From Harmothoe impar (Eukaryota; Annelida; Polychaeta; Phyllodocida; Polynoidae): a stretch of DNA of 64,000 nt. Under the pieces are notes generated by a model. It saw nothing but the letters and a program-made list of their open reading frames with translations. It was not told the origin of the DNA and searched no databases. The DNA is taken from contig OX381710.1 in assembly GCA_947462335.1 (NCBI GenBank), forward strand, positions 65,405,303-65,469,302. Reading direction: 5' to 3'. Below are positions 1-64,000 of the stretch, one piece after another. Position 1 is the first letter of the stretch, and each line of letters opens with the position of its first letter. The translations under genes and the position numbers were made by a program.

Positions 1-2
1 AG

Positions 3-3000
3 CTTTCCCCGGATCATCCATGTTTCGACCATTTGAAGAAACATGGCCTTGATCTGGCTGCTCCGAAGGATTTCAAACGCTTCACTGTAAACCCGTCTCC
101 GCTGGGGGGGAGGCGGTGGTATGTGTCTGTTACTGTGGCCGGTAGGGCGGGCGAATTTTTAGTAGATACGGGAGCCAGCCACTCCTTTATCTCCTCCAAA
201 TTCTATGCTCTTATGCCGGACAGTCGTGATAACTTCAAAACGAGGGTAAACGCCTGTTCGGCCGATGGGTCAAGTATGCAGACGTATGGGCGCGCGTTCA
301 TACCGGTCCGGATTGGAGGGAAGGAGTATGTGGCTTCTCCCACAATTGCGGATATTGCAGACGACGGTATACTGGGGTTGGATTTTTCGGCGTTGTATGA
401 CGCGGTCCTGAATCCTGGTACAGGGGTACTCCGAATAGAGCACCCGTACCGTGCGGTGGAGCAATGTGTGCTCCGACAAGTATCGACAGTGGCAACGGTG
501 GTCCAAACTGTTAAGATTCCTCCCGGACAGACGTGTGACGTGCTGGTCCGAAGCAAGGGGCTTAGGAGAGAGGAAGAAGCAGTTGTGGAACCGGATGTGG
601 CCATGTTGGGAAGCATTGGTCTGACGGGCATGGATACCCTGGTGGGGGATGGTGCTTGGACCGTAGTGCCGGTTTCCAACCCCGGGTTGGAACCACAGTA
701 TCTTAAGAAAGATACAGTGTTGGGGAAGGTGTTCACCAGTGAGGCCATAGTGTCCGCTGGACAGGTGAGCATGAAGGGTGACCCTTCTCCGACCCCGTTG
801 AGTGAGGGACTCGAGAAAATGATATCCGAAACGGATCTGACGGATCGGATGGATCTCGATTCTCTAAGGAGGCTGGTAGTGAAGTATCAGGATGCATGGC
901 AAGTGGAGGGGGAGCCGTTAGGCCGAACCGACAAAGTGTTGCATTCTATCAATACTGGAGATGCACAGCCTTTCAAAATGCCTTACCGACGTTTGCCGTT
1001 GGGTAAGAAAGCTGTTGTTGAAGAACAAGTGAAAACCATGCTGGAACAGAAGGTGATAGTGCCTAGCACTAGTCCCTGGTCCAGTCCGGTTCAGATGGTT
1101 ACTAAGAAGGATGGGTCTATCCGATTTTGTATCGATTATAGGCGCCTGAATGGGGTAACCAAGAAGAATGCATATCCTCTCCCCCGAATTGATGAGACTC
1201 TGGACTCGTTGGGTGGGAACCAATGGTTCTGCACCCTTGATCTGCAGTCCGGGTATTGGCAGATCGGGATGAAGGAGGAGGATAAAGAGAAAACGGCTTT
1301 TACGAGTCACATTGGACTGTATCAGTTTGAACTGATGCCTTTCGGGTTATGCAACGCCCCGGCCACATTCGAAGCTATGATGGAAACTCTGTTGAGTGAT
1401 CTACTGTGGCGCAAGTGCTTGGTATACTTGGATGATGTCATTGTTTTCGGCAAGACGTTTGAGGAGTGTGCGTTGAACCTCGGAGAGGTGTTGGAACGAA
1501 TTCGGTCCAATGGCTTGACATTAAAGCCAAAGAAGTGTGAACTTTTTCGGAAGTCCATGGTCTATTTGGGCCGGATCATCTCCACCGAGGGTGTGCAGGC
1601 TGATCCGACTAAACTGGAGACTGTGGAGACTTGGGAAGTTCCAAAAGGACCAAAGGATATCAGATCCTTTCTAGGGTTCTGTTCCTATTACAGGGACTTC
1701 ATCCCCGGATTCTCTAGGGTGTCTCAGCCACTACAACGGTTGAGCCATTGGACTCCGGGGAGGAAAAAGGAACCCTTCCCATGGGGGATGGAACAGAATG
1801 AAGCCTTCAAAGAGATTAAGGCGTTGTTCCGGACCACCCCAGTGCTGAGATACCCTACGGAGAAGGGGCATTTCATCCTTGACACTGATGCGAGCAATGA
1901 GAGCATCGGGGCCGCATTGTCCCAAATCCAGGACGGAGTAGAGGTCCCGTTGGCGTTCGCTAGTAACAGTATGAACAAGGCACAGAGAAATTATTGTACT
2001 ACCAAGCGAGAGTTGCTCGCAGTGGTGGTATACACGAAGAAGTTTCGGCACTTCTTATATGGAGGGAATTTCACACTTCGCACTGATCATTCGGCCCTCA
2101 GGTGGCTCCTTAACTTTAAGGATGCGGAGGGAATGATTGGTCGATGGTTGAACCACCTCAGCGAGTTCGGACTGGAGAACTCTCATATCCAGCACCGAGC
2201 GGGCACAAAGCATATTAATGCTGACTGCCTGAGTAGACGTCCGGTACGCCGTTGTGTGCGTCCGGAATGTGGGGATTGTGGTGCTCACAATGCTGTGGTA
2301 GCGAGTGTGCGTTTGCCTTATGATGGGTTGTTGCAAAACCTGTTGGATTGGTCCACCGACACTATAAGGACGTACCAGATGGCCGATCCTACCATAGCAC
2401 GACTGAGGGAGCTTGTCCCTACTGGGGTCTGTCCAGTGAGACCCGAAATATCGCTGGAAAACCGTGAAATGCGACGTTTCTTGGCACAGTTCCATGAACT
2501 GGAGGTCCGAGACTCGTTGTTGTGCAGGTGGAAGACTTGTCCAGGAAAGCGGAGGGTATTACAAATGGTAATCCCTGCTGCTATGAGGAAAGACATCCTG
2601 TACTACTGCCACGGCCATTCCACTAGTGGGCATTTCGGCAAGAAACGCTCTTTGGAACGGCTGAGTCGGAGGTATTACTGGCCCGGAATGTCTGGCGACC
2701 TTTTGAGGTGGATCGAGACATGTCCGGCATGTTGTTTAGGCAAACCTGGTCCTGGATTAGGAAAATTGCCACTGCAGCAGGAACTATTCGGGGTGAGATT
2801 TGCTCGAATAGCCGTGGATATTATCAGTGGAGTGAAACCCACTCCTAAGGGTAATACGTGTATGATGGTGGTCTCGGACTACTATACGAAATACACCCGA
2901 GTGTACCCACTAGAGGATCATACTGCTGCTACTTGTGCGGAAGCACTAGTAAAGGGGTGGATCCTCCATCTGGGGGCTCCCTTGATGTTACATAGCGATC

Positions 3001-3914
3001 AAGGGAGAGAATTTGAGTCCAAGCTTTGGGCAGCTATGTGTCATCAGTTGGCTATATGCAAAACTCGGACCAATCCGTACCGACCACAGTCCGACGGGCA
3101 GGTGGAACGGTTCAATCGGACCTTGATCCAGGTTTTGAAGCCGTTAGTGAACTCCCATATGGATGATTGGGATGATCAGTGCGAATTTGTGGTACATGCG
3201 TATAACAATACGGTCCACACTTCGACAAATTGCACACCAAACCTCTTGGTGTTCGGAGAGGACTTGATCATGCCGGCGGATTTAGTATTCGGGGTGGTAG
3301 GGATCAGTCCGGAAGCACCATGTACGGTGCTATTTGTAGAATCTCTACGAGAGAGGTTCAAATTTGCCTACGAAACAGTTAGGGCGCATTTGCTCAAAGC
3401 TGCGAATTGGCAGAAGGTAGGTTATGACACCGGATTGAAGTTGCGACGCTTCGTAGTAGGGGATAGAGTGATCCGCCTGCACGAACCGCTCTGCAACGTC
3501 AAGCTGGCAAATAACTGGGATGGACCACACACCGTGGTTAAATGTATCAGTCAGACGACTGTGTTGATCCAGTCCGAAGCAGGGCGCATCCGGACGAGCC
3601 ATGTGGCTCGGTTGCGTGCTTGGGCTGGAAGGGAGCTCACCCCGGAAACGGAGGTGGAAAAGGGAACTTCGGAGGCTAAATTTGTACCTTTGGAAGGGGT
3701 GTCAGCGGATACCCCTAAGAGAGTGGTACGAAAGAAGCCCCAGAAGACCGTGAAAAAGAAAGTCTCGGCAGGCGAAGGAAGAAGGGCACGGAAAACTAAA
3801 ATCAAGGCTGGAGTTTTAGTTAAGAACGAGAGTCCTTCGGCCAGGTTACGAGAGGTGAACGGGAAACCCGTTCGGCGAAGCCCAAGGCTGGTGGCCAGAG
3901 GGGCGGTAACCTAG
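3..3914 (+). CDS. pol: Ty3/gypsy Pol polyprotein (protease-RT-RNase H-integrase), 5' end outside window
   Basis: Retrotransposon polyprotein for proteolytic processing, reverse transcription and integration. The frame is open at the window's left edge, so the true start (and any Gag) lies upstream. Numbering from the codon at 33: aspartic protease DTGA at 45-48; reverse transcriptase with FCIDYRRLN and the catalytic YLDD at 465-468; RNase H beginning at DTDAS (617); integrase zinc-binding H862, H867, C897, C900 and catalytic D929, D989, E1025 (D-x59-D-x35-E). A GPH-type patch (WDGPH) follows the core, then a Lys/Arg-rich tail. There is no internal stop and all catalytic residues are present, so this copy could be functional or recently inserted. 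The clade cannot be named from sequence alone; no clear chromodomain is seen. Confidence 0.95.
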   Translation, partial: LSPDHPCFDHLKKHGLDLAAPKDFKRFTVNPSPLGGRRWYVSVTVAGRAGEFLVDTGASHSFISSKFYALMPDSRDNFKTRVNACSADGSSMQTYGRAFIPVRIGGKEYVASPTIADIADDGILGLDFSALYDAVLNPGTGVLRIEHPYRAVEQCVLRQVSTVATVVQTVKIPPGQTCDVLVRSKGLRREEEAVVEPDVAMLGSIGLTGMDTLVGDGAWTVVPVSNPGLEPQYLKKDTVLGKVFTSEAIVSAGQVSMKGDPSPTPLSEGLEKMISETDLTDRMDLDSLRRLVVKYQDAWQVEGEPLGRTDKVLHSINTGDAQPFKMPYRRLPLGKKAVVEEQVKTMLEQKVIVPSTSPWSSPVQMVTKKDGSIRFCIDYRRLNGVTKKNAYPLPRIDETLDSLGGNQWFCTLDLQSGYWQIGMKEEDKEKTAFTSHIGLYQFELMPFGLCNAPATFEAMMETLLSDLLWRKCLVYLDDVIVFGKTFEECALNLGEVLERIRSNGLTLKPKKCELFRKSMVYLGRIISTEGVQADPTKLETVETWEVPKGPKDIRSFLGFCSYYRDFIPGFSRVSQPLQRLSHWTPGRKKEPFPWGMEQNEAFKEIKALFRTTPVLRYPTEKGHFILDTDASNESIGAALSQIQDGVEVPLAFASNSMNKAQRNYCTTKRELLAVVVYTKKFRHFLYGGNFTLRTDHSALRWLLNFKDAEGMIGRWLNHLSEFGLENSHIQHRAGTKHINADCLSRRPVRRCVRPECGDCGAHNAVVASVRLPYDGLLQNLLDWSTDTIRTYQMADPTIARLRELVPTGVCPVRPEISLENREMRRFLAQFHELEVRDSLLCRWKTCPGKRRVLQMVIPAAMRKDILYYCHGHSTSGHFGKKRSLERLSRRYYWPGMSGDLLRWIETCPACCLGKPGPGLGKLPLQQELFGVRFARIAVDIISGVKPTPKGNTCMMVVSDYYTKYTRVYPLEDHTAATCAEALVKGWILHLGAPLMLHSDQGREFESKLWAAMCHQLAICKTRTNPYRPQSDGQVERFNRTLIQVLKPLVNSHMDDWDDQCEFVVHAYNNTVHTSTNCTPNLLVFGEDLIMPADLVFGVVGISPEAPCTVLFVESLRERFKFAYETVRAHLLKAANWQKVGYDTGLKLRRFVVGDRVIRLHEPLCNVKLANNWDGPHTVVKCISQTTVLIQSEAGRIRTSHVARLRAWAGRELTPETEVEKGTSEAKFVPLEGVSADTPKRVVRKKPQKTVKKKVSAGEGRRARKTKIKAGVLVKNESPSARLREVNGKPVRRSPRLVARGAVT

Positions 3915-4497
3915 CTTGTTTACACAACGAGTGTGGTGTCCTGTGTTGTTTTATATGTTATATGTGTGCTACCAACAGGGGCGCTCAGAGTCAAATAGAA
4001 AAGAATGTTGGAGTGCTCCCGAGGGTGGTGGACGGATAATCCGGTGGGGTAATCTTCGATTTCCCATATTAATCCACTAATACTCCTGACGAACTCTTTA
4101 TTCGAAGTACATTTTGACTTTTGCGAGCCGCCTACGTGGCAGTGTGATCCCCCGAGCCCGAGCTGCGGGCGGGAAAGGTCGTGACCTGATTAAGCGATAA
4201 TTGGGTCACACCGGGTAACGGGATCGCGTCCAATCACGCGAGACGCTGCGCATGCGCTTTGTTTTAAAAACAAAAGCGAGGGAACCGCCATATTGATTTT
4301 GGGGCTCTCCCGGATCAATCGTGCGTGTGTCGGCAGCGGAGAAGTCGGTGTTTTTGGGCAACTAGAGGAGTAAGAAAGGCATACAAAGAGTAGGAACTGT
4401 GAGTACTCTTTGCTGGTCAGTCTAAGACAAAGAGGGAGACGGGGAACTAAGTGTTTCCCCGTCAAACTCCCGTCGTAAGACACTTGAAGAAGTGAGG
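3915..4497 (+). other. Spacer between pol and third ORF (probable 5' leader of ORF3)
   Basis: 583 bp with no coding frame of note. There is no AATAAA and no resemblance to the proposed 3' LTR, so it is not read as an LTR. Its last 270 bp contain a cluster of promoter-type sites (separate entry), followed by a leader to the ATG at 4498. A near-palindrome lies at 4256-4277 (GCTTTGTTTT / AAAACAAAAGC). Confidence 0.6.
4230..4294 (+). promoter_or_regulatory. Candidate TATA-less internal promoter: CCAAT, NRF-1-like and YY1-like sites
   Basis: Seen directly: CCAAT at 4230-4234, TGCGCATGCGC at 4247-4257 (matches the NRF-1 palindrome) and CCGCCATATT at 4285-4294 (matches the YY1 consensus read on the other strand). 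The three sites lie within 65 bp, about 200 bp upstream of the third ORF's ATG. This combination is typical of metazoan housekeeping promoters. That it drives the third ORF is inference. Confidence 0.45.
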
Positions 4498-7380
4498 ATG
4501 GCCGAGCAACAGCTCCGCCAGTCCGAACTCTCCGGTCACTCCGAGGTGGCGTCCGCCACCGAGGAGCACATGGATGCTCAGAGCCCCAGTGGTGATGAGC
4601 TTAGCCAGACTCTGTCGGAACTACGTGTGGATCCGATCGTGTCACCGATTCGGAAGTCTCCGTCACCCGAGGGCAGCGAGGACTCCGGAATGTTGCGAGG
4701 GATCGCCTACAGTGCAGTAGAGTCGAACCCCTCCGAGTCGACTGGACATCTCTCTCGGATGTGCAGTCTGAGCATTTCGCCCAGCCTCAAGAAGACAGTT
4801 ACAAGGAAACTGTCTATGGGAGGCGACAGCGACTCCGACACTTCACGTCCGAGGACGCGCGGTGGTAAGGGTGCTACCCGAGATCGGTCCCGGTCGGCCG
4901 ATGGTAAGGTTAGTACCAAGGCTCTTAAACACGTAGGTGTTGGAAAGAAGCCTCAGGGAAAGGACGAGCCTAAAAAGCCCGATCCGAAGAAGCCTAGTAC
5001 CCAGGGTACTAAGAAAGCGGATCCGAAGGTTGCCACTGCCACGGTAACCAAGGATCCGAAGACGGTCACTCCCAAGGCTCCGACTCCAAAGGTGCCAAAG
5101 GATCAAAAGAAAACTGATCCGAAGCCAGCGGCTAAGGACCAGAAGAAGAAGGGACAGACGTCCGGCAGCACTCAGGCTGTCAAGACTCCGGGCCCTACCA
5201 AGTCAAACATCCCGATCCCTAGCAAGGAAAAGGATGCCAGTAAAGCAGCTGGAACGTCAGCTGCTCCGACGTCAGCCGTGGATGTGTTGTCCTTCTCGCG
5301 AGAGTTGGACAACAGCTCTGCAGTGGCCGCTACGGCCGCAGCCATGGCTGGTACGTCCGGGCACGGGGGAGCTCGTCCGAAAACGAAAACTCACCCAACT
5401 GAAACTAGGACCGAGGAGACTATGGATACGTCATCCGCAGCTCATACGGTCAAAGTTGTGCAGGAGGTGCTGTCCGGCATCACCTTCCAGCTACCGGCTC
5501 CAGTGGAGCCAAGAAGAGAAGTACCCGTTCGGGTGGAGAGGCCTCCTGCAGGAGCAACCCCCGTCCAAGTGGAGACTCCTCACCAGCCTGCCGAGCCCCG
5601 TCTGGAGCCATCCAATATGGATACTTCGGATGAGGCCGGTAAACTGGACCAAGCTGCAGGCGGTGGTTCAGGTGGATCGGGGGTACCGATAATCCCTCCA
5701 GTCCAACATGAAGTATGGGATAAGGAGGACGCCGACGTCCCGTCCCTGCTACGAGGAGCCATCATCACACAGATGAGCAAGGAGGAGATCAGGTCGTTTG
5801 ACTTGGTCCAGATGAGAACCTTCCGGGGCCTGGACATTCTGTCCGACCGGTTTCCGACTTGGTTCCCGGCCTACGTGACGGCTGCAATGCAAGGCCTCAG
5901 TGAATCGGCGGCTACAGCTCGCTTGGTTGCTGAGTCAGAAGGACGCCCCGAACTTATCGCGGCCCTTGAATACGAAATGCTACTCGCAGACGAATTCAAG
6001 GTCGTGCATAATAGAAGGGAGAAAAGGCGACAGCTGACGCCGGCCATGAGGCTGGCCCGGAACATGGAGAAAAAGACTAACGAGTCTATTCTTAATGATA
6101 CTCTGGAGGAAGAGATTGTCCAACAGAGCACAGCTGCGACTAGGTCTGCTGACACTGGTCGGATGGAGAAGGCCAGTCGTAGGCATCAATACCTACGGGA
6201 GACTATCCGGTTGACATCTCTGAATGCGGGTCAGTCCCCTGAGGAGGTAGATGAAGTTCTGAAGGGATTGGACAAGAACACAATCCCGGACAACGAACTA
6301 CAGGAATTGGTCCGGACTGCACTCCGAGCCAATGCCGCTGGTGGGTTTCAGTTCTTTAAACCCATGTGTGTAAATGACTGTGTTAAAGATAAGCGGTCAT
6401 CCAAGGTTCCGGAGGAAGTGGGTCCTGACGGTCTCTCGGACGACGAAGAATGGATCAAACATGATCCTCTAGACAAGTCGGTACAGCTGTACCACTACGA
6501 ATTGCTGGAGAAGGTCCGAACTGGTAGCACCAAATACCATTCGCTCCTTCAAAAGACGAAGTTGGCATGGGCAATGTCTAGATGGCATTCATTTAGTAAG
6601 TGCCCATTCAAAGCTTGTCGAGACATCGATGAGACCCTGGAGAAACCCCGAACTTGGCCTACCAAGGTTCGGTATGCAAGGCATGTTACCCGCCATCACT
6701 TACGTCATTTCATGCGATATGACTGCCTGAGTGTGGGTTCGAAGCAGAGCAAGGGTTGTCCGAATGGTGGTCTGTTCTACACCAGAGCAGACATCATTCG
6801 ACACCTTGCCAAGTTCCATAGCTTGGCTCTGGAGACTGCAGCGGAACGCATTCAGACCGCTCACGCAGAAGTCTACTCCCATTTTGGGACCCTAGTAGAC
6901 AAGAGTGACAATCTCGAGGTGGATTTTGGCTCCAACGAGAAAGGGAAGGTGCGGGTCTTCTACATGGTGAACCCGGATCGCACGTATCTCCATATCCCTG
7001 AGGGCGAACTCTACGACGAGTTCGAAGAGTACCAGCAGCGTACCAGTACACGGAAGCGGCGAGCTCCGAAACGATCCGATGGGTCCTCGGAGCCCACCGA
7101 CCCGAAGAAACAGAAAACGGATGAAAGGCAATCCGTTATGGAGAAGGCAGATCCGGGGTACAAAGGACCGGCATTTACCTCTCGCACGACCGACTGGAAG
7201 TCGGGTCCCCAGGACAGGCCACCTCGGCCTAGTCTGGAGGATCCGAACTCCAGTACGGGGGGATCGTTCGCTGACGAATTCCCCAATCTGGATTTGGTTC
7301 CGGGAGGGGTTTGGTTCCGGGAGGGAATTGGTCCGGACTGCACTCCGAGCCAATGCCGCTGGTGGGTTTCAGTTCTTTAA
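4498..7380 (+). CDS. Retrotransposon third ORF (env position), non-envelope nucleic-acid-binding-like protein; 3' end shifted by duplication
   Basis: Starts at ATG 4498 in good context; the upstream in-frame GTG at 4492 is unlikely to be used. No homology recognised. Residues 1-120 are Ser/Glu-rich; about 120-260 is a Lys/Pro low-complexity block with repeated DPKK/PK motifs; 260-420 is Pro/Ala-rich. The centre is helical with charged residues. From about residue 700 come Cys/His clusters (CPFKAC, then HVTRHHLRH, CLSVG and HLAKFH) resembling two irregular C2H2 fingers. There is no signal peptide or membrane segment, so it is not an envelope protein. At 7310 the frame runs through a tandem-duplication junction and ends after a short aberrant tail at 7380. 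The intact form would continue into the frame ending at 8926. A divergent Gag is an alternative reading. Confidence 0.75.
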   Translation: MAEQQLRQSELSGHSEVASATEEHMDAQSPSGDELSQTLSELRVDPIVSPIRKSPSPEGSEDSGMLRGIAYSAVESNPSESTGHLSRMCSLSISPSLKKTVTRKLSMGGDSDSDTSRPRTRGGKGATRDRSRSADGKVSTKALKHVGVGKKPQGKDEPKKPDPKKPSTQGTKKADPKVATATVTKDPKTVTPKAPTPKVPKDQKKTDPKPAAKDQKKKGQTSGSTQAVKTPGPTKSNIPIPSKEKDASKAAGTSAAPTSAVDVLSFSRELDNSSAVAATAAAMAGTSGHGGARPKTKTHPTETRTEETMDTSSAAHTVKVVQEVLSGITFQLPAPVEPRREVPVRVERPPAGATPVQVETPHQPAEPRLEPSNMDTSDEAGKLDQAAGGGSGGSGVPIIPPVQHEVWDKEDADVPSLLRGAIITQMSKEEIRSFDLVQMRTFRGLDILSDRFPTWFPAYVTAAMQGLSESAATARLVAESEGRPELIAALEYEMLLADEFKVVHNRREKRRQLTPAMRLARNMEKKTNESILNDTLEEEIVQQSTAATRSADTGRMEKASRRHQYLRETIRLTSLNAGQSPEEVDEVLKGLDKNTIPDNELQELVRTALRANAAGGFQFFKPMCVNDCVKDKRSSKVPEEVGPDGLSDDEEWIKHDPLDKSVQLYHYELLEKVRTGSTKYHSLLQKTKLAWAMSRWHSFSKCPFKACRDIDETLEKPRTWPTKVRYARHVTRHHLRHFMRYDCLSVGSKQSKGCPNGGLFYTRADIIRHLAKFHSLALETAAERIQTAHAEVYSHFGTLVDKSDNLEVDFGSNEKGKVRVFYMVNPDRTYLHIPEGELYDEFEEYQQRTSTRKRRAPKRSDGSSEPTDPKKQKTDERQSVMEKADPGYKGPAFTSRTTDWKSGPQDRPPRPSLEDPNSSTGGSFADEFPNLDLVPGGVWFREGIGPDCTPSQCRWWVSVL

Positions 7381-8330
7381 ACCCATGTGTGTAAATGACT
7401 GTGTTAAAGATAAGCGGTCATCCAAGGTTCCGGAGGAAGTGGGTCCTGACGGTCTCTCGGACGACGAAGAATGGATCAAACATGATCCTCTAGACAAGTC
7501 GGTACAGCTGTACCACTACGAATTGCTGGAGAAGGTCCGAACTGGTAGCACCAAATACCATTCGCTCCTTCAAAAGACGAAGTTGGCATGGGCAATGTCT
7601 AGATGGCATTCATTTAGTAAGTGCCCATTCAAAGCTTGTCGAGACATCGATGAGACCCTGGAGAAACCCCGAACTTGGCCTACCAAGGTTCGGTATGCAA
7701 GGCATGTTACCCGCCATCACTTACGTCATTTCATGCGATATGACTGCCTGAGTGTGGGTTCGAAGCAGAGCAAGGGTTGTCCGAATGGTGGTCTGTTCTA
7801 CACCAGAGCAGACATCATTCGACACCTTGCCAAGTTCCATAGCTTGGCTCTGGAGACTGCAGCGGAACGCATTCAGACCGCTCACGCAGAAGTCTACTCC
7901 CATTTTGGGACCCTAGTAGACAAGAGTGACAATCTCGAGGTGGATTTTGGCTCCAACGAGAAAGGGAAGGTGCGGGTCTTCTACATGGTGAACCCGGATC
8001 GCACGTATCTCCATATCCCTGAGGGCGAACTCTACGACGAGTTCGAAGAGTACCAGCAGCGTACCAGTACACGGAAGCGGCGAGCTCCGAAACGATCCGA
8101 TGGGTCCTCGGAGCCCACCGACCCGAAGAAACAGAAAACGGATGAAAGGCAATCCGTTATGGAGAAGGCAGATCCGGGGTACAAAGGACCGGCATTTACC
8201 TCTCGCACGACCGACTGGAAGTCGGGTCCCCAGGACAGGCCACCTCGGCCTAGTCTGGAGGATCCGAACTCCAGTACGGGGGGATCGTTCGCTGACGAAT
8301 TCCCCAATCTGGATTTGGTTCCGGGAGGGG
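6303..8330 (+). repeat. Exact tandem duplication, 1007-bp copies with 14-bp junction filler
   Basis: Bases 6303-7309 recur at 7324-8330. Every stretch I compared by eye is identical. Between the copies is a 14-bp filler (7310-7323) that itself repeats the sequence just before it (TTTGGTTCCGGGAG), the signature of template slippage at a repair junction. The period of 1021 bp breaks the reading frame. Confidence 0.92.
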
Positions 8331-8926
8331 AGTCACAGACTCTCACCCAGACCGGGAAGGACAAGGCTTCGGTGAAGCAAAAGCCGAAGCCAAAACAGAC
8401 TCCGGATCCCCCACAGGAGACTCCGGAGGAGGGGCACTTAGTCTTGCGACTAAGGGGCCCTCCCCCGTTTCCTCCCGCTGACTTCAAGTCCTACGAAGCC
8501 GGACAGGAGGCCTTCGACCGGTGGCAGGATAACTTCCACCGATTGCTTACTGGCTTAAGTCAGGAGGTGGCGATGTTGTCCCTGGACACGGTGCATCATC
8601 TCCACCGGAGTGAAGTCGCTACTCAAAAAGCAGCGGCCCTGGAGTCGGTTCAGGAGGAGCGTGAAAATGCTCGGACTGAGCGAGTTGCTGCTAAATCCGA
8701 AAGGAAAAAGCAGAAGCTGGCAGTCAAGAACGCCGAGGAAAAACTGGACCACGAACGTCGGAGGTTCAGAGACTGTTTCGCGCACGAGATGCACGAATGG
8801 GATGGGACTCGGGCTCAAATCGAGCTCTGGCTCCAGGAGCTGACTCTGGCGGAAGCTGAGTCAGACTCTGAGGATGAGGAGGCTGCGGCCAAGTCGAGCC
8901 CTAAAGACGACTCGGAATCCGGATAG
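7324..8926 (+). pseudogene. Displaced C-terminal part of the third ORF (second copy of the duplication plus coiled-coil tail)
   Basis: This frame repeats the Cys/His-rich region and then continues into the unique C-terminus: a Lys/Pro linker, a hydrophobic patch (LVLRLRGPPPFPP), and a long charged helix with heptad character (about 8560-8830), ending in an acidic Asp/Glu/Ser tail and stop TAG at 8924-8926. It is one frame off the upstream part because the repeat period, 1021 bp, is not a multiple of three. It has no ATG of its own at the true domain start, so it is probably not expressed as is. Without the duplication the two parts would give one protein of about 1,140 residues. Confidence 0.7.
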
Positions 8927-9345
8927 GATTATCCTATCTTAGGATCCGATCCAGGAGAAGGGGGGGTATTTTAAGGATACCACCCCTACAGGCTAAAAAC
9001 ACCCTGCTATAGGGTGTACAAGTATCCGGACGAAAAGAAGCGGCAGGCTGGCTACGCAAGGAGGCAGTCTGCCAGGCAGAACGGACGGAGGAGGACGAGG
9101 AGATCCGGAGAGAGATCAAAGCTCGGGACAGGAGTACGCTACCACCATGGATCCGATACGAGATGTTTTTTTTATATAAACTATATATATCAGGACCGAG
9201 TGCTCCTAATTATAAGTCCGAAGATCGCCTGGAGGCAGGACTTGGAATTTTTTTATACTACTATAAGCTCCCGAGCATGAGCTATGAACTTTCTCGTTCC
9301 GGTGAGTAGGAGCTGAATGAAGTAGGTTCTGAAAGCCGGGCGGAA
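8927..9345 (+). other. Retrotransposon 3' untranslated region between ORF3 and LTR
   Basis: No gene. A hairpin with perfect 8-bp arms (8922-8929 and 8931-8938) straddles the ORF3 stop codon. A 14-base purine run lies at 8953-8966. The remainder contains T-rich runs and no further repeats that I can see. Confidence 0.5.
8953..8966 (+). other. Purine-rich tract, possible polypurine tract
   Basis: AGGAGAAGGGGGG is an uninterrupted purine run of the kind that primes plus-strand DNA in LTR elements. It sits about 380 bp upstream of the best LTR start; a less pure tract (GAAAGCCGGGCGGAA) lies directly against 9346. Either could serve, and if this one does, the LTR would begin near 8967. Confidence 0.35.
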
Positions 9346-10157
9346 TGTAACATCATCAACAGAGGATCCGGATCTTCGCTATAAAATCACGTATGATGTC
9401 TTTTTGTAATAATACTTTAATATGTTTCTAAAACCTTAAAAGAAGTGATAGTGTTTATCACTTATAAGTATTATTCATTACGAGTGTAATTAGCTCGGGG
9501 TCCTGAAGGGACGAAATTTTTTACTGTGATATTGTACTTTTTCAAGTGTTGTGTATACTATATGTATAGATTAACTCCATCTATCCTAGGGAATGGGGCG
9601 TAATTTTCATTACGGTCTATATATGTAGATATGTGTGTAACTAATACCTTTTTGTGTTCAACAGTAACGTCATATTGTTTGTAAGGTATAACTTTAATAA
9701 ACCCCTAAGGTGGTATTTATAAGATAATGCCAGTCCGAAGTGTTTTCGGACTATAACCTTAATTATTTACCTCCCGGTTATTATCTGGTAGGGGGTAGTG
9801 TAGGGGCTAGGGTTATACGGGGTTGTTATATGACGAGTGCTGTTGGATGCTGTGTTGCGAGCTCAGTCCGAACCCTTCAGTCCGACGGTAGGTGGCGACA
9901 CCTACCCCGGGCTTGGGGTATGGACAGAGGTCGCTATAGGCTTCCGGTCTGCGTGTGCGCGCGCAGGCTGGCTGCCTATATATACCCGGCATCTGACGGT
10001 ACTCGTCGGTTACTCTGAGCCACGCTGGCAGAGGAGACCCTGTGATCATATCGGCTGCTTAGCCTACTGACCCGTTCCGAACTCTATAGGGAGTTCGCAC
10101 ACTTAGTGACTGCTTGTCTAGGTTCTCTGAATAAACCTGATATTGCAACCTGTAACA
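9346..10157 (+). repeat. Proposed 3' LTR of the gypsy element
   Basis: Begins TGTAACA and ends TGTAACA (TG...CA, with 6 of 7 bases forming an inverted repeat at the ends). Internally it has a TATA box (TATATATA at 9977-9984), a plausible start region just downstream, and AATAAA at 10130-10135 about 20 bp before the end, the usual U3-R-U5 order. A second TATA-like site is at about 9380 and a second AATAAA at about 9693. The partner LTR is outside the window, so the boundaries are unproven. Confidence 0.5.
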
Positions 10158-10237
10158 CTTGATCCGAACTGTGTCGACTTTGTTCTTTAATTGATACTCT
10201 ACCAATATCATAAAGAGACAAAGTATCGTTTATTACA
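10158..10237. other. Short flank between LTR and tandem array
   Basis: Eighty bases that belong neither to the proposed LTR nor to the repeated unit. The word CTACCAAT occurs here and again at the first bases of the array, so the exact left array boundary could be a few bases off. Confidence 0.6.
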
Positions 10238-10837
10238 CTACCAATAAAAGTTGTTTTAATGCCATTTGGGTTCCTCCTTGAGTATTATCTTTTAAACTTA
10301 GAAGTATCTGCAGTATGCACAACTGCTGTTTGTGACTAGAGCAGACAACTTAAATCCGAGTCACTTATATTGATGAGTCATACAGATACATGTTTTTCTA
10401 GACACCAATTCTTTTTGGGCTCTTTTTTTTTTGTCTTACAGCATCATATATGGCACAATAGACAAGAGTGAACACAATAAAGTTTGATGAATATATATTT
10501 TATTTCAACAATGCATGGGCATTTACATCACAGGTCTATTGCAAACCAGTCACAAATAGTGGTAGCTAATCTACAGTCTGCAGTGATAAATAAATAATAG
10601 ATGAATAAATTAACTACCGGTACAAGTCATTCATTCTGGTAAGGCAAGTCCACTCGAAATGAATCACAACAATATCAATCAATATGTCCAATATTTACTG
10701 ATATTTATCACTCCCAACAACATAATAACATTTGTTCTCCTTTATACATCAAGTGTTCACAAAATGGTATAAAAATCCTCATAAACATGTGCTAGACCCA
10801 GTTAGCAATGAACCAATGGATCATACCCAATGGAAAT

Positions 10838-13800
10838 TTATTTAGCTATGTTAATTTTGCGTGACTGTCTTGTTTTCTTCCGTTTTTTGGGGGGATGTTG
10901 AAGTTTATGCTCGGGAACATGAACAGGCTCACCCTTTAACTTTGGTAAAAGATAACTTGTGTAGAAAGTGTCAAGGCTGGCCTTGGCAACTTCCCAAAAA
11001 TCACGGTCAAAAGGCACACTCTGAACAGTAGTATCCTTTGGAGTCCACACAACAAAGTCACAAGTTTCAACTTTTAACAGTGCCATCTGTGCTTGGACCT
11101 GTGCGTAGTACTTGTGGGTCTTTTTCAGTTTTCCATCGCGGTTCAGGAAAGAAATGATACCACTCTGTGCCCCTTCTGTAGGCGTCAAGCCCTTCTTTGC
11201 AGCAGCATGTGGGCATTTAATCTCAAGAAGGCGTTTGGGCAAACAGGAACACACTGCAAAGCCATCAGGTGTAGCCCCTAGATGCGCATCTCCTGAAACA
11301 ATGTATTGTAATGTGGTTAGCACAAGATCCAATAATTAATCTGAAGACACTCCACAGTCGATTTTGATACAGATGTTGATATACATAGTTTGATAGACAT
11401 TTTCTAACATAGATTGCCCCCTAAGAAATATGGTACTATAAGGTTGACCCCATAACAGGCGTTTTATTGAAGGTGAAAGTTGAATGACTTAGATATCTAT
11501 CTGTTTACCTGTTGGAATTTTCAAGCCACAGCTCTTGACGATGAGGTCTCCGCAGCTGTGATTCTCAGTGTACTCATCCTTTGCGTCCTCTTCATGAGTG
11601 TTCCCCCATCGTATTGCGGCGATGCCACTCAGGTTTTGGTAGTCCCCCATGAGTTTTTTCATCAAGTAGTCAGGTGCATCTGGATTCTTGGACCGCATGA
11701 AACTACAAATTAAAATATTGAATCTCTTTAGTAACATGATAAGTGTGATCTAATCTAAATCCTACATGTAGAGAAGTGTTAGAAGTCATGGCTCTGATAC
11801 AAGTGTTGACCCTACCTAAGAGTCATTGACATTATTGCCAGCTGAACGTTCCTTTACTACCTGAGACACTTGGATGACTTTGATATATTTCTCAGTTTAG
11901 AGGCAAATTACTACCGGTAAACTTTATCCTACAAAATACTGATTCATATAGAAGTGTTTCCAATGCCTATGTGAGAATACAAATATGTCATGATGCTTTT
12001 AGTTTGTGTCAAGTTATTAAGTGGATAATCGCCAAGAATGATATCAATAACAATATCACCACAAAATACAGGGAATAAAACAAACGAAAAGATTTAATGT
12101 CAATGTAGTGATTTAAATTATACCTGAGCACATCTCCCATGTTGGAGGCAGTAATACGATTTCTTCTCAGATGGTGCCAATTTGAGTTTGCAGATTGACC
12201 TTTGGTTGAGCTGTAGATCAATGCACTCTGTTGGGCAGATACTGATGTGCGGACAGCCTCAAACACATTGTTTGGAGTTGAATTCTGCACAATCTTCTCG
12301 ATATCATCAGGGAAACTAGGTATGGTGTCAGTGGCGATGGGGATAGGCTCTACTACGGGATCAGCACCAATGGGTAGACCAGGGACCGATTCCACGTCAG
12401 CATCCATGGGGGTAGGGGCATTAAGGTCAAAAGGATCAATCTCTGAGGTCTCATAGTCTGTAATAAATGTAAAAGAAAATATCAATACAGGCCTAGATAG
12501 ACTGACACACACATCTTTTATAAATGCAATGTTGGCTACCAAATAGTTTGATTAGAGGCCATTTTGATCCTTGTTTATCTGAACCATTGGACTTACGGGT
12601 ATAATTATATAGGCTCTACAATTCTATCAGAATTCTTCAAATTGAATGATATTGCATAAACTCTATTTATAAATGAATTTACTACAGGTTCCGTGAAGTT
12701 AAAACTGTTTTAGGCAACATGGTTACACTAACTTTATATATATAACATATATATTCAGCCTCACGAAAAATGCTCCAGCATTTGTTTACAAATTAGATAA
12801 ATACACACCTATGTCAATTGTGAACTCCTCACAACGTGACGGATTCAAGAAGTGCAGTGCAACAGCCTCAGGGTTTGCTTCATGGAGCGCATCCCATGCA
12901 TCATCATCATCACTAGAGCTGCTACTACTGCAGCTCCATTTGCGAACAGGCCTCTTCCTTTTCCGTACCTGAAACAATGACAACATAAACTTGTATAATC
13001 ATTGTCAATATATTATTCAAAATTAAGCCATAATTGGTCAGCCTGAGTACCTCATTAGAAGTCATTAGTGAATCAATCTGTCAACCTTTTTGATTTGCCA
13101 AAATCCATGAATGCAGCACTGGTACATGTAATCACTATGACGTCATCTGATAGTGCTTATCAATTCTTTTATAATATTGTCTGTATATTCCTACCATAAT
13201 CTGTTATTCTTCATTCTATAGCACGTAGTGTGTTCCTCAAGGTAAAATTCTAACTTGCACAAATAAGAAATTATCCTAAAGCTCAACTCAAGTATGTTTC
13301 AATTGGAAATTTTGTAATATAAAAGCATTATCATAACAGATGTCCTACCTTGTTCAGTCTAGGTCGTCTGAAGTCCACCTTATTGATGAGTTCTGGCTTG
13401 ACCTCCTTCACAAAGGCATTATTCCACTCACAGGCTACACTAGTGCACGCATCAGGATGGTTGAGGTCTAGTTCAGCAGCCCCCATCATCTTAAAGAGAA
13501 TCGCTCCAACATGGCTGCATACTTCACCAAGCCTGGAATATAGACATTAATACACCACTTTATCTTGATTTAAGTATTATGATACTTTGTTTAAATTTGA
13601 ACTAGTGCTGTCATTTTCATGTTATGTCAATATATAAGTGACTAGCGGTATTTCATGTTATTACATGTAGTATGAAAATATAAAAGATGTACAAGTTATG
13701 GCTATTATTGAACTATAGCAATATAGATGTATTTTGATATAATCATTTCAATTATCAAGATTAATGTCTATACAGTAGATTTCTGTCAATTTAATATTGG

Positions 13801-14908
13801 GAGATGCTGTAATTGTATCTATAGATCAAAATATACTTGAAAAATAACAATAACCGTTATATTTATCATCATTGCAATACAAATTATCCTGGGAGGTCAT
13901 CACTTACCCTGCTGTACAGCAGCAGCGGCCTGCCTCGACCCTGCCAGTGTTTTGTACCATCACCCAGGCATCATAGCCTTCACCCTGGTGTTGTGACGGC
14001 TTTACCTTCGCCTTGACAAAGGTGATATCATCATTTGGCTTGTTCACATTAAGCTCTTGCACCCAGCCACAGACAGCATAATTGTATGATTCCAGACTCT
14101 TGTATGCATTTAGCTTTTCGTAAGTGATGCCTGTAATGAAAACAATAACATCATTAATTCATTGAATATTGTATAGTGGTTTTGCATACCTCTTTAAGGA
14201 TCTTCTGAGGGGGGGGGGCTAAAAAGTCACGACAATTCACCTCCCACTGTTGTAAAATAACAACTACTTATTTTGATATCAAATGGATTGGTCGATATGA
14301 AATAAGGCCCCAGATTCGGTTCATTTATAACATTCTCCTATTTAATAAACTAGGGGTCTACTCATAAGATTTGTACTGGATTTTAGTTTACTTTCAGTTT
14401 CAGTTTCGGGCCATGGTTTCCCTGCAATCAAACAAAAACAGAGCCTATAACAGTGAAACTCACCTTTCGTATTGATTAGGTAGTTGTAGATATCTCCATG
14501 TTTGATGGTCGGAACTTGCTTCAGGTCAGCCTTCCATTTTGTAACAGTACTGGGATCCGGAAGTGATTTTAGGAGAGTTTGGAGTTGTTTTGCTGCAAGT
14601 CTCTGTGTTATTACCTCATTAGGGTTAATAGGCAGGCCCATTTTCCATGTGAAGAAGGCTATCCTTACTAGATCCGCCTTGTTACTGTTCCCACTACGTA
14701 CTCCTCGAAGTCCAAGCCATTTCCGTAGCTTAGCCACTGTCCATTTCTGCAATTTCTGCCTCGTCTCATCATCCTCTGCAACTGGCAGGTGGTGCAAGGC
14801 ATCAGTGTATGCAATGAAGTTCCGATCTGAACTCATGGCTCTGCGAATATGATTTGCAATAGAAGCCAACCACCCATAATAAAGACATACCATGAACTGC
14901 TCAGACAT
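10838..14908 (-). CDS. SAP-SWIM-YqaJ nuclease of ISL2EU-like element, unit 1 (7 exons)
   Basis: Predicted DNA exonuclease/recombinase of the lambda-exonuclease fold, nuclear. Exons, reading the minus strand: 14908-14464, 14130-13908, 13532-13349, 12968-12809, 12457-12124, 11702-11509, 11292-10838. All introns are GT-AG and all phases join, giving 664 residues. SAP-like DNA-binding motif at 52-86; SWIM zinc finger with C218/C220 and C228-S-H230; basic then acidic segment (RKRKRPVRK, DDDD) at about 285-310; YqaJ nuclease with RITASNMGDVL (438-448), GNTHEEDA (482-489), GATPDG (D523) and LLEIKCP (E537, K539), the metal-binding D...E-x-K. C-terminal nuclear localisation signal PPKKRKK. The ATG at 14908 was chosen because upstream in-frame TTG/GTG codons are not eukaryotic starts. 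Divergent from the transposase. Confidence 0.88.
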
Positions 14909-16273
14909 GGTGATTAACTCCACACCTACGTGTTGAGCCAAAGTTTAGCGAATTCCGATGTAGGTGCGACAACTCAGGTGTGACAGCTTCCACTTCCAAT
15001 GCCAAAACTTTCACGCGGTGGCAGGTGGTGGGTGCATCCAGTGGTCGGGGAACAGATCAAAGAACTGCCGGCTTAGGACTACTGAGCGACGCACGTGTCA
15101 CAGTTAGGTGCGACTAGTGGTAAAACTGTTACTAACAGTAGTGGGATGGACGGTAGTCCCCCAACCCTTAAATGCATCCAAAAATCCCCATGATGGTGGC
15201 TATATTCGTCAACGATAACCTTAGCCTATCCAGTGACAAATTATGTTGATCTACATGGGATTAGCCTACGTCATGGTTCGATCTGGGTGGGATAGTGTGT
15301 CTTGAGGGGGAGATGATGGCAACTGTGTATTTTTTTATTGCTTAGAAAGCAAGCACCATTTACAGTATAAATTAGCTTGGGGGGTAAAGTTCAAGGGAAC
15401 GTTCAAGAATTATGTCACCGTTTTTGTCACCATTTGTCACCATTTAATTAGTAAATGTATGCCTGATCAAAAGACCCGCCCCCGCCCCTTACTGGTGACA
15501 AAATTGTTGAACTTGATTATTGGTCTGACCTCATGTCTACCCAGGGTGTAGCGACGTAACAGGCTGCACACTCCCCGACCCTACCCCCGGCCCTACCCTG
15601 ACCTCAGTCCAGCACCAAGGGCGGCAGCGGCCCTCTCCCACCCGGTGCTCCCCTCACGGCTGGGCCGACCATGGTCACAGTGCATCACACTGGCTTCTGT
15701 CGGTCTGAGCGATAATAGGTATATTATATGTGCTAACTAATTAGCTGAAGGAAATTTCTTGTGATTTCAACCCATAGACTGTAGTAAACATCTGTTTTCA
15801 TACGTAGTATATTACACATAATGTTTATGGATAATAGCTAAACACAGGTGACCATTGCAAATAGACTTCACAGAGAGCGTCATGGACTCAATGACCCCTC
15901 GATCTGTGCAGTGTACACCTTTGCGTAGTTCCAGATTAGCTCACCAGGTGGCGATACTGGATGCGCCAATGTCCTTACAAGTGCTTAGGCGAATGGCTCC
16001 AGTGAGTGCAGCCATGGTGGCGCGAGATTTTGCGTGGCTAGGGGACAGGCGTCTCGTTTGACGCTGGTTCTCGCCTCACCTCACTGAGCGAATGTGACCA
16101 GCGAAAGTGGCGCGGAAAGCTAGGTCACTTGAATATCAACAGCACTTGAGTACGGCAGTCAGTGGTGACGGGTCTGTCCCGCACTCACAGCATTCACCCA
16201 GAAATCTTATCAGCGTTTTTGCTACTTATACCTACTACGGGATTACCAACTATGGAATAGCATCTGCCACAAT
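14909..16273. promoter_or_regulatory. Shared divergent control region between nuclease and transposase genes (unit 1)
   Basis: 1,365 bp between the two ATGs. It contains a GC-rich block at about 15570-15680, three GTCACC words at 15414-15446, and a CpG-rich stretch at 15990-16120 with E2F-like words (GGCGCGGAAA, GGCGCGAG) shortly before the transposase start. No TATA box is obvious. Equivalent regions are 27751-29098 (unit 2), 41201-42565 (unit 3) and 54044-55110 (unit 4, truncated). A frame at 15855-16061 in unit 1 is closed in other units and is not taken as a gene. Confidence 0.5.
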
Positions 16274-19200
16274 ATGACACGTCATTGTATAGTAAGTGAC
16301 TGTAACACAGACTCCAGGTATCATCCTGGGGCAAAGTTTTACAAGTTCCCCCTCGAGTTAGAAATTCGGAAACAGTGGATATCGAATGTGAATCGGGAAG
16401 GGAAGGATGACAAACTGTGGCAGCCAAAGACTGATGATTCGGTGTGCTACAAGCACTTTGTTGACGGGGAGCCTACAACAATACACCCAGTTCCTGAGCT
16501 CAACATGGGCCACATATTTGTTACCAAAGTAGTAGGACGTCGGACCATCAACAAATGCAATTCTCCTTCCCCAAGTCGTCCAAAGGCAAAGATCAGGGGG
16601 AAAGAAAACAAACCTGGTAAGTAGGCATAAAACCTGGGGAAGATCTTGCAGTGTGGGTCAGTGAGAATCAACCGGGGTCCCAGCTGTTCTGTTCCCTGTC
16701 CCGGCTAGGGCATGCCAGTTACACCTGGCTGGGTTGTAGCTTGGTCACGCCGCCTCACAGGCCTGACTGGGGTCGTCATGGGTAGGTGTTTATCATGATA
16801 GTCAGTTTAATAGGGGGATTAGGGAGTGCTCATGTTTTAACAAGAGGATGGCTCCCAACCGGGGGTCTCTGTGTTAATTGTCTATTTTAAGAAATGTCAA
16901 TGTCCCATGTCGATTTAAAAAAAGTATTGTCCCTATTAAATCGCCAGTCATCTTGTCGTGGGGGGGGTGAATAAAAAATGTTATCTGCTCGGGGGGGGGG
17001 GGGCAAAACAATTCGATCCCATGATGGGGGGGGGGGGGGTAAAAAATGTTAATTGCTCTGGGGGGGGGGGAATAATTTCACTTGTTTTCCGTGAAAAAGC
17101 CTGGTTGTTATTTATGATTCAAAGGGCTCAGATGCGGGCTTGAGTGGGGGGGGGGGGGGAATACGACCCTTTGACTGGGGCAATAAGAACAACTGTGCAT
17201 GCTTCAAGCAAAAAACCCATACCATAGACTATAATTATAATTCATAGACTATGTATAGAATGCAACCCATTTGTATCAAATTAACCGGTCGGACCCACTG
17301 CCACGTTGGAAGGCCTATAGTTTTCAGAATATCCATCAACTTTCTGCGACTATCTGGGAGTGTTAAGCCTATCTAGCCTAATGTTTCTGAGAAGCTCAAA
17401 AAACTATAGTGTATTAAGACATTTTTAAGTTTCACGTGTTTCTTCTTCAAAATTCCAGTTTCCTGTACGCAGCCCAAAGCCCAGTATGGCAGACCAAGAG
17501 TACTTCTACCTACTATCCAACCAGAGGTGCAGATGTCATCAGTTGCTGTACCCCCTGGTTGTGATCAGTCCATTACAAATCAGGATGTCACACCAGCAGA
17601 AGAAACTCTCATGGACTTCAGGCTATGCATGGACATCAATCTGTCTCCAGAACAACGTATGTGATCTTTTCAAATAAGCTACCGTAATGGCCCGTATAAG
17701 CGCAGGGGTCTCAAATAAGCACAGGTCTCGTTTAAGAGCAGGTCTAGGACCCCTCTGAAACCCAAAATCTCAAAAGGGACTCATATAAGCGCAGGTCCCT
17801 GTACAAGTGCTGGGGTTAATAGGGTCTTGAGATTTATAAGTGCATGTATATGCGCTGATGAGGTCATATTCTCTCTTTACAATAAGCTAGGTACTTTAAG
17901 TCAAGTAGGAATGCAGATCTGTGATGGATTTTTTTGTAGTCCCTTTTGTTGTATCAATAGTTTAATATGATACAGCTGTTGTTTCTTAATATTCACATAG
18001 TAAACTCAATGAAAACCTATTTTTGTGATTCATTACTGATTCAGTCCATCTAAGTGATACATATGTGTGAAATTGAATTAAACAATATTCTCTCGTTGTC
18101 CATGTTGCAGTGTCAGGTGTGCCCTTCCACGTACCTATGCTGTCAGAGATCTTGAGAGTCCCGCACTCAACATTGCAGCAGGTTGTAATACCATCAGTAC
18201 ATCATACAGCTCAACCCACAACACACCCCAGAGTAACACCTCCCTTTCAGACTGATATGGAAGTAGACCCGTCACAGATGATTTCAAGAAATGAAAAACT
18301 GAGCACAGGTAATTATTTTTGTTCTCAGTACCAATAAATCTCAGTTGGTGTCCGGATATCAAGCCCTGTCCAGGTTCAGCTCCTAGACGATAAGTCCACT
18401 GATATCCAGCCATCTCTGGCTTGTAGCTGGATGTTGGGTGGCAGGATGTTGGGTTGGATGAACGTTGGGTAGATGGACATTTTATTCGAGATAGGAAGGG
18501 TTGTGTGAAAGTAGCAGAACTAATCGTGCTATAACCTTGCTTTTGGATTGGATGTTGCATTGGGAAGAGAGTTCTATGGCCAATATTCCAAAGGGCCTAT
18601 ATTCAGGGTGCCTATCATCAGGTGGCCAAAAATCTAAAGGGCTTGCAGTCAGGGGGCCAGTTGTGCTGGTGGGCATCAGTCACGAGGCCCTGGAACTGAG
18701 ACTTCCAAGTCATGTTACCAAATCATACAGATGGTTTTACACTATGGCAGAACATAGTCTGTTACGAGAATATCATGATATTTTGTGTTCAAATTCCAGT
18801 TCCATGCTGTGCAGCCAATCCTCATACAGTCGGTGATATTGCTACAGACCAAGACCCACCGATCAAGAGCATGGAGAAAACAGGTACAATCACCATTGTT
18901 GTATCTTATCACCATTGATGAATCTTATAACTATATTGACATTAACTTCATCTCTAGTTTATCAATATCTAGCAACTTCTCGTTGATTAATTAAACATAA
19001 TTTCCTCATAATTTGGTTAATAAATCATGGACACATTTATAGTAGTGTTAATTTCCACGTACAATCCTAACTCACATAATTCTATAGGCTGCATCTTAAC
19101 TTTGACAAAGTCTTTAAGCTACATAGGGGAACTGAAAATTACTGACTTATGATTAATGTACTAGCTGTGGCTTCTACACAAGAATTTACGGTATTTAATA

Positions 19201-22200
19201 GTTTGATTTGGCTCAGAAATTGAAATCTTATGTGTCATTTATATTCTAAAATATCAGCCCAAAATGGTGTGTGTGCTAATTATGTTAAAATAGATAATTT
19301 AGTTTTATGCTTTCTGTTTTATTTCTATACACTTAAAATGTTCTGCTTCTGATTAATTGCCCTGCCACTCAGATGCTGAAACCTGGCTTAAGACTTCACT
19401 GGCCTTCCACAGTTATTCAAAGCGGGAGAATGATTCTGGTGAGTGACATTCTGTACATTTCCGTTTAGGGAGTGGTCATTAAAATTATAATAATGAGTGG
19501 TGATCAAACTTCTTAGAGGTGCAAAAAACCTTAATGCCCACCCCCCTCTAGAGTGTGGAATAGCTCGGTCCCTACCATATAGTGTTATAATATATATTTA
19601 CTTTTCCCCCCGCATATCTTTCTAAATAGACCCCCTTTCAACTGTTTTAATCTGGCCTGTCAAAGATGTCACCCGGTCAAAAACGTCACCCGGTCAAAGA
19701 CTATCCAATTGTTACAATGTCATCAGACACAGCCCAGAGCTTTTGTGTGGGTGCTTCTCATTTTGTTCCGCCAAGATCTATTAATCATTAATGGTGCCAA
19801 CCATTCTGAATTTGAACATGTCAAAACCAATAATTTATTTCTTATTTTTGACATTTTTAGAAGTTGCTGATGAACAGATGAGTAAAAAGATAAAATCTCT
19901 AGAGCAGGAGCTACACAAAACAAAAGCCTTGCTGAAGTCACAAACACGTCGCTTCTCACATAAGGTGCTTGTAGGAAATGACAAAAGAACCAGGTAAGTT
20001 CATTTCTAGTTCTCAACAAAAATCTTTGGCATCGTCAATACCCATGTCGTAAGGTCTTGAGAATCAAACCCAGTTTTATTATGATAACAAATATGCCAAG
20101 CAAGGACAATGTGTAGCCTGCCGAACCACCTCCCTGCTGAGATTCTTTCTGAGATAATTCTATTTATCAAATCATTTTCTAAAGACCAGATCATGCTGTC
20201 TGTCTTTAAAGCTTTTCTTGTGGTTCTTACCGATATTTCTATTGACCATTTATTAATGTAAATCGTTTGACTTCAGACAATTTACTGGCTTCCCAAGTTA
20301 CAAGTGCTTTATCACGATATTCGAAAAACGCATACAACCAAAGGCAAAACGGCTCACCACCAACCACAGACCTGGTCGCATACATTGGCACAAGTCAACC
20401 TTCCACAAAAAGCTAGGTCGGACTAGAGCTCTGGCCCTTGTGGATGAGTTTCTGCTTGTGATGATGCGGCTACGCAAAAACCCGACCATCTCCGACCTTG
20501 CAGAACGCTTTGGCATCTCTGATTACCAGGCATCCCGAATCATCTCACGCTGGTTGCCATTCTTGGCTAGGTGCTTTCGGAAGTACCTTAAAAACCCAAC
20601 GAAAGAGCTGGTGAGTATCTATATACTCTTAAAAGATCAACATGATGCATTAAAGCACAATGTGGCCCTTAATGGGTTGATTTCATTGCGTTGATTTCAT
20701 TGCCAGTTGTCTGATTCATTATCATATTCTGATGATCATTGGGGTCAGGGTAACCCAGTAAACAAAAAACGTAATACAACATTTTATAACGTTATATAGC
20801 GTTTGCCTAAGGCTCTTTACTGTGGCAAACTGTTATATAACGCCTAAAACGTTTTTTTGACGTAAAATAATGTGTTTTTTTTGTTAGCTGGGAATGTTGT
20901 CAGCAGCTTCTATGATAGGGCGTCGATATGCTTTGTTGTATTGGTATTATAAATCGGCAGTGCGGCATTCATGCATGCTACAGACCAGACAGGGATAATA
21001 CATATGAGTATTATGCACCAACATTGATGGTTTCTCACGAGCATTGTTTATAGACAACATGACATTCATGAATGGGTTAGTAAACCTTAGTTATATTATG
21101 CATGATATACATATATTAAGGATTATATTTTTCAGGTGCAGAAGTACATGCCTGAGTCCTTCAGGAAGAAGTATCCAAACACACGGGTAATAATAGACTG
21201 TTTTGAGGTCTTTATTGAACGCCCTACCATTCTACTTGGCCGTCAACAAACGTGGTCCAGTTACAAGCACCACAACACCGCGAAGGTGTTAGTGGGTGTT
21301 TCTCCAGAAGGGGGGTTCACCTTTGTAGGTGCTGCTTGGGGAGGTCGGACTTCTGACAAGCACATTGTGAAGTATTCAGGTAAGCACTCCTTGCTCAATA
21401 AGTTTTTCTGGACAACGTTTGGCACGTATAGGGCCTAATTTTAGAATGTTCGCACTGAAATTATTTGTCATGAACCATAAAGGGGCCCTTGATGGGGGGG
21501 TCCCCATGTCGCATGTCGGTTTTAAGAAATGACCATGTCGTATGTCTATGTCGCTTAAAATGCTCATGTCCCATGTCAATTTAAGAAATGTCCATGTCCC
21601 CTGTCACAAAGCCTCATGTCGCATGTCACTAGGCCTCATGTCGCATGTCGATTTTAAGAAATGCCCATGGCGCCATATCGAATTTAGGGGAGGGGTCTAG
21701 AGCCATCATAAAAACTATCAAAACAGTAACAAAAAAGAGGGGAAACCGCCACTTTTTCGCTAAACCTGGTCAGGTGACCAGAAACATTTTTTGTGCCTAA
21801 TTGGCGTTAGTGAAGAAGGCAGGATCGGGTTGTGTTATTATCTATTTAAGTAAAAGTGGCTAGGGGAAACCCTTAAAAGTGATTTTGTTTTATCAAAACA
21901 GGATTCCTCGATACACTGGAGCCTTACGACGAGGTCATGGCCGACAGAGGTTTTACAGTCACTGCTGAACTTGCAGAACTGTGCTGTAGACTCAATACAC
22001 CTCCTTTCACCCAGGGAAAGACCCAACTGAGCCGTGGCGAGGTACAAACACATCGTAATATCTCAACCTTAAGGATCCATGTGGAGAGGGCCATAGAGCG
22101 AATCAAAAAGTTCCAGATACTTAAGGGTGTCTTTCTACTGAACCAAATCCACCACTTCAATGACATTGTAACAATCTGTGCCGCAGTTGTTAATATGTGG

Positions 22201-22254
22201 AAGCCTATCGTTGTAAATCCAGCAGAAATTGACGAAAATGACCTCCATGTGTAG
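16274..22254 (+). CDS. THAP-DDE transposase of ISL2EU-like element, unit 1 (9 exons)
   Basis: Predicted cut-and-paste transposase, nuclear. Exons: 16274-16616, 17459-17656, 18111-18308, 18800-18883, 19373-19438, 19861-19993, 20277-20610, 21136-21379, 21902-22254. All borders are GT-AG and all phases join, giving 650 residues. An N-terminal THAP zinc domain (C5, C10, C58, H61, with HPVPELN near its end) should bind element DNA. A disordered Pro/Thr linker follows, then a coiled coil (exon 6), an HTH of the HTH_Tnp_4 type ([15 protein letters not shown], exon 7), and a DDE_Tnp_4 domain with [17 protein letters not shown] (D473), MADRGF (D548) and [10 protein letters not shown] (E595). Unit 1 has a 3-residue deletion after the FYKFP motif relative to unit 3. 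A HARBI1-like label is the usual database alternative. Confidence 0.88.
16959..17159 (+). repeat. Poly-G runs in transposase intron 1
   Basis: Five G-runs of roughly 8 to 14 bases at about 16960, 16991, 17026, 17060 and 17146, separated by a partly repeated spacer (AAAAAATGTTA, TGCTC). Run lengths differ between units 1, 2 and 3, as expected for slippage-prone tracts. On the non-template strand they could form G-quadruplexes. Counterparts lie at about 29777-29968 and 43260-43459. Confidence 0.7.
17683..17830 (+). repeat. Dispersed repeat with TATAAGCGCAGG words (intron 2, unit 1)
   Basis: The words TATAAGCGCAGGGGT, AAATAAGCACAGGTC and TATAAGCGCAGGTCC recur within 150 bp. The same family appears outside the array at 62241-62360 (GTATAAGGGCAGGGG, AAATAAGCGCCTG), so this is an interspersed genomic repeat and not element-specific coding or control DNA. 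Confidence 0.5.
20790..20842. repeat. Imperfect hairpin in transposase intron 7
   Basis: Left arm CGTTATATAGCGTTTGCC at 20790-20807 pairs imperfectly with 20824-20842 (GGCAAAC...TATAACG). Further AACGTTTT-type words flank it, suggesting a degraded foldback element about 120 bp long. Units 2 and 3 carry changes in the left arm. Confidence 0.5.
21503..21670 (+). repeat. CATGTCGCATGTCG minisatellite-like block in transposase intron 8
   Basis: Irregular repeats of CATGTCGCATGTCG followed by a TTTTAAGAAATG spacer. A related single copy sits in intron 1 near 16890-16920. Present also in units 2 and 3 (about 34312-34480 and 47805-47970). Confidence 0.65.
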
Positions 22255-23610
22255 TAAGAAAATGTGATGTCATGCTGCATAGTGTGCTTTGAGCACTACC
22301 GGTACTTGTGATAAAGAATCAATTGTTTTAATGATTGTTTTAAATTGCTTTTCAGTATAGATTCCGTTTTCCTGTCTTTTGGGATTTCTGATTTTAATCT
22401 TGTGATTTAAACCCTTTAGGGCCAGCGTAATGAATGAACGCACCATAGTCATTTTTCTTAAGATGCAGCTCTGGAGATAAACTGACAAATTCTGTATTGA
22501 TTGATACACCTCCCAAGAATCCCAATGCAGTACCAGGGATTTACTCACCACAGCTACATTCATGTTTCATGAAGACAAAGGACGGGCATAGCACATTTAC
22601 ACTTTATGCTATTCTCAGATAATTATTTTCTACATAGATTGGCAAAACCTACTTTTTCCAACTTTTTATTGGAGTGGAACCTGCGATATTATTGATTTTT
22701 TTAAGACATAATATTGACCATGAATCGTGTAGCTAGTTGAATGTTGGAAAGGGACATATTTTACAGGTGTACATATATGTCTATGCACTGATGTGTTGGA
22801 TGTTGCATTGATGTATGCATCACGCTGGAGCTACGGGACTGACAAATGCCAAAGGCCATCCTTAAAGGGTTAACATGACTACTGTTTGCTTAGAATTTTC
22901 CTGTATATCATTTGCAATGAATTGATATCAATTATGCATATATAATGACCTTATAAATAATGTGATGATTTACAATATCGGCTTTAAATTTGAGACTTCA
23001 TTACATGATATGCTACCAATAAAAGTTGTTTTAATGCCATTTGGGTTCCTCCTTGAGTATTATCTTTTAAACTTAGAAGTATCTGCAGTATGCACAACTG
23101 CTGTTCGTGACTAGAGCAGACAACTTAAATCCGAGTCACTTATATTGATGAGTCATACAGATACATGTTTTTCTAGACACCAATTCTTTTTGGGCTCTTT
23201 TTTTTGTCTTACAGCATCATATATGGCACAATAGACAAGAGTGAACACAATAAAGTTTGATGAATATATATTTTATTTCAACAATGCATGGGCATTTACA
23301 TCACAAGTCTATTGCAAACCAGTCACAAATAGTGGTAGCTAATCTACAGTCTGCAGTGATAAATAAATAATAGATGAATAAATTAACTACCGGTACAAGT
23401 CATTCATTCTGGTAAGGCAAGTCCACTCGAAATGAATCACAACAATATCAATCAATATGTCCAATATTTACTGATATTTATCACTCCCAACAACATAATA
23501 ACATTTGTTCTCCTTTATACATCAAGTGTTCACAAAATGGTATAAAAATCCTCATAAACATGTGCTAGACCCAGTTAGCAATGAACCAATAGATCATACC
23601 CAATGGAAAT
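22255..23610. other. Unit 1/unit 2 junction between convergent gene 3' ends
   Basis: After the transposase stop come a short AT-rich tail, the TTAA-flanked MITE, the end of unit 1 (ATGATATG) at 23012, and about 600 bp of AT-rich DNA before the nuclease stop of unit 2. No gene is seen. The junction shows no target-site duplication and no intervening DNA. The equivalent junction of units 2 and 3 is at 35821/35822, and of units 3 and 4 at 49314/49315. Confidence 0.7.
22411..22869. mobile_element. piggyBac-like MITE, unit 1
   Basis: 459 bp flanked by TTAA (22407-22410 and 22870-22873). The left end reads ACCCTTTAGGGCC and the right end, reverse complemented, CCCTTTAAGGATGGCC, giving a short terminal inverted repeat typical of piggyBac-type non-autonomous elements. 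It lies between the transposase stop and the unit junction. No coding capacity. Confidence 0.45.
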
Positions 23611-26600
23611 TTATTTAGCTATGTTAATTTTGCGTGACTGTCTTGTTTTCTTCCGTTTTTTGGGGGGATGTTGAAGTTTATGCTCGGGAACATGAACAGG
23701 CTCACCCTTTAACTTTGGTAAAAGATAACTTGTGTAGAAAGTGTCAAGGCTGGCCTTGACAACTTCCCAAAAATCACGGTCAAAAGGCACACTCTGAACA
23801 GTAGTATCCTTTGGAGTCCACACAACAAAGTCACAAGTTTCAACTTTTAACAGTGCCATCTGTGCTTGGACCTGTGCGTAGTACTTGTGGGTCTTTTTCA
23901 GTTTTCCATCGCGGTTCAGGAAAGAAATGATACCACTCTGTGCCCCTGCTGTAGGCGTCAAGCCCTTCTTTGCAGCAGCATGTGGGCATTTAATCTCAAG
24001 AAGGCGTTTGGGCAAACAGGAACACACTGCAAAACCATCAGGTGTAGCCCCTAGATGCGCATCTCCTGAAACAATGTATTGTAATGTGGTTAGCACAAGA
24101 TCCAATAATTAATCTGAAGACACTCCACAGTCGATTTTGATACAGATGTTGATATACATAGTTTGATAGACATTTTCTAACATAGATTGCCCCCTAAGAA
24201 ATATGGTACTATAAGGTTGACCCCATAACAGGCGTTTTATTGAAGGTGAAAGTTGAATGACTTAGATATCTATCTGTTTACCTGTTGGAATTTTCAAGCC
24301 ACAGTTCTTGACGATGAGGTCTCCGCAGCTGTGATTCTCAGTGTACTCATCCTTTGCGTCCTCTTCATGAGTGTTCCCCCATCGTATTGCGGCAATGCCA
24401 CTCAGGTTTTGGTAGTCCCCCATGAGTTTTTTCATCAAGTAGTCAGGTGCATCTGGATTCTTGGACTGCATGAAACTACAAATTAAAGTATTGAATCTCT
24501 TTAGTAACATGATAAGTGTGATCTAATCTAAATCCTACATGTAGAGAAGTGTTAGAAGTCATGGCTCTGATACAAGTGTTGACCCTACCTAAGAGTCATT
24601 GACATTATTGCCAGCTGAACGTTCCTTTACTACCTGAGACACTTGGATGACTTTGATATATTTCTCAGTTTAGAGGCAAATTACTACCGGTAAACTTTAT
24701 CCTACAAAATACTGATTCATATAGAAGTGTTTCCAATGCCTATGTGAGAATACAAATATGTCATGATGCTTTTAGTTTGTGTCAAGTTATTAAGTGGATA
24801 ATCGCCAAGAATGATATCAATAACAATATCACCACAAAATACAGGGAATAAAACAAACGAAAAGATTTAATGTCAATGTAGTGATTTAAATTATACCTGA
24901 GCACATCTCCCATGTTGGAGGCAGTAATACGATTTCTTCTCAGATGGTGCCAATTTGAGTTTGCAGATTGACCTTTGGTTGAGCTGTAGATCAATGCACT
25001 CTGTTGGGCAGATACTGATGTGCGGACAGCCTCAAACACATTGTTTGGAGTTGAATTCTGCACAATCTTCTCGATATCATCAGGGAAACTAGGTATGGTG
25101 TCAGTGGCGATGGGGATAGGCTCTACTACGGGATCAGCACCAATGGGTAGACCAGGGACCGATTCCACGTCAGCATCCATGGGGGTAGGGGCATTAAGGT
25201 CAAAAGGATCAATTTCTGAGGTCTCATAGTCTGTAATAAATGTAAAAGAAAATATCAATACAGGCCTAGATAGACTGACACACACATCTTTTATAAATGC
25301 AATGTTGGCTACCAAATAGTTTGATTAGAGGCCATTTTGATCCTTGTTTATCTGAACCATTGGACTTACGGGTATAATTATATAGGCTCTACAATTCTAT
25401 CAGAATTCTTCAAATTGAATGATGTTGCATAAACTCTATTTATAAATGAATTTACTACAGGTTCCGTGAAGTTAAAACTGTTTTAGGCAACATGGTTACA
25501 CTAACTTTATACATATAACATATATATTCAGCCTCACGAAAAATGCTCCAGCATTTGTTTACAAATTAGATAAATACACACCTATGTCAATTGTGAACTC
25601 CTCACAACGTGACGGATTCAAGAAGTGCAGTGCAACAGCCTCAGGGTTTGCTTCATGGAGCGCATCCCATGCATCATCATCATCACTAGAGCTGCTACTA
25701 CTGCAGCTCCATTTGCGAACAGGCCTCTTCCTTTTCCGTACCTGAAACAATGACAACATAAACTTGTATAATCATTGTCAATATATTATTCAAAATTAAG
25801 CCATAATTGGTCAGCCTGAGTACCTCATTAGAAGTCATTGGACAATCAATCTGTCAACCTTTTTGATTTGCCAAAATCCATGAATGCAGCACTGGTACAT
25901 GTAATAACTATGACGTCATCTGATAGTGCTTATCAATTATTTTATGATATTGTCTGTATATTCCTACCATAATCTGTTATTCTTCATTCTATATCATAGA
26001 CTGTGAAAAAAACATCTCCCTGATCAGACTAATATATACTTTACGGGGAAATCCCCTGGAAACACGTAGTGTGTTCCTCAAGGTAAAATTCTAACTTGCA
26101 CAAATAAGAAATTATCCTAAAGCTCAACTCAAGTATGTTTCAATTGGAAATTTTGTAATATAAAAGCATTATCATAACAGATGTCCTACCTTGTTCAGTC
26201 TAGGTCGCCTGAAGTCCACCTTATTGATGAGTTCTGGCTTGACCTCCTTCACAAAGGCATTATTCCACTCACAGGCTACACTAGTGCACGCATCAGGATG
26301 GTTGAGGTCTAGTTCAGCAGCCCCCATCATCTTAAAGAGAATCGCTCCAACATGGCTGCATACTTCACCAAGCCTGGAATATAGACATTAATACACCACT
26401 TTATCTTGATTTAAGTATTATGATACTTTGTTTAAATTTGAACTAGTGCTGTCATTTTCATGTTATGTCAATATATAAGTGACTAGCGGTATTTCATGTT
26501 ATTACATGTAGTATGAAAATATAAAAGATGTACAAGTTATGGCTATCATTGAACTATAGCAATATAGATGTATTTTGATATAATCATTTCAATTATCAAG

Positions 26601-27750
26601 ATTAATGTCTATACAGTAGATTTCTGTCAATTTAATATTGGGAGATGCTGTAATTGTATCTATAGATCAAAATATACTTGAAAAATAACAATAACCATTA
26701 TATTTATCATCATTGCAATACAAATTATCCTGGGAGGTCATCACTTACCCTGCTGTACAGCAGCAGCGGCCTGCCTCGACCCTGCCAGTGTTTTGTACCA
26801 TCACCCAGGCATCATAGCCTTCACCCACGTGTTGTGACGGCTTTACCTTCGCCTTGACAAAGGTGATATCATCATTTGGCTTGTTCACATTAAGCTCTTG
26901 CACCCAGCCACAGACAGCATAATTGTATGATTCCAGACTCTTGTATGCATTTAGCTTTTCATGAGTGATGCCTGTAATGAAAACAATAACATCATTAATT
27001 CATTGAATATTGTATAGTGGTTTTGCATACCTCTTTAAGGATCTTCTGAGGGGGGGGGGGCTAAAAAGTCACGACAATTCACCTCCCACTGTTGTAAAAT
27101 AACAACTACTTATTTTGATATCAAATGGATTGGTCGATATGAAATAAGGCCCCAGATTCGGTTCATTTATAACATTCTCCTATTTAATAAACTAGGGGTC
27201 TACTCATAAGATTTGTACTGGATTTTAGTTTACTTTCAGTTTCAGTTTTGGGCCATGGTTTCCCTGCAATCAAACAAAAACACAGCCTATAACAGTGAAA
27301 CTCACCTTTCGTATTGATTAGGTAGTTGTAGATATCTCCATGTTTGATGGTCGGAACTTGCTTCAGGTCAGCCTTCCATTTTGTAACAGTACTGGGATCC
27401 GGAAGTGATTTTAGGAGAGTTTGGAGTCGTTTTGCTGCAAGTCTCTGTGTTATTACCTCATTAGGGTTAATAGGCAGGCCCATTTTCCATGTGAAGAAGG
27501 CTATCCTTACTAGATCCGCCTTGTTACTGTTCCCACTACGTACTCCTCGAAGTCCAAGCCATTTCCGTAGCTTAGCCACTGTCCATTTCTGCAATTTCTG
27601 CCTCGTCTCATCATCCTCTGCAACTGGCAGGTGGTGCAAGGCATCAGTGTATGCAATGAAGTTCCGATCTGAACTCATGGCTCTGCGAATATGATTTGCA
27701 ATAGAAGCCAACCACCCATAATAAAGACATACCATGAACTGCTCAGACAT
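23611..27750 (-). CDS. SAP-SWIM-YqaJ nuclease, unit 2 (7 exons)
   Basis: Same gene as in unit 1. Exons: 27750-27306, 26971-26749, 26373-26190, 25741-25582, 25230-24897, 24475-24282, 24065-23611. All splice sites and phases are kept, so 664 residues. Nuclease residues (GATPDG, LLEIKCP, GNTHEEDA) and the SWIM ligands are unchanged. Differences from unit 1 are single substitutions such as Glu to Ala in the PTEGAQ segment. The intron between exons 3 and 4 has the extra 68-bp segment. Confidence 0.86.
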
Positions 27751-29098
27751 GGTGATTAACTCCACACCTACGTGTTGAGCTAAAGTTTAGCGAATTCCGA
27801 TGTAGGTGCGACAACTCAGGTGTGACAGCTTCTACTTCCAATGCCAAAACTTTCACGCGGCGGCAGGTGGTGGGTGCATCCAGTGGTCGGGGAACAGATC
27901 AAAGAACTGCCGGCTTAGGACTACTGAGCGACGCACGTGTCACAGTTAGGTGCGACTAGTGGTAAAACTGTTACTAACAGTAGTGGGATGGACGGTAGTC
28001 CCCCAACCCTTAAATGCATCCAAAAATCCCCATGATGGTGGCTATATTCGTCAACGATAACCTTAGCCTGTTGATCTACATGGGATTAGCCTACGTCATG
28101 GTTCGATCTGGGTGGGATAGTGTGTCTTGAGGGGGAGATGATGGCAACTGTGTATTTTTTTATTGCTTAGAAAGCAAGCACCATTTACAGTATAAATTAG
28201 CTTGGGGGGTAAAGTTCAAGGGAACGTTCAAGAATTATGTCACCGTTTTTGTCACCATTTGTCACCATTTAATTAGTAAATGTATGCCTGATCAAAAGAC
28301 CCGCCCCCGCCCCTTCCTGGTGACAAAATTGTTGAACTTGATTATTGGTCTGACCTCATGTCTACCCAGGGTGTAGCGACGTAACAGGCTGCACACTCCC
28401 CGACCCTACCCCCGGCCCTACCCTGACCTCAGTCCAGCACCAAGGGCGGCAGCGGCCCTCTCCCACCCGGTGCTCCCCTCACGGCTGGGCCGACCATGGT
28501 CACAGTGCATCACACTGGCTTCTGTCGGTCTGAGCGATAAAAGGTATATCATATGTGCTAACTAATTAGCTGAAGGAAATTTCTTGTGATTTCAACCCAT
28601 AGACTGTAGTAAACATCTGTTTTCATACGTAGTATATTACACATAATGTTTATGGATAATAGCTAAACACAGGTGACCATTGCAAATAGACTTCACAGAG
28701 AGCGTCATGGACTCAATGACCCCTCGATCTGTGCAGTGTACACCTTTGCGTAGTTCCAGATTAGCTCACCAGGTGGCGATACTGGATGCGCCAATGTCCT
28801 TATAAGTGCTTAGGCGAATGGCTCCAGTGAGTGCAGCCATGGTGGCGCGAGATTTTGCGTGGCTAGGGGACAGGCGTCTCGTTTGACGCTGGTTCTCGCC
28901 TCACCTCACTGAGCGAATGTGACCAGCGAAAGTGGCGCAGAAAGCTAGGTCACTTGAATATCAACAGCACTTGAGTACGGCAGTCAGTGGTGACGGGTCT
29001 GTCCCGCACTCACAGCATTCACCCAGAAATCTTATCAGCGTTTTTGCTACTTATACCTACTACGGGATTACCAACTATGGAATAGCATCTGCCACAAT

Positions 29099-32000
29099 AT
29101 GACACGTCATTGTATAGTAAGTGACTGTAACACAGACTCCAGGTATCATCCTGGGGCAAAGTTTTACAAGTTCCCCCGTTCGACCAAGAAGTTAGAAATT
29201 CGGAAACAGTGGATATCGAATGTGAATCGGGAAGGGAAGGATGACAAACTGTGGCAGCCAAAGACTGATGATTCGGTGTGCTACAAGCACTTTGTTGACA
29301 CCCAGCAACAATACACCCAGTTCCTGAGCTCAACATGGGCCACATATTTGTTACCAAAGTAGTAGGACGTTGGACCATCAACAAACGCAATTCTCCTTCC
29401 CCAAGTCGTCCAAAGGCAAAGATCAGGGGGAAAGAAAACAAACCTGGTAAGTAGGCATAAAACCTGGGGAAGATCTTGCAGTGTGGGTCAGTGAGAATCA
29501 ACCGGGGTCCCAGCTGTTCTGTTCCCTGTCCCGGCTAGGGCATGCCAGTTACACCTGGCTGGGTTGTAGCTTGGTCACGCCGCCTCACAGGCCTGACTGG
29601 GGTCGTCATGGGTAGGTGTTTATCATGATAGTCAGTTTAATAGGGGGATTAGGGAGTGCTCATGTTTTAACAAGAGGATGGTCTCTGTGTTAATTGTCTA
29701 TTTTAAGAAATGTCAATGTCCCATGTCGATTTAAAAAAAGTATTGTCCCTATTAAATCGCCAGTCATCTTGTTGTAGGGGGGGGGGTGAATAAAAAATGT
29801 AATCTGCTCGGGGGGGGGGGGCAAAACAATTCGATCCCATGATGGGGGGGGGGGTAAAAAATGTTAATTGCTCTGGGGGGGGGGAATAATTTCACTTGTT
29901 TTCCGTGAAAAAGCCTGGTTGTTATTTATGATTCAAAGGGCTCAGATGCGGGCTTGAGTGGGGGGGGGATTACGACCCCTTGACTGGGGCAATAAGAACA
30001 ACTGTGCATGCTTCAAGCAAAAAACCCATACCTTAGACTATAATTATAATTCATAGACTATGTATAGAATGCAACCCATTTGTATCAAATTAACCGGTCG
30101 GACCCACTGCCACTTCGGAAGGCCTATAGTTTTCAGAATATCCATCAACTTTCTGCGACTATCTGGGAGTGTTAAGCCTATCTAGCCTAATGTTTCTGAG
30201 AAGCTCAAAAAACTATAGTGTATTAAGACATTTTTAAGTTTCATATGTTTCTTCTTCAAAATTCCAGTTTCCTGTACGCAGCCCAAAGCCCAGTATGGCA
30301 GACCAAGAGTACTTCTACCTACTATCCAACCAGAGGTGCAGATGTCATCAGTTGCTGTACCCCCTGGTTGTGATCAGTCCATTACAAATCAGGATGTCAC
30401 ACCAGCAGAAGAAACTCTCATGGACTTCAGGCTATGCATGGACATCAATCTGTCTCCAGAACAACGTATGTGATCTTTTCAAATAAGCTACCGTAATGGC
30501 CTGTATAAGCGCAGGGGTCTCAAATAAGCACAGGTCTCGTTTAAGAGCAGGTCTAGGACCCCTCTGAAACCCAAAATCTCAAAAGGGACTCATATAAGCG
30601 CAGGTCCCTGTACAAGTGCTGGGGTTAATAGGGTCTTGAGATTTATAAGTGCATGTATATGCGCTGATGAGGTCATATTCTCTCTTTACAATAAGCTAGG
30701 TACTTTAAGTCAAGTAGGAATGCAGATCTGTGATGGATTTTTTTGTAGTCCCTTTTGTTGTATCAATAGTTTAATATGATACAGCTGTTGTTTCTTAATA
30801 TTCACATAGTAAACTCAATGAAAACCTATTTTTGTGATTCATTACTGATTCAGTCCATCTAAGTGATACATATGTGTGAAATTGAATTAAACAATATTCT
30901 CTCGTTGTCCATGTTGCAGTGTCAGGTGTGCCCTTCCACGTACCTATGCTGTCAGAGATCTTGAGAGTCCCGCACTCAACATTGCAGCAGGTTGTAATAC
31001 CATCAGTACATCATACAGCTCAACCCACAACACACCCCAGAGTAACACCTCCCTTTCAGACTGATATGGAAGTAGACCCGTCACAGATCATTTCAAGAAA
31101 TGAAAAACTGAGCACAGGTAATTATTTTTGTTCTCAGTACCAATAAATCTCAGTTGGTGTCCGGATATCAAGCCCTGTCCAGGTTCAGCTCCCAGACGAT
31201 AAGTCCACTGATATCCAGCCATCTCTGGCTTGTAGCTGCATGTTGGGTGGCAGGATGTTGGGTTGGATGAACGTTGGGTAGATGGACATTTTATTCGAGA
31301 GAGGAAGGGTTGTGTGAAAGTAGCAGAACTAATCGTGCTATAACCTTGCTTTTGGATTGGATGTTGCATTGGGAAGAGAGTTCTATGGCCAATATTCCAA
31401 AGGGCCTATATTCAGGGTGCCTATCATCAGGTGGCCAAAAATCTAAAGGGCTTGCAGTCAGGGGGCCAGTTGTGCTGGTGGGCATCAGTCACGAGGCCCT
31501 GGAACTGAGACTTCCAAGTCATGTTACCAAATCATACAGATGGTTTTACACTATGGCAGAACATAGTCTGTTACGAGAATATCATGATATTTTGTGTTCA
31601 AATTCCAGTTCCATGCTGTGCAGCCAATCCTCATACAGTCGGTGATATTGCTACAGACCAAGACCCACCGATCAAGAGCATGGAGAAAACAGGTACAATC
31701 ACCATTGTTGTATCTTATCACCATTGATGAATCTTATAACTATATTGACATTAACTTCATCTCTAGTTTATCAATATCTAGCAACTTCTCGTTGATTAAT
31801 TAAACATAATTTCCTCATAATTTGGTTAATAAATCATGGACACATTTATAGTAGTGTTAATTTCCACGTACAATCCTAACTCACATAATTCTATAGGCTG
31901 CATCTTAACTTTGACAAAGTCTTTAAGCTACATAGGGGAACTGAAAATTACTGACTTATGATTAATGTACTAGCTGTGGCTTCTACACAAGAATTTACGG

Positions 32001-35000
32001 TATTTAATAGTTTGATTTGGCTCAGAAATTGAAATCTTATGTGTCATTTATATTCTAAAATATCAGCCCAAAACGGTATGTGTGCTAATTATGTTAAAAT
32101 AGATAATTTAGTTTTATGCTTTCTGTTTTATTTCTATACACTTAAAATGTTCTGCTTCTGATTAATTGCCCTGCCACTCAGATGCTGAAACCTGGCTTAA
32201 GACTTCACTGGCCTTCCACAGTTATTTAAAGCGGGAGAATGATTCTGGTGAGTGACATTCTGTACATTTCCGTTTAGGGAGTGGTCATTAAAATTATAAT
32301 AATGAGTGGTGATCAAATTTCTTAGAGGTGCAAAAAACCTTAATGCCCACCCCCCTCTAGAGTGTGGAATAGCTCGGTCCCTACCATATAGTGTTATAAT
32401 ATATATTTACTTTTCCCCCCGCATATCTTTCTAAATAGACCCCCTTTCAACTGTTTTAATCTGGCCTGTCAAAGATGTCACCCGGTCAAAAACGTCACCC
32501 GGTCAAAGACTATCCAATTGTTACAATGTCATCAGACACAGCCCAGAGCTTTTGTGTGGGTGCTTCTCATTTTGTTCCGCCAAGATCTATTAATCATTAA
32601 TGGTGCCAACCATTCTGAATTTGAACATGTCAAAACCAATAATTTATTTCTTATTTTTGACATTTTTAGAAGTTGCTGATGAACAGATGAGTAAAAAGAT
32701 AAAATCTCTAGAGCAGGAGCTACACAAAACAAAAGCCTTGCTGAAGTCACAAACACGTCGCTTCTCACATAAGGTGCTTGTAGGAAATGACAAAAGAACC
32801 AGGTAAGTTCATTTCTAGTTCTCAACAAAAATCTTTGGCATCGTCAATACCCATGTCGTAAGGTCTTGAGAATCAAACCCAGTTTTATTATGATAACAAA
32901 TATCCCAAGCAAGGACAATGTGTAGCCTGCCGAACCACCTCCCTGCTGAGATTCTTTCTGAGATAATTCTATTTATTAAATCATTTTCTAAAGACCAGAT
33001 CATGCTGACTGTCTTTAAAGCTTTTCTTGTGGTTCCTACCGGTATTTCTATTGACCATTTATTAATGTATATCGTTTGACTTCAGACAATTTACTGGCTT
33101 CCCAAGTTACAAGTGCTTTATCACGATATTCGAAAAACGCATACAACCAAAGGCAAAACGGCTCACCACCAACCACAGACCTGGTCGCATACATTGGCAC
33201 AAGTCAACCTTCCACAAAAAGCCAGGTCGGACTAGAGCTCTGGCCCTTGTGGATGAGTTTCTGCTTGTGATGATGCGGCTACGCAAAAACCCGACCATCT
33301 CCGACCTTGCAGAACGCTTTGGCATCTCTGATTACCAGGCATCCCGAATCATCTCACGCTGGTTGCCATTCTTGGCTAGGTGCTTTCGGAAGTACCTTAA
33401 AAACCCAACGAAAGAGCTGGTGAGTATCTATATACTCTTAAAAGATCAACATGATGCATTAAAGCACAATGTGGCCCTTAATGGGTTGATTTCATTGCGT
33501 TGATTTCATTGCCAGTTGTCTGATTCATTATCATATTCTGATGATCATTGGGGTCAGGGTAACCCAGTAAACAAAAAACGTAATACAACATTTTATAACG
33601 TTATATAGCGTTTCTCTAAGGCTCTTTACTGTGGCAAACTGTTATATAACGCCTAAAACGTTTTTTTGACGTAAAATAATGTTGTTTTTTTTGTTAGCTG
33701 GGAATGTTGTCAGCAGCTTCTATGATAGGGAGTCGATATGCTTTGTTGCATTGGTATTATAAATCGGCAGTGCGGCATTCATGCATGCTACAGACCAGAC
33801 AGGGATAATACATATGAGTATTATGCACCAACATTGATGGTTTCTCACGAGCATTGTTTATAGACAACATGACATTCATGAATGGGTTAGTAAACCTTAG
33901 TTATATTATGCATGATATACATATATTAAGGATTATATTTTTCAGGTGCAGAAGTACATGCCTGAGTCCTTCAGGAAGAAGTATCCAAACACACGGGTAA
34001 TAATAGACTGTTTTGAGGTCTTTATTGAACGCCCTACCATTCTACTTGCCCGTCAACAAACGTGGTCCAGTTACAAGCACCACAACACCGCGAAGGTGTT
34101 AGTGGGTGTTTCTCCAGAAGGGGGGTTCACCTTTGTAGGTGCTGCTTGGGGAGGTCGGACTTCTGACAAGCACATTGTGAAGTATTCAGGTAAGCACTCC
34201 TTGCTCAATAAGTTTTTCTGGACAACGTTTGGCACGTATAGGGCCTAATTTTAGAATGTTCGCACTGAAATTATTTGTCATGAACCATAAAGGGGCCCTT
34301 GATGGGGGGGTCCCCATGTCGCATGTCGGTTTTAAGAAATGACCATGTCGTATGTCTATGTCGCTTAAAATGCTCATGTCCCATGTCAATTTAAGAAATG
34401 TCCATGTCCCCTGTCACAAAGCCTCATGTCGCATGAGACTAGGCCTCATGTCGCATGTCGATTTTAAGAAATGCCCATGGCGCCATATCGAATTTAGGGG
34501 AGGGGTCTAGAGCCATCATAAAAACTATCAAAACAGTAACAAAAAAGAGGGGAAACGCCACTTTTTCGCTAAACCTGGTCAGGTGACCAGAAACATTTTT
34601 TGTGCCTAATTGGCGTTAGTGAAGAAGGCAGGATCGGGTTGTGTTATTATCTATTTAAGTAAAAGTGGCTAGGGGAAACCCTTAAAAGTGATTTTGTTTT
34701 ATCAAAACAGGATTCCTCGATACACTGGAGCCTTACGACGAGGTCATGGCCGACAGAGGTTTTACAGTCACTGCTGAACTTGCAGAGCTGTGCTGTAGAC
34801 TCAATACACCTCCTTTCACCCAGGGTAAGACCCAACTGAGCCGTGGCGAGGTACAAACACATCGTAATATCTCAACCTTAAGGATCCATGTGGAGAGGGC
34901 CATAGAGCGAATCAAAAGGTTCCAGATACTTAAGGGTGTCTTTCTACTGAACCAAATCCACCACTTCAATGACATTGTAACAATCTGTGCCGCAGTTGTT

Positions 35001-35063
35001 AATATGTGGAAGCCTATCGTTGTAAATCCAGCAGAAATTGACGAAAATGACCTCCATGTGTAG
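29099..35063 (+). pseudogene. THAP-DDE transposase, unit 2, frameshifted in THAP exon
   Basis: Exons by alignment to unit 1: 29099-29446, 30268-30465, 30920-31117, 31609-31692, 32182-32247, 32670-32802, 33086-33419, 33946-34189, 34711-35063. In exon 1, near 29298, GACACCCAGCAAC replaces the GACGGGGAGCCTACAAC of units 1 and 3, a net loss of 4 bp just after the THAP C-x2-H. Translation then ends at 29362 after 87 residues. The downstream HTH and DDE exons are open, with catalytic Asp, Asp and Glu intact. A full-length transposase is not expected; an internally initiated product lacking THAP is conceivable. Confidence 0.83.
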
Positions 35064-35219
35064 TAAGAAAATGTGATGTCATGCTGCATAGTGTGCTTTG
35101 AGCACTACCGGTACTTGTGATAAAGAATCAATTGTTTTAATGATTGTTTTAAATTGCTTTTCAGTATAGATTCCGTTTTCCTGTCTTTTGGGATTTCTGA
35201 TTTTAATCTTGTGATTTAA

Positions 35220-35678
35220 GCCCTTTAGGGCCAGCGTAATGAATGAACGCACCATAGTCATTTTTCTTAAGATGCAGCTCTGGAGATAAACTGACAAATT
35301 CTGTATTGATTGATACACCTCCCAAGAATCCCAATGCAGTACCAGGGATTTACTCACCACAGCTACATTCATGTTTCATGAAGACAAAGGACGGGCATAG
35401 CACATTTACACTTCATGCTATTCTCAGATAATTATTTTCTACATAGATTGGCAAAACCTACTTTTTCCAACTTTTTATTGGAGTGGAACCTGCGATATTA
35501 TTGATTTTTTAAAGACATAATATTGACCATGAATCGTGTAGCTAGTTGAATGTTGGAAAGGGACATATTTTACAGGTGTACATATATGTCTATGCACTGA
35601 TGTGTTGGATGTTGTATTGATGTATGCATCACGCTGGAGCTACGGGACTGACAAATGCCAGAGGCCATCCTTAAAGGG
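35220..35678. mobile_element. piggyBac-like MITE, unit 2
   Basis: Same TTAA-flanked MITE as in unit 1 (TTAA at 35216-35219 and 35679-35682); the left end here reads GCCCTTTAGGGCC. Its presence at the same place in every complete unit shows it was there before the array formed. Confidence 0.45.
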
Positions 35679-36421
35679 TTAACATGACTACTGTTTGCTT
35701 CGCATTTTCCTGTATATCATTTGCAATGAATTGATATCAATTATGCATATATAATGACCTTATAAATAATGTGATGATTTACAATATCGGCTTTAAATTT
35801 GAGACTTCATTACATGATATGCTACCAATAAAAGTTGTTTTAATGCCATTTGGGTTCCTCCTTGAGTATTATCTTTTAAACTTAGAAGTATCTGCAGTAT
35901 GCACAACTGCTGTTTGTGACTAGAGCAGACAACTTAAATCCGAGTCACTTATATTGATGAGTCATACAGATACATGTTTTTCTAGACACCAATTCTTTTT
36001 GGGCTCTTTTTTTTTTGTCTTACAGCATCATATATGGCACAATAGACAAGAGTGAACACAATAAAGTTTGATGAATATATATTTTATTTCAACAATGCAT
36101 GGGCATTTACATCACAGGTCTATTGCAAACCAGTCACAAATAGTGGTAGCTAATCTACAGTCTGCAGTGATAAATAAATAATAGATGAATAAATTAACTA
36201 CCGGTACAAGTCATTCATTCTGGTAAGGCAAGTCCACTCGAAATGAATCACAACAATATCAATCAATATGTCCAATATTTACTGATATTTATCACTCCCA
36301 ACAACATAATAACATTTGTTCTCCTTTATACATCAAGTGTTCACAAAATGGTATAAAAATCCTCATAAACATGTGCTAGACCCAGTTAGCAATGAACCAA
36401 TAGATCATACCCAATGGAAAT

Positions 36422-39400
36422 TTATTTAGCTATGTTAATTTTGCGTGACTGTCTTGTTTTCTTCCGTTTTTTGGGGGGATGTTGAAGTTTATGCTCGGGA
36501 ACATGAACAGGCTCACCCTTTAACTTTGGTAAAAGATAACTTGTGTAGAAAGTGTCAAGGCTGGCCTTGGTAACTTCCCAAAAATCACGGTCAAAAGGCG
36601 CACTCTGAACAGTAGTATCCTTTGGAGTCCACACAACAAAGTCACAAGTTTCAACTTTTAACAGTGCCATCTGTGCTTGGACCTGTGCGTAGTACTTGTG
36701 GGTCTTTTTCAGTTTTCCATCGCGGTTCAGGAAAGAAATGATACCACTCTGTGCCCCTTCTGTAGGCGTCAAGCCCTTCTTTGCAGCAGCATGTGGGCAT
36801 TTAATCTCAAGAAGGCGTTTGGGCAAACAGGAACACACTGCAAAGCCATCAGGTGTAGCCCCTAAATGCGCATCTCCTGAAACAATGTATTGTAATGTGG
36901 TTAGCACAAGATCCAATAATTAATCTGAAGACACTCCACAGTCGATTTTGATACAGATGTTGATATACAGTAAAATCTCGTTATAAGGAGCACCTTTTGG
37001 CAAGGCAAATTTGCTCGTTATAACCAACCTTCCTTGTAACCGATTTTGGTCATATATAGCTCTGTGGGGGTAGTTAGGTGACAGGGGCGACTCAAAGGGA
37101 AGCCCTGGGCACTCACCCACCTGTATAGGATGAGGTGTAGGGGTAGGTATGCGGCAGGGGGCACTCAGAAATCAAAGGGAAGCCCTGGGCACTCACCCAC
37201 CTGTATAGGACCAGGTGTAGGGGTAGGTATGCGGCAGGGGGCACTCAGAAATCAAAGGGAAGCCCTGGGCACTCACCCACCTGTATAGGACCAGGTGTAG
37301 GGGTAGGTATGCGGCAGGGGGACTCAGAAATCAAAGGGAAGCCCTGGGCACTCACCCACCTGTATAGGACGAGGTGTATGGGGTAGGTATGCGGCAGGGG
37401 GACTCAGAAATCAAAGGGAAGCCCTGGGTGCTCACCCACCTGTATAGGACGTGATGAATTTTACTGAATCTTGAAAATATTTGCTCCTTATAAACGATTT
37501 TTGGCTAGAAATGCTCGTTATAATGAGGTTTTATTACTATAGAAATGTATAGAAAAAATCCTGGCAAAGCAAATCTGCTCCTTATAACCGTCCTCGTTGT
37601 AACGAGATTTCACTGTACATAGTTTGATAGACATTTTCTAACATAGATTGCCCCCTAAGAAATATGGTACTATAAGGTTGACCCCATAACAGGCGTTTTA
37701 TTGAAGGTGAAAGTTGAATGACTTAGATATCTATCTGTTTACCTGTTGGAATTTTCAAGCCACAGTTCTTGACGATGAGGTCTCCGCAGCTGTGATTCTC
37801 AGTGTACTCATCCTTTGCGTCCTCTTCATGAGTGTTCCCCCATCGTATTGCGGCAATGCCACTCAGGTTTTGGTAGTCCTCCATGAGTTTTTTCATCAAG
37901 TAGTCAGGTGCATCTGGATTCTTGGACCGCATGAAACTACAAATTAAAGTATTGAATCTCTTTAGTAACATGATAAGTGTGATCTAATCTAAATCCTACA
38001 TGTAGAGAAGTGTTAGAAGTCATGGCTCTGATACAAGTGTTGACCCTACCTAAGAGTCATTGACATTATTGCCAGCTGAACGTTCCTTTACTACCTGAGA
38101 CACTTGGATGACTTTGATATATTTCTCAGTTTAGAGGCAAATTACTACCGGTAAACTTTATCCTACAAAATACTGATTCATATAGAAGTGTTTCCAATGC
38201 CTATGTGAGAATACAAATATGTCATGATGCTTTTAGTTTGTGTCAAGTTATTAAGTGGATAATCGCCAAGAATGATATCAATAACAATATCACCACAAAA
38301 TACAGGGAATAAAACAAACGAAAAGATTTAATGTCAATGTAGTGATTTAAATTATACCTGAGCACATCTCCCATGTTGGAGGCAGTAATACGATTTCTTC
38401 TCAGATGGTGCCAATTTGAGTTTGCAGATTGACCTTTGGTTGAGCTGTAGATCAATGCAGATACTGATGTGCGGACAGCCTCAAACACATTGTTTGGAGT
38501 TGAATTCTGCACAATCTTCTCGATATCATCAGGGAAACTAGGTATGGTGTCAGTGGCGATGGGGATAGGCTCTACTACGGGATCAGCACCAATGGGTAGA
38601 CCAGGGACCGATTCCACGTCAGCATCCATGGGGGTAGGGGCATTAAGGTCAAAAGGATCAATTTCTGAGGTCTCATAGTCTGTAATAAATGTAAAAGAAA
38701 ATATCAATACAGGCCTAGATAGACTGACACACACATCTTTTATGAATGCAATGTTGGCTACCAAATAGTTTGATTAGAGGCCATTTTGATCCTTGTTTAT
38801 CTGAACCATTGGACTTACGGGTATAATTATATAGGCTCTACAATTCTATCAGAATTCTTCAAATTGAATGATATTGCATAAACTCTATTTATAAATGAAT
38901 TTACTACAGGTTCCGTGAAGTTAAAACTGTTTTAGGCAACATGGTTACACTAACTTTATATATATAACATATATATTCAGCCTCACGAAAAATGCTCCAG
39001 CATTTGTTTACAAATTAGATAAATACACACCTATGTCAATTGTGAACTCCTCACAACGTGACGGATTCAAGAAGTGCAGTGCAACAGCCTCAGGGTTTGC
39101 TTCATGGAGCGCATCCCATGCATCATCATCATCACTAGAGCTGCTACTACTGCAGCTCCATTTGCGAACAGGCCTCTTCCTTTTCCGTACCTGAAACAAT
39201 GACAACATAAACTTGTATAATCATTGTCAATATATTATTCAAAATTAAGCCATAATTGGTCAGCCTGAGTACCTCATTAGAAGTCATTGGTGAATCAATC
39301 TGTCAACCTTTTTGATTTGCCAAAATCCATGAATGCAGCACTGGTACATGTAATCACTATGACGTCATCTGATAGTGCTTATCAATTCTTTTATGATATT

Positions 39401-41200
39401 GTCTGTATATATTCCTACCATAATCTGTTATTCTTCATTCTATATCATAGACTGTGAAAAAAACATCTCCCTGATCAGACTAATATATACTTTACGGGGA
39501 AATCCCCTGGAAACACGTAGTGTGTTCCTCAAGGTAAAATTCTAACTTGCACAAATAAGAAATTATCCTAAAGCTCAACTCAAGTATGTTTCAATTGGAA
39601 ATTTTGTAATATAAAAGCATTATCATAACAGATGTCCTACCTTGTTCAGTCTAGGTCGTCTGGAGTCCACCTTATTGATGAGTTCTGGCTTGACCTCCTT
39701 CACAAAGGCATTATTCCACTCACAGGCTACACTAGTGCACGCATCAGGATGGTTGAGGTCTAGTTCAGCAGCCCCCATCATCTTAAAGAGAATCGCTCCA
39801 ACATGGCTGCATACTTCACCAAGCCTGGAATATAGACATTAATACACCACTTTATATTGATTTAAGTATTATGATACTTTGTTTAAATTTGAACTAGTGC
39901 TGTCATTTTCATGTTATGTCAATATATAAGTGACTAGCGGTATTTCATGTTATTACATGTAGTATGAAAATATAAAAGATGTACAAGTTATGGCTATTAT
40001 TGAACTATAGCAATATAGATGTATTTTGATATAATCATTTCAATTATCAAGATTAATGTCTATACAGTAGATTTCTGTCAATTTAATATTGGGAGATGCT
40101 GTAATTGTATCTATAGATCAAAATATACTTGAAAAATAACAATAACCATTATATTTATCATCATTGCAATACAAATTATCCTGGGAGGTCATCACTTACC
40201 CTGCTGTACAGCAGCAGCGGCCTGCCTCGACCCTGCCAGTGTTTTGTACCATCACCCAGGCATCATAGCCTTCACCCACGTGTTGTGACGGCTTTACCTT
40301 CGCCTTGACAAAGGTGATATCATCATTTGGCTTGTTCACATTAAGCTCTTGCACCCAGCCACAGACAGCATAATTGTATGATTCCAGACTCTTGTATGCA
40401 TTTAGCTTTTCATGAGTGATGCCTGTAATGAAAACAATAACATCATTAATTCATTGAATATTGTATAGTGGTTTTGCATACCTCTTTAAGGATCTTCTGA
40501 GGGGGGGGGGCTAAAAAGTCACGACAATTCACCTCCCACTGTTGTAAAATAACAACTACTTATTTTGATATCAAATGGATTGGTCGATATGAAATAAGGC
40601 CCCAGATTCGGTTCATTTATAACATTCTCCTATTTAATAAACTAGGGGTCTACTCATAAGATTTGTACTGGATTTTAGTTTACTTTCAGTTTCAGTTTTG
40701 GCCCATGGTTTCCCTGCAATCAAACAAAAACACAGCCTATAACAGTGAAACTCACCTTTCGTATTGATTAGGTAGTTGTAGATATCTCCATGTTTGATGG
40801 TCGGAACTTGCTTCAGGTCAGCCTTCCATTTTGTAACAGTACTGGGATCCGGAAGTGATTTTAGGAGAGTTTGGAGTCGTTTTGCTGCAAGTCTCTGTGT
40901 TATTAACTCATTAGGGTTAATAGGCAGGCCCATTTTCCATGTGAAGAAGGCTATCCTTACTAGATCCGCCTTGTTACTGTTCCCACTACGTACTCCTCGA
41001 AGTCCAAGCCATTTCCGTAGCTTAGCCACTGTCCATTTCTGCAATTTCTGCCTCGTCTCATCATCCTCTGCAACTGGCAGGTGGTGCAAGGCATCAGTGT
41101 ATGCAATGAAGATCTGATCTGAACTCATGGCTCTGCGAATATGATTTGCAATAGAAGCCAACCACCTATAATAAAGACATACCATGAACTGCTCAGACAT
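36422..41200 (-). CDS. SAP-SWIM-YqaJ nuclease, unit 3 (7 exons)
   Basis: Exons: 41200-40756, 40422-40200, 39824-39641, 39190-39031, 38679-38358, 37936-37743, 36876-36422. Exon 5 is 12 bp shorter than in units 1 and 2, removing four residues (within SAQQSAL) in a linker before the YqaJ domain, so 660 residues. The last intron is enlarged by a 648-bp MITE but its splice sites are intact. Catalytic and SWIM residues are kept. Confidence 0.86.
36968..37615. mobile_element. pogo/Tigger-like MITE inserted in unit 3 only
   Basis: 648 bp absent from units 1, 2 and 4. The ends are CAGTAAAATCTCGTTATAAG and, reverse complemented, CAGTGAAATCTCGTTACAAC: terminal inverted repeats of about 20 bp with few mismatches, flanked by a TA duplication (36966-36967 and 37616-37617). 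CAGT...CTCGTTATAA ends with TA targets are typical of Tc1/mariner-pogo (Tigger) elements. The interior holds an 80-bp minisatellite and no coding frame. Confidence 0.88.
37079..37450 (+). repeat. 80-bp minisatellite inside the MITE, about 5 copies
   Basis: GGGAAGCCCTGGGCACTCAC recurs at 37098, 37178, 37258, about 37336 and 37416, a spacing of 78-80 bp. Each unit also has a CCACCTGTATAGGA segment and a TATGCGGCAGGGG segment. The copies are nearly identical, so the array inside the MITE is young. Confidence 0.92.
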
Positions 41201-42565
41201 GGTGATTAACTCCACACCTACGTGTTGAGCCAAAGTTTAGCGAATTCCGATGTAGGTGCGACAACTCAGGTGTGACAGCTTCCACTTCCAATGCCAAAAC
41301 TTGCACGCGGCGGCAGGTGGTGGGTGCATCCAGTGGTCAGGGAACAGATCAAAGAACTGCCGGCTAAGGACTACTGAGCGACGCACGTGTCACAGTTAGG
41401 TGCGACTAGTGGTAAAACTGTTACTAACAGTAGTGGGATGGACGGTAGTCCCCCAACCCTTAAATGCATCCAAAAATCCCCATGATGGTGGCTATATTCG
41501 TCAACGATAACCTTAGCCTATCCAGTGACAAATTATGTTGATCTACATGGGATTAGCCTACGTCATGGTTCGATCTGGGTGGGATAGTGTGTCTTGAGGG
41601 GGAGATGATGGCAACTGTGTATTTTTTTATTGCTTAGAAAGCAAGCACCATTTACAGTATAAATTAGCTTGGGGGGTAAAGTTCAAGGGAACGTTCAAGA
41701 ATTATGTCACCGTTTTTGTCACCATATGTCACCATTTAATTAGTAAATGTATGCCTGATCAAAAGACCCGCCCCCGCCCCTTACTGGTGACAAAATTGTT
41801 GAACTTGATTATTGGTCTGACCTCATGTCTACCCAGGGTGTAGCGACGTAACAGGCTGCACACTCCCCGACCCTACCCCCGGCCCTACCCTGACCTCAGT
41901 CCAGCACCAAGGGCGGCAGCGGCCCTCTCCCACCCGGTGCTCCCCTCACGGCTGGGCCGACCATGGTCACAGTGCATCACACTGGCTTCTGTCGGTCTGA
42001 GCGATAATAGGTATATTATATGTGCTAACTAATTAGCTGAAGGAAATTTCTTGTGATTTCAACCCATAGACTGTAGTAAACATCTGTTTTCATACGTAGT
42101 ATATTACACACAATGTTTATGGATAATAGCTAAACACAGGTGACCATTGCAAATAGACTTCACAGAGAGCGTCATGGACTCAATGACCCCTCGATCTGTG
42201 CAGTGTACACCTTTGCGTAGTTCCAGATTAGCTCACCAGGTGGCGATACTGGATGCGCCAATGTCCTTATAAGTGCTTAGGCGAATGGCTCCAGTGAGTG
42301 CAGCCATGGTGGCGCGAGATTTTGCGTGGCTAGGGGACAGGCGTCTCGTTTGACGCTGGTTCTCGCCTCACCTCACTGAGCGAATGTGACCAGCGAAAGT
42401 GGCGCGGAAAGCTAGGTCACTTGAATATCAACAGCACTTGAGTACGGCAGTCAGTGGTGACGGGTCTGTCCCGCACTCACAGCATTCACCCAGAAATCTT
42501 ATCAGCGTTTTTGCTACTTATACCTACTACGGGATTACCAACTATGGAATAGCATCTGCCACAAT

Positions 42566-45500
42566 ATGACACGTCATTGTATAGTAAGTGACTGTAACAC
42601 AGACTCCAGGTATCATCCTGGGGCAAAGTTTTACAAGTTCCCCCGTTCGACCAAGAAGTTAGAAATTCGGAAACAGTGGATATCGAATGTGAATCGGGAA
42701 GGGAAGGATGACAAACTGTGGCAGCCAAAGACTGATGATTCGGTGTGCTACAAGCACTTTGTTGACGGGGAGCCTACAACAATACACCCAGTTCCTGAGC
42801 TCAACATGGGCCACATATTTGTTACCAAAGTAGTAGGACGTCGGACCATCAACAAACGCAATTCTCCTTCCCCAAGTCGTCCAAAGGCAAAGATCAGGGG
42901 GAAAGAAAACAAACCTGGTAAGTAGGCATAAAACCTGGGGAAGATCTTGCAGTGTGGGTCAGTGAGAATCAACCGGGGTCCCAGCTGTTCTGTTCCCTGT
43001 CCCGGCTAGGGCATGCCAGTTACACCTGGCTGGGTTGTAGCTTGGTCACGCCGCCTCACAGGCCTTACTGGGGTTGTCATGGGTAGGTGTTTATCATGAT
43101 AGTCAGTTTAATAGGGGGATTAGGGAGTGCTCATGTTTTAACAAGAGGATGGCTCCCGACCGGGGGTCTCTGTGTTAATTGTCTATTTTAAGAAATGTCA
43201 ATGTCCCATGTCGATTTAAAAAAAGTATTGTCCCTATTAAATCGCCAGTCATCTTGTCGTGGGGGGGGTGAATAAAAAATGTTATCTGCTCGGGGGGGGG
43301 GGGGGGCAAAACAATTCGATCCCATGATGGGGGGGGGTAAAAAAATGTTAATTGCTCTGGGGGGGGGGGGGAATAATTTCACTTGTTTTCCGTGAAAAAG
43401 CCTGGTTGTTATTTATGATTCAAAGGGCTCAGATGCGGGCTTGAGTGGGGGGGGGGGGGATTACGACCCTTTGACTGGGGCAATAAGAACAACTGTGCAT
43501 GCTTCAAGCAAAAAATCCATACCTTAGACTATAATTATAATTCATAGACTATGTATAGAATGCAACCCATTTGTATCAAATTAACCGGTCGGACCCACTG
43601 CCACGTTGGAAGGCCTATAGTTTTCAGAATATCCATCAACTTTCTGCGACTATCTGGGAGTGTTAAGCCTATCTAGCCTAATGTTTCTGAGAAGCTCAAA
43701 AAACTATAGTGTATTAAGACATTTTAAAGTTTCATATGTTTCTTCTTCAAAATTCCAGTTTCCTGTACGCAGCCCAAAGCCCAGTATGGCAGACCAAGAG
43801 TACTTCTACCTACTATCCAACCAGAGGTGCAGATGTCATCAGTTGCTGTACCCCCTGGTTGTGATCAGTCCATTACAAATCAGGATGTCACACCAGCAGA
43901 AGAAACTCTCATGGACTTCAGGCTATGCATGGACATCAATCTGTCTCCAGAACAACGTATGTGATCTTTTCAAATAAGCTACCGTAATGGCCTGTATAAG
44001 CGCAGGGGTCTCAAATAAGCACAGGTCTCGTTTAAGAGCAGGTCTAGGACCCCTCTGAAACCCAAAATCTCAAAAGGGACTCATATAAGCGCAGGTCCCT
44101 GTACAAGTGCTGGGGTTAATAGGGTCTTGAGATTTATAAGTGCATGTGTATGCGCTAATGAGGTCATATTCTCTCTTTACAATAAGCTAGGTACTTTAAG
44201 TCAAGTAGGAATGCAGATCTGTGATGGATTTTTTTGTAGTCCCTTTTGTTGTATCAATAGTTTAATATGATACAGCTGTTGTTTCTTAATATTCACATAG
44301 TAAACTCAATGAAAACCTATTTTTGTGATTCATTACTGATTCAGTCCATCTAAGTGATACATATGTGTGAAATTGAATTAAACAATATTCTCTCGTTGTC
44401 CATGTTGCAGTGTCAGGTGTGCCCTTCCACGTACCTATGCTGTCAGAGATCTTGAGAGTCCCGCACTCAACATTGCAGCAGGTTGTAATACCATCAGTAC
44501 ATCATACAGCTCAACCCACAACACACCCCAGAGTAACACCTCCCTTTCAGACTGATATGGAAGTAGACCCGTCACAGATCATTTCAAGAAATGAAAAACT
44601 GAGCACAGGTAATTATTTTTGTTCTCAGTACCAATAAATCTCAGTTGGTGTCCGGATATCAAGCCCTGTCCAGGTTCAGCTCCCAGACGATAAGTCCACT
44701 GATATCCAGCCATCTCTGGCTTGTAGCTGCATGTTGGGTGGCAGGATGTTGGGTTGGATGAACGTTGGGTAGATGGACATTTTATTCGAGAGAGGAAGGG
44801 TTGTGTGAAAGTAGCAGAACTAATCGTGCTATAACCTTGCTTTTGGATTGGATGTTGCATTGGGAAGAGAGTTCTATGGCCAATATTCCAAAGGGCCTAT
44901 ATTCAGGGTGCCTATCATCAGGTGGCCAAAAATCTAAAGGGCTTGCAGTCAGGGGGCCAGTTGTGCTGGTGGGCATCAGTCACGAGGCCCTGGAACTGAG
45001 ACTTCCAAGTCATGTTACCAAATCATACAGATGGTTTTACACTATGGCAGAACATAGTCTGTTACGAGAATATCATGATATTTTGTGTTCAAATTCCAGT
45101 TCCATGCTGTGCAGCCAATCCTCATACAGTCGGTGATATTGCTACAGACCAAGACCCACCGATCAAGAGCATGGAGAAAATAGGTACAATCACCATTGTT
45201 GTATCTTATCACCATTGATGAATCTTATAACTATATTGACATTAACTTCATCTCTAGTTTATCAATATCTAGCAACTTCTCGTTGATTAATTAAACATAA
45301 TTTCCTCATAATTTGGTTAATAAATCATGGACACATTTATAGTAGTGTTAATTTCCACGTACAATCCTAACTCACATAATTCTATAGGCTGCATCTTAAC
45401 TTTGACAAAGTCTTTAAGCTACATAGGGGAACTGAAAATTACTGACTTATGATTAATGTACTAGCTGTGGCTTCTACACAAGAATTTACGGTATCTAATA

Positions 45501-48500
45501 GTTTGATTTGGCTCAGAAATTGAAATCTTATGTGTCATTTATATTCTAAAATATCAGCCCAAAACGGTGTGTGTGCTAATTATGTTAAAATAGATAATTT
45601 AGTTTTATGCTTTCTGTTTTATTTCTATACACTTAAAATGTTCTGCTTCTGATTAATTGCCCTGCCACTCAGATGCTGAAACCTGGCTTAAGACTTCACT
45701 GGCCTTCCACAGTTATTCAAAGCGGGAGAATGATTCTGGTGAGTGACATTCTGTACATTTCCGTTTAGGGAGTGGTCATTAAAATTATAATAATGAGTGG
45801 TGATCAAATTTCTTAGAGGTGCAAAAAACCTTAATGCCCACCCCCCTCTAGAGTGTGGAATAGCTCGGTCCCTACCATATAGTGTTATAATATATATTTA
45901 CTTTTCCCCCCGCATATCTTTCTAAATAGACCCCCTTTCAACTGTTTTAATCTGGCCTGTCAAAGATGTCACCCGGTCAAAAACGTCACCCGGTCAAAGA
46001 CTATCCAATTGTTACAATGTCATCAGACACAGCCCAGAGCTTTTATGTGGGTGCTTCTCATTTTGTTCCGCCAAGATCTATTAATCATTAATGGTGCCAA
46101 CCATTCTGAATTTGAACATGTCAAAACCAATAATTTATTTCTTATTTTTGACATTTTTAGAAGTTGCTGATGAACAGATGAGTAAAAAGATAAAATCTCT
46201 AGAGCAGGAGCTACACAAAACAAAAGCCTTGCTGAAGTCACAAACACGTCGCTTCTCACATAAGGTGCTTGTAGGAAATGACAAAAGAACCAGGTAAGTT
46301 CATTTCTAGTTCTCAACAAAAATCTTTGGCATCGTCAATACCCATGTCGTAAGGTCTTGAGAATCAAACCCAGTTTTATTATGATAACAAATATGCCAAG
46401 CAAGGACAATGTGTAGCCTGCCGAACCACCTCCCTGCTGAGATTCTTTCTGAGATAATTCTATTTATTAAATCATTTTCTAAAGACCAGATCATGCTGAC
46501 TGTCTTTAAAGCTTTTCTTGTGGTTCCTACCGGTATTTCTATTGACCATTTATTAATGTATATCGTTTGACTTCAGACAATTTACTGGCTTCCCAAGTTA
46601 CAAGTGCTTTATCACGATATTCGAAAAACGCATACAACCAAAGGCAAAACGGCTCACCACCAACCACAGACCTGGTCGCATACATTGGCACAAGTCAACC
46701 TTCCACAAAAAGCCAGGTCGGACTAGAGCTCTGGCCCTTGTGGATGAGTTTCTGCTTGTGATGATGTGGCTACGCAAAAACCCGACCATCTCCGACCTTG
46801 CAGAACGCTTTGGCATCTCTGATTACCAGGCATCCCGAATCATCTCACGCTGGTTGCCATTCTTGGCTAGGTGCTTTCGGAAGTACCTTAAAAACCCAAC
46901 GAAAGAGCTGGTGAGTATCTATATACTCTTAAAAGATCAACATGATGCATTAAAGCACAATGTGGCCCTTAATGGGTTGATTTCATTGCGTTGATTTCAT
47001 TGCCAGTTGTCTGATTCATTATCATATTCTGATGATCATTGGGGTCAGGGTAACCCAGTAAACAAAAAACGTAATACAACATTTTATAACGTTATATAGC
47101 GTTTCTCTAAGGCTCTTTACTGTGGAAAACTGTTATATAACACCTAAAACGTTTTTTTGACGTAAAATAATGTGTTTTTTTTTGTTAGCTGGGAATGTTG
47201 TCAGCAGCTTCTATGATAGGGAGTCGATATGCTTTGTTGCATTGGTATTATAAATCGGCAGTGCGGCATTCATGCATGCTACAGACCAGACAGGGATAAT
47301 ACATATGAGTATTATGCACCAACATTGATGGTTTCTCACGAGCATTGTTTATAGACAACATGACATTCATGAATGGGTTAGTAAACCCTTAGTTATATTA
47401 TGCATGATATACATATATTAAGGATTATATTTTTCAGGTGCAGAAGTACATGCCTGAGTCCTTCAGGAAGAAGTATCCAAACACACGGGTAATAATAGAC
47501 TGTTTTGAGGTCTTTATTGAACGCCCTACCATTCTACTTGCCCGTCAACAAACGTGGTCCAGTTACAAGCACCACAACACCGCGAAGGTGTTAGTGGGTG
47601 TTTCTCCAGAAGGGGGGTTCACCTTTGTAGGTGCTGCTTGGGGAGGTCGGACTTCTGACAAGCACATTGTGAAGTATTCAGGTAAGCACTCCTTGCTCAA
47701 TAAGTTTTTCTGGACAACGTTTGGCACGTATAGGGCCTAATTTTAGAATGTTCGCACTGAAATTATTTGTCATGAACCATAAAGGGGCCCTTGATGGAGG
47801 GGTCCCCATGTCGCATGTCGGTTTTAAGAAATGACCATGTCGTATGTCTATGTTGCTTAAAATGCTCATGTCCCATGTCAATTTACGAAATGTCCATGTC
47901 CCCTGTCACAAAGCCTCATGTCGTATGTCACTAGGCCTCATGTCGCATGTCGATTTTAAGAAATGCCCATGGCGCCATATCGAATTTAGGGGAGGGGTCT
48001 AGAGCCATCATAAAAACTATCAAAACAGTAACAAAAAAGAGGGGAAACCGCCACTTTTTCGCTAAACCTGGTCAGGTGACAGGAAACATTTTTTGTGCCT
48101 AATTGGCGTTAGTGAAGAAGGCAGGATCGGGTTGTGTTATTATCTATTTAAGTAAAAGTGGCTAGGGGAAACCCTTAAAAGTGATTTTGTTTTATCAAAA
48201 CAGGATTCCTCGATACACTGGAGCCTTACGACGAGGTCATGGCCGACAGAGGTTTTACAGTCACTGCTGAACTTGCAGAGCTGTGCTGTAGACTCAATAC
48301 ACCTCCTTTCACCCAGGGTAAGACCCAACTGAGCCGTGGCGAGGTACAAACACATCGTAATATCTCAACCTTAAGGATCCATGTGGAGAGGGCCATAGAG
48401 CGAATCAAAAGGTTCCAGATACTTAAGGGTGTCTTTCTACTGAACCAAATCCACCACTTCAATGACATTGTAACAATCTGTGCCGCAGTTGTTAATATGT

Positions 48501-48556
48501 GGAAGCCTATCGTTGTAAATCCAGCAGAAATTGACGAAAATGACCTCCATGTGTAG
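42566..48556 (+). CDS. THAP-DDE transposase, unit 3 (9 exons, longest open copy)
   Basis: Exons: 42566-42917, 43759-43956, 44411-44608, 45100-45183, 45673-45738, 46161-46293, 46577-46910, 47438-47681, 48204-48556. All borders are GT-AG and phases join, giving 653 residues. The THAP segment after FYKFP is complete here (RSTKK), unlike unit 1. Catalytic Asp, Asp and Glu are intact. One notable change is Arg to Trp just before the HTH (MMWLRKNP against MMRLRKNP). Divergent from its own nuclease gene. Confidence 0.87.
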
Positions 48557-48712
48557 TAAGAAAATGTGATGTCATGCTGCATAGTGTGCTTTGAGCACTA
48601 CCGGTACTTGTGATAAAGAATCAATTGTTTTAATGATTGTTTTAAATTGCTTTTCAGTATAGATTCCGTTTTCCTGTCTTTTGGGATTTCTGATTTTAAT
48701 CTTGTGATTTAA

Positions 48713-49171
48713 GCCCTTTAGGGCCAGCGTAATGAATGAACGCACCATAGTCATTTTTCTTAAGATGCAGCTCTGGAGATAAACTGACAAATTCTGTATT
48801 GATTGATACACCTCCCAAGAATCCCAATGCAGTACCAGGGATTTACTCACCACAGCTACATTCATGTTTCATGAAGACAAAGGACGGGCATAGCACATTT
48901 ACACTTCATGCTATTCTCAGATAATTATTTTCTACATAGATTGGCAAAACCTACTTTTTCCAACTTTTTATTGGAGTGGAACCTGCGATATTATTGATTT
49001 TTTTAAGACATAATATTGACCATGAATCGTGTAGCTAGTTGAATGTTGGAAAGGGACATATTTTACAGGTGTACATATATGTCTATGCACTGATGTGTTG
49101 GATGTTGTATTGATGTATGCATCACGCTGGAGCTACGGGACTGACAAATGCCAGAGGCCATCCTTAAAGGG
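48713..49171. mobile_element. piggyBac-like MITE, unit 3
   Basis: Third copy of the MITE at the same relative position, TTAA at 48709-48712 and 49172-49175, left end GCCCTTTAGGGCC as in unit 2. Confidence 0.45.
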
Positions 49172-49314
49172 TTAACATGACTACTGTTTGCTTCGCATTT
49201 TCCTGTATATCATTTGCAATGAATTGATATCAATTATGCATATATAATGACCTTATAAATAATGTGATGATTTACAATATCGGCTTTAAATTTGAGACTT
49301 CATTACATGATATG

Positions 49315-52300
49315 CTACCAATAAAAGTTGTTTTAATGCCATTTGGGTTCCTCCTTGAGTATTATCTTTTAAACTTAGAAGTATCTGCAGTATGCACAAC
49401 TGCTGTTTGTGACTAGAGCAGACAACTTAAATCCGAGTCACTTATATTGATGAGTCATACAGATACATGTTTTTCTAGACACCAATTCTTTTTGGGCTCT
49501 TTTTTTTTTGTCTTACAGCATCATATATGGCACAATAGACAAGAGTGAACACAATAAAGTTTGATGAATATATATTTTATTTCAACAATGCATGGGCATT
49601 TACATCACAGGTCTATTGCAAACCAGTCACAAATAGTGGTAGCTAATCTACAGTCTGCAGTGATAAATAAATAATAGATGAATAAATTAACTACCGGTAC
49701 AAGTCATTCATTCTGGTAAGGCAAGTCCACTCGAAATGAATCACAACAATATCAATCAATATGTCCAATATTTACTGATATTTATCACTCCCAACAACAT
49801 AATAACATTTGTTCTCCTTTATACATCAAGTGTTCACAAAATGGTATAAAAATCCTCATAAACATGTGCTAGACCCAGTTAGCAATGAACCAATAGATCA
49901 TACCCAATGGAAATTTATTTAGCTATGTTAATTTTGCGTGACTGTCTTGTTTTCTTCCGTTTTTTGGGGGGATGTTGAAGTTTATGCTCGGGAACATGAA
50001 CAGGCTCACCCTTTAACTTTGGTAAAAGATAACTTGTGTAGAAAGTGTCAAGGCTGGCCTTGGCAACTTCCCAAAAATCACGGTCAAAAGGCACACTCTG
50101 AACAGTAGTATCCTTTGGAGTCCACACAACAAAGTCACAAGTTTCAACTTTTAACAGTGCCATCTGTGCTTGGACCTGTGCGTAGTACTTGTGGGTCTTT
50201 TTCAGTTTTCCATCGCGGTTCAGGAAAGAAATGATACCACTCTGTGCCCCTTCTGTAGGCGTCAAGCCCTTCTCTGCAGCAGCATGTGGGCATTTAATCT
50301 CAAGAAGGCGTTTGGGCAAACAGGAACACACTGCAAAGCCATCAGGTGTAGCCCCTAGATGCGCATCTCCTGAAACAATGTATTGTAATGTGGTTAGCAC
50401 AAGATCCAATAATTAATCTGAAGACACTCCACAGTCGATTTTGATACAGATGTTGATATACATAGTTTGATAGACATTTTCTAACATAGATTGCCCCCTA
50501 AGAAATATGGTACTATAAGGTTGACCCCATAACAGGCGTTTTATTGAAGGTGAAAGTTGAATGACTTAGATATCTATCTGTTTACCTGTTGGAATTTTCA
50601 AGCCACAGTTCTTGACGATGAGGTCTCCGCAGCTGTGATTCTCAGTGTACTCATCCTTTGCGTCCTCTTCATGAGTGTTCCCCCATCGTATTGCGGCAAT
50701 GCCACTCAGGTTTTGGTAGTCCCCCATGAGTTTTTTCATCAAGTAGTCAGGTGCATCTGGATTCTTGGACCGCATGAAACTACAAATTAAAGTATTGAAT
50801 CTCTTTAGTAACATGATAAGTGTGATCTTATCTAAATCCTACATGTAGAGAAGTGTTAGAAGTCATGGCTCTGATACAAGTGTTGACCCTACCTAAGAGT
50901 CATTGACATTATTGCCAGCTGAACGTTCCTTTACTATCTGAGACACTTGGATGACTTTGATACATTTCTCAGTTTAGAGGCAAATTACTACCGGTAAACT
51001 TTATCCTACAAAATACTGATTCATATAGAAGTGTTTCCAATGCCTATGTGAGAATACAAATATGTCATGATGCTTTTAGTTTGTGTCAAGTTATTAAGTG
51101 GATAATCGCCAAGAATGATATCAATAACAATATCACCACAAAATACAGGGAATAAAACAAACGAAAAGATTTAATGTCAATGTAGTGATTTAAATTATAC
51201 CTGAGCACATCTCCCATGTTGGAGGCAGTAATACGATTTCTTCTCAGATGGTGCCAATTTGAGTTTGCAGATTGACCTTTGGTTGAGCTGTAGATCAATG
51301 CAGATACTGATGTGCGGACAGCCTCAAACACATTGTTTGGAGTTGAATTCTGCACAATCTTCTCGATATCATCAGGGAAACTAGGTATGGTGTCAGTGGC
51401 GATGGGGATAGGCTCTACTACGGGATCAGCACCAATGGGTAGACCAGGGACCGATTCCACGTCAGCATCCATGGGGGTAGGGGCATTAAGGTCAAAAGGA
51501 TCAATTTCTGAGGTCTCATAGTCTGTAATAAATGTAAAAGAAAATATCAATACAGGCCTAGATAGACTGACACACACATCTTTTATGAATGCAATGTTGG
51601 CTACCAAATAGTTTGATTAGAGGCCATTTTGATCCTTGTTTATCTGAACCATTGGACTTATGGGTATAATTATATAGGCTCTACAATTCTATCAGAATTC
51701 TTCAAATTGAATGATATTGCATAAACTCTATTTATAAATGAATTTACTACAGGTTCCGTGAAGTTAAAACTGTTTTAGGCAACATGGTTACACTAACTTT
51801 ATATATATAACATATATATTCAGCCTCACGAAAAATGCTCCAGCATTTGTTTACAAATTAGATAAATACACACCTATGTCAATTGTGAACTCCTCACAAC
51901 GTGACGGATTCAAGAAGTGCAGTGCAACAGCCTCAGGGTTTGCTTCATGGAGCGCATCCCATGCATCATCATCATCACTAGAGCTGCTACTACTGCAGCT
52001 CCATTTGCGAACAGGCCTCTTCCTTTTCCGTACCTGAAACAATGACAACATAAACTTGTATAATCATTGTCAATATATTATTCAAAATTAAGCCATAATT
52101 GGTCAGCCTGAGTACCTCATTAGAAGTCATTGGTGAATCAATCTGTCAACCTTTTTGATTTGCCAAAATCCATGAATGCAGCACTGGTACATGTAATCAC
52201 TATGACGTCATCTGATAGTGCTTATCAATTCTTTTATGATATTGTCTGTATATATTCCTACCATAATCTGTTATTCTTCATTCTATATCATAGACTGTGA

Positions 52301-55110
52301 AAAAAACATCTCCCTGATCAGACTAATATATACTTTACGGGGAAATCCCCTGGAAACACGTAGTGTGTTCCTCAAGGTAAAATTCTAACTTGCACAAATA
52401 AGAAATTATCCTAAAGCTCAACTCAAGTATGTTTCAATTGGAAATTTTGTAATATAAAAGCATTATCATAACAGATGTCCTACCTTGTTCAGTCTAGGTC
52501 GTCTGGAGTCCACCTTATTGATGAGTTCTGGCTTGACCTCCTTCACAAAGGCATTATTCCACTCACAGGCTACACTAGTGCACGCATCAGGATGGTTGAG
52601 GTCTAGTTCAGCAGCCCCCATCATCTTAAAGAGAATCGCTCCAACATGGCTGCATACTTCACCAAGCCTGGAATATAGACATTAATACACCACTTTATAT
52701 TGATTTAAGTATTATGATACTTTGTTTAAATTTGAACTAGTGCTGTCATTTTCATGTTATGTCAATATATAAGTGACTAGCGGTATTTCATGTTATTACA
52801 TGTAGTATGAAAATATAAAAGATGTACAAGTTATGGCTATTATTGAACTATAGCAATATAGATGTATTTTGATATAATCATTTCAATTATCAAGATTAAT
52901 GTCTATACAGTAGATTTCTGTCAATTTAATATTGGGAGATGCTGTAATTGTATCTATAGATCAAAATATACTTGAAAAATAACAATAACCATTATATTTA
53001 TCATCATTGCAATACAAATTATCCTGGGAGGTCATCACTTACCCTGCTGTACAGCAGCAGCGGCCTGCCTCGACCCTGCCAGTGTTTTGTACCATCACCC
53101 AGGCATCATAGCCTTCACCCACGTGTTGTGACGGCTTTACCTTCGCCTTGACAAAGGTGATATCATCATTTGGCTTGTTCACATTAAGCTCTTGCACCCA
53201 GCCACAGACAGCATAATTGTATGATTCCAGACTCTTGTATGCATTTAGCTTTTCATGAGTGATGCCTGTAATGAAAACAATAACATCATTAATTCATTGA
53301 ATATTGTATAGTGGTTTTGCATACCTCTTTAAGGATCTTCTGAGGGGGGGGGGCTAAAAAGTCACGACAATTCACCTCCCACTGTTGTAAAATAACAACT
53401 ACTTATTTTGATATCAAATGGATTGGTCGATATGAAATAAGGCCCCAGATTCGGTTCATTTATAACATTCTCCTATTTAATAAACTAGGGGTCTACTCAT
53501 AAGATTTGTACTGGATTTTAGTTTACTTTCAGTTTCAGTTTCGGGCCATGGTTTCCCTGCAATCAAACAAAAACACAGCCTATAACAGTGAAACTCACCT
53601 TTCGTATTGATTAGGTAGTTGTAGATATCTCCATGTTTGATGGTCGGAACTTGCTTCAGGTCAGCCTTCCATTTTGTAACAGTACTGGGATCCGGAAGTG
53701 ATTTTAGGAGAGTTTGGAGTCGTTTTGCTGCAAGTCTCTGTGTTATTACCTCATTAGGGTTAATAGGCAGGCCCATTTTCCATGTGAAGAAGGCTATCCT
53801 TACTAGATCCGCCTTGTTACTGTTCCCACTACGTACTCCTCGAAGTCCAAGCCATTTCCGTAGCTTAGCCACTGTCCATTTCTGCAATTTCTGCCTCGTC
53901 TCATCATCCTCTGCAACTGGCAGGTGGTGCAAGGCATCAGTGTATGCAATGAAGTTCCGATCTGAACTCATGGCTCTGCGAATATGATTTGCAATAGAAG
54001 CCAACCACCTATAATAAAGACATACCATGAACTGCTCAGACATGGTGATTAACTCCACACCTACGTGTTGAGCCAAAGTTTAGCGAATTCCGATGTAGGT
54101 GCGACAACTCAGGTGTGACAGCTTCCACTTCCAATGCCAAAACTTTCATGCGGCGGCAGGTGGTGGGTGCATCCAGTGGTCGGGGAACAGATCAAAGAAC
54201 TGCCGGCTTAGGACTACTGAGCGACGCACGTGTCACAGTTAGGTGCGACTAGTGGTAAAACTGTTACTAACAGTAGTGGGATGGGCGGTAGTCCCCCAAC
54301 CCTTAAATGCATCCAAAAATCCCCATGATGGTGGCTATATTCGTCAACGATAACCTTAGCCTATCCAGTGACAAATTATGTTGATCTACATGGGATTAGC
54401 CTACGTCATGGTTCGATCTGGGTGGGATAATGTGTCTTGAGGGGGAGATGATGGCAACTGTGTATTTTTTTATTGCTTAGAAAGCAAGCACCATTTACAG
54501 TATAAATTAGCTTGGGGGGTAAAGTTCAAGGGAACGTTCAAGAATTATGTCACCGTTTTTGTCACCATTTGTCACCATTTAATTAGTAAATGTATGCCTG
54601 ATCAAAAGACCCGCCCCCGCCCCTTACTGGTGACAAAATTGTTGAACTTGATTATTGGTCTGACCTCATGTCTACCCAGGGTGTAGCGACGTAACAGGCT
54701 GCACACTCCCCGACCCTACCCCCGGCCCTACCCTGACCTCAGTCCAGCACCAAGGGCGGCAGCGGCCCTCTCCCACCCGGTGCTCCCCTCACGGCTGGGC
54801 CGACCATGGTCACAGTGCATCACACTGGCTTCTGTCGGTCTGAGCGATAATAGGTATATTATATGTGCTAACTAATTAGCTGAAGGAAATTTCTTGTGAT
54901 TTCAACCCATAGACTGTAGTAAACATCTGTTTTCATACGTAGTATATTACACATAATGTTTATGGATAATAGCTAAACACAGGTGACCATTGCAAATAGA
55001 CTTCACAGAGAGCGTCATGGACTCAATGACCCCTCGATCTGTGCAGTGTACACCTTTGCGTAGTTCCAGATTAGCTCACCAGGTGGCGATACTGGATGCG
55101 CCAATGTCCT
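49315..55110. mobile_element. Tandem unit 4, truncated (5,796 bp; nuclease half only)
   Basis: Follows unit 3 directly. Similarity stops after position 55110, which corresponds to 15975 in unit 1, inside the region between the two divergent genes. The whole nuclease gene and about 1.07 kb of its upstream region are retained, but no transposase. The sequence right of the break is the LINE region. Confidence 0.88.
49915..54043 (-). CDS. SAP-SWIM-YqaJ nuclease, unit 4 (7 exons)
   Basis: Exons: 54043-53599, 53265-53043, 52667-52484, 52033-51874, 51522-51201, 50779-50586, 50369-49915. Carries the same 12-bp exon 5 deletion as unit 3 (660 residues). Catalytic residues are intact; one Lys to Glu change (AAAEKGL) lies next to the EIKCP motif. 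This unit has lost the transposase half, so the nuclease stands without its divergent partner but keeps about 1 kb of upstream DNA. Confidence 0.86.
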
Positions 55111-55701
55111 ATATATTAGTTGTATCTAGATTGTAGGCCGAAGACCCTGACTTAACATCTTGGTTGTAGACCTTTGTGAAACACTTTTTATAAGCAGTAT
55201 ATAATTGATACAACCAAATGTCAGTCTTAGTGGTTATATACAATTAGCACCTCCTATAGAAACACTTATTCTACAATTAATTGTATGTCACCCTTACACA
55301 GGAAATGAATGGCTTAATCGGCCATATATATTTCTGTAGGCTTTTGTTTATGCCTGAACAAACTATAATGACCTGTATGATCAGCTCATGAGAATTACCA
55401 ACAAATCGGGTAGTGGAGCCCAAGCATTAGGCTTCATTAGTTATGGGTAGTCTTGATATAATCATGAATCATAAATGGATGACTGTCACACGGATATTAC
55501 ATATATAATAAGTATGGGAAGAGATTACCTGGTGGCCTAGGTCACCCAGATTATGATTATGATTTGAATGAAACAACTTGTCTGTTTCCACTCTCTACAC
55601 ATTATCCCTAATTACAGGATGTCATGATATACGCCATTAAACATCTTGTAATTACCCGTTTCAAGTATAGGTGTTAATTACACAAATGCCCCAAGACCAA
55701 G
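55111..55701 (+). other. Probable 5' UTR/promoter of the LINE
   Basis: AT-rich, no coding frame, no similarity that I can see to the array or to the flank on the other side of the LINE. The first bases (ATATATTAG) abut the truncated unit 4 without a recognisable target-site duplication. Confidence 0.45.
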
Positions 55702-56355
55702 ATGTCGGTTCTCATCCTTGCGGACTCAAGAGGGGAGTTTCTTCAGAACTACATGATTGACACCAACCAGATCAGGTATCATGTACTCTGGAGGAGGGGT
55801 GCTAGCTTTAATACGTTGGCAAACCTAGCAGTACTTAATGTTCACCATTACAACCCTGACTATATAGTGGTCTTTGGTGGCATCTGTAACGTAACAATAA
55901 GGTTTAAAAAAACCAAGTACACTGAGCTAAGGGATCATCCCTTGACCATTCAGGACAATTTTCCAGACGATATGCTGAACCTAAGAAGGAAAATTGGAGT
56001 TGTGTCAAATGCCCCAATCATGTTCTGCCCACTTGTAGGTATAGATTTAATGAGATACTGTAAAATCAATTATTATCACCCCCATCAAGATATGTTGGAT
56101 AGTCTTATGTTGGACTTAAATCAATATATCACCTCTGTGAATGCCTACCATGGGATCCCTACCCCCTGGATTGCTACTCAGTACCATAAGTACACAGGGC
56201 CGGGACATGTTGCACACAGGTATGGTTGGCTTCATGATGGGTGCCACTTCGAGTCAGACGCTCTGATCAATGTGGCCCTTGAGCTAAACCGAGCAATTGT
56301 CAAGCTGAATAAGGCAGTCATTGCCTATAGACTGACCTATGGATACCACTTCTAA
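55702..56355 (+). CDS. LINE ORF1, SGNH/GDSL-hydrolase-like protein
   Basis: 217 residues from ATG 55702. The SGNH blocks are visible: block I ADSRG with the nucleophile Ser at residue 9, block III GGICN (59-63) with the Gly and Asn, and block V DGCH (Asp179, His182). Esterase-type ORF1 proteins are known in CR1-like LINEs and are thought to act in the ribonucleoprotein; their substrate is unsettled. All catalytic positions are present, so the enzyme may be active. It is 318 bp upstream of ORF2 and co-oriented. A host SGNH gene is less likely given the adjacent RT. Confidence 0.8.
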   Translation: MSVLILADSRGEFLQNYMIDTNQIRYHVLWRRGASFNTLANLAVLNVHHYNPDYIVVFGGICNVTIRFKKTKYTELRDHPLTIQDNFPDDMLNLRRKIGVVSNAPIMFCPLVGIDLMRYCKINYYHPHQDMLDSLMLDLNQYITSVNAYHGIPTPWIATQYHKYTGPGHVAHRYGWLHDGCHFESDALINVALELNRAIVKLNKAVIAYRLTYGYHF

Positions 56356-56673
56356 GTGAGCATTGTTGACATATTAATTAATGCCAGGTGATTATGTAAA
56401 CCACGATTACATGTACCATTGAATACCACTGTAATACATCCTATACATTACCTGTATGTTCTATCAATGTTGTTATTTGAATACTCACTAGGTGTCCACG
56501 ATAAATGCATTAGGTGACGGAACACCCCCCCCATGTTGTTATGCATAATAAGACAGACAGGAAACTGACCCCCCTCCCCCCCTCCTACTTGTCATCATTC
56601 ATCATATCATACATCAAAATCATTGCACAGTACAGTACTATAGTAAGACTGGGGTCTGTCACACAATTACTAC
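56356..56673 (+). other. Spacer between LINE ORF1 and ORF2
   Basis: 318 bp without a frame. Contains two C-rich runs (about 56523-56532 and 56568-56582), which on the transcript are unlikely to be coding and could mark an ORF2 translation-reinitiation leader. Confidence 0.5.
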
Positions 56674-59514
56674 ATGAGTAGTTGCTTTGAACCAGCAGAC
56701 TTTGACAATCACAAAGGTCTAGTAGTCATGGCATGCAATATATGTAGTTTATATGGAAAAACCATAAGAATCTCTTACTTCCTACCGTATGCTGATATTA
56801 TGGGTGTTTGTGAGACATGGCTGGACAGACATCATGATACCTCAATGGTATCATACCCAGGCTACAATATTGTGAGAACTGACCGTAGACCCCATGTTGA
56901 TAAGGACTGTGGGGGTCTACTCTTCTATGTAAGAGAAGATATGGCTATAACCGTGTGTGATGATGAGTCAATCATATCCCCTTATTATGAGGTACTTACT
57001 CTTGTTCTTGAATTGCACAAAATACTGTATAAGGTCATCTTGGTATATAAGCCCCCCGAAGTTGGGAACCAGCCTATCATTGATTATCTTAAAAATATTT
57101 TGGAAAATACCTTGCCCACACGTAAACTGATTATAATGGGTGACTTTAATATAGACCTTCTCACATTAACCAGGGCTGATGAAAGACGTATCAATTCCCT
57201 TAAGAGTCATAATGGTCTTAGCCAGCTCATAACTGTACCAACTAGGGTAAAAGATGGCACTAGAACGCTCATAGACCATATGTACACAAATTGTGATTAT
57301 GTCACTCATCAAGGGGTGATCAACTCATTCATTAGTGACCACATGCCCATCTTTATGATACTTAAACATGAACGGAATTCCATTAAAAAGGAAAGAAAAT
57401 TAATAAGAATTTATAAGAACTTCAATTTTGAAATTTTCTTTGATGCCTTCAAAGCAGGACCTTGGGTTAACTTTAATGCAAATGCAACCCCGAATGCCCT
57501 ATGGGATTTATTCTATGACAATCTCATACGTTCACTAACCCTAACAGCTCCCCTGAAGTATGCATATGTGACAGTAGATAAACCTGAGTGGCTGACTGAT
57601 CATATACTTGGTCTCATGCAGGAAAGAGACAGGTGTTTCAGAAGGGCAAGGCAATACAACAATCAGGTGGATTGGGATAATGCCAACAGGCTCCAGGCCC
57701 AAGTTGATATTGAAAGTGACAGTAACAAAAGAAATAAGGTGGCTTTTCTTCTAGAGAAATATAAGAATGACCCTGAAAGCTTTTGGAGAGGCGTAAGGAA
57801 ATTGCTTCCGAAATATAAGGGTGATAAGATTAACAAATTAAAAGATGACATTACACACCAAGATATTACTGGCAATAATATCCCTGATTATATTAATGTA
57901 TTTTTTACCACCATAGGTGCCAAGTTAGCTGCCCAGCTACCTAAGCTCAATTTTATTAGTCATATTAGTCCACATTCATTGAACAATATGGACCTTCTCT
58001 ACCACCTCTTTGATGAAGAATATGTTCTGAAAGCTATAAGAGGTATAGATGTTACCAAGTCATCTGCTATTCCCCATGTTAAGGCTAAAGTTCTGAAGAG
58101 GCTACTTTTAGCTGATTCCTCAAGGCTTAGAACCATATATAATGCTTCACTTTTGACTGCCACCTTCCCTGACAAATGGAAGCATGCAATAGTATCACCC
58201 ATACCTAAGAAACCTAACAGTAAGTCGGTCAATGACCTAAGGCCTATAAGCCAGCTACCAATCCCTAGTAAGCTATTAGAGAAATTAGTCATAAATAGAT
58301 TAAAGGACTATATAGAAAATAATAATATCATAGATAAAGCGCAGCATGGTTTTAGGAAAAATCACTCGACAATAACTGCTGTCGGTGATTACTTAGACAT
58401 GGTATACAATAATTATAATAACAGAAAAACTACCTTCTCTCTCTTCCTTGACTATAAAAAAGCCTTTGATACTGTTTCACACCCTATTTTATTACAAAAA
58501 CTGCACGATATAGGACTTAGCCAAAATAGTTGTAACTGGTTTAAATCCTACCTTAGCAACAGGACACAAAATATTTTTGTTAACAATGAACACTCCAAAT
58601 CACTCCCCATTTCCTATGGGGTACCCCAAGGATCTACTGCTGGTCCAATCCTCTTTATTATCTATATTAATGACATAGTTCATCATGTGGGAGACTGTCA
58701 CATAACATTATATGCTGATGATGCGGTAATTTCATCAATATACCCGTTACAGCTCCAGCAAGCAATCAATAGCCTCTCTGAATGGTGCATAAGGAACTCA
58801 CTTACTATTAATGAGTCAAAGACAAAGTGGATGTACCTAGGCCCAAAACCCCCCCAGCATAGATTTTTTGTAAATAACAGAGAGCTAGAGGAAGTAAACA
58901 TATTTAACTATTTGGGAATAAAGCTAGACAATAGTTTAGACTTTGCAAAACACATCACATCACTTAATGATAAAACCTCCTCAAAAGTAATTCAGCTGGC
59001 TAGAATTAAAAAATTTACAGATATAAATACCTCAGTTGCTATTTATAAAAGTACTATACTGCCTCATCTTGACTATGGTGATGTAGTTTACGACAATAAC
59101 TCTGTGGAACATCTGAAAAGATTACAGTTAATACAAAATAAAGCTCTCAGAATTTCACACAACATAAGGTTAGGTCCCAACCCTAGGCTAAACACAGCCC
59201 AGTTACACCACAATACCAAACTCAAACCCCTCAAGGAAAGGAGATTAATACACCTTTTACATTATGCTTTTCACTTAAAAAGTACAGGTTTACATACTGA
59301 CAATAGGAGGCTACCAACGAGACATTTCGATGGAGTTAGGCTCTGTCAAGTGAGAGTCAGACACCCGGTATATGAGAGATCACTCCCCTATAGAGCAATA
59401 GGCATATGGAATAATCTAAAAACCAAGTATACCCTTATTGAAGAGAAGCATATATTTAAAGAAAGCATTGGGAAGGATTTTCCCAATTGCTTCATCATCC
59501 CAATTGTCATATAG
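56674..59514 (+). CDS. LINE ORF2, APE endonuclease-reverse transcriptase
   Basis: 946 residues from ATG 56674. The N-terminal apurinic-type endonuclease shows CNICSLYGK, CETWLD, GGLLFYVRED, GDFNIDLL, TLIDHMYTN and SDHMPIF in the usual order. RT blocks follow: PIPKKPNSKSVNDLRPIS, HGFRKNHST, LDYKKAFDTVSH, YGVPQGSTAGPILF and the catalytic YADD (680-683), then the thumb region. No RNase H domain follows, as in CR1/L2/Jockey-type LINEs. No frameshift or stop, and catalytic residues are complete. It nicks the target and primes cDNA synthesis on it. Confidence 0.93.
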   Translation: MSSCFEPADFDNHKGLVVMACNICSLYGKTIRISYFLPYADIMGVCETWLDRHHDTSMVSYPGYNIVRTDRRPHVDKDCGGLLFYVREDMAITVCDDESIISPYYEVLTLVLELHKILYKVILVYKPPEVGNQPIIDYLKNILENTLPTRKLIIMGDFNIDLLTLTRADERRINSLKSHNGLSQLITVPTRVKDGTRTLIDHMYTNCDYVTHQGVINSFISDHMPIFMILKHERNSIKKERKLIRIYKNFNFEIFFDAFKAGPWVNFNANATPNALWDLFYDNLIRSLTLTAPLKYAYVTVDKPEWLTDHILGLMQERDRCFRRARQYNNQVDWDNANRLQAQVDIESDSNKRNKVAFLLEKYKNDPESFWRGVRKLLPKYKGDKINKLKDDITHQDITGNNIPDYINVFFTTIGAKLAAQLPKLNFISHISPHSLNNMDLLYHLFDEEYVLKAIRGIDVTKSSAIPHVKAKVLKRLLLADSSRLRTIYNASLLTATFPDKWKHAIVSPIPKKPNSKSVNDLRPISQLPIPSKLLEKLVINRLKDYIENNNIIDKAQHGFRKNHSTITAVGDYLDMVYNNYNNRKTTFSLFLDYKKAFDTVSHPILLQKLHDIGLSQNSCNWFKSYLSNRTQNIFVNNEHSKSLPISYGVPQGSTAGPILFIIYINDIVHHVGDCHITLYADDAVISSIYPLQLQQAINSLSEWCIRNSLTINESKTKWMYLGPKPPQHRFFVNNRELEEVNIFNYLGIKLDNSLDFAKHITSLNDKTSSKVIQLARIKKFTDINTSVAIYKSTILPHLDYGDVVYDNNSVEHLKRLQLIQNKALRISHNIRLGPNPRLNTAQLHHNTKLKPLKERRLIHLLHYAFHLKSTGLHTDNRRLPTRHFDGVRLCQVRVRHPVYERSLPYRAIGIWNNLKTKYTLIEEKHIFKESIGKDFPNCFIIPIVI

Positions 59515-60140
59515 GCATACCAACTAGCTACCTCATATGACTGATGGAATTTCCACAGTCATTACTTTTACTAACTCTGCTTATTGCTAGTACTGTTCTT
59601 ATTACTGTTTCTCAGATGGAATTTCCACTGAGTATTGAAATTTTGTCGTTCTATCAAATAAATAATGTATTATCAGGATCAACAGGGACATAATAACCCA
59701 ATGTTATTTGTTGTATGATTGTTTGTACCATGTTCTATGAGATGTTAAACAACATGTTGGTAGATGGAATTTCCACTACCATAGGATGCATACTACCCCC
59801 CATGCCTGTGATTTCAATTTCAATTTCAACTCCTATGATAACTTAAGTTAGCAACCAAACACTGTAGAAATAGATATCCTCAGTCAAACCTTCTTGTATG
59901 ATTGTCATCTAGAAAAACACCCTCATCCTCACCCCCTCCCCCCTCCACCCCCTTCATGAGATATCACCGCATTTGCTAAAATGTGTTACTACTCATCTGT
60001 ACATACCTCATTAATTAATTGGGCTGCTATTTAAAACAGCCTAATTGATTAACCAGTTTCTCTATGTCAAGTTTATGCAAACATAACAAGTAAGATTTGT
60101 TAGAAAATTAAGTTATAGGAGCATATGGAATTTCCAATGC
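59515..60140 (+). other. LINE 3' region with repeated TGGAATTTCCA hairpin
   Basis: No gene. GATGGAATTTCCAC occurs at 59543, 59615 and 59763, and ATGGAATTTCCA at 60125. The core TGGAA-T-TTCCA is a perfect inverted repeat. Repeated 3' hairpins could be RT recognition signals. Part of this stretch may already be flanking DNA. Confidence 0.5.
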
Positions 60141-61439
60141 CCCATTATTATGAATATTGTATTATATCATATGAATATAATTGTGTATCTTCAATGCACA
60201 TCTCCAACCTGAGCCACGATTTTCAATATACCTGTTGCTGCCATACTCTCATTCTAATATCAGACATTTTCATATGGGCCCAGGTGGCAGAACGGCCAGC
60301 CGAACCTGGTGAAAAACATGTTATAAACACATTTTTGCCCAAATAAAACTTTGTCAAAAAACTTTAATTACCACCTTGGTCCGAAAAATAATCTGTCTGT
60401 ATAACGTGGCGTTTATTCTGTTTGAATGGGGCAGTATTTTGTGTGAATTCCATGCTATTTTGAAATTATTATGTTAGAAAATATTATGATCCCACACCCC
60501 AATGCCTCCACATGCATGATGCAATACTGCAATGCCGCTGAGCTACTATATAGATGCCATTGTATTGGTGTATCATATATAGAGACAAACAGAACCATAA
60601 TGTAGAAAGCAAGTTCAGGTAGCCTTTATTCACTTTTGTTACATTGTTCAATTAAGCGTGCATTAAGATACTTAATAAGAAACCATATATTGCTAAACAT
60701 AATTATGAATATGGTGAGCAAACAGATCATTGGGCGTGTAACACAATCACATACCATGTATGTGTGAGTTTAAGTATACTTAATATGCTTTTGTAACATT
60801 GATAATATGACAGTACATCAAGATAGTAAGTGCACGCTAGCGTTATTGCCAATCATTTCTAAGACAATATTGTGGTGATAAGATCCCCACCCTCATCATA
60901 TCATGTACCTAAGACCACTCATTTGGGGAAACCCCTTTTCTTTTTTTACATTTTCACTGAGAAATATGTGAAAAATAGTCAAATATTGCCGTACAAATTA
61001 ATTACCACCAAATTGACATGCCATCATTGAAGGGTTAAGGAACCATACAAAGCAAGCATAATTGTGACATGATAACAAATCATACAGATAGTTACTACGA
61101 CCATAGCATTGTTCATATCAGTTTTAGATCAAGAAGTCTTTTTCTTAAACAACAACATTTTTACTTTGTTAATTCAACAGTATATCAAGAGCGTGCCTCC
61201 ACATGTTGTTAGTGGGCATGCGCGGTCAAGCGCCTTCATCTGGCTTCCTGTTCGTTTCTGCCATTGTTCAGAGAAATCTCATCGGCAGCGGGTAATCAGC
61301 GCGAAATATTATTATTAATTGTTTGCTCAACAGAGCATGAGCAAGATACACATCAAACTAGTTATATGAAAGCAACTAGGAGAAAACATATTAACACAGT
61401 GGATTTTGGCAACAAATCCTTATATCATACATACATATA

Positions 61440-61504
<65 letters not shown>

Positions 61505-61919
61505 CTATATACCTGAACCATACTATGCAGATATATCAGTTTCAGTTCAAGTAGCTTTTTAAAAGAATTGTAGCATTTTTAATTTGACCGCACATAAAGA
61601 TAGTGCCCCCTGGTTCACATGCCCTTTGTCAGACTAATTCACAAATGCAATGCCGATACTTACAGGTGTTTGATTGCTACATTACGACGGTAAGTGCTTC
61701 ATTGCAATACAGAGGCCCTAGAGCTTAAATGGTTAACGAACCACACAAAGACGAATATGGTCATAATATACCCTAAGAATTCCGTTAATGGAGGGAACTA
61801 TTCCATTGGTTTAAAATGTATTGCGCTAATGGCCTTATATATAGTTATAGTATAAGGATAACCGTGCATCCGGTCACCCACAGGTATATTCGGCCACACA
61901 TGCACACTGTGAAACTACC
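60141..61919. other. Non-coding AT-rich region
   Basis: No supported gene. A short inverted repeat CCAGGT/ACCTGG with a loop of about 20 bases lies near 60281-60312. The only other structure seen is the TA microsatellite. A TATA-like TTATATATA at about 61834 precedes the putative exon at 61920. Confidence 0.55.
61442..61502. repeat. (TA)n microsatellite
   Basis: About 30 uninterrupted TA dinucleotides. The apparent Ile-Tyr repeat frame across it is an artefact of the repeat. Confidence 0.97.
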
Positions 61920-62049
61920 ATGCCAGGGAGTGTTGCCTTATTTCACTTTCTTCACAGCTTCGTTCTAATCGTCTTCAACATCTCTGTCTTCAACTTGACC
62001 TTTGCCTTCAACTGTGGGTACGAGGGATGTGAAGCATTGCATCCAGACG
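61920..62049 (+). CDS. Putative first exon encoding a signal peptide (possibly lysosomal alpha-mannosidase)
   Basis: ATG 61920 opens 43 codons: a long hydrophobic segment (FLHSFVLIVFNISVF) typical of a secretory signal, then FNCGYEGCEALHPD, and a splice donor G|GTAAGG at 62049/62050 in phase 1. A CGYxxC...P stretch right after the signal resembles the mature N-terminus of lysosomal alpha-mannosidases, which continue into a VHLVPHTHDD motif. That continuation was not found in the window, so the assignment is a guess from pattern. A TATA-like site lies about 80 bp upstream. It could also be another secreted protein. Confidence 0.35.
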
Positions 62050-62240
62050 GTAAGGGACAGACACAATACAAACACACAGGCCAGTGTATAAGTGCTGATC
62101 TCGTTATACCACTCTGCAGTATTTTCTGAATGTTTGAAAAATACCTATAATTTGTATTCAAAACAAGAACGGCAAGATCCAAAGTAATTTGAAGCAACAG
62201 GAGTCTATTACAAAGAAGAAACTGTGGCTTTTCGATATGT

Positions 62241-62360
62241 AATGGCTCGTACAGGTGCAAGATCTTCAAATAAGAGTGCAGGGGTAATGAAATAAGTGTT
62301 AAGTACTTAAGATCTGTATCTTAAATAAGCGCCTGTTCCGTATAAGGGCAGGGGTATAGT
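62241..62360 (+). repeat. Dispersed repeat with ATAAGCGC/AAGGGCAGGGG words
   Basis: Same family as the block in transposase intron 2. Here in unique-looking host DNA. Confidence 0.45.
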
Positions 62361-62403
62361 GGTATTGAAGCCCGATACTATAAAGTTAAGGTCTGACACC
62401 TAC

Positions 62404-62562
62404 CATCAATTTTATTGTCTTGCTCCTCAGGCCACCGAAAGTTTGAACAGGTGCGCATATTCCGTGGCTTGGCGTTCATGTCGGACACATCCCCTGCCTT
62501 CAGGATGAGGCTCATGCCTTTTGCGTTGTGGAATGCCAGGTGACTGTGCATGAACCAGTACC
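62404..62562 (-). CDS. Exon of a multicopper oxidase (laccase-like), type 1 Cys replaced
   Basis: Minus-strand exon of 159 bp with acceptor at 62563 (AACAG|GG) and donor GTAGGT after 62404, phase-consistent. It encodes YWFMHSHLAFHNAKGM followed by SLILKAGD, the C-terminal copper-binding signature of multicopper oxidases, normally GxWxxHCHxxxHxxxGM. The cysteine that ligates type 1 copper and passes electrons to the trinuclear site is serine here (codon AGT). The three signature His are kept. Neighbouring exons were not identified. Either a non-oxidase paralogue, a decaying gene, or a mis-called base. Confidence 0.6.
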
Positions 62563-62980
62563 CTGTTATAAGACAGTCAATATCAATGCCTGAGCTATCA
62601 ATTGTCACACCAGATAGATACAAGTTGAAAGTCTATGGCCGGATGCAGTCTATGTCCAGGTGCAACCTATGACCAGGTGCAATCTATTTCACTTTGTACA
62701 GGGGGAAGGGAGTTTCTTTGTGTTCATTATGTGCTGTCTGTATTGTAATAGAAAAAAAACATCTAAATACATTTATTACCAGAATAAGAGCCTTATTTGT
62801 TGGACGGTCATAAACGTCACCTCCCCACATTTTAATGGCTAACCTAGAAGGGAATTTAAAACATGTAATGTATTGCCGTAGCTACCCGGGTGCCCATATC
62901 ATTATAAAAGAAATAGCCATTAGTAGTATAATATGTATCGGAACGGGACTATGCTTAAGTACCGTTTATTACTCATTGGA
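62563..62980. other. Intron-like or intergenic sequence
   Basis: No supported gene. Upstream side of the multicopper oxidase exon on the minus strand; no second exon of that gene recognised. Confidence 0.4.
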
Positions 62981-63370
62981 CATGCAGCCAATCAGAGGCC
63001 TCCATTTGGTCACGTGACCCGTTGCCATGGTAACGTGACCTACTTAGGGGCTCTCAGCCAATCAGAGGCCAGCATTCTAGGTGACCTACTGACCTACTTA
63101 GGGGCTCTCAGCCAATCAGAGGCCAGCATTCTGGTAACCATGGTAACCTGACCTAATTAGCGACCACATGACTGGTGACCTACTGACCTACTTAGGGACT
63201 CTCAGCCAATCAGAGGCCAGCATTCTGGTAACCATGGTAACGTGACCTAATTAGCGACCACGTGACTCTTTTGTTTGTAAACAACACCACGTGCCCCGTG
63301 GCATGTCACGTGACGTGTTTGTTTGTAAACAAAAGTGACCTAATTAGGGGATTAGTGAGAGCACGTGACT
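62981..63370. promoter_or_regulatory. Tandemly repeated CCAAT / RFX X-box / CACGTG cluster
   Basis: Direct observation: CAGCCAATCAGAGGCC four times (CCAAT at 62988, 63058, 63112, 63206); X-box-type palindromes GTTGCCATGGTAAC (63021-63034), GGTAACCATGGTAACC (63133-63148) and GGTAACCATGGTAAC (63227-63241); CACGTG at 63011, 63259, 63288, 63307 and 63362, two of them within GTCACGTGAC; and forkhead-like GTAAACA words at about 63277, 63325 and 63385. NF-Y, RFX and bHLH-ZIP (USF/TFE) factors bind such sites. The block grew by tandem duplication of 54-94 bp segments. The target gene is unknown. Confidence 0.6.
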
Positions 63371-63515
63371 CTATTTTTTGTTTTGTAAACATGTTGACGA
63401 TGAGCTGTTTAGTTTTAAAATAACTTATGTATGAAAATAAAAACACAACAAAAAAATTCATTTTCATTTCTTTTATTCTCATTTCAATCAAAAACTTTTT
63501 TTTTCACACACAAGT
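63371..63515 (-). terminator. 3' end of the Polinton-like gene block, poly(A) signal
   Basis: AT-rich, with AATAAA on the minus strand (TTTATT at 63473-63478) downstream of the small ORF. A Polinton terminal repeat was looked for here and not recognised. Confidence 0.4.
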
Positions 63516-63809
63516 TTATGTCTTTTTCTTCTTGTTCTTAGATTTGCAACCAAACAGACCGCAAAGCTTCACCTTGCCAGTCTCACACCCACCACCCTTG
63601 TTCTCCAACATATATTGCACCACTTTGGATAAATCCAACACCATTTCGGCAAGGCAGAGAACCTTTGCCTGCAAGGAACGACCACCATCGCAACACCCCG
63701 TTTCTGTCACAACATCATCATCGCGAGCCTCTGACTCACTGACCGATCGCTCAGCTTTGGATTTTTGCTCATTTGCATGATGCATTTCTTCGGGTTTCTT
63801 GTTCGACAT
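63516..63809 (-). CDS. Small Lys-rich ORF overlapping the protease 3' end
   Basis: 97 residues from ATG 63809. The N-terminal half is charged (many Glu, Lys and Asp), then comes a helix-like stretch (AKVLCLAEMVLDL), several Cys and a Lys-rich end (KNKKKKT). Not recognised. It overlaps the protease frame by 103 bp in another frame, the compact layout expected of virus-like elements. A minus-strand AATAAA follows at 63473-63478, about 40 bp past the stop. Confidence 0.45.
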   Translation of the reverse strand: MSNKKPEEMHHANEQKSKAERSVSESEARDDDVVTETGCCDGGRSLQAKVLCLAEMVLDLSKVVQYMLENKGGGCETGKVKLCGLFGCKSKNKKKKT

Positions 63810-64000
63810 GCTTCAATTAGGAAATGAACGCAATGAGGTCCACAGGTGTTAGCAGAGGTGTCTTCGAGTTGAACACGGTTTCTTTGCCACTTGAACGGAG
63901 CAGAGCGGTTCAGGAAAGACAAGAACTCCCCACTCAGCGGCAGTAAGCCGAAGGAATCAAAGTAGTACACTTCACCAGTCCTCGACACATAAAACGCCAC
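63707..64000 (-). CDS. Adenain-like cysteine protease, C-terminal part (Polinton/adintovirus type), partial
   Basis: The frame is open at the right edge of the window; the N-terminus and catalytic His lie outside. Visible: AFYVSRTGEVYYFDSFG (the Asp-containing block that follows the catalytic His in adenovirus-type proteases), then RVQLEDTSANTCGPHC with Gln and the nucleophilic Cys, and FLIEACR. This C5/Ulp1-like pattern occurs in the maturation protease of Polinton (Maverick) elements and adintoviruses, where it processes capsid proteins. The C-terminal 34 residues overlap the next ORF. A host Ulp1-type protease is a weaker alternative. Confidence 0.6.
   Translation of the reverse strand: MAFYVSRTGEVYYFDSFGLLPLSGEFLSFLNRSAPFKWQRNRVQLEDTSANTCGPHCVHFLIEACRTRNPKKCIMQMSKNPKLSDRSVSQRLAMMML

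Follow-up and report, generated by a model that had tools for sequence, protein, structure and literature searches.

The first step from a cut-and-paste transposon to a tandem array is an open point in the origin of satellite DNA, and a locus in the genome of Harmothoe impar raises the question of how such a step could be taken, since a two-gene element appears there in several copies laid end to end. The analysis covered a window of 64,000 nucleotides (C7:65405303-65469302; positions without a contig refer to this whole stretch) and the 20 kb to its left, which contain the 5' LTR of a nested retrotransposon and the continuation of the array; the genome searched amounted to 1.51 Gb in 736 contigs. 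With the DNA left of the window added, the array comprises four whole head-to-tail units (A to D) in C7:65394791-65460411, with about 12.8 kb per true unit (Table 1). The original prediction had described a tandem direct array of 3.45 units: the arrangement stands, while the copy number is four complete units, the array continuing left to C7:65394791. Its direct-repeat coordinates were found again by self-BLAST, with copies 98.8-99.7% identical over long matches in that register. The register itself proved to be shifted. The proposed unit start at 10238 lies there because an LTR retrotransposon was inserted at that point, and 23012/23013, 35821/35822 and 49314/49315, which had been taken as boundaries, are matches of this insertion site (23013, 35822 and 49315), uninterrupted in the other units. 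As far as the assembled sequence goes, the prediction is partly confirmed, as a genuine-looking direct array in this assembly.

True units start with GTGCTTAGG and end with CCAATGTCC, and all three joints and both array edges share one unit coordinate. The earlier statement that no DNA lies between units is inexact, since each joint places 6 bp between them (4 bp if parsed differently), TTACAA once and TTATAA twice. If the left flank and left end (TTATA-GTGC) are placed directly after the right end, the result lacks just one A of the joint GTCC-TTATAA-GTGC. The left end is intact at all three joints, and edges and joints show a one-base difference on each side. Whole elements are joined precisely head to tail, as in arrays of the Bari1 type.

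Table 1. Features of the array and its surroundings, in window positions (a dot in the strand column means that no strand applies).
Feature	Position	Strand	Remarks
LTR retrotransposon in unit A, read as Gypsy-type	1..10237	+	left part outside window; 3' LTR 9799-10237
CTAC, 3' copy of the LTR element's target duplication	10238..10241	+	
Unit A, right part	10242..15974	+	left part C7:65394791-65401836, outside window; whole unit 12,779 bp, LTR element excluded
YqaJ, unit A, 8 exons, open	10838..14944	-	5' limit taken from where the open frame begins
Joint A/B, TTACAA	15975..15980	+	
Unit B	15981..28799	+	12,819 bp
Transposase, unit B, 8 exons, open	16274..22254	+	9-bp in-frame gap in THAP exon relative to A, C and D
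Dispersed repeat in transposase intron, unit B	21477..21712	.	query stretch holding the repeat matches all four units
YqaJ, unit B, open	23611..27786	-	
Joint B/C, TTATAA	28800..28805	+	
Unit C	28806..42266	+	13,461 bp, MITE included
Transposase, unit C, frame lost in exon 1	29099..35063	+	
YqaJ, unit C, open	36422..41236	-	12-bp in-frame deletion, also in D; MITE in intron
MITE, unit C only	36968..37615	.	inverted ends CAGT...ACTG, TA on both sides
Joint C/D, TTATAA	42267..42272	+	
Unit D	42273..55109	+	12,837 bp
Transposase, unit D, 8 exons, open	42566..48556	+	
YqaJ, unit D, open	49915..54079	-	
Outer target duplication TATA (nested parse AT), right copy	55110..55113	+	left copy ends at C7:65394790
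Part of the high-copy repeat split by the array	55110..55295	+	adjoins right edge

The retrotransposon inside unit A is young, with LTRs of 439 bp that show 0 differences and a target duplication, CTAC, just outside each LTR. Its domains (protease, reverse transcriptase, RNase H and integrase) lead us to read it as Gypsy-type. Comparison with the 5' LTR gave the 3' LTR its present position, and an initial placement at 9345-10234 was dropped. This element, found in A only, and the MITE, which sits in the YqaJ intron of unit C only, came after the units had formed. The private indels reported earlier were recovered, with 17 alignment columns in what had been called unit 2 (claimed as 16 bp) and 68 in unit 1, and the insertion in unit 3, of 650 columns, contains the TA-flanked MITE.

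Substitution distances between units were 0.38-0.72% in the shifted register and 0.47-0.70% in the true one, the closest units being the neighbours C and D (0.47%), and private substitutions were present in all four units (30, 42, 27 and 27 sites). In the unrooted unit tree, A+B are split from C+D by 16 substitutions, a 12-bp deletion and a 2-bp indel, with 4 conflicting sites, and these differences are spread along most of the unit. Because the split is unrooted the first events cannot be ordered, and since C and D are closest and share the 16 substitutions and both indels, at least one duplication or conversion took place later.

Within the true unit the two genes are convergent, a THAP/HTH/DDE transposase and a YqaJ exonuclease on the other strand; the divergent pair of the original prediction spans a joint. 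Its assignment of the element as ISL2EU-like was borne out by this pairing of a transposase carrying THAP, HTH and DDE domains with a YqaJ gene. Transposase matches above the cut-offs were THAP (5.4e-10), HTH_Tnp_4 (3.9e-15) and DDE_Tnp_4 (4.8e-46); the second gene has a YqaJ domain (2.8e-18), a SAP match that falls below its cut-off, and a CxC...CxH stretch which we take to resemble a SWIM finger. Transposase residues D451, D526 and E573, the same in all 14 aligned sequences, are presumably catalytic, and the closest matches of this protein (best 120 of 725 matches) come from the acorn worms Ptychodera flava and Glandiceps talaboti, at 54% identity. Each of the two gene models was built from splice signals and open frames and comprises 8 exons; all 14 introns start with GT and end with AG. 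YqaJ is open in the four units and the transposase in two of them (B and D), being out of frame in A and C. Divergence between units was 0.49-0.79% in coding and 0.32-0.69% in noncoding sequence. Variable codons numbered 17 nonsynonymous and 7 synonymous among the four YqaJ copies (p 0.82 against a neutral share of 0.74), and 9 and 2, respectively, between the two open transposases (p 0.74 against the same share), so that within these small numbers neither gene showed a sign of selection since duplication.

The left edge of the array adjoins the preceding part of the same high-copy repeat that is found at the right edge (best 40 of 1325 candidates scored); an interpretation of the right edge as the start of a LINE was dropped, as the genome search shows the high-copy repeat there. 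When the flanks were joined with a single TATA, they matched 11 of 11 repeat copies compared (the best-ranked among the 40 scored, the array's own excluded) without gaps over 208 bp, at 96.2-97.1%. The flanks with TATA counted once match these empty-site copies gaplessly, and therefore one target duplication surrounds the block. The duplication thought to be missing thus exists, once and around the whole block, which looks like one insertion. It is TATA if the element is GTGC...GTCC, and AT if it is AGTGC...GTCCT, the form common to joints and edges; the AT reading has the flanks T-AT-A (duplication between hyphens).

Terminal inverted repeats of the C7 element are weak, with p values in local alignment of 0.57 (60 bp) and 0.92 (200 bp), and of 0.014 (24 bp) and 0.042 (30 bp) in an anchored alignment with a 4-bp gap; the right end starts with GG in one parse and the left end does not. 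Inverted repeats elsewhere in the unit were also counted. The convergent interval (22252-23620) gave no excess, with 16 hits versus 3-24 in five shuffles, and the divergent interval gave 11 overlapping hits versus 0-5 in five shuffles. The best of these, at 15419/15494 (17/19), was equalled by 0 of 40 shuffles at length 19, and by 5 of 40 in its 14-base version. It was rejected as the pair of transposon ends, since the joints coincide with the two array edges at 15974/15981. The explanation that we prefer does not account for this repeat, which counts against it.

Genome searches with two parts of the unit, 13300-15300 and 21000-23012, returned four copies each at 98-100%, all in the array. 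The remaining hits were four of 123-231 bp at 67-75% for the former, and 43 for the latter (best 40 of 3325 candidates scored), due to the dispersed repeat of about 230 bp in the transposase intron. A query with the joint region (15400-16273) recovered all three joints and both array edges, the right one up to query position 15975 and the left one from query position 15980 on; one further match lies on C12 (90 bp, 79%). The search for single copies that had been proposed for defining the element thus yielded none at high identity among the best-scored matches of these three parts, and the ends and target duplication were defined from the array edges instead.

The weaker matches (67-75%) of 13300-15300 led to loci on C11, C14, C18 and C21 with one transposase and one YqaJ gene each, convergent in all four. 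The same gene order was present in contig L001 (3.6 kb), which is filed under a Poribacteria genome bin and is probably misfiled animal DNA; it was the one relative among prokaryote contigs, and no relatives of either array gene were found among viral contigs. Convergence is, judging from these loci, the usual order of the pair. Three transposase exons compared among C11, C18 and C21 had dN/dS values of 0.04-0.07 and no stops (comparisons with C14 and with the array were saturated), a constraint that fits either an active transposon lineage or host-adopted genes. Homology among these three fades near the start of YqaJ. No convincing inverted repeats were found at the ends of the four loci, the left flank of C18 lying mostly outside the stretch; there were 7 candidates of 17-18/20 in two of the four, 0 of them with AT on both sides.

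A transposase search of the genome gave 73 matches from the best 70 of 197 candidates, 54 of them outside the array. Two matches 6.2 kb apart on C6, around which 26 kb were analysed, belong to a head-to-tail dimer of a different ISL2EU-like family (C6:80984332-80990577 and 80990578-80996823). Its 6.2-kb units share 99.92% identity, the differences being 2 substitutions and single-base indels, and carry convergent transposase and YqaJ genes whose proteins are 43% and 28-31% identical, respectively, to those of the C7 array. The inverted-repeat ends, AACCTATGTGCGAGTA and AACCCGTGTGCGAGTA, agree by eye in 14 of 16 positions and start with AA. The outer flanks, GACA-AT and AT-TGAT, fit A-AT-T, as read from the flanks and not from an empty site, and the joint at the inverted-repeat ends is GGGTT-ATT-AACC, which is not a plain shared AT. 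Two near-identical transposase matches about 25 kb apart (C11:60933201 and 60958164) were considered as a further tandem pair and treated as a plain segmental duplication, because the match fills nearly all of the 9 and 8 kb stretches compared and neither contains a YqaJ hit.

We consider it moderately probable that a single ISL2EU-like insertion of about 12.8 kb into the high-copy repeat was followed by growth of the head-to-tail array in place. The element would have inserted with duplication of TATA (AT in the nested reading); one copy would then have been fused by its right end to the left end of a second, a few bp at most from the transposon ends, perhaps after a transposase cut at an end, by repair on or off the sister chromatid or by joining of excised copies, and further units may have been added stepwise by unequal exchange between the long repeats. 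On both C7 and C6 the transposon ends meet at the joint across 3-6 bp, a spacer similar but not identical to the outer duplication. Joints at the transposon ends in both cases make arbitrary breakpoints unlikely, and from them we infer the transposase cut; cutting followed by repair, the succession of events and whatever the YqaJ protein may contribute are to be taken in the same conditional sense. This reading is opposed by the C7 joints, which differ from the simple product of this insertion site, by the weak C7 inverted repeats and by the target T-AT-A, not A-AT-T.

The C7 joints would be easier to reconcile with a concatemer formed beforehand, from an excised circle or from copies ligated head to tail, and inserted once via its outermost ends. 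One target duplication enclosing the whole C7 block agrees with this, as does the C6 joint, which also departs from a plain shared AT, and the scheme resembles the circle-based model for Bari1 (PMC8834629). The unequal distances between units, with C and D closest, would however require a later event besides, and no circle or donor site was seen; such an origin seems possible, if somewhat unlikely. If instead the array consisted of domesticated, ISL2EU-derived host genes that were tandemly duplicated, the transposon-like edges would be old or accidental. The 8 exons of both genes, the weak inverted repeats and the low dN/dS without stops in the compared exons of three related loci would suit this reading, which is made quite improbable by edges and joints at one unit coordinate, by the duplication and empty-site copies that flank the block, by coding divergence close to noncoding, variable codons that fit neutrality and the loss of two of four transposase frames; arbitrary breakpoints, moreover, would not hit transposon ends on C7 and again on C6.

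It must also be considered that long tandem repeats are hard to assemble and that the array is seen here in assembled sequence; a shorter locus could have been duplicated by misassembly or haplotype joining. The near identity of the C6 units makes misassembly more open for that dimer. For C7 it is very improbable: the argument from private indels made in the original prediction is strengthened by private substitutions in all units and by the LTR element in one and the MITE in another, and N bases number 0 in the window and 0 in three flanking stretches. In addition, the nearest units are the neighbours C and D, not A-C and B-D, and two haplotypes laid end to end therefore do not fit.

Beyond growth in place at this locus, head-to-tail concatemers might be a regular by-product, or a replication route, of ISL2EU-type transposons, perhaps as circular or linear multimers handled by their own YqaJ nuclease, an idea that we regard as tentative and rather unlikely. 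Its basis is that this genome has two families whose arrays are joined at the element ends and show the target duplication on the outside only. Nucleases related to YqaJ are employed by phages and herpesviruses on their own DNA.

ISL2EU is described as a group of PHIS (Harbinger-like) transposons of animals encoding a THAP/HTH/DDE transposase and YqaJ (PMC4482050, PMC9179366), with a target duplication AT in A-AT-T (PMC4482050), inverted repeats that usually start with GG and an autonomous consensus of about 4.84 kb on average (PMC4482050, PMC9179366). The gene pair is the same here, AT is possible on C7 and the C6 flanks fit A-AT-T. In contrast, the C7 and C6 units reach 12.8 and 6.2 kb (4.84 kb being an average, not a criterion), and C7 differs in weak ends that do not clearly start with GG, in the target T-AT-A and in the head-to-tail array. 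The word "tandem" has 0 occurrences in the main texts of PMC4482050 and PMC9179366, and in the main account of PMC9587614 ISL2EU appears merely as one listed superfamily. No earlier case of a head-to-tail ISL2EU array was found in the open-access literature, as represented by such main texts, and one may be described elsewhere.

Arrays of another cut-and-paste element, Bari1, are known in addition to dispersed copies that occur elsewhere. This Tc1-like element of Drosophila melanogaster forms a heterochromatic head-to-tail cluster of about 80 copies, with six more in a second cluster, the array copies each lacking the first two bases, and the model proposed is that of concatemers from a circular transposon (PMC8834629). 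The review's account knows no comparable described example, and its references include a retrotransposon nested in the array (PMC8834629). The C7 array is alike in being a precise array of a whole cut-and-paste element, with a nested retrotransposon and altered end bases at internal copies; it differs in that Bari1 is a one-gene element of another superfamily and the C7 units keep their first two bases. KolobokP, another DNA transposon with a nuclease gene of its own, is reported to form multimers with target duplications only at the outer ends, as on C7, and its long terminal direct repeats, common to neighbours, can drive unequal crossover (PMC9587614). Self-BLAST (E up to 1e-20) found only the array period and repeats of the MITE, and no such terminal direct repeats in the C7 unit, so the first dimer needs another start than in KolobokP.

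Double insertions and tandem TE dimers have been regarded as satellite seeds (McGurk and Barbash 2018, cited in PMC12368964 and PMC9659126) and share with C7 the head-to-tail class II copies, expandable by unequal exchange. A shared duplication would however leave TATA, a 4-bp joint, and a double insertion of this kind was rejected for C7, where the joints are TTATAA/TTACAA. In maize, reversed-ends (alternative) transposition of Ac/Ds makes tandem direct duplications (PMC4270019, PMC3744419), again through transposase acting on ends, but those ends belong to two elements and flanking chromosomal DNA is duplicated, whereas the C7 unit is the element itself. With readable ends, joints and an outer duplication, no terminal direct repeats and the C6 dimer, the question of the first step becomes testable, including the role of the YqaJ gene, which the text of the PHIS paper leaves open. 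The C6 dimer beside the C7 array is a hint that elements of this kind may multiply into stacks where they sit, and, measured against the published accounts cited here, we rate the C7 array as a new variation on a known theme of transposon arrays, preceded by the multimers of Bari1 and KolobokP.

A second head-to-tail ISL2EU-like array was found on another contig of the Harmothoe impar genome (C6:80984332-80996823; stretches L051-L053), where two units, each 6,246 bp long, form an exact dimer; this array belongs to a family different from that of the four-unit array on C7. Two copies around 25 kb apart, 99.95% identical over 8 kb and containing an ISL2EU-like transposase, were also located at C11:60930601-60963600 (L054, L055); this pair is probably a plain segmental duplication. 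In the genome search, in which the best 70 of 197 candidates were scored, a 60% match to residues 272-616 of the array transposase was obtained at C20:11957999-11959033. This match sits in a single open frame of 927 codons, so that the introns of the array gene are absent there.

In the three relatives on C11, C18 and C21 (L037-L044), the transposase and YqaJ genes point toward each other and are separated by minisatellite arrays, whose offset is about 66 bp in the C11 and C18 loci. Within the right end of each array unit there is an inverted repeat, located at 15419/15494 in the window (17 of 19 positions, starting GGTGACA) and having equivalents at matching places in the other units; more TGTCACC copies adjoin it, and a stretch of C12 (L050) is similar to this part of the unit. 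Further features are listed in the table.

Features in unit C and to the right of the array
Feature	Position	Description
80-bp-unit array, 4.5 copies	37092-37451	within the MITE of unit C
LINE	55702-59514	endonuclease and reverse-transcriptase frame at 56674-59514

The upstream frame of the LINE gave just a weak GDSL-like match (E 0.03). Beyond it, two short minus-strand frames, 62430-62567 and 63818-64000, carry motifs that make the first resemble a multicopper-oxidase exon and the second an adenain-like protease; the Pfam search returned no matches above the cut-off for either. The LTR retrotransposon holds a perfect 1,007-bp direct repeat (6303-7309 and 7324-8330, separated by 14 bp), which could reflect either recent duplication or misassembly.

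One contig labelled as Poribacteria (JAAXGN010000095.1, L001), which is likely misbinned animal DNA, also carries an ISL2EU-like gene pair in convergent order.
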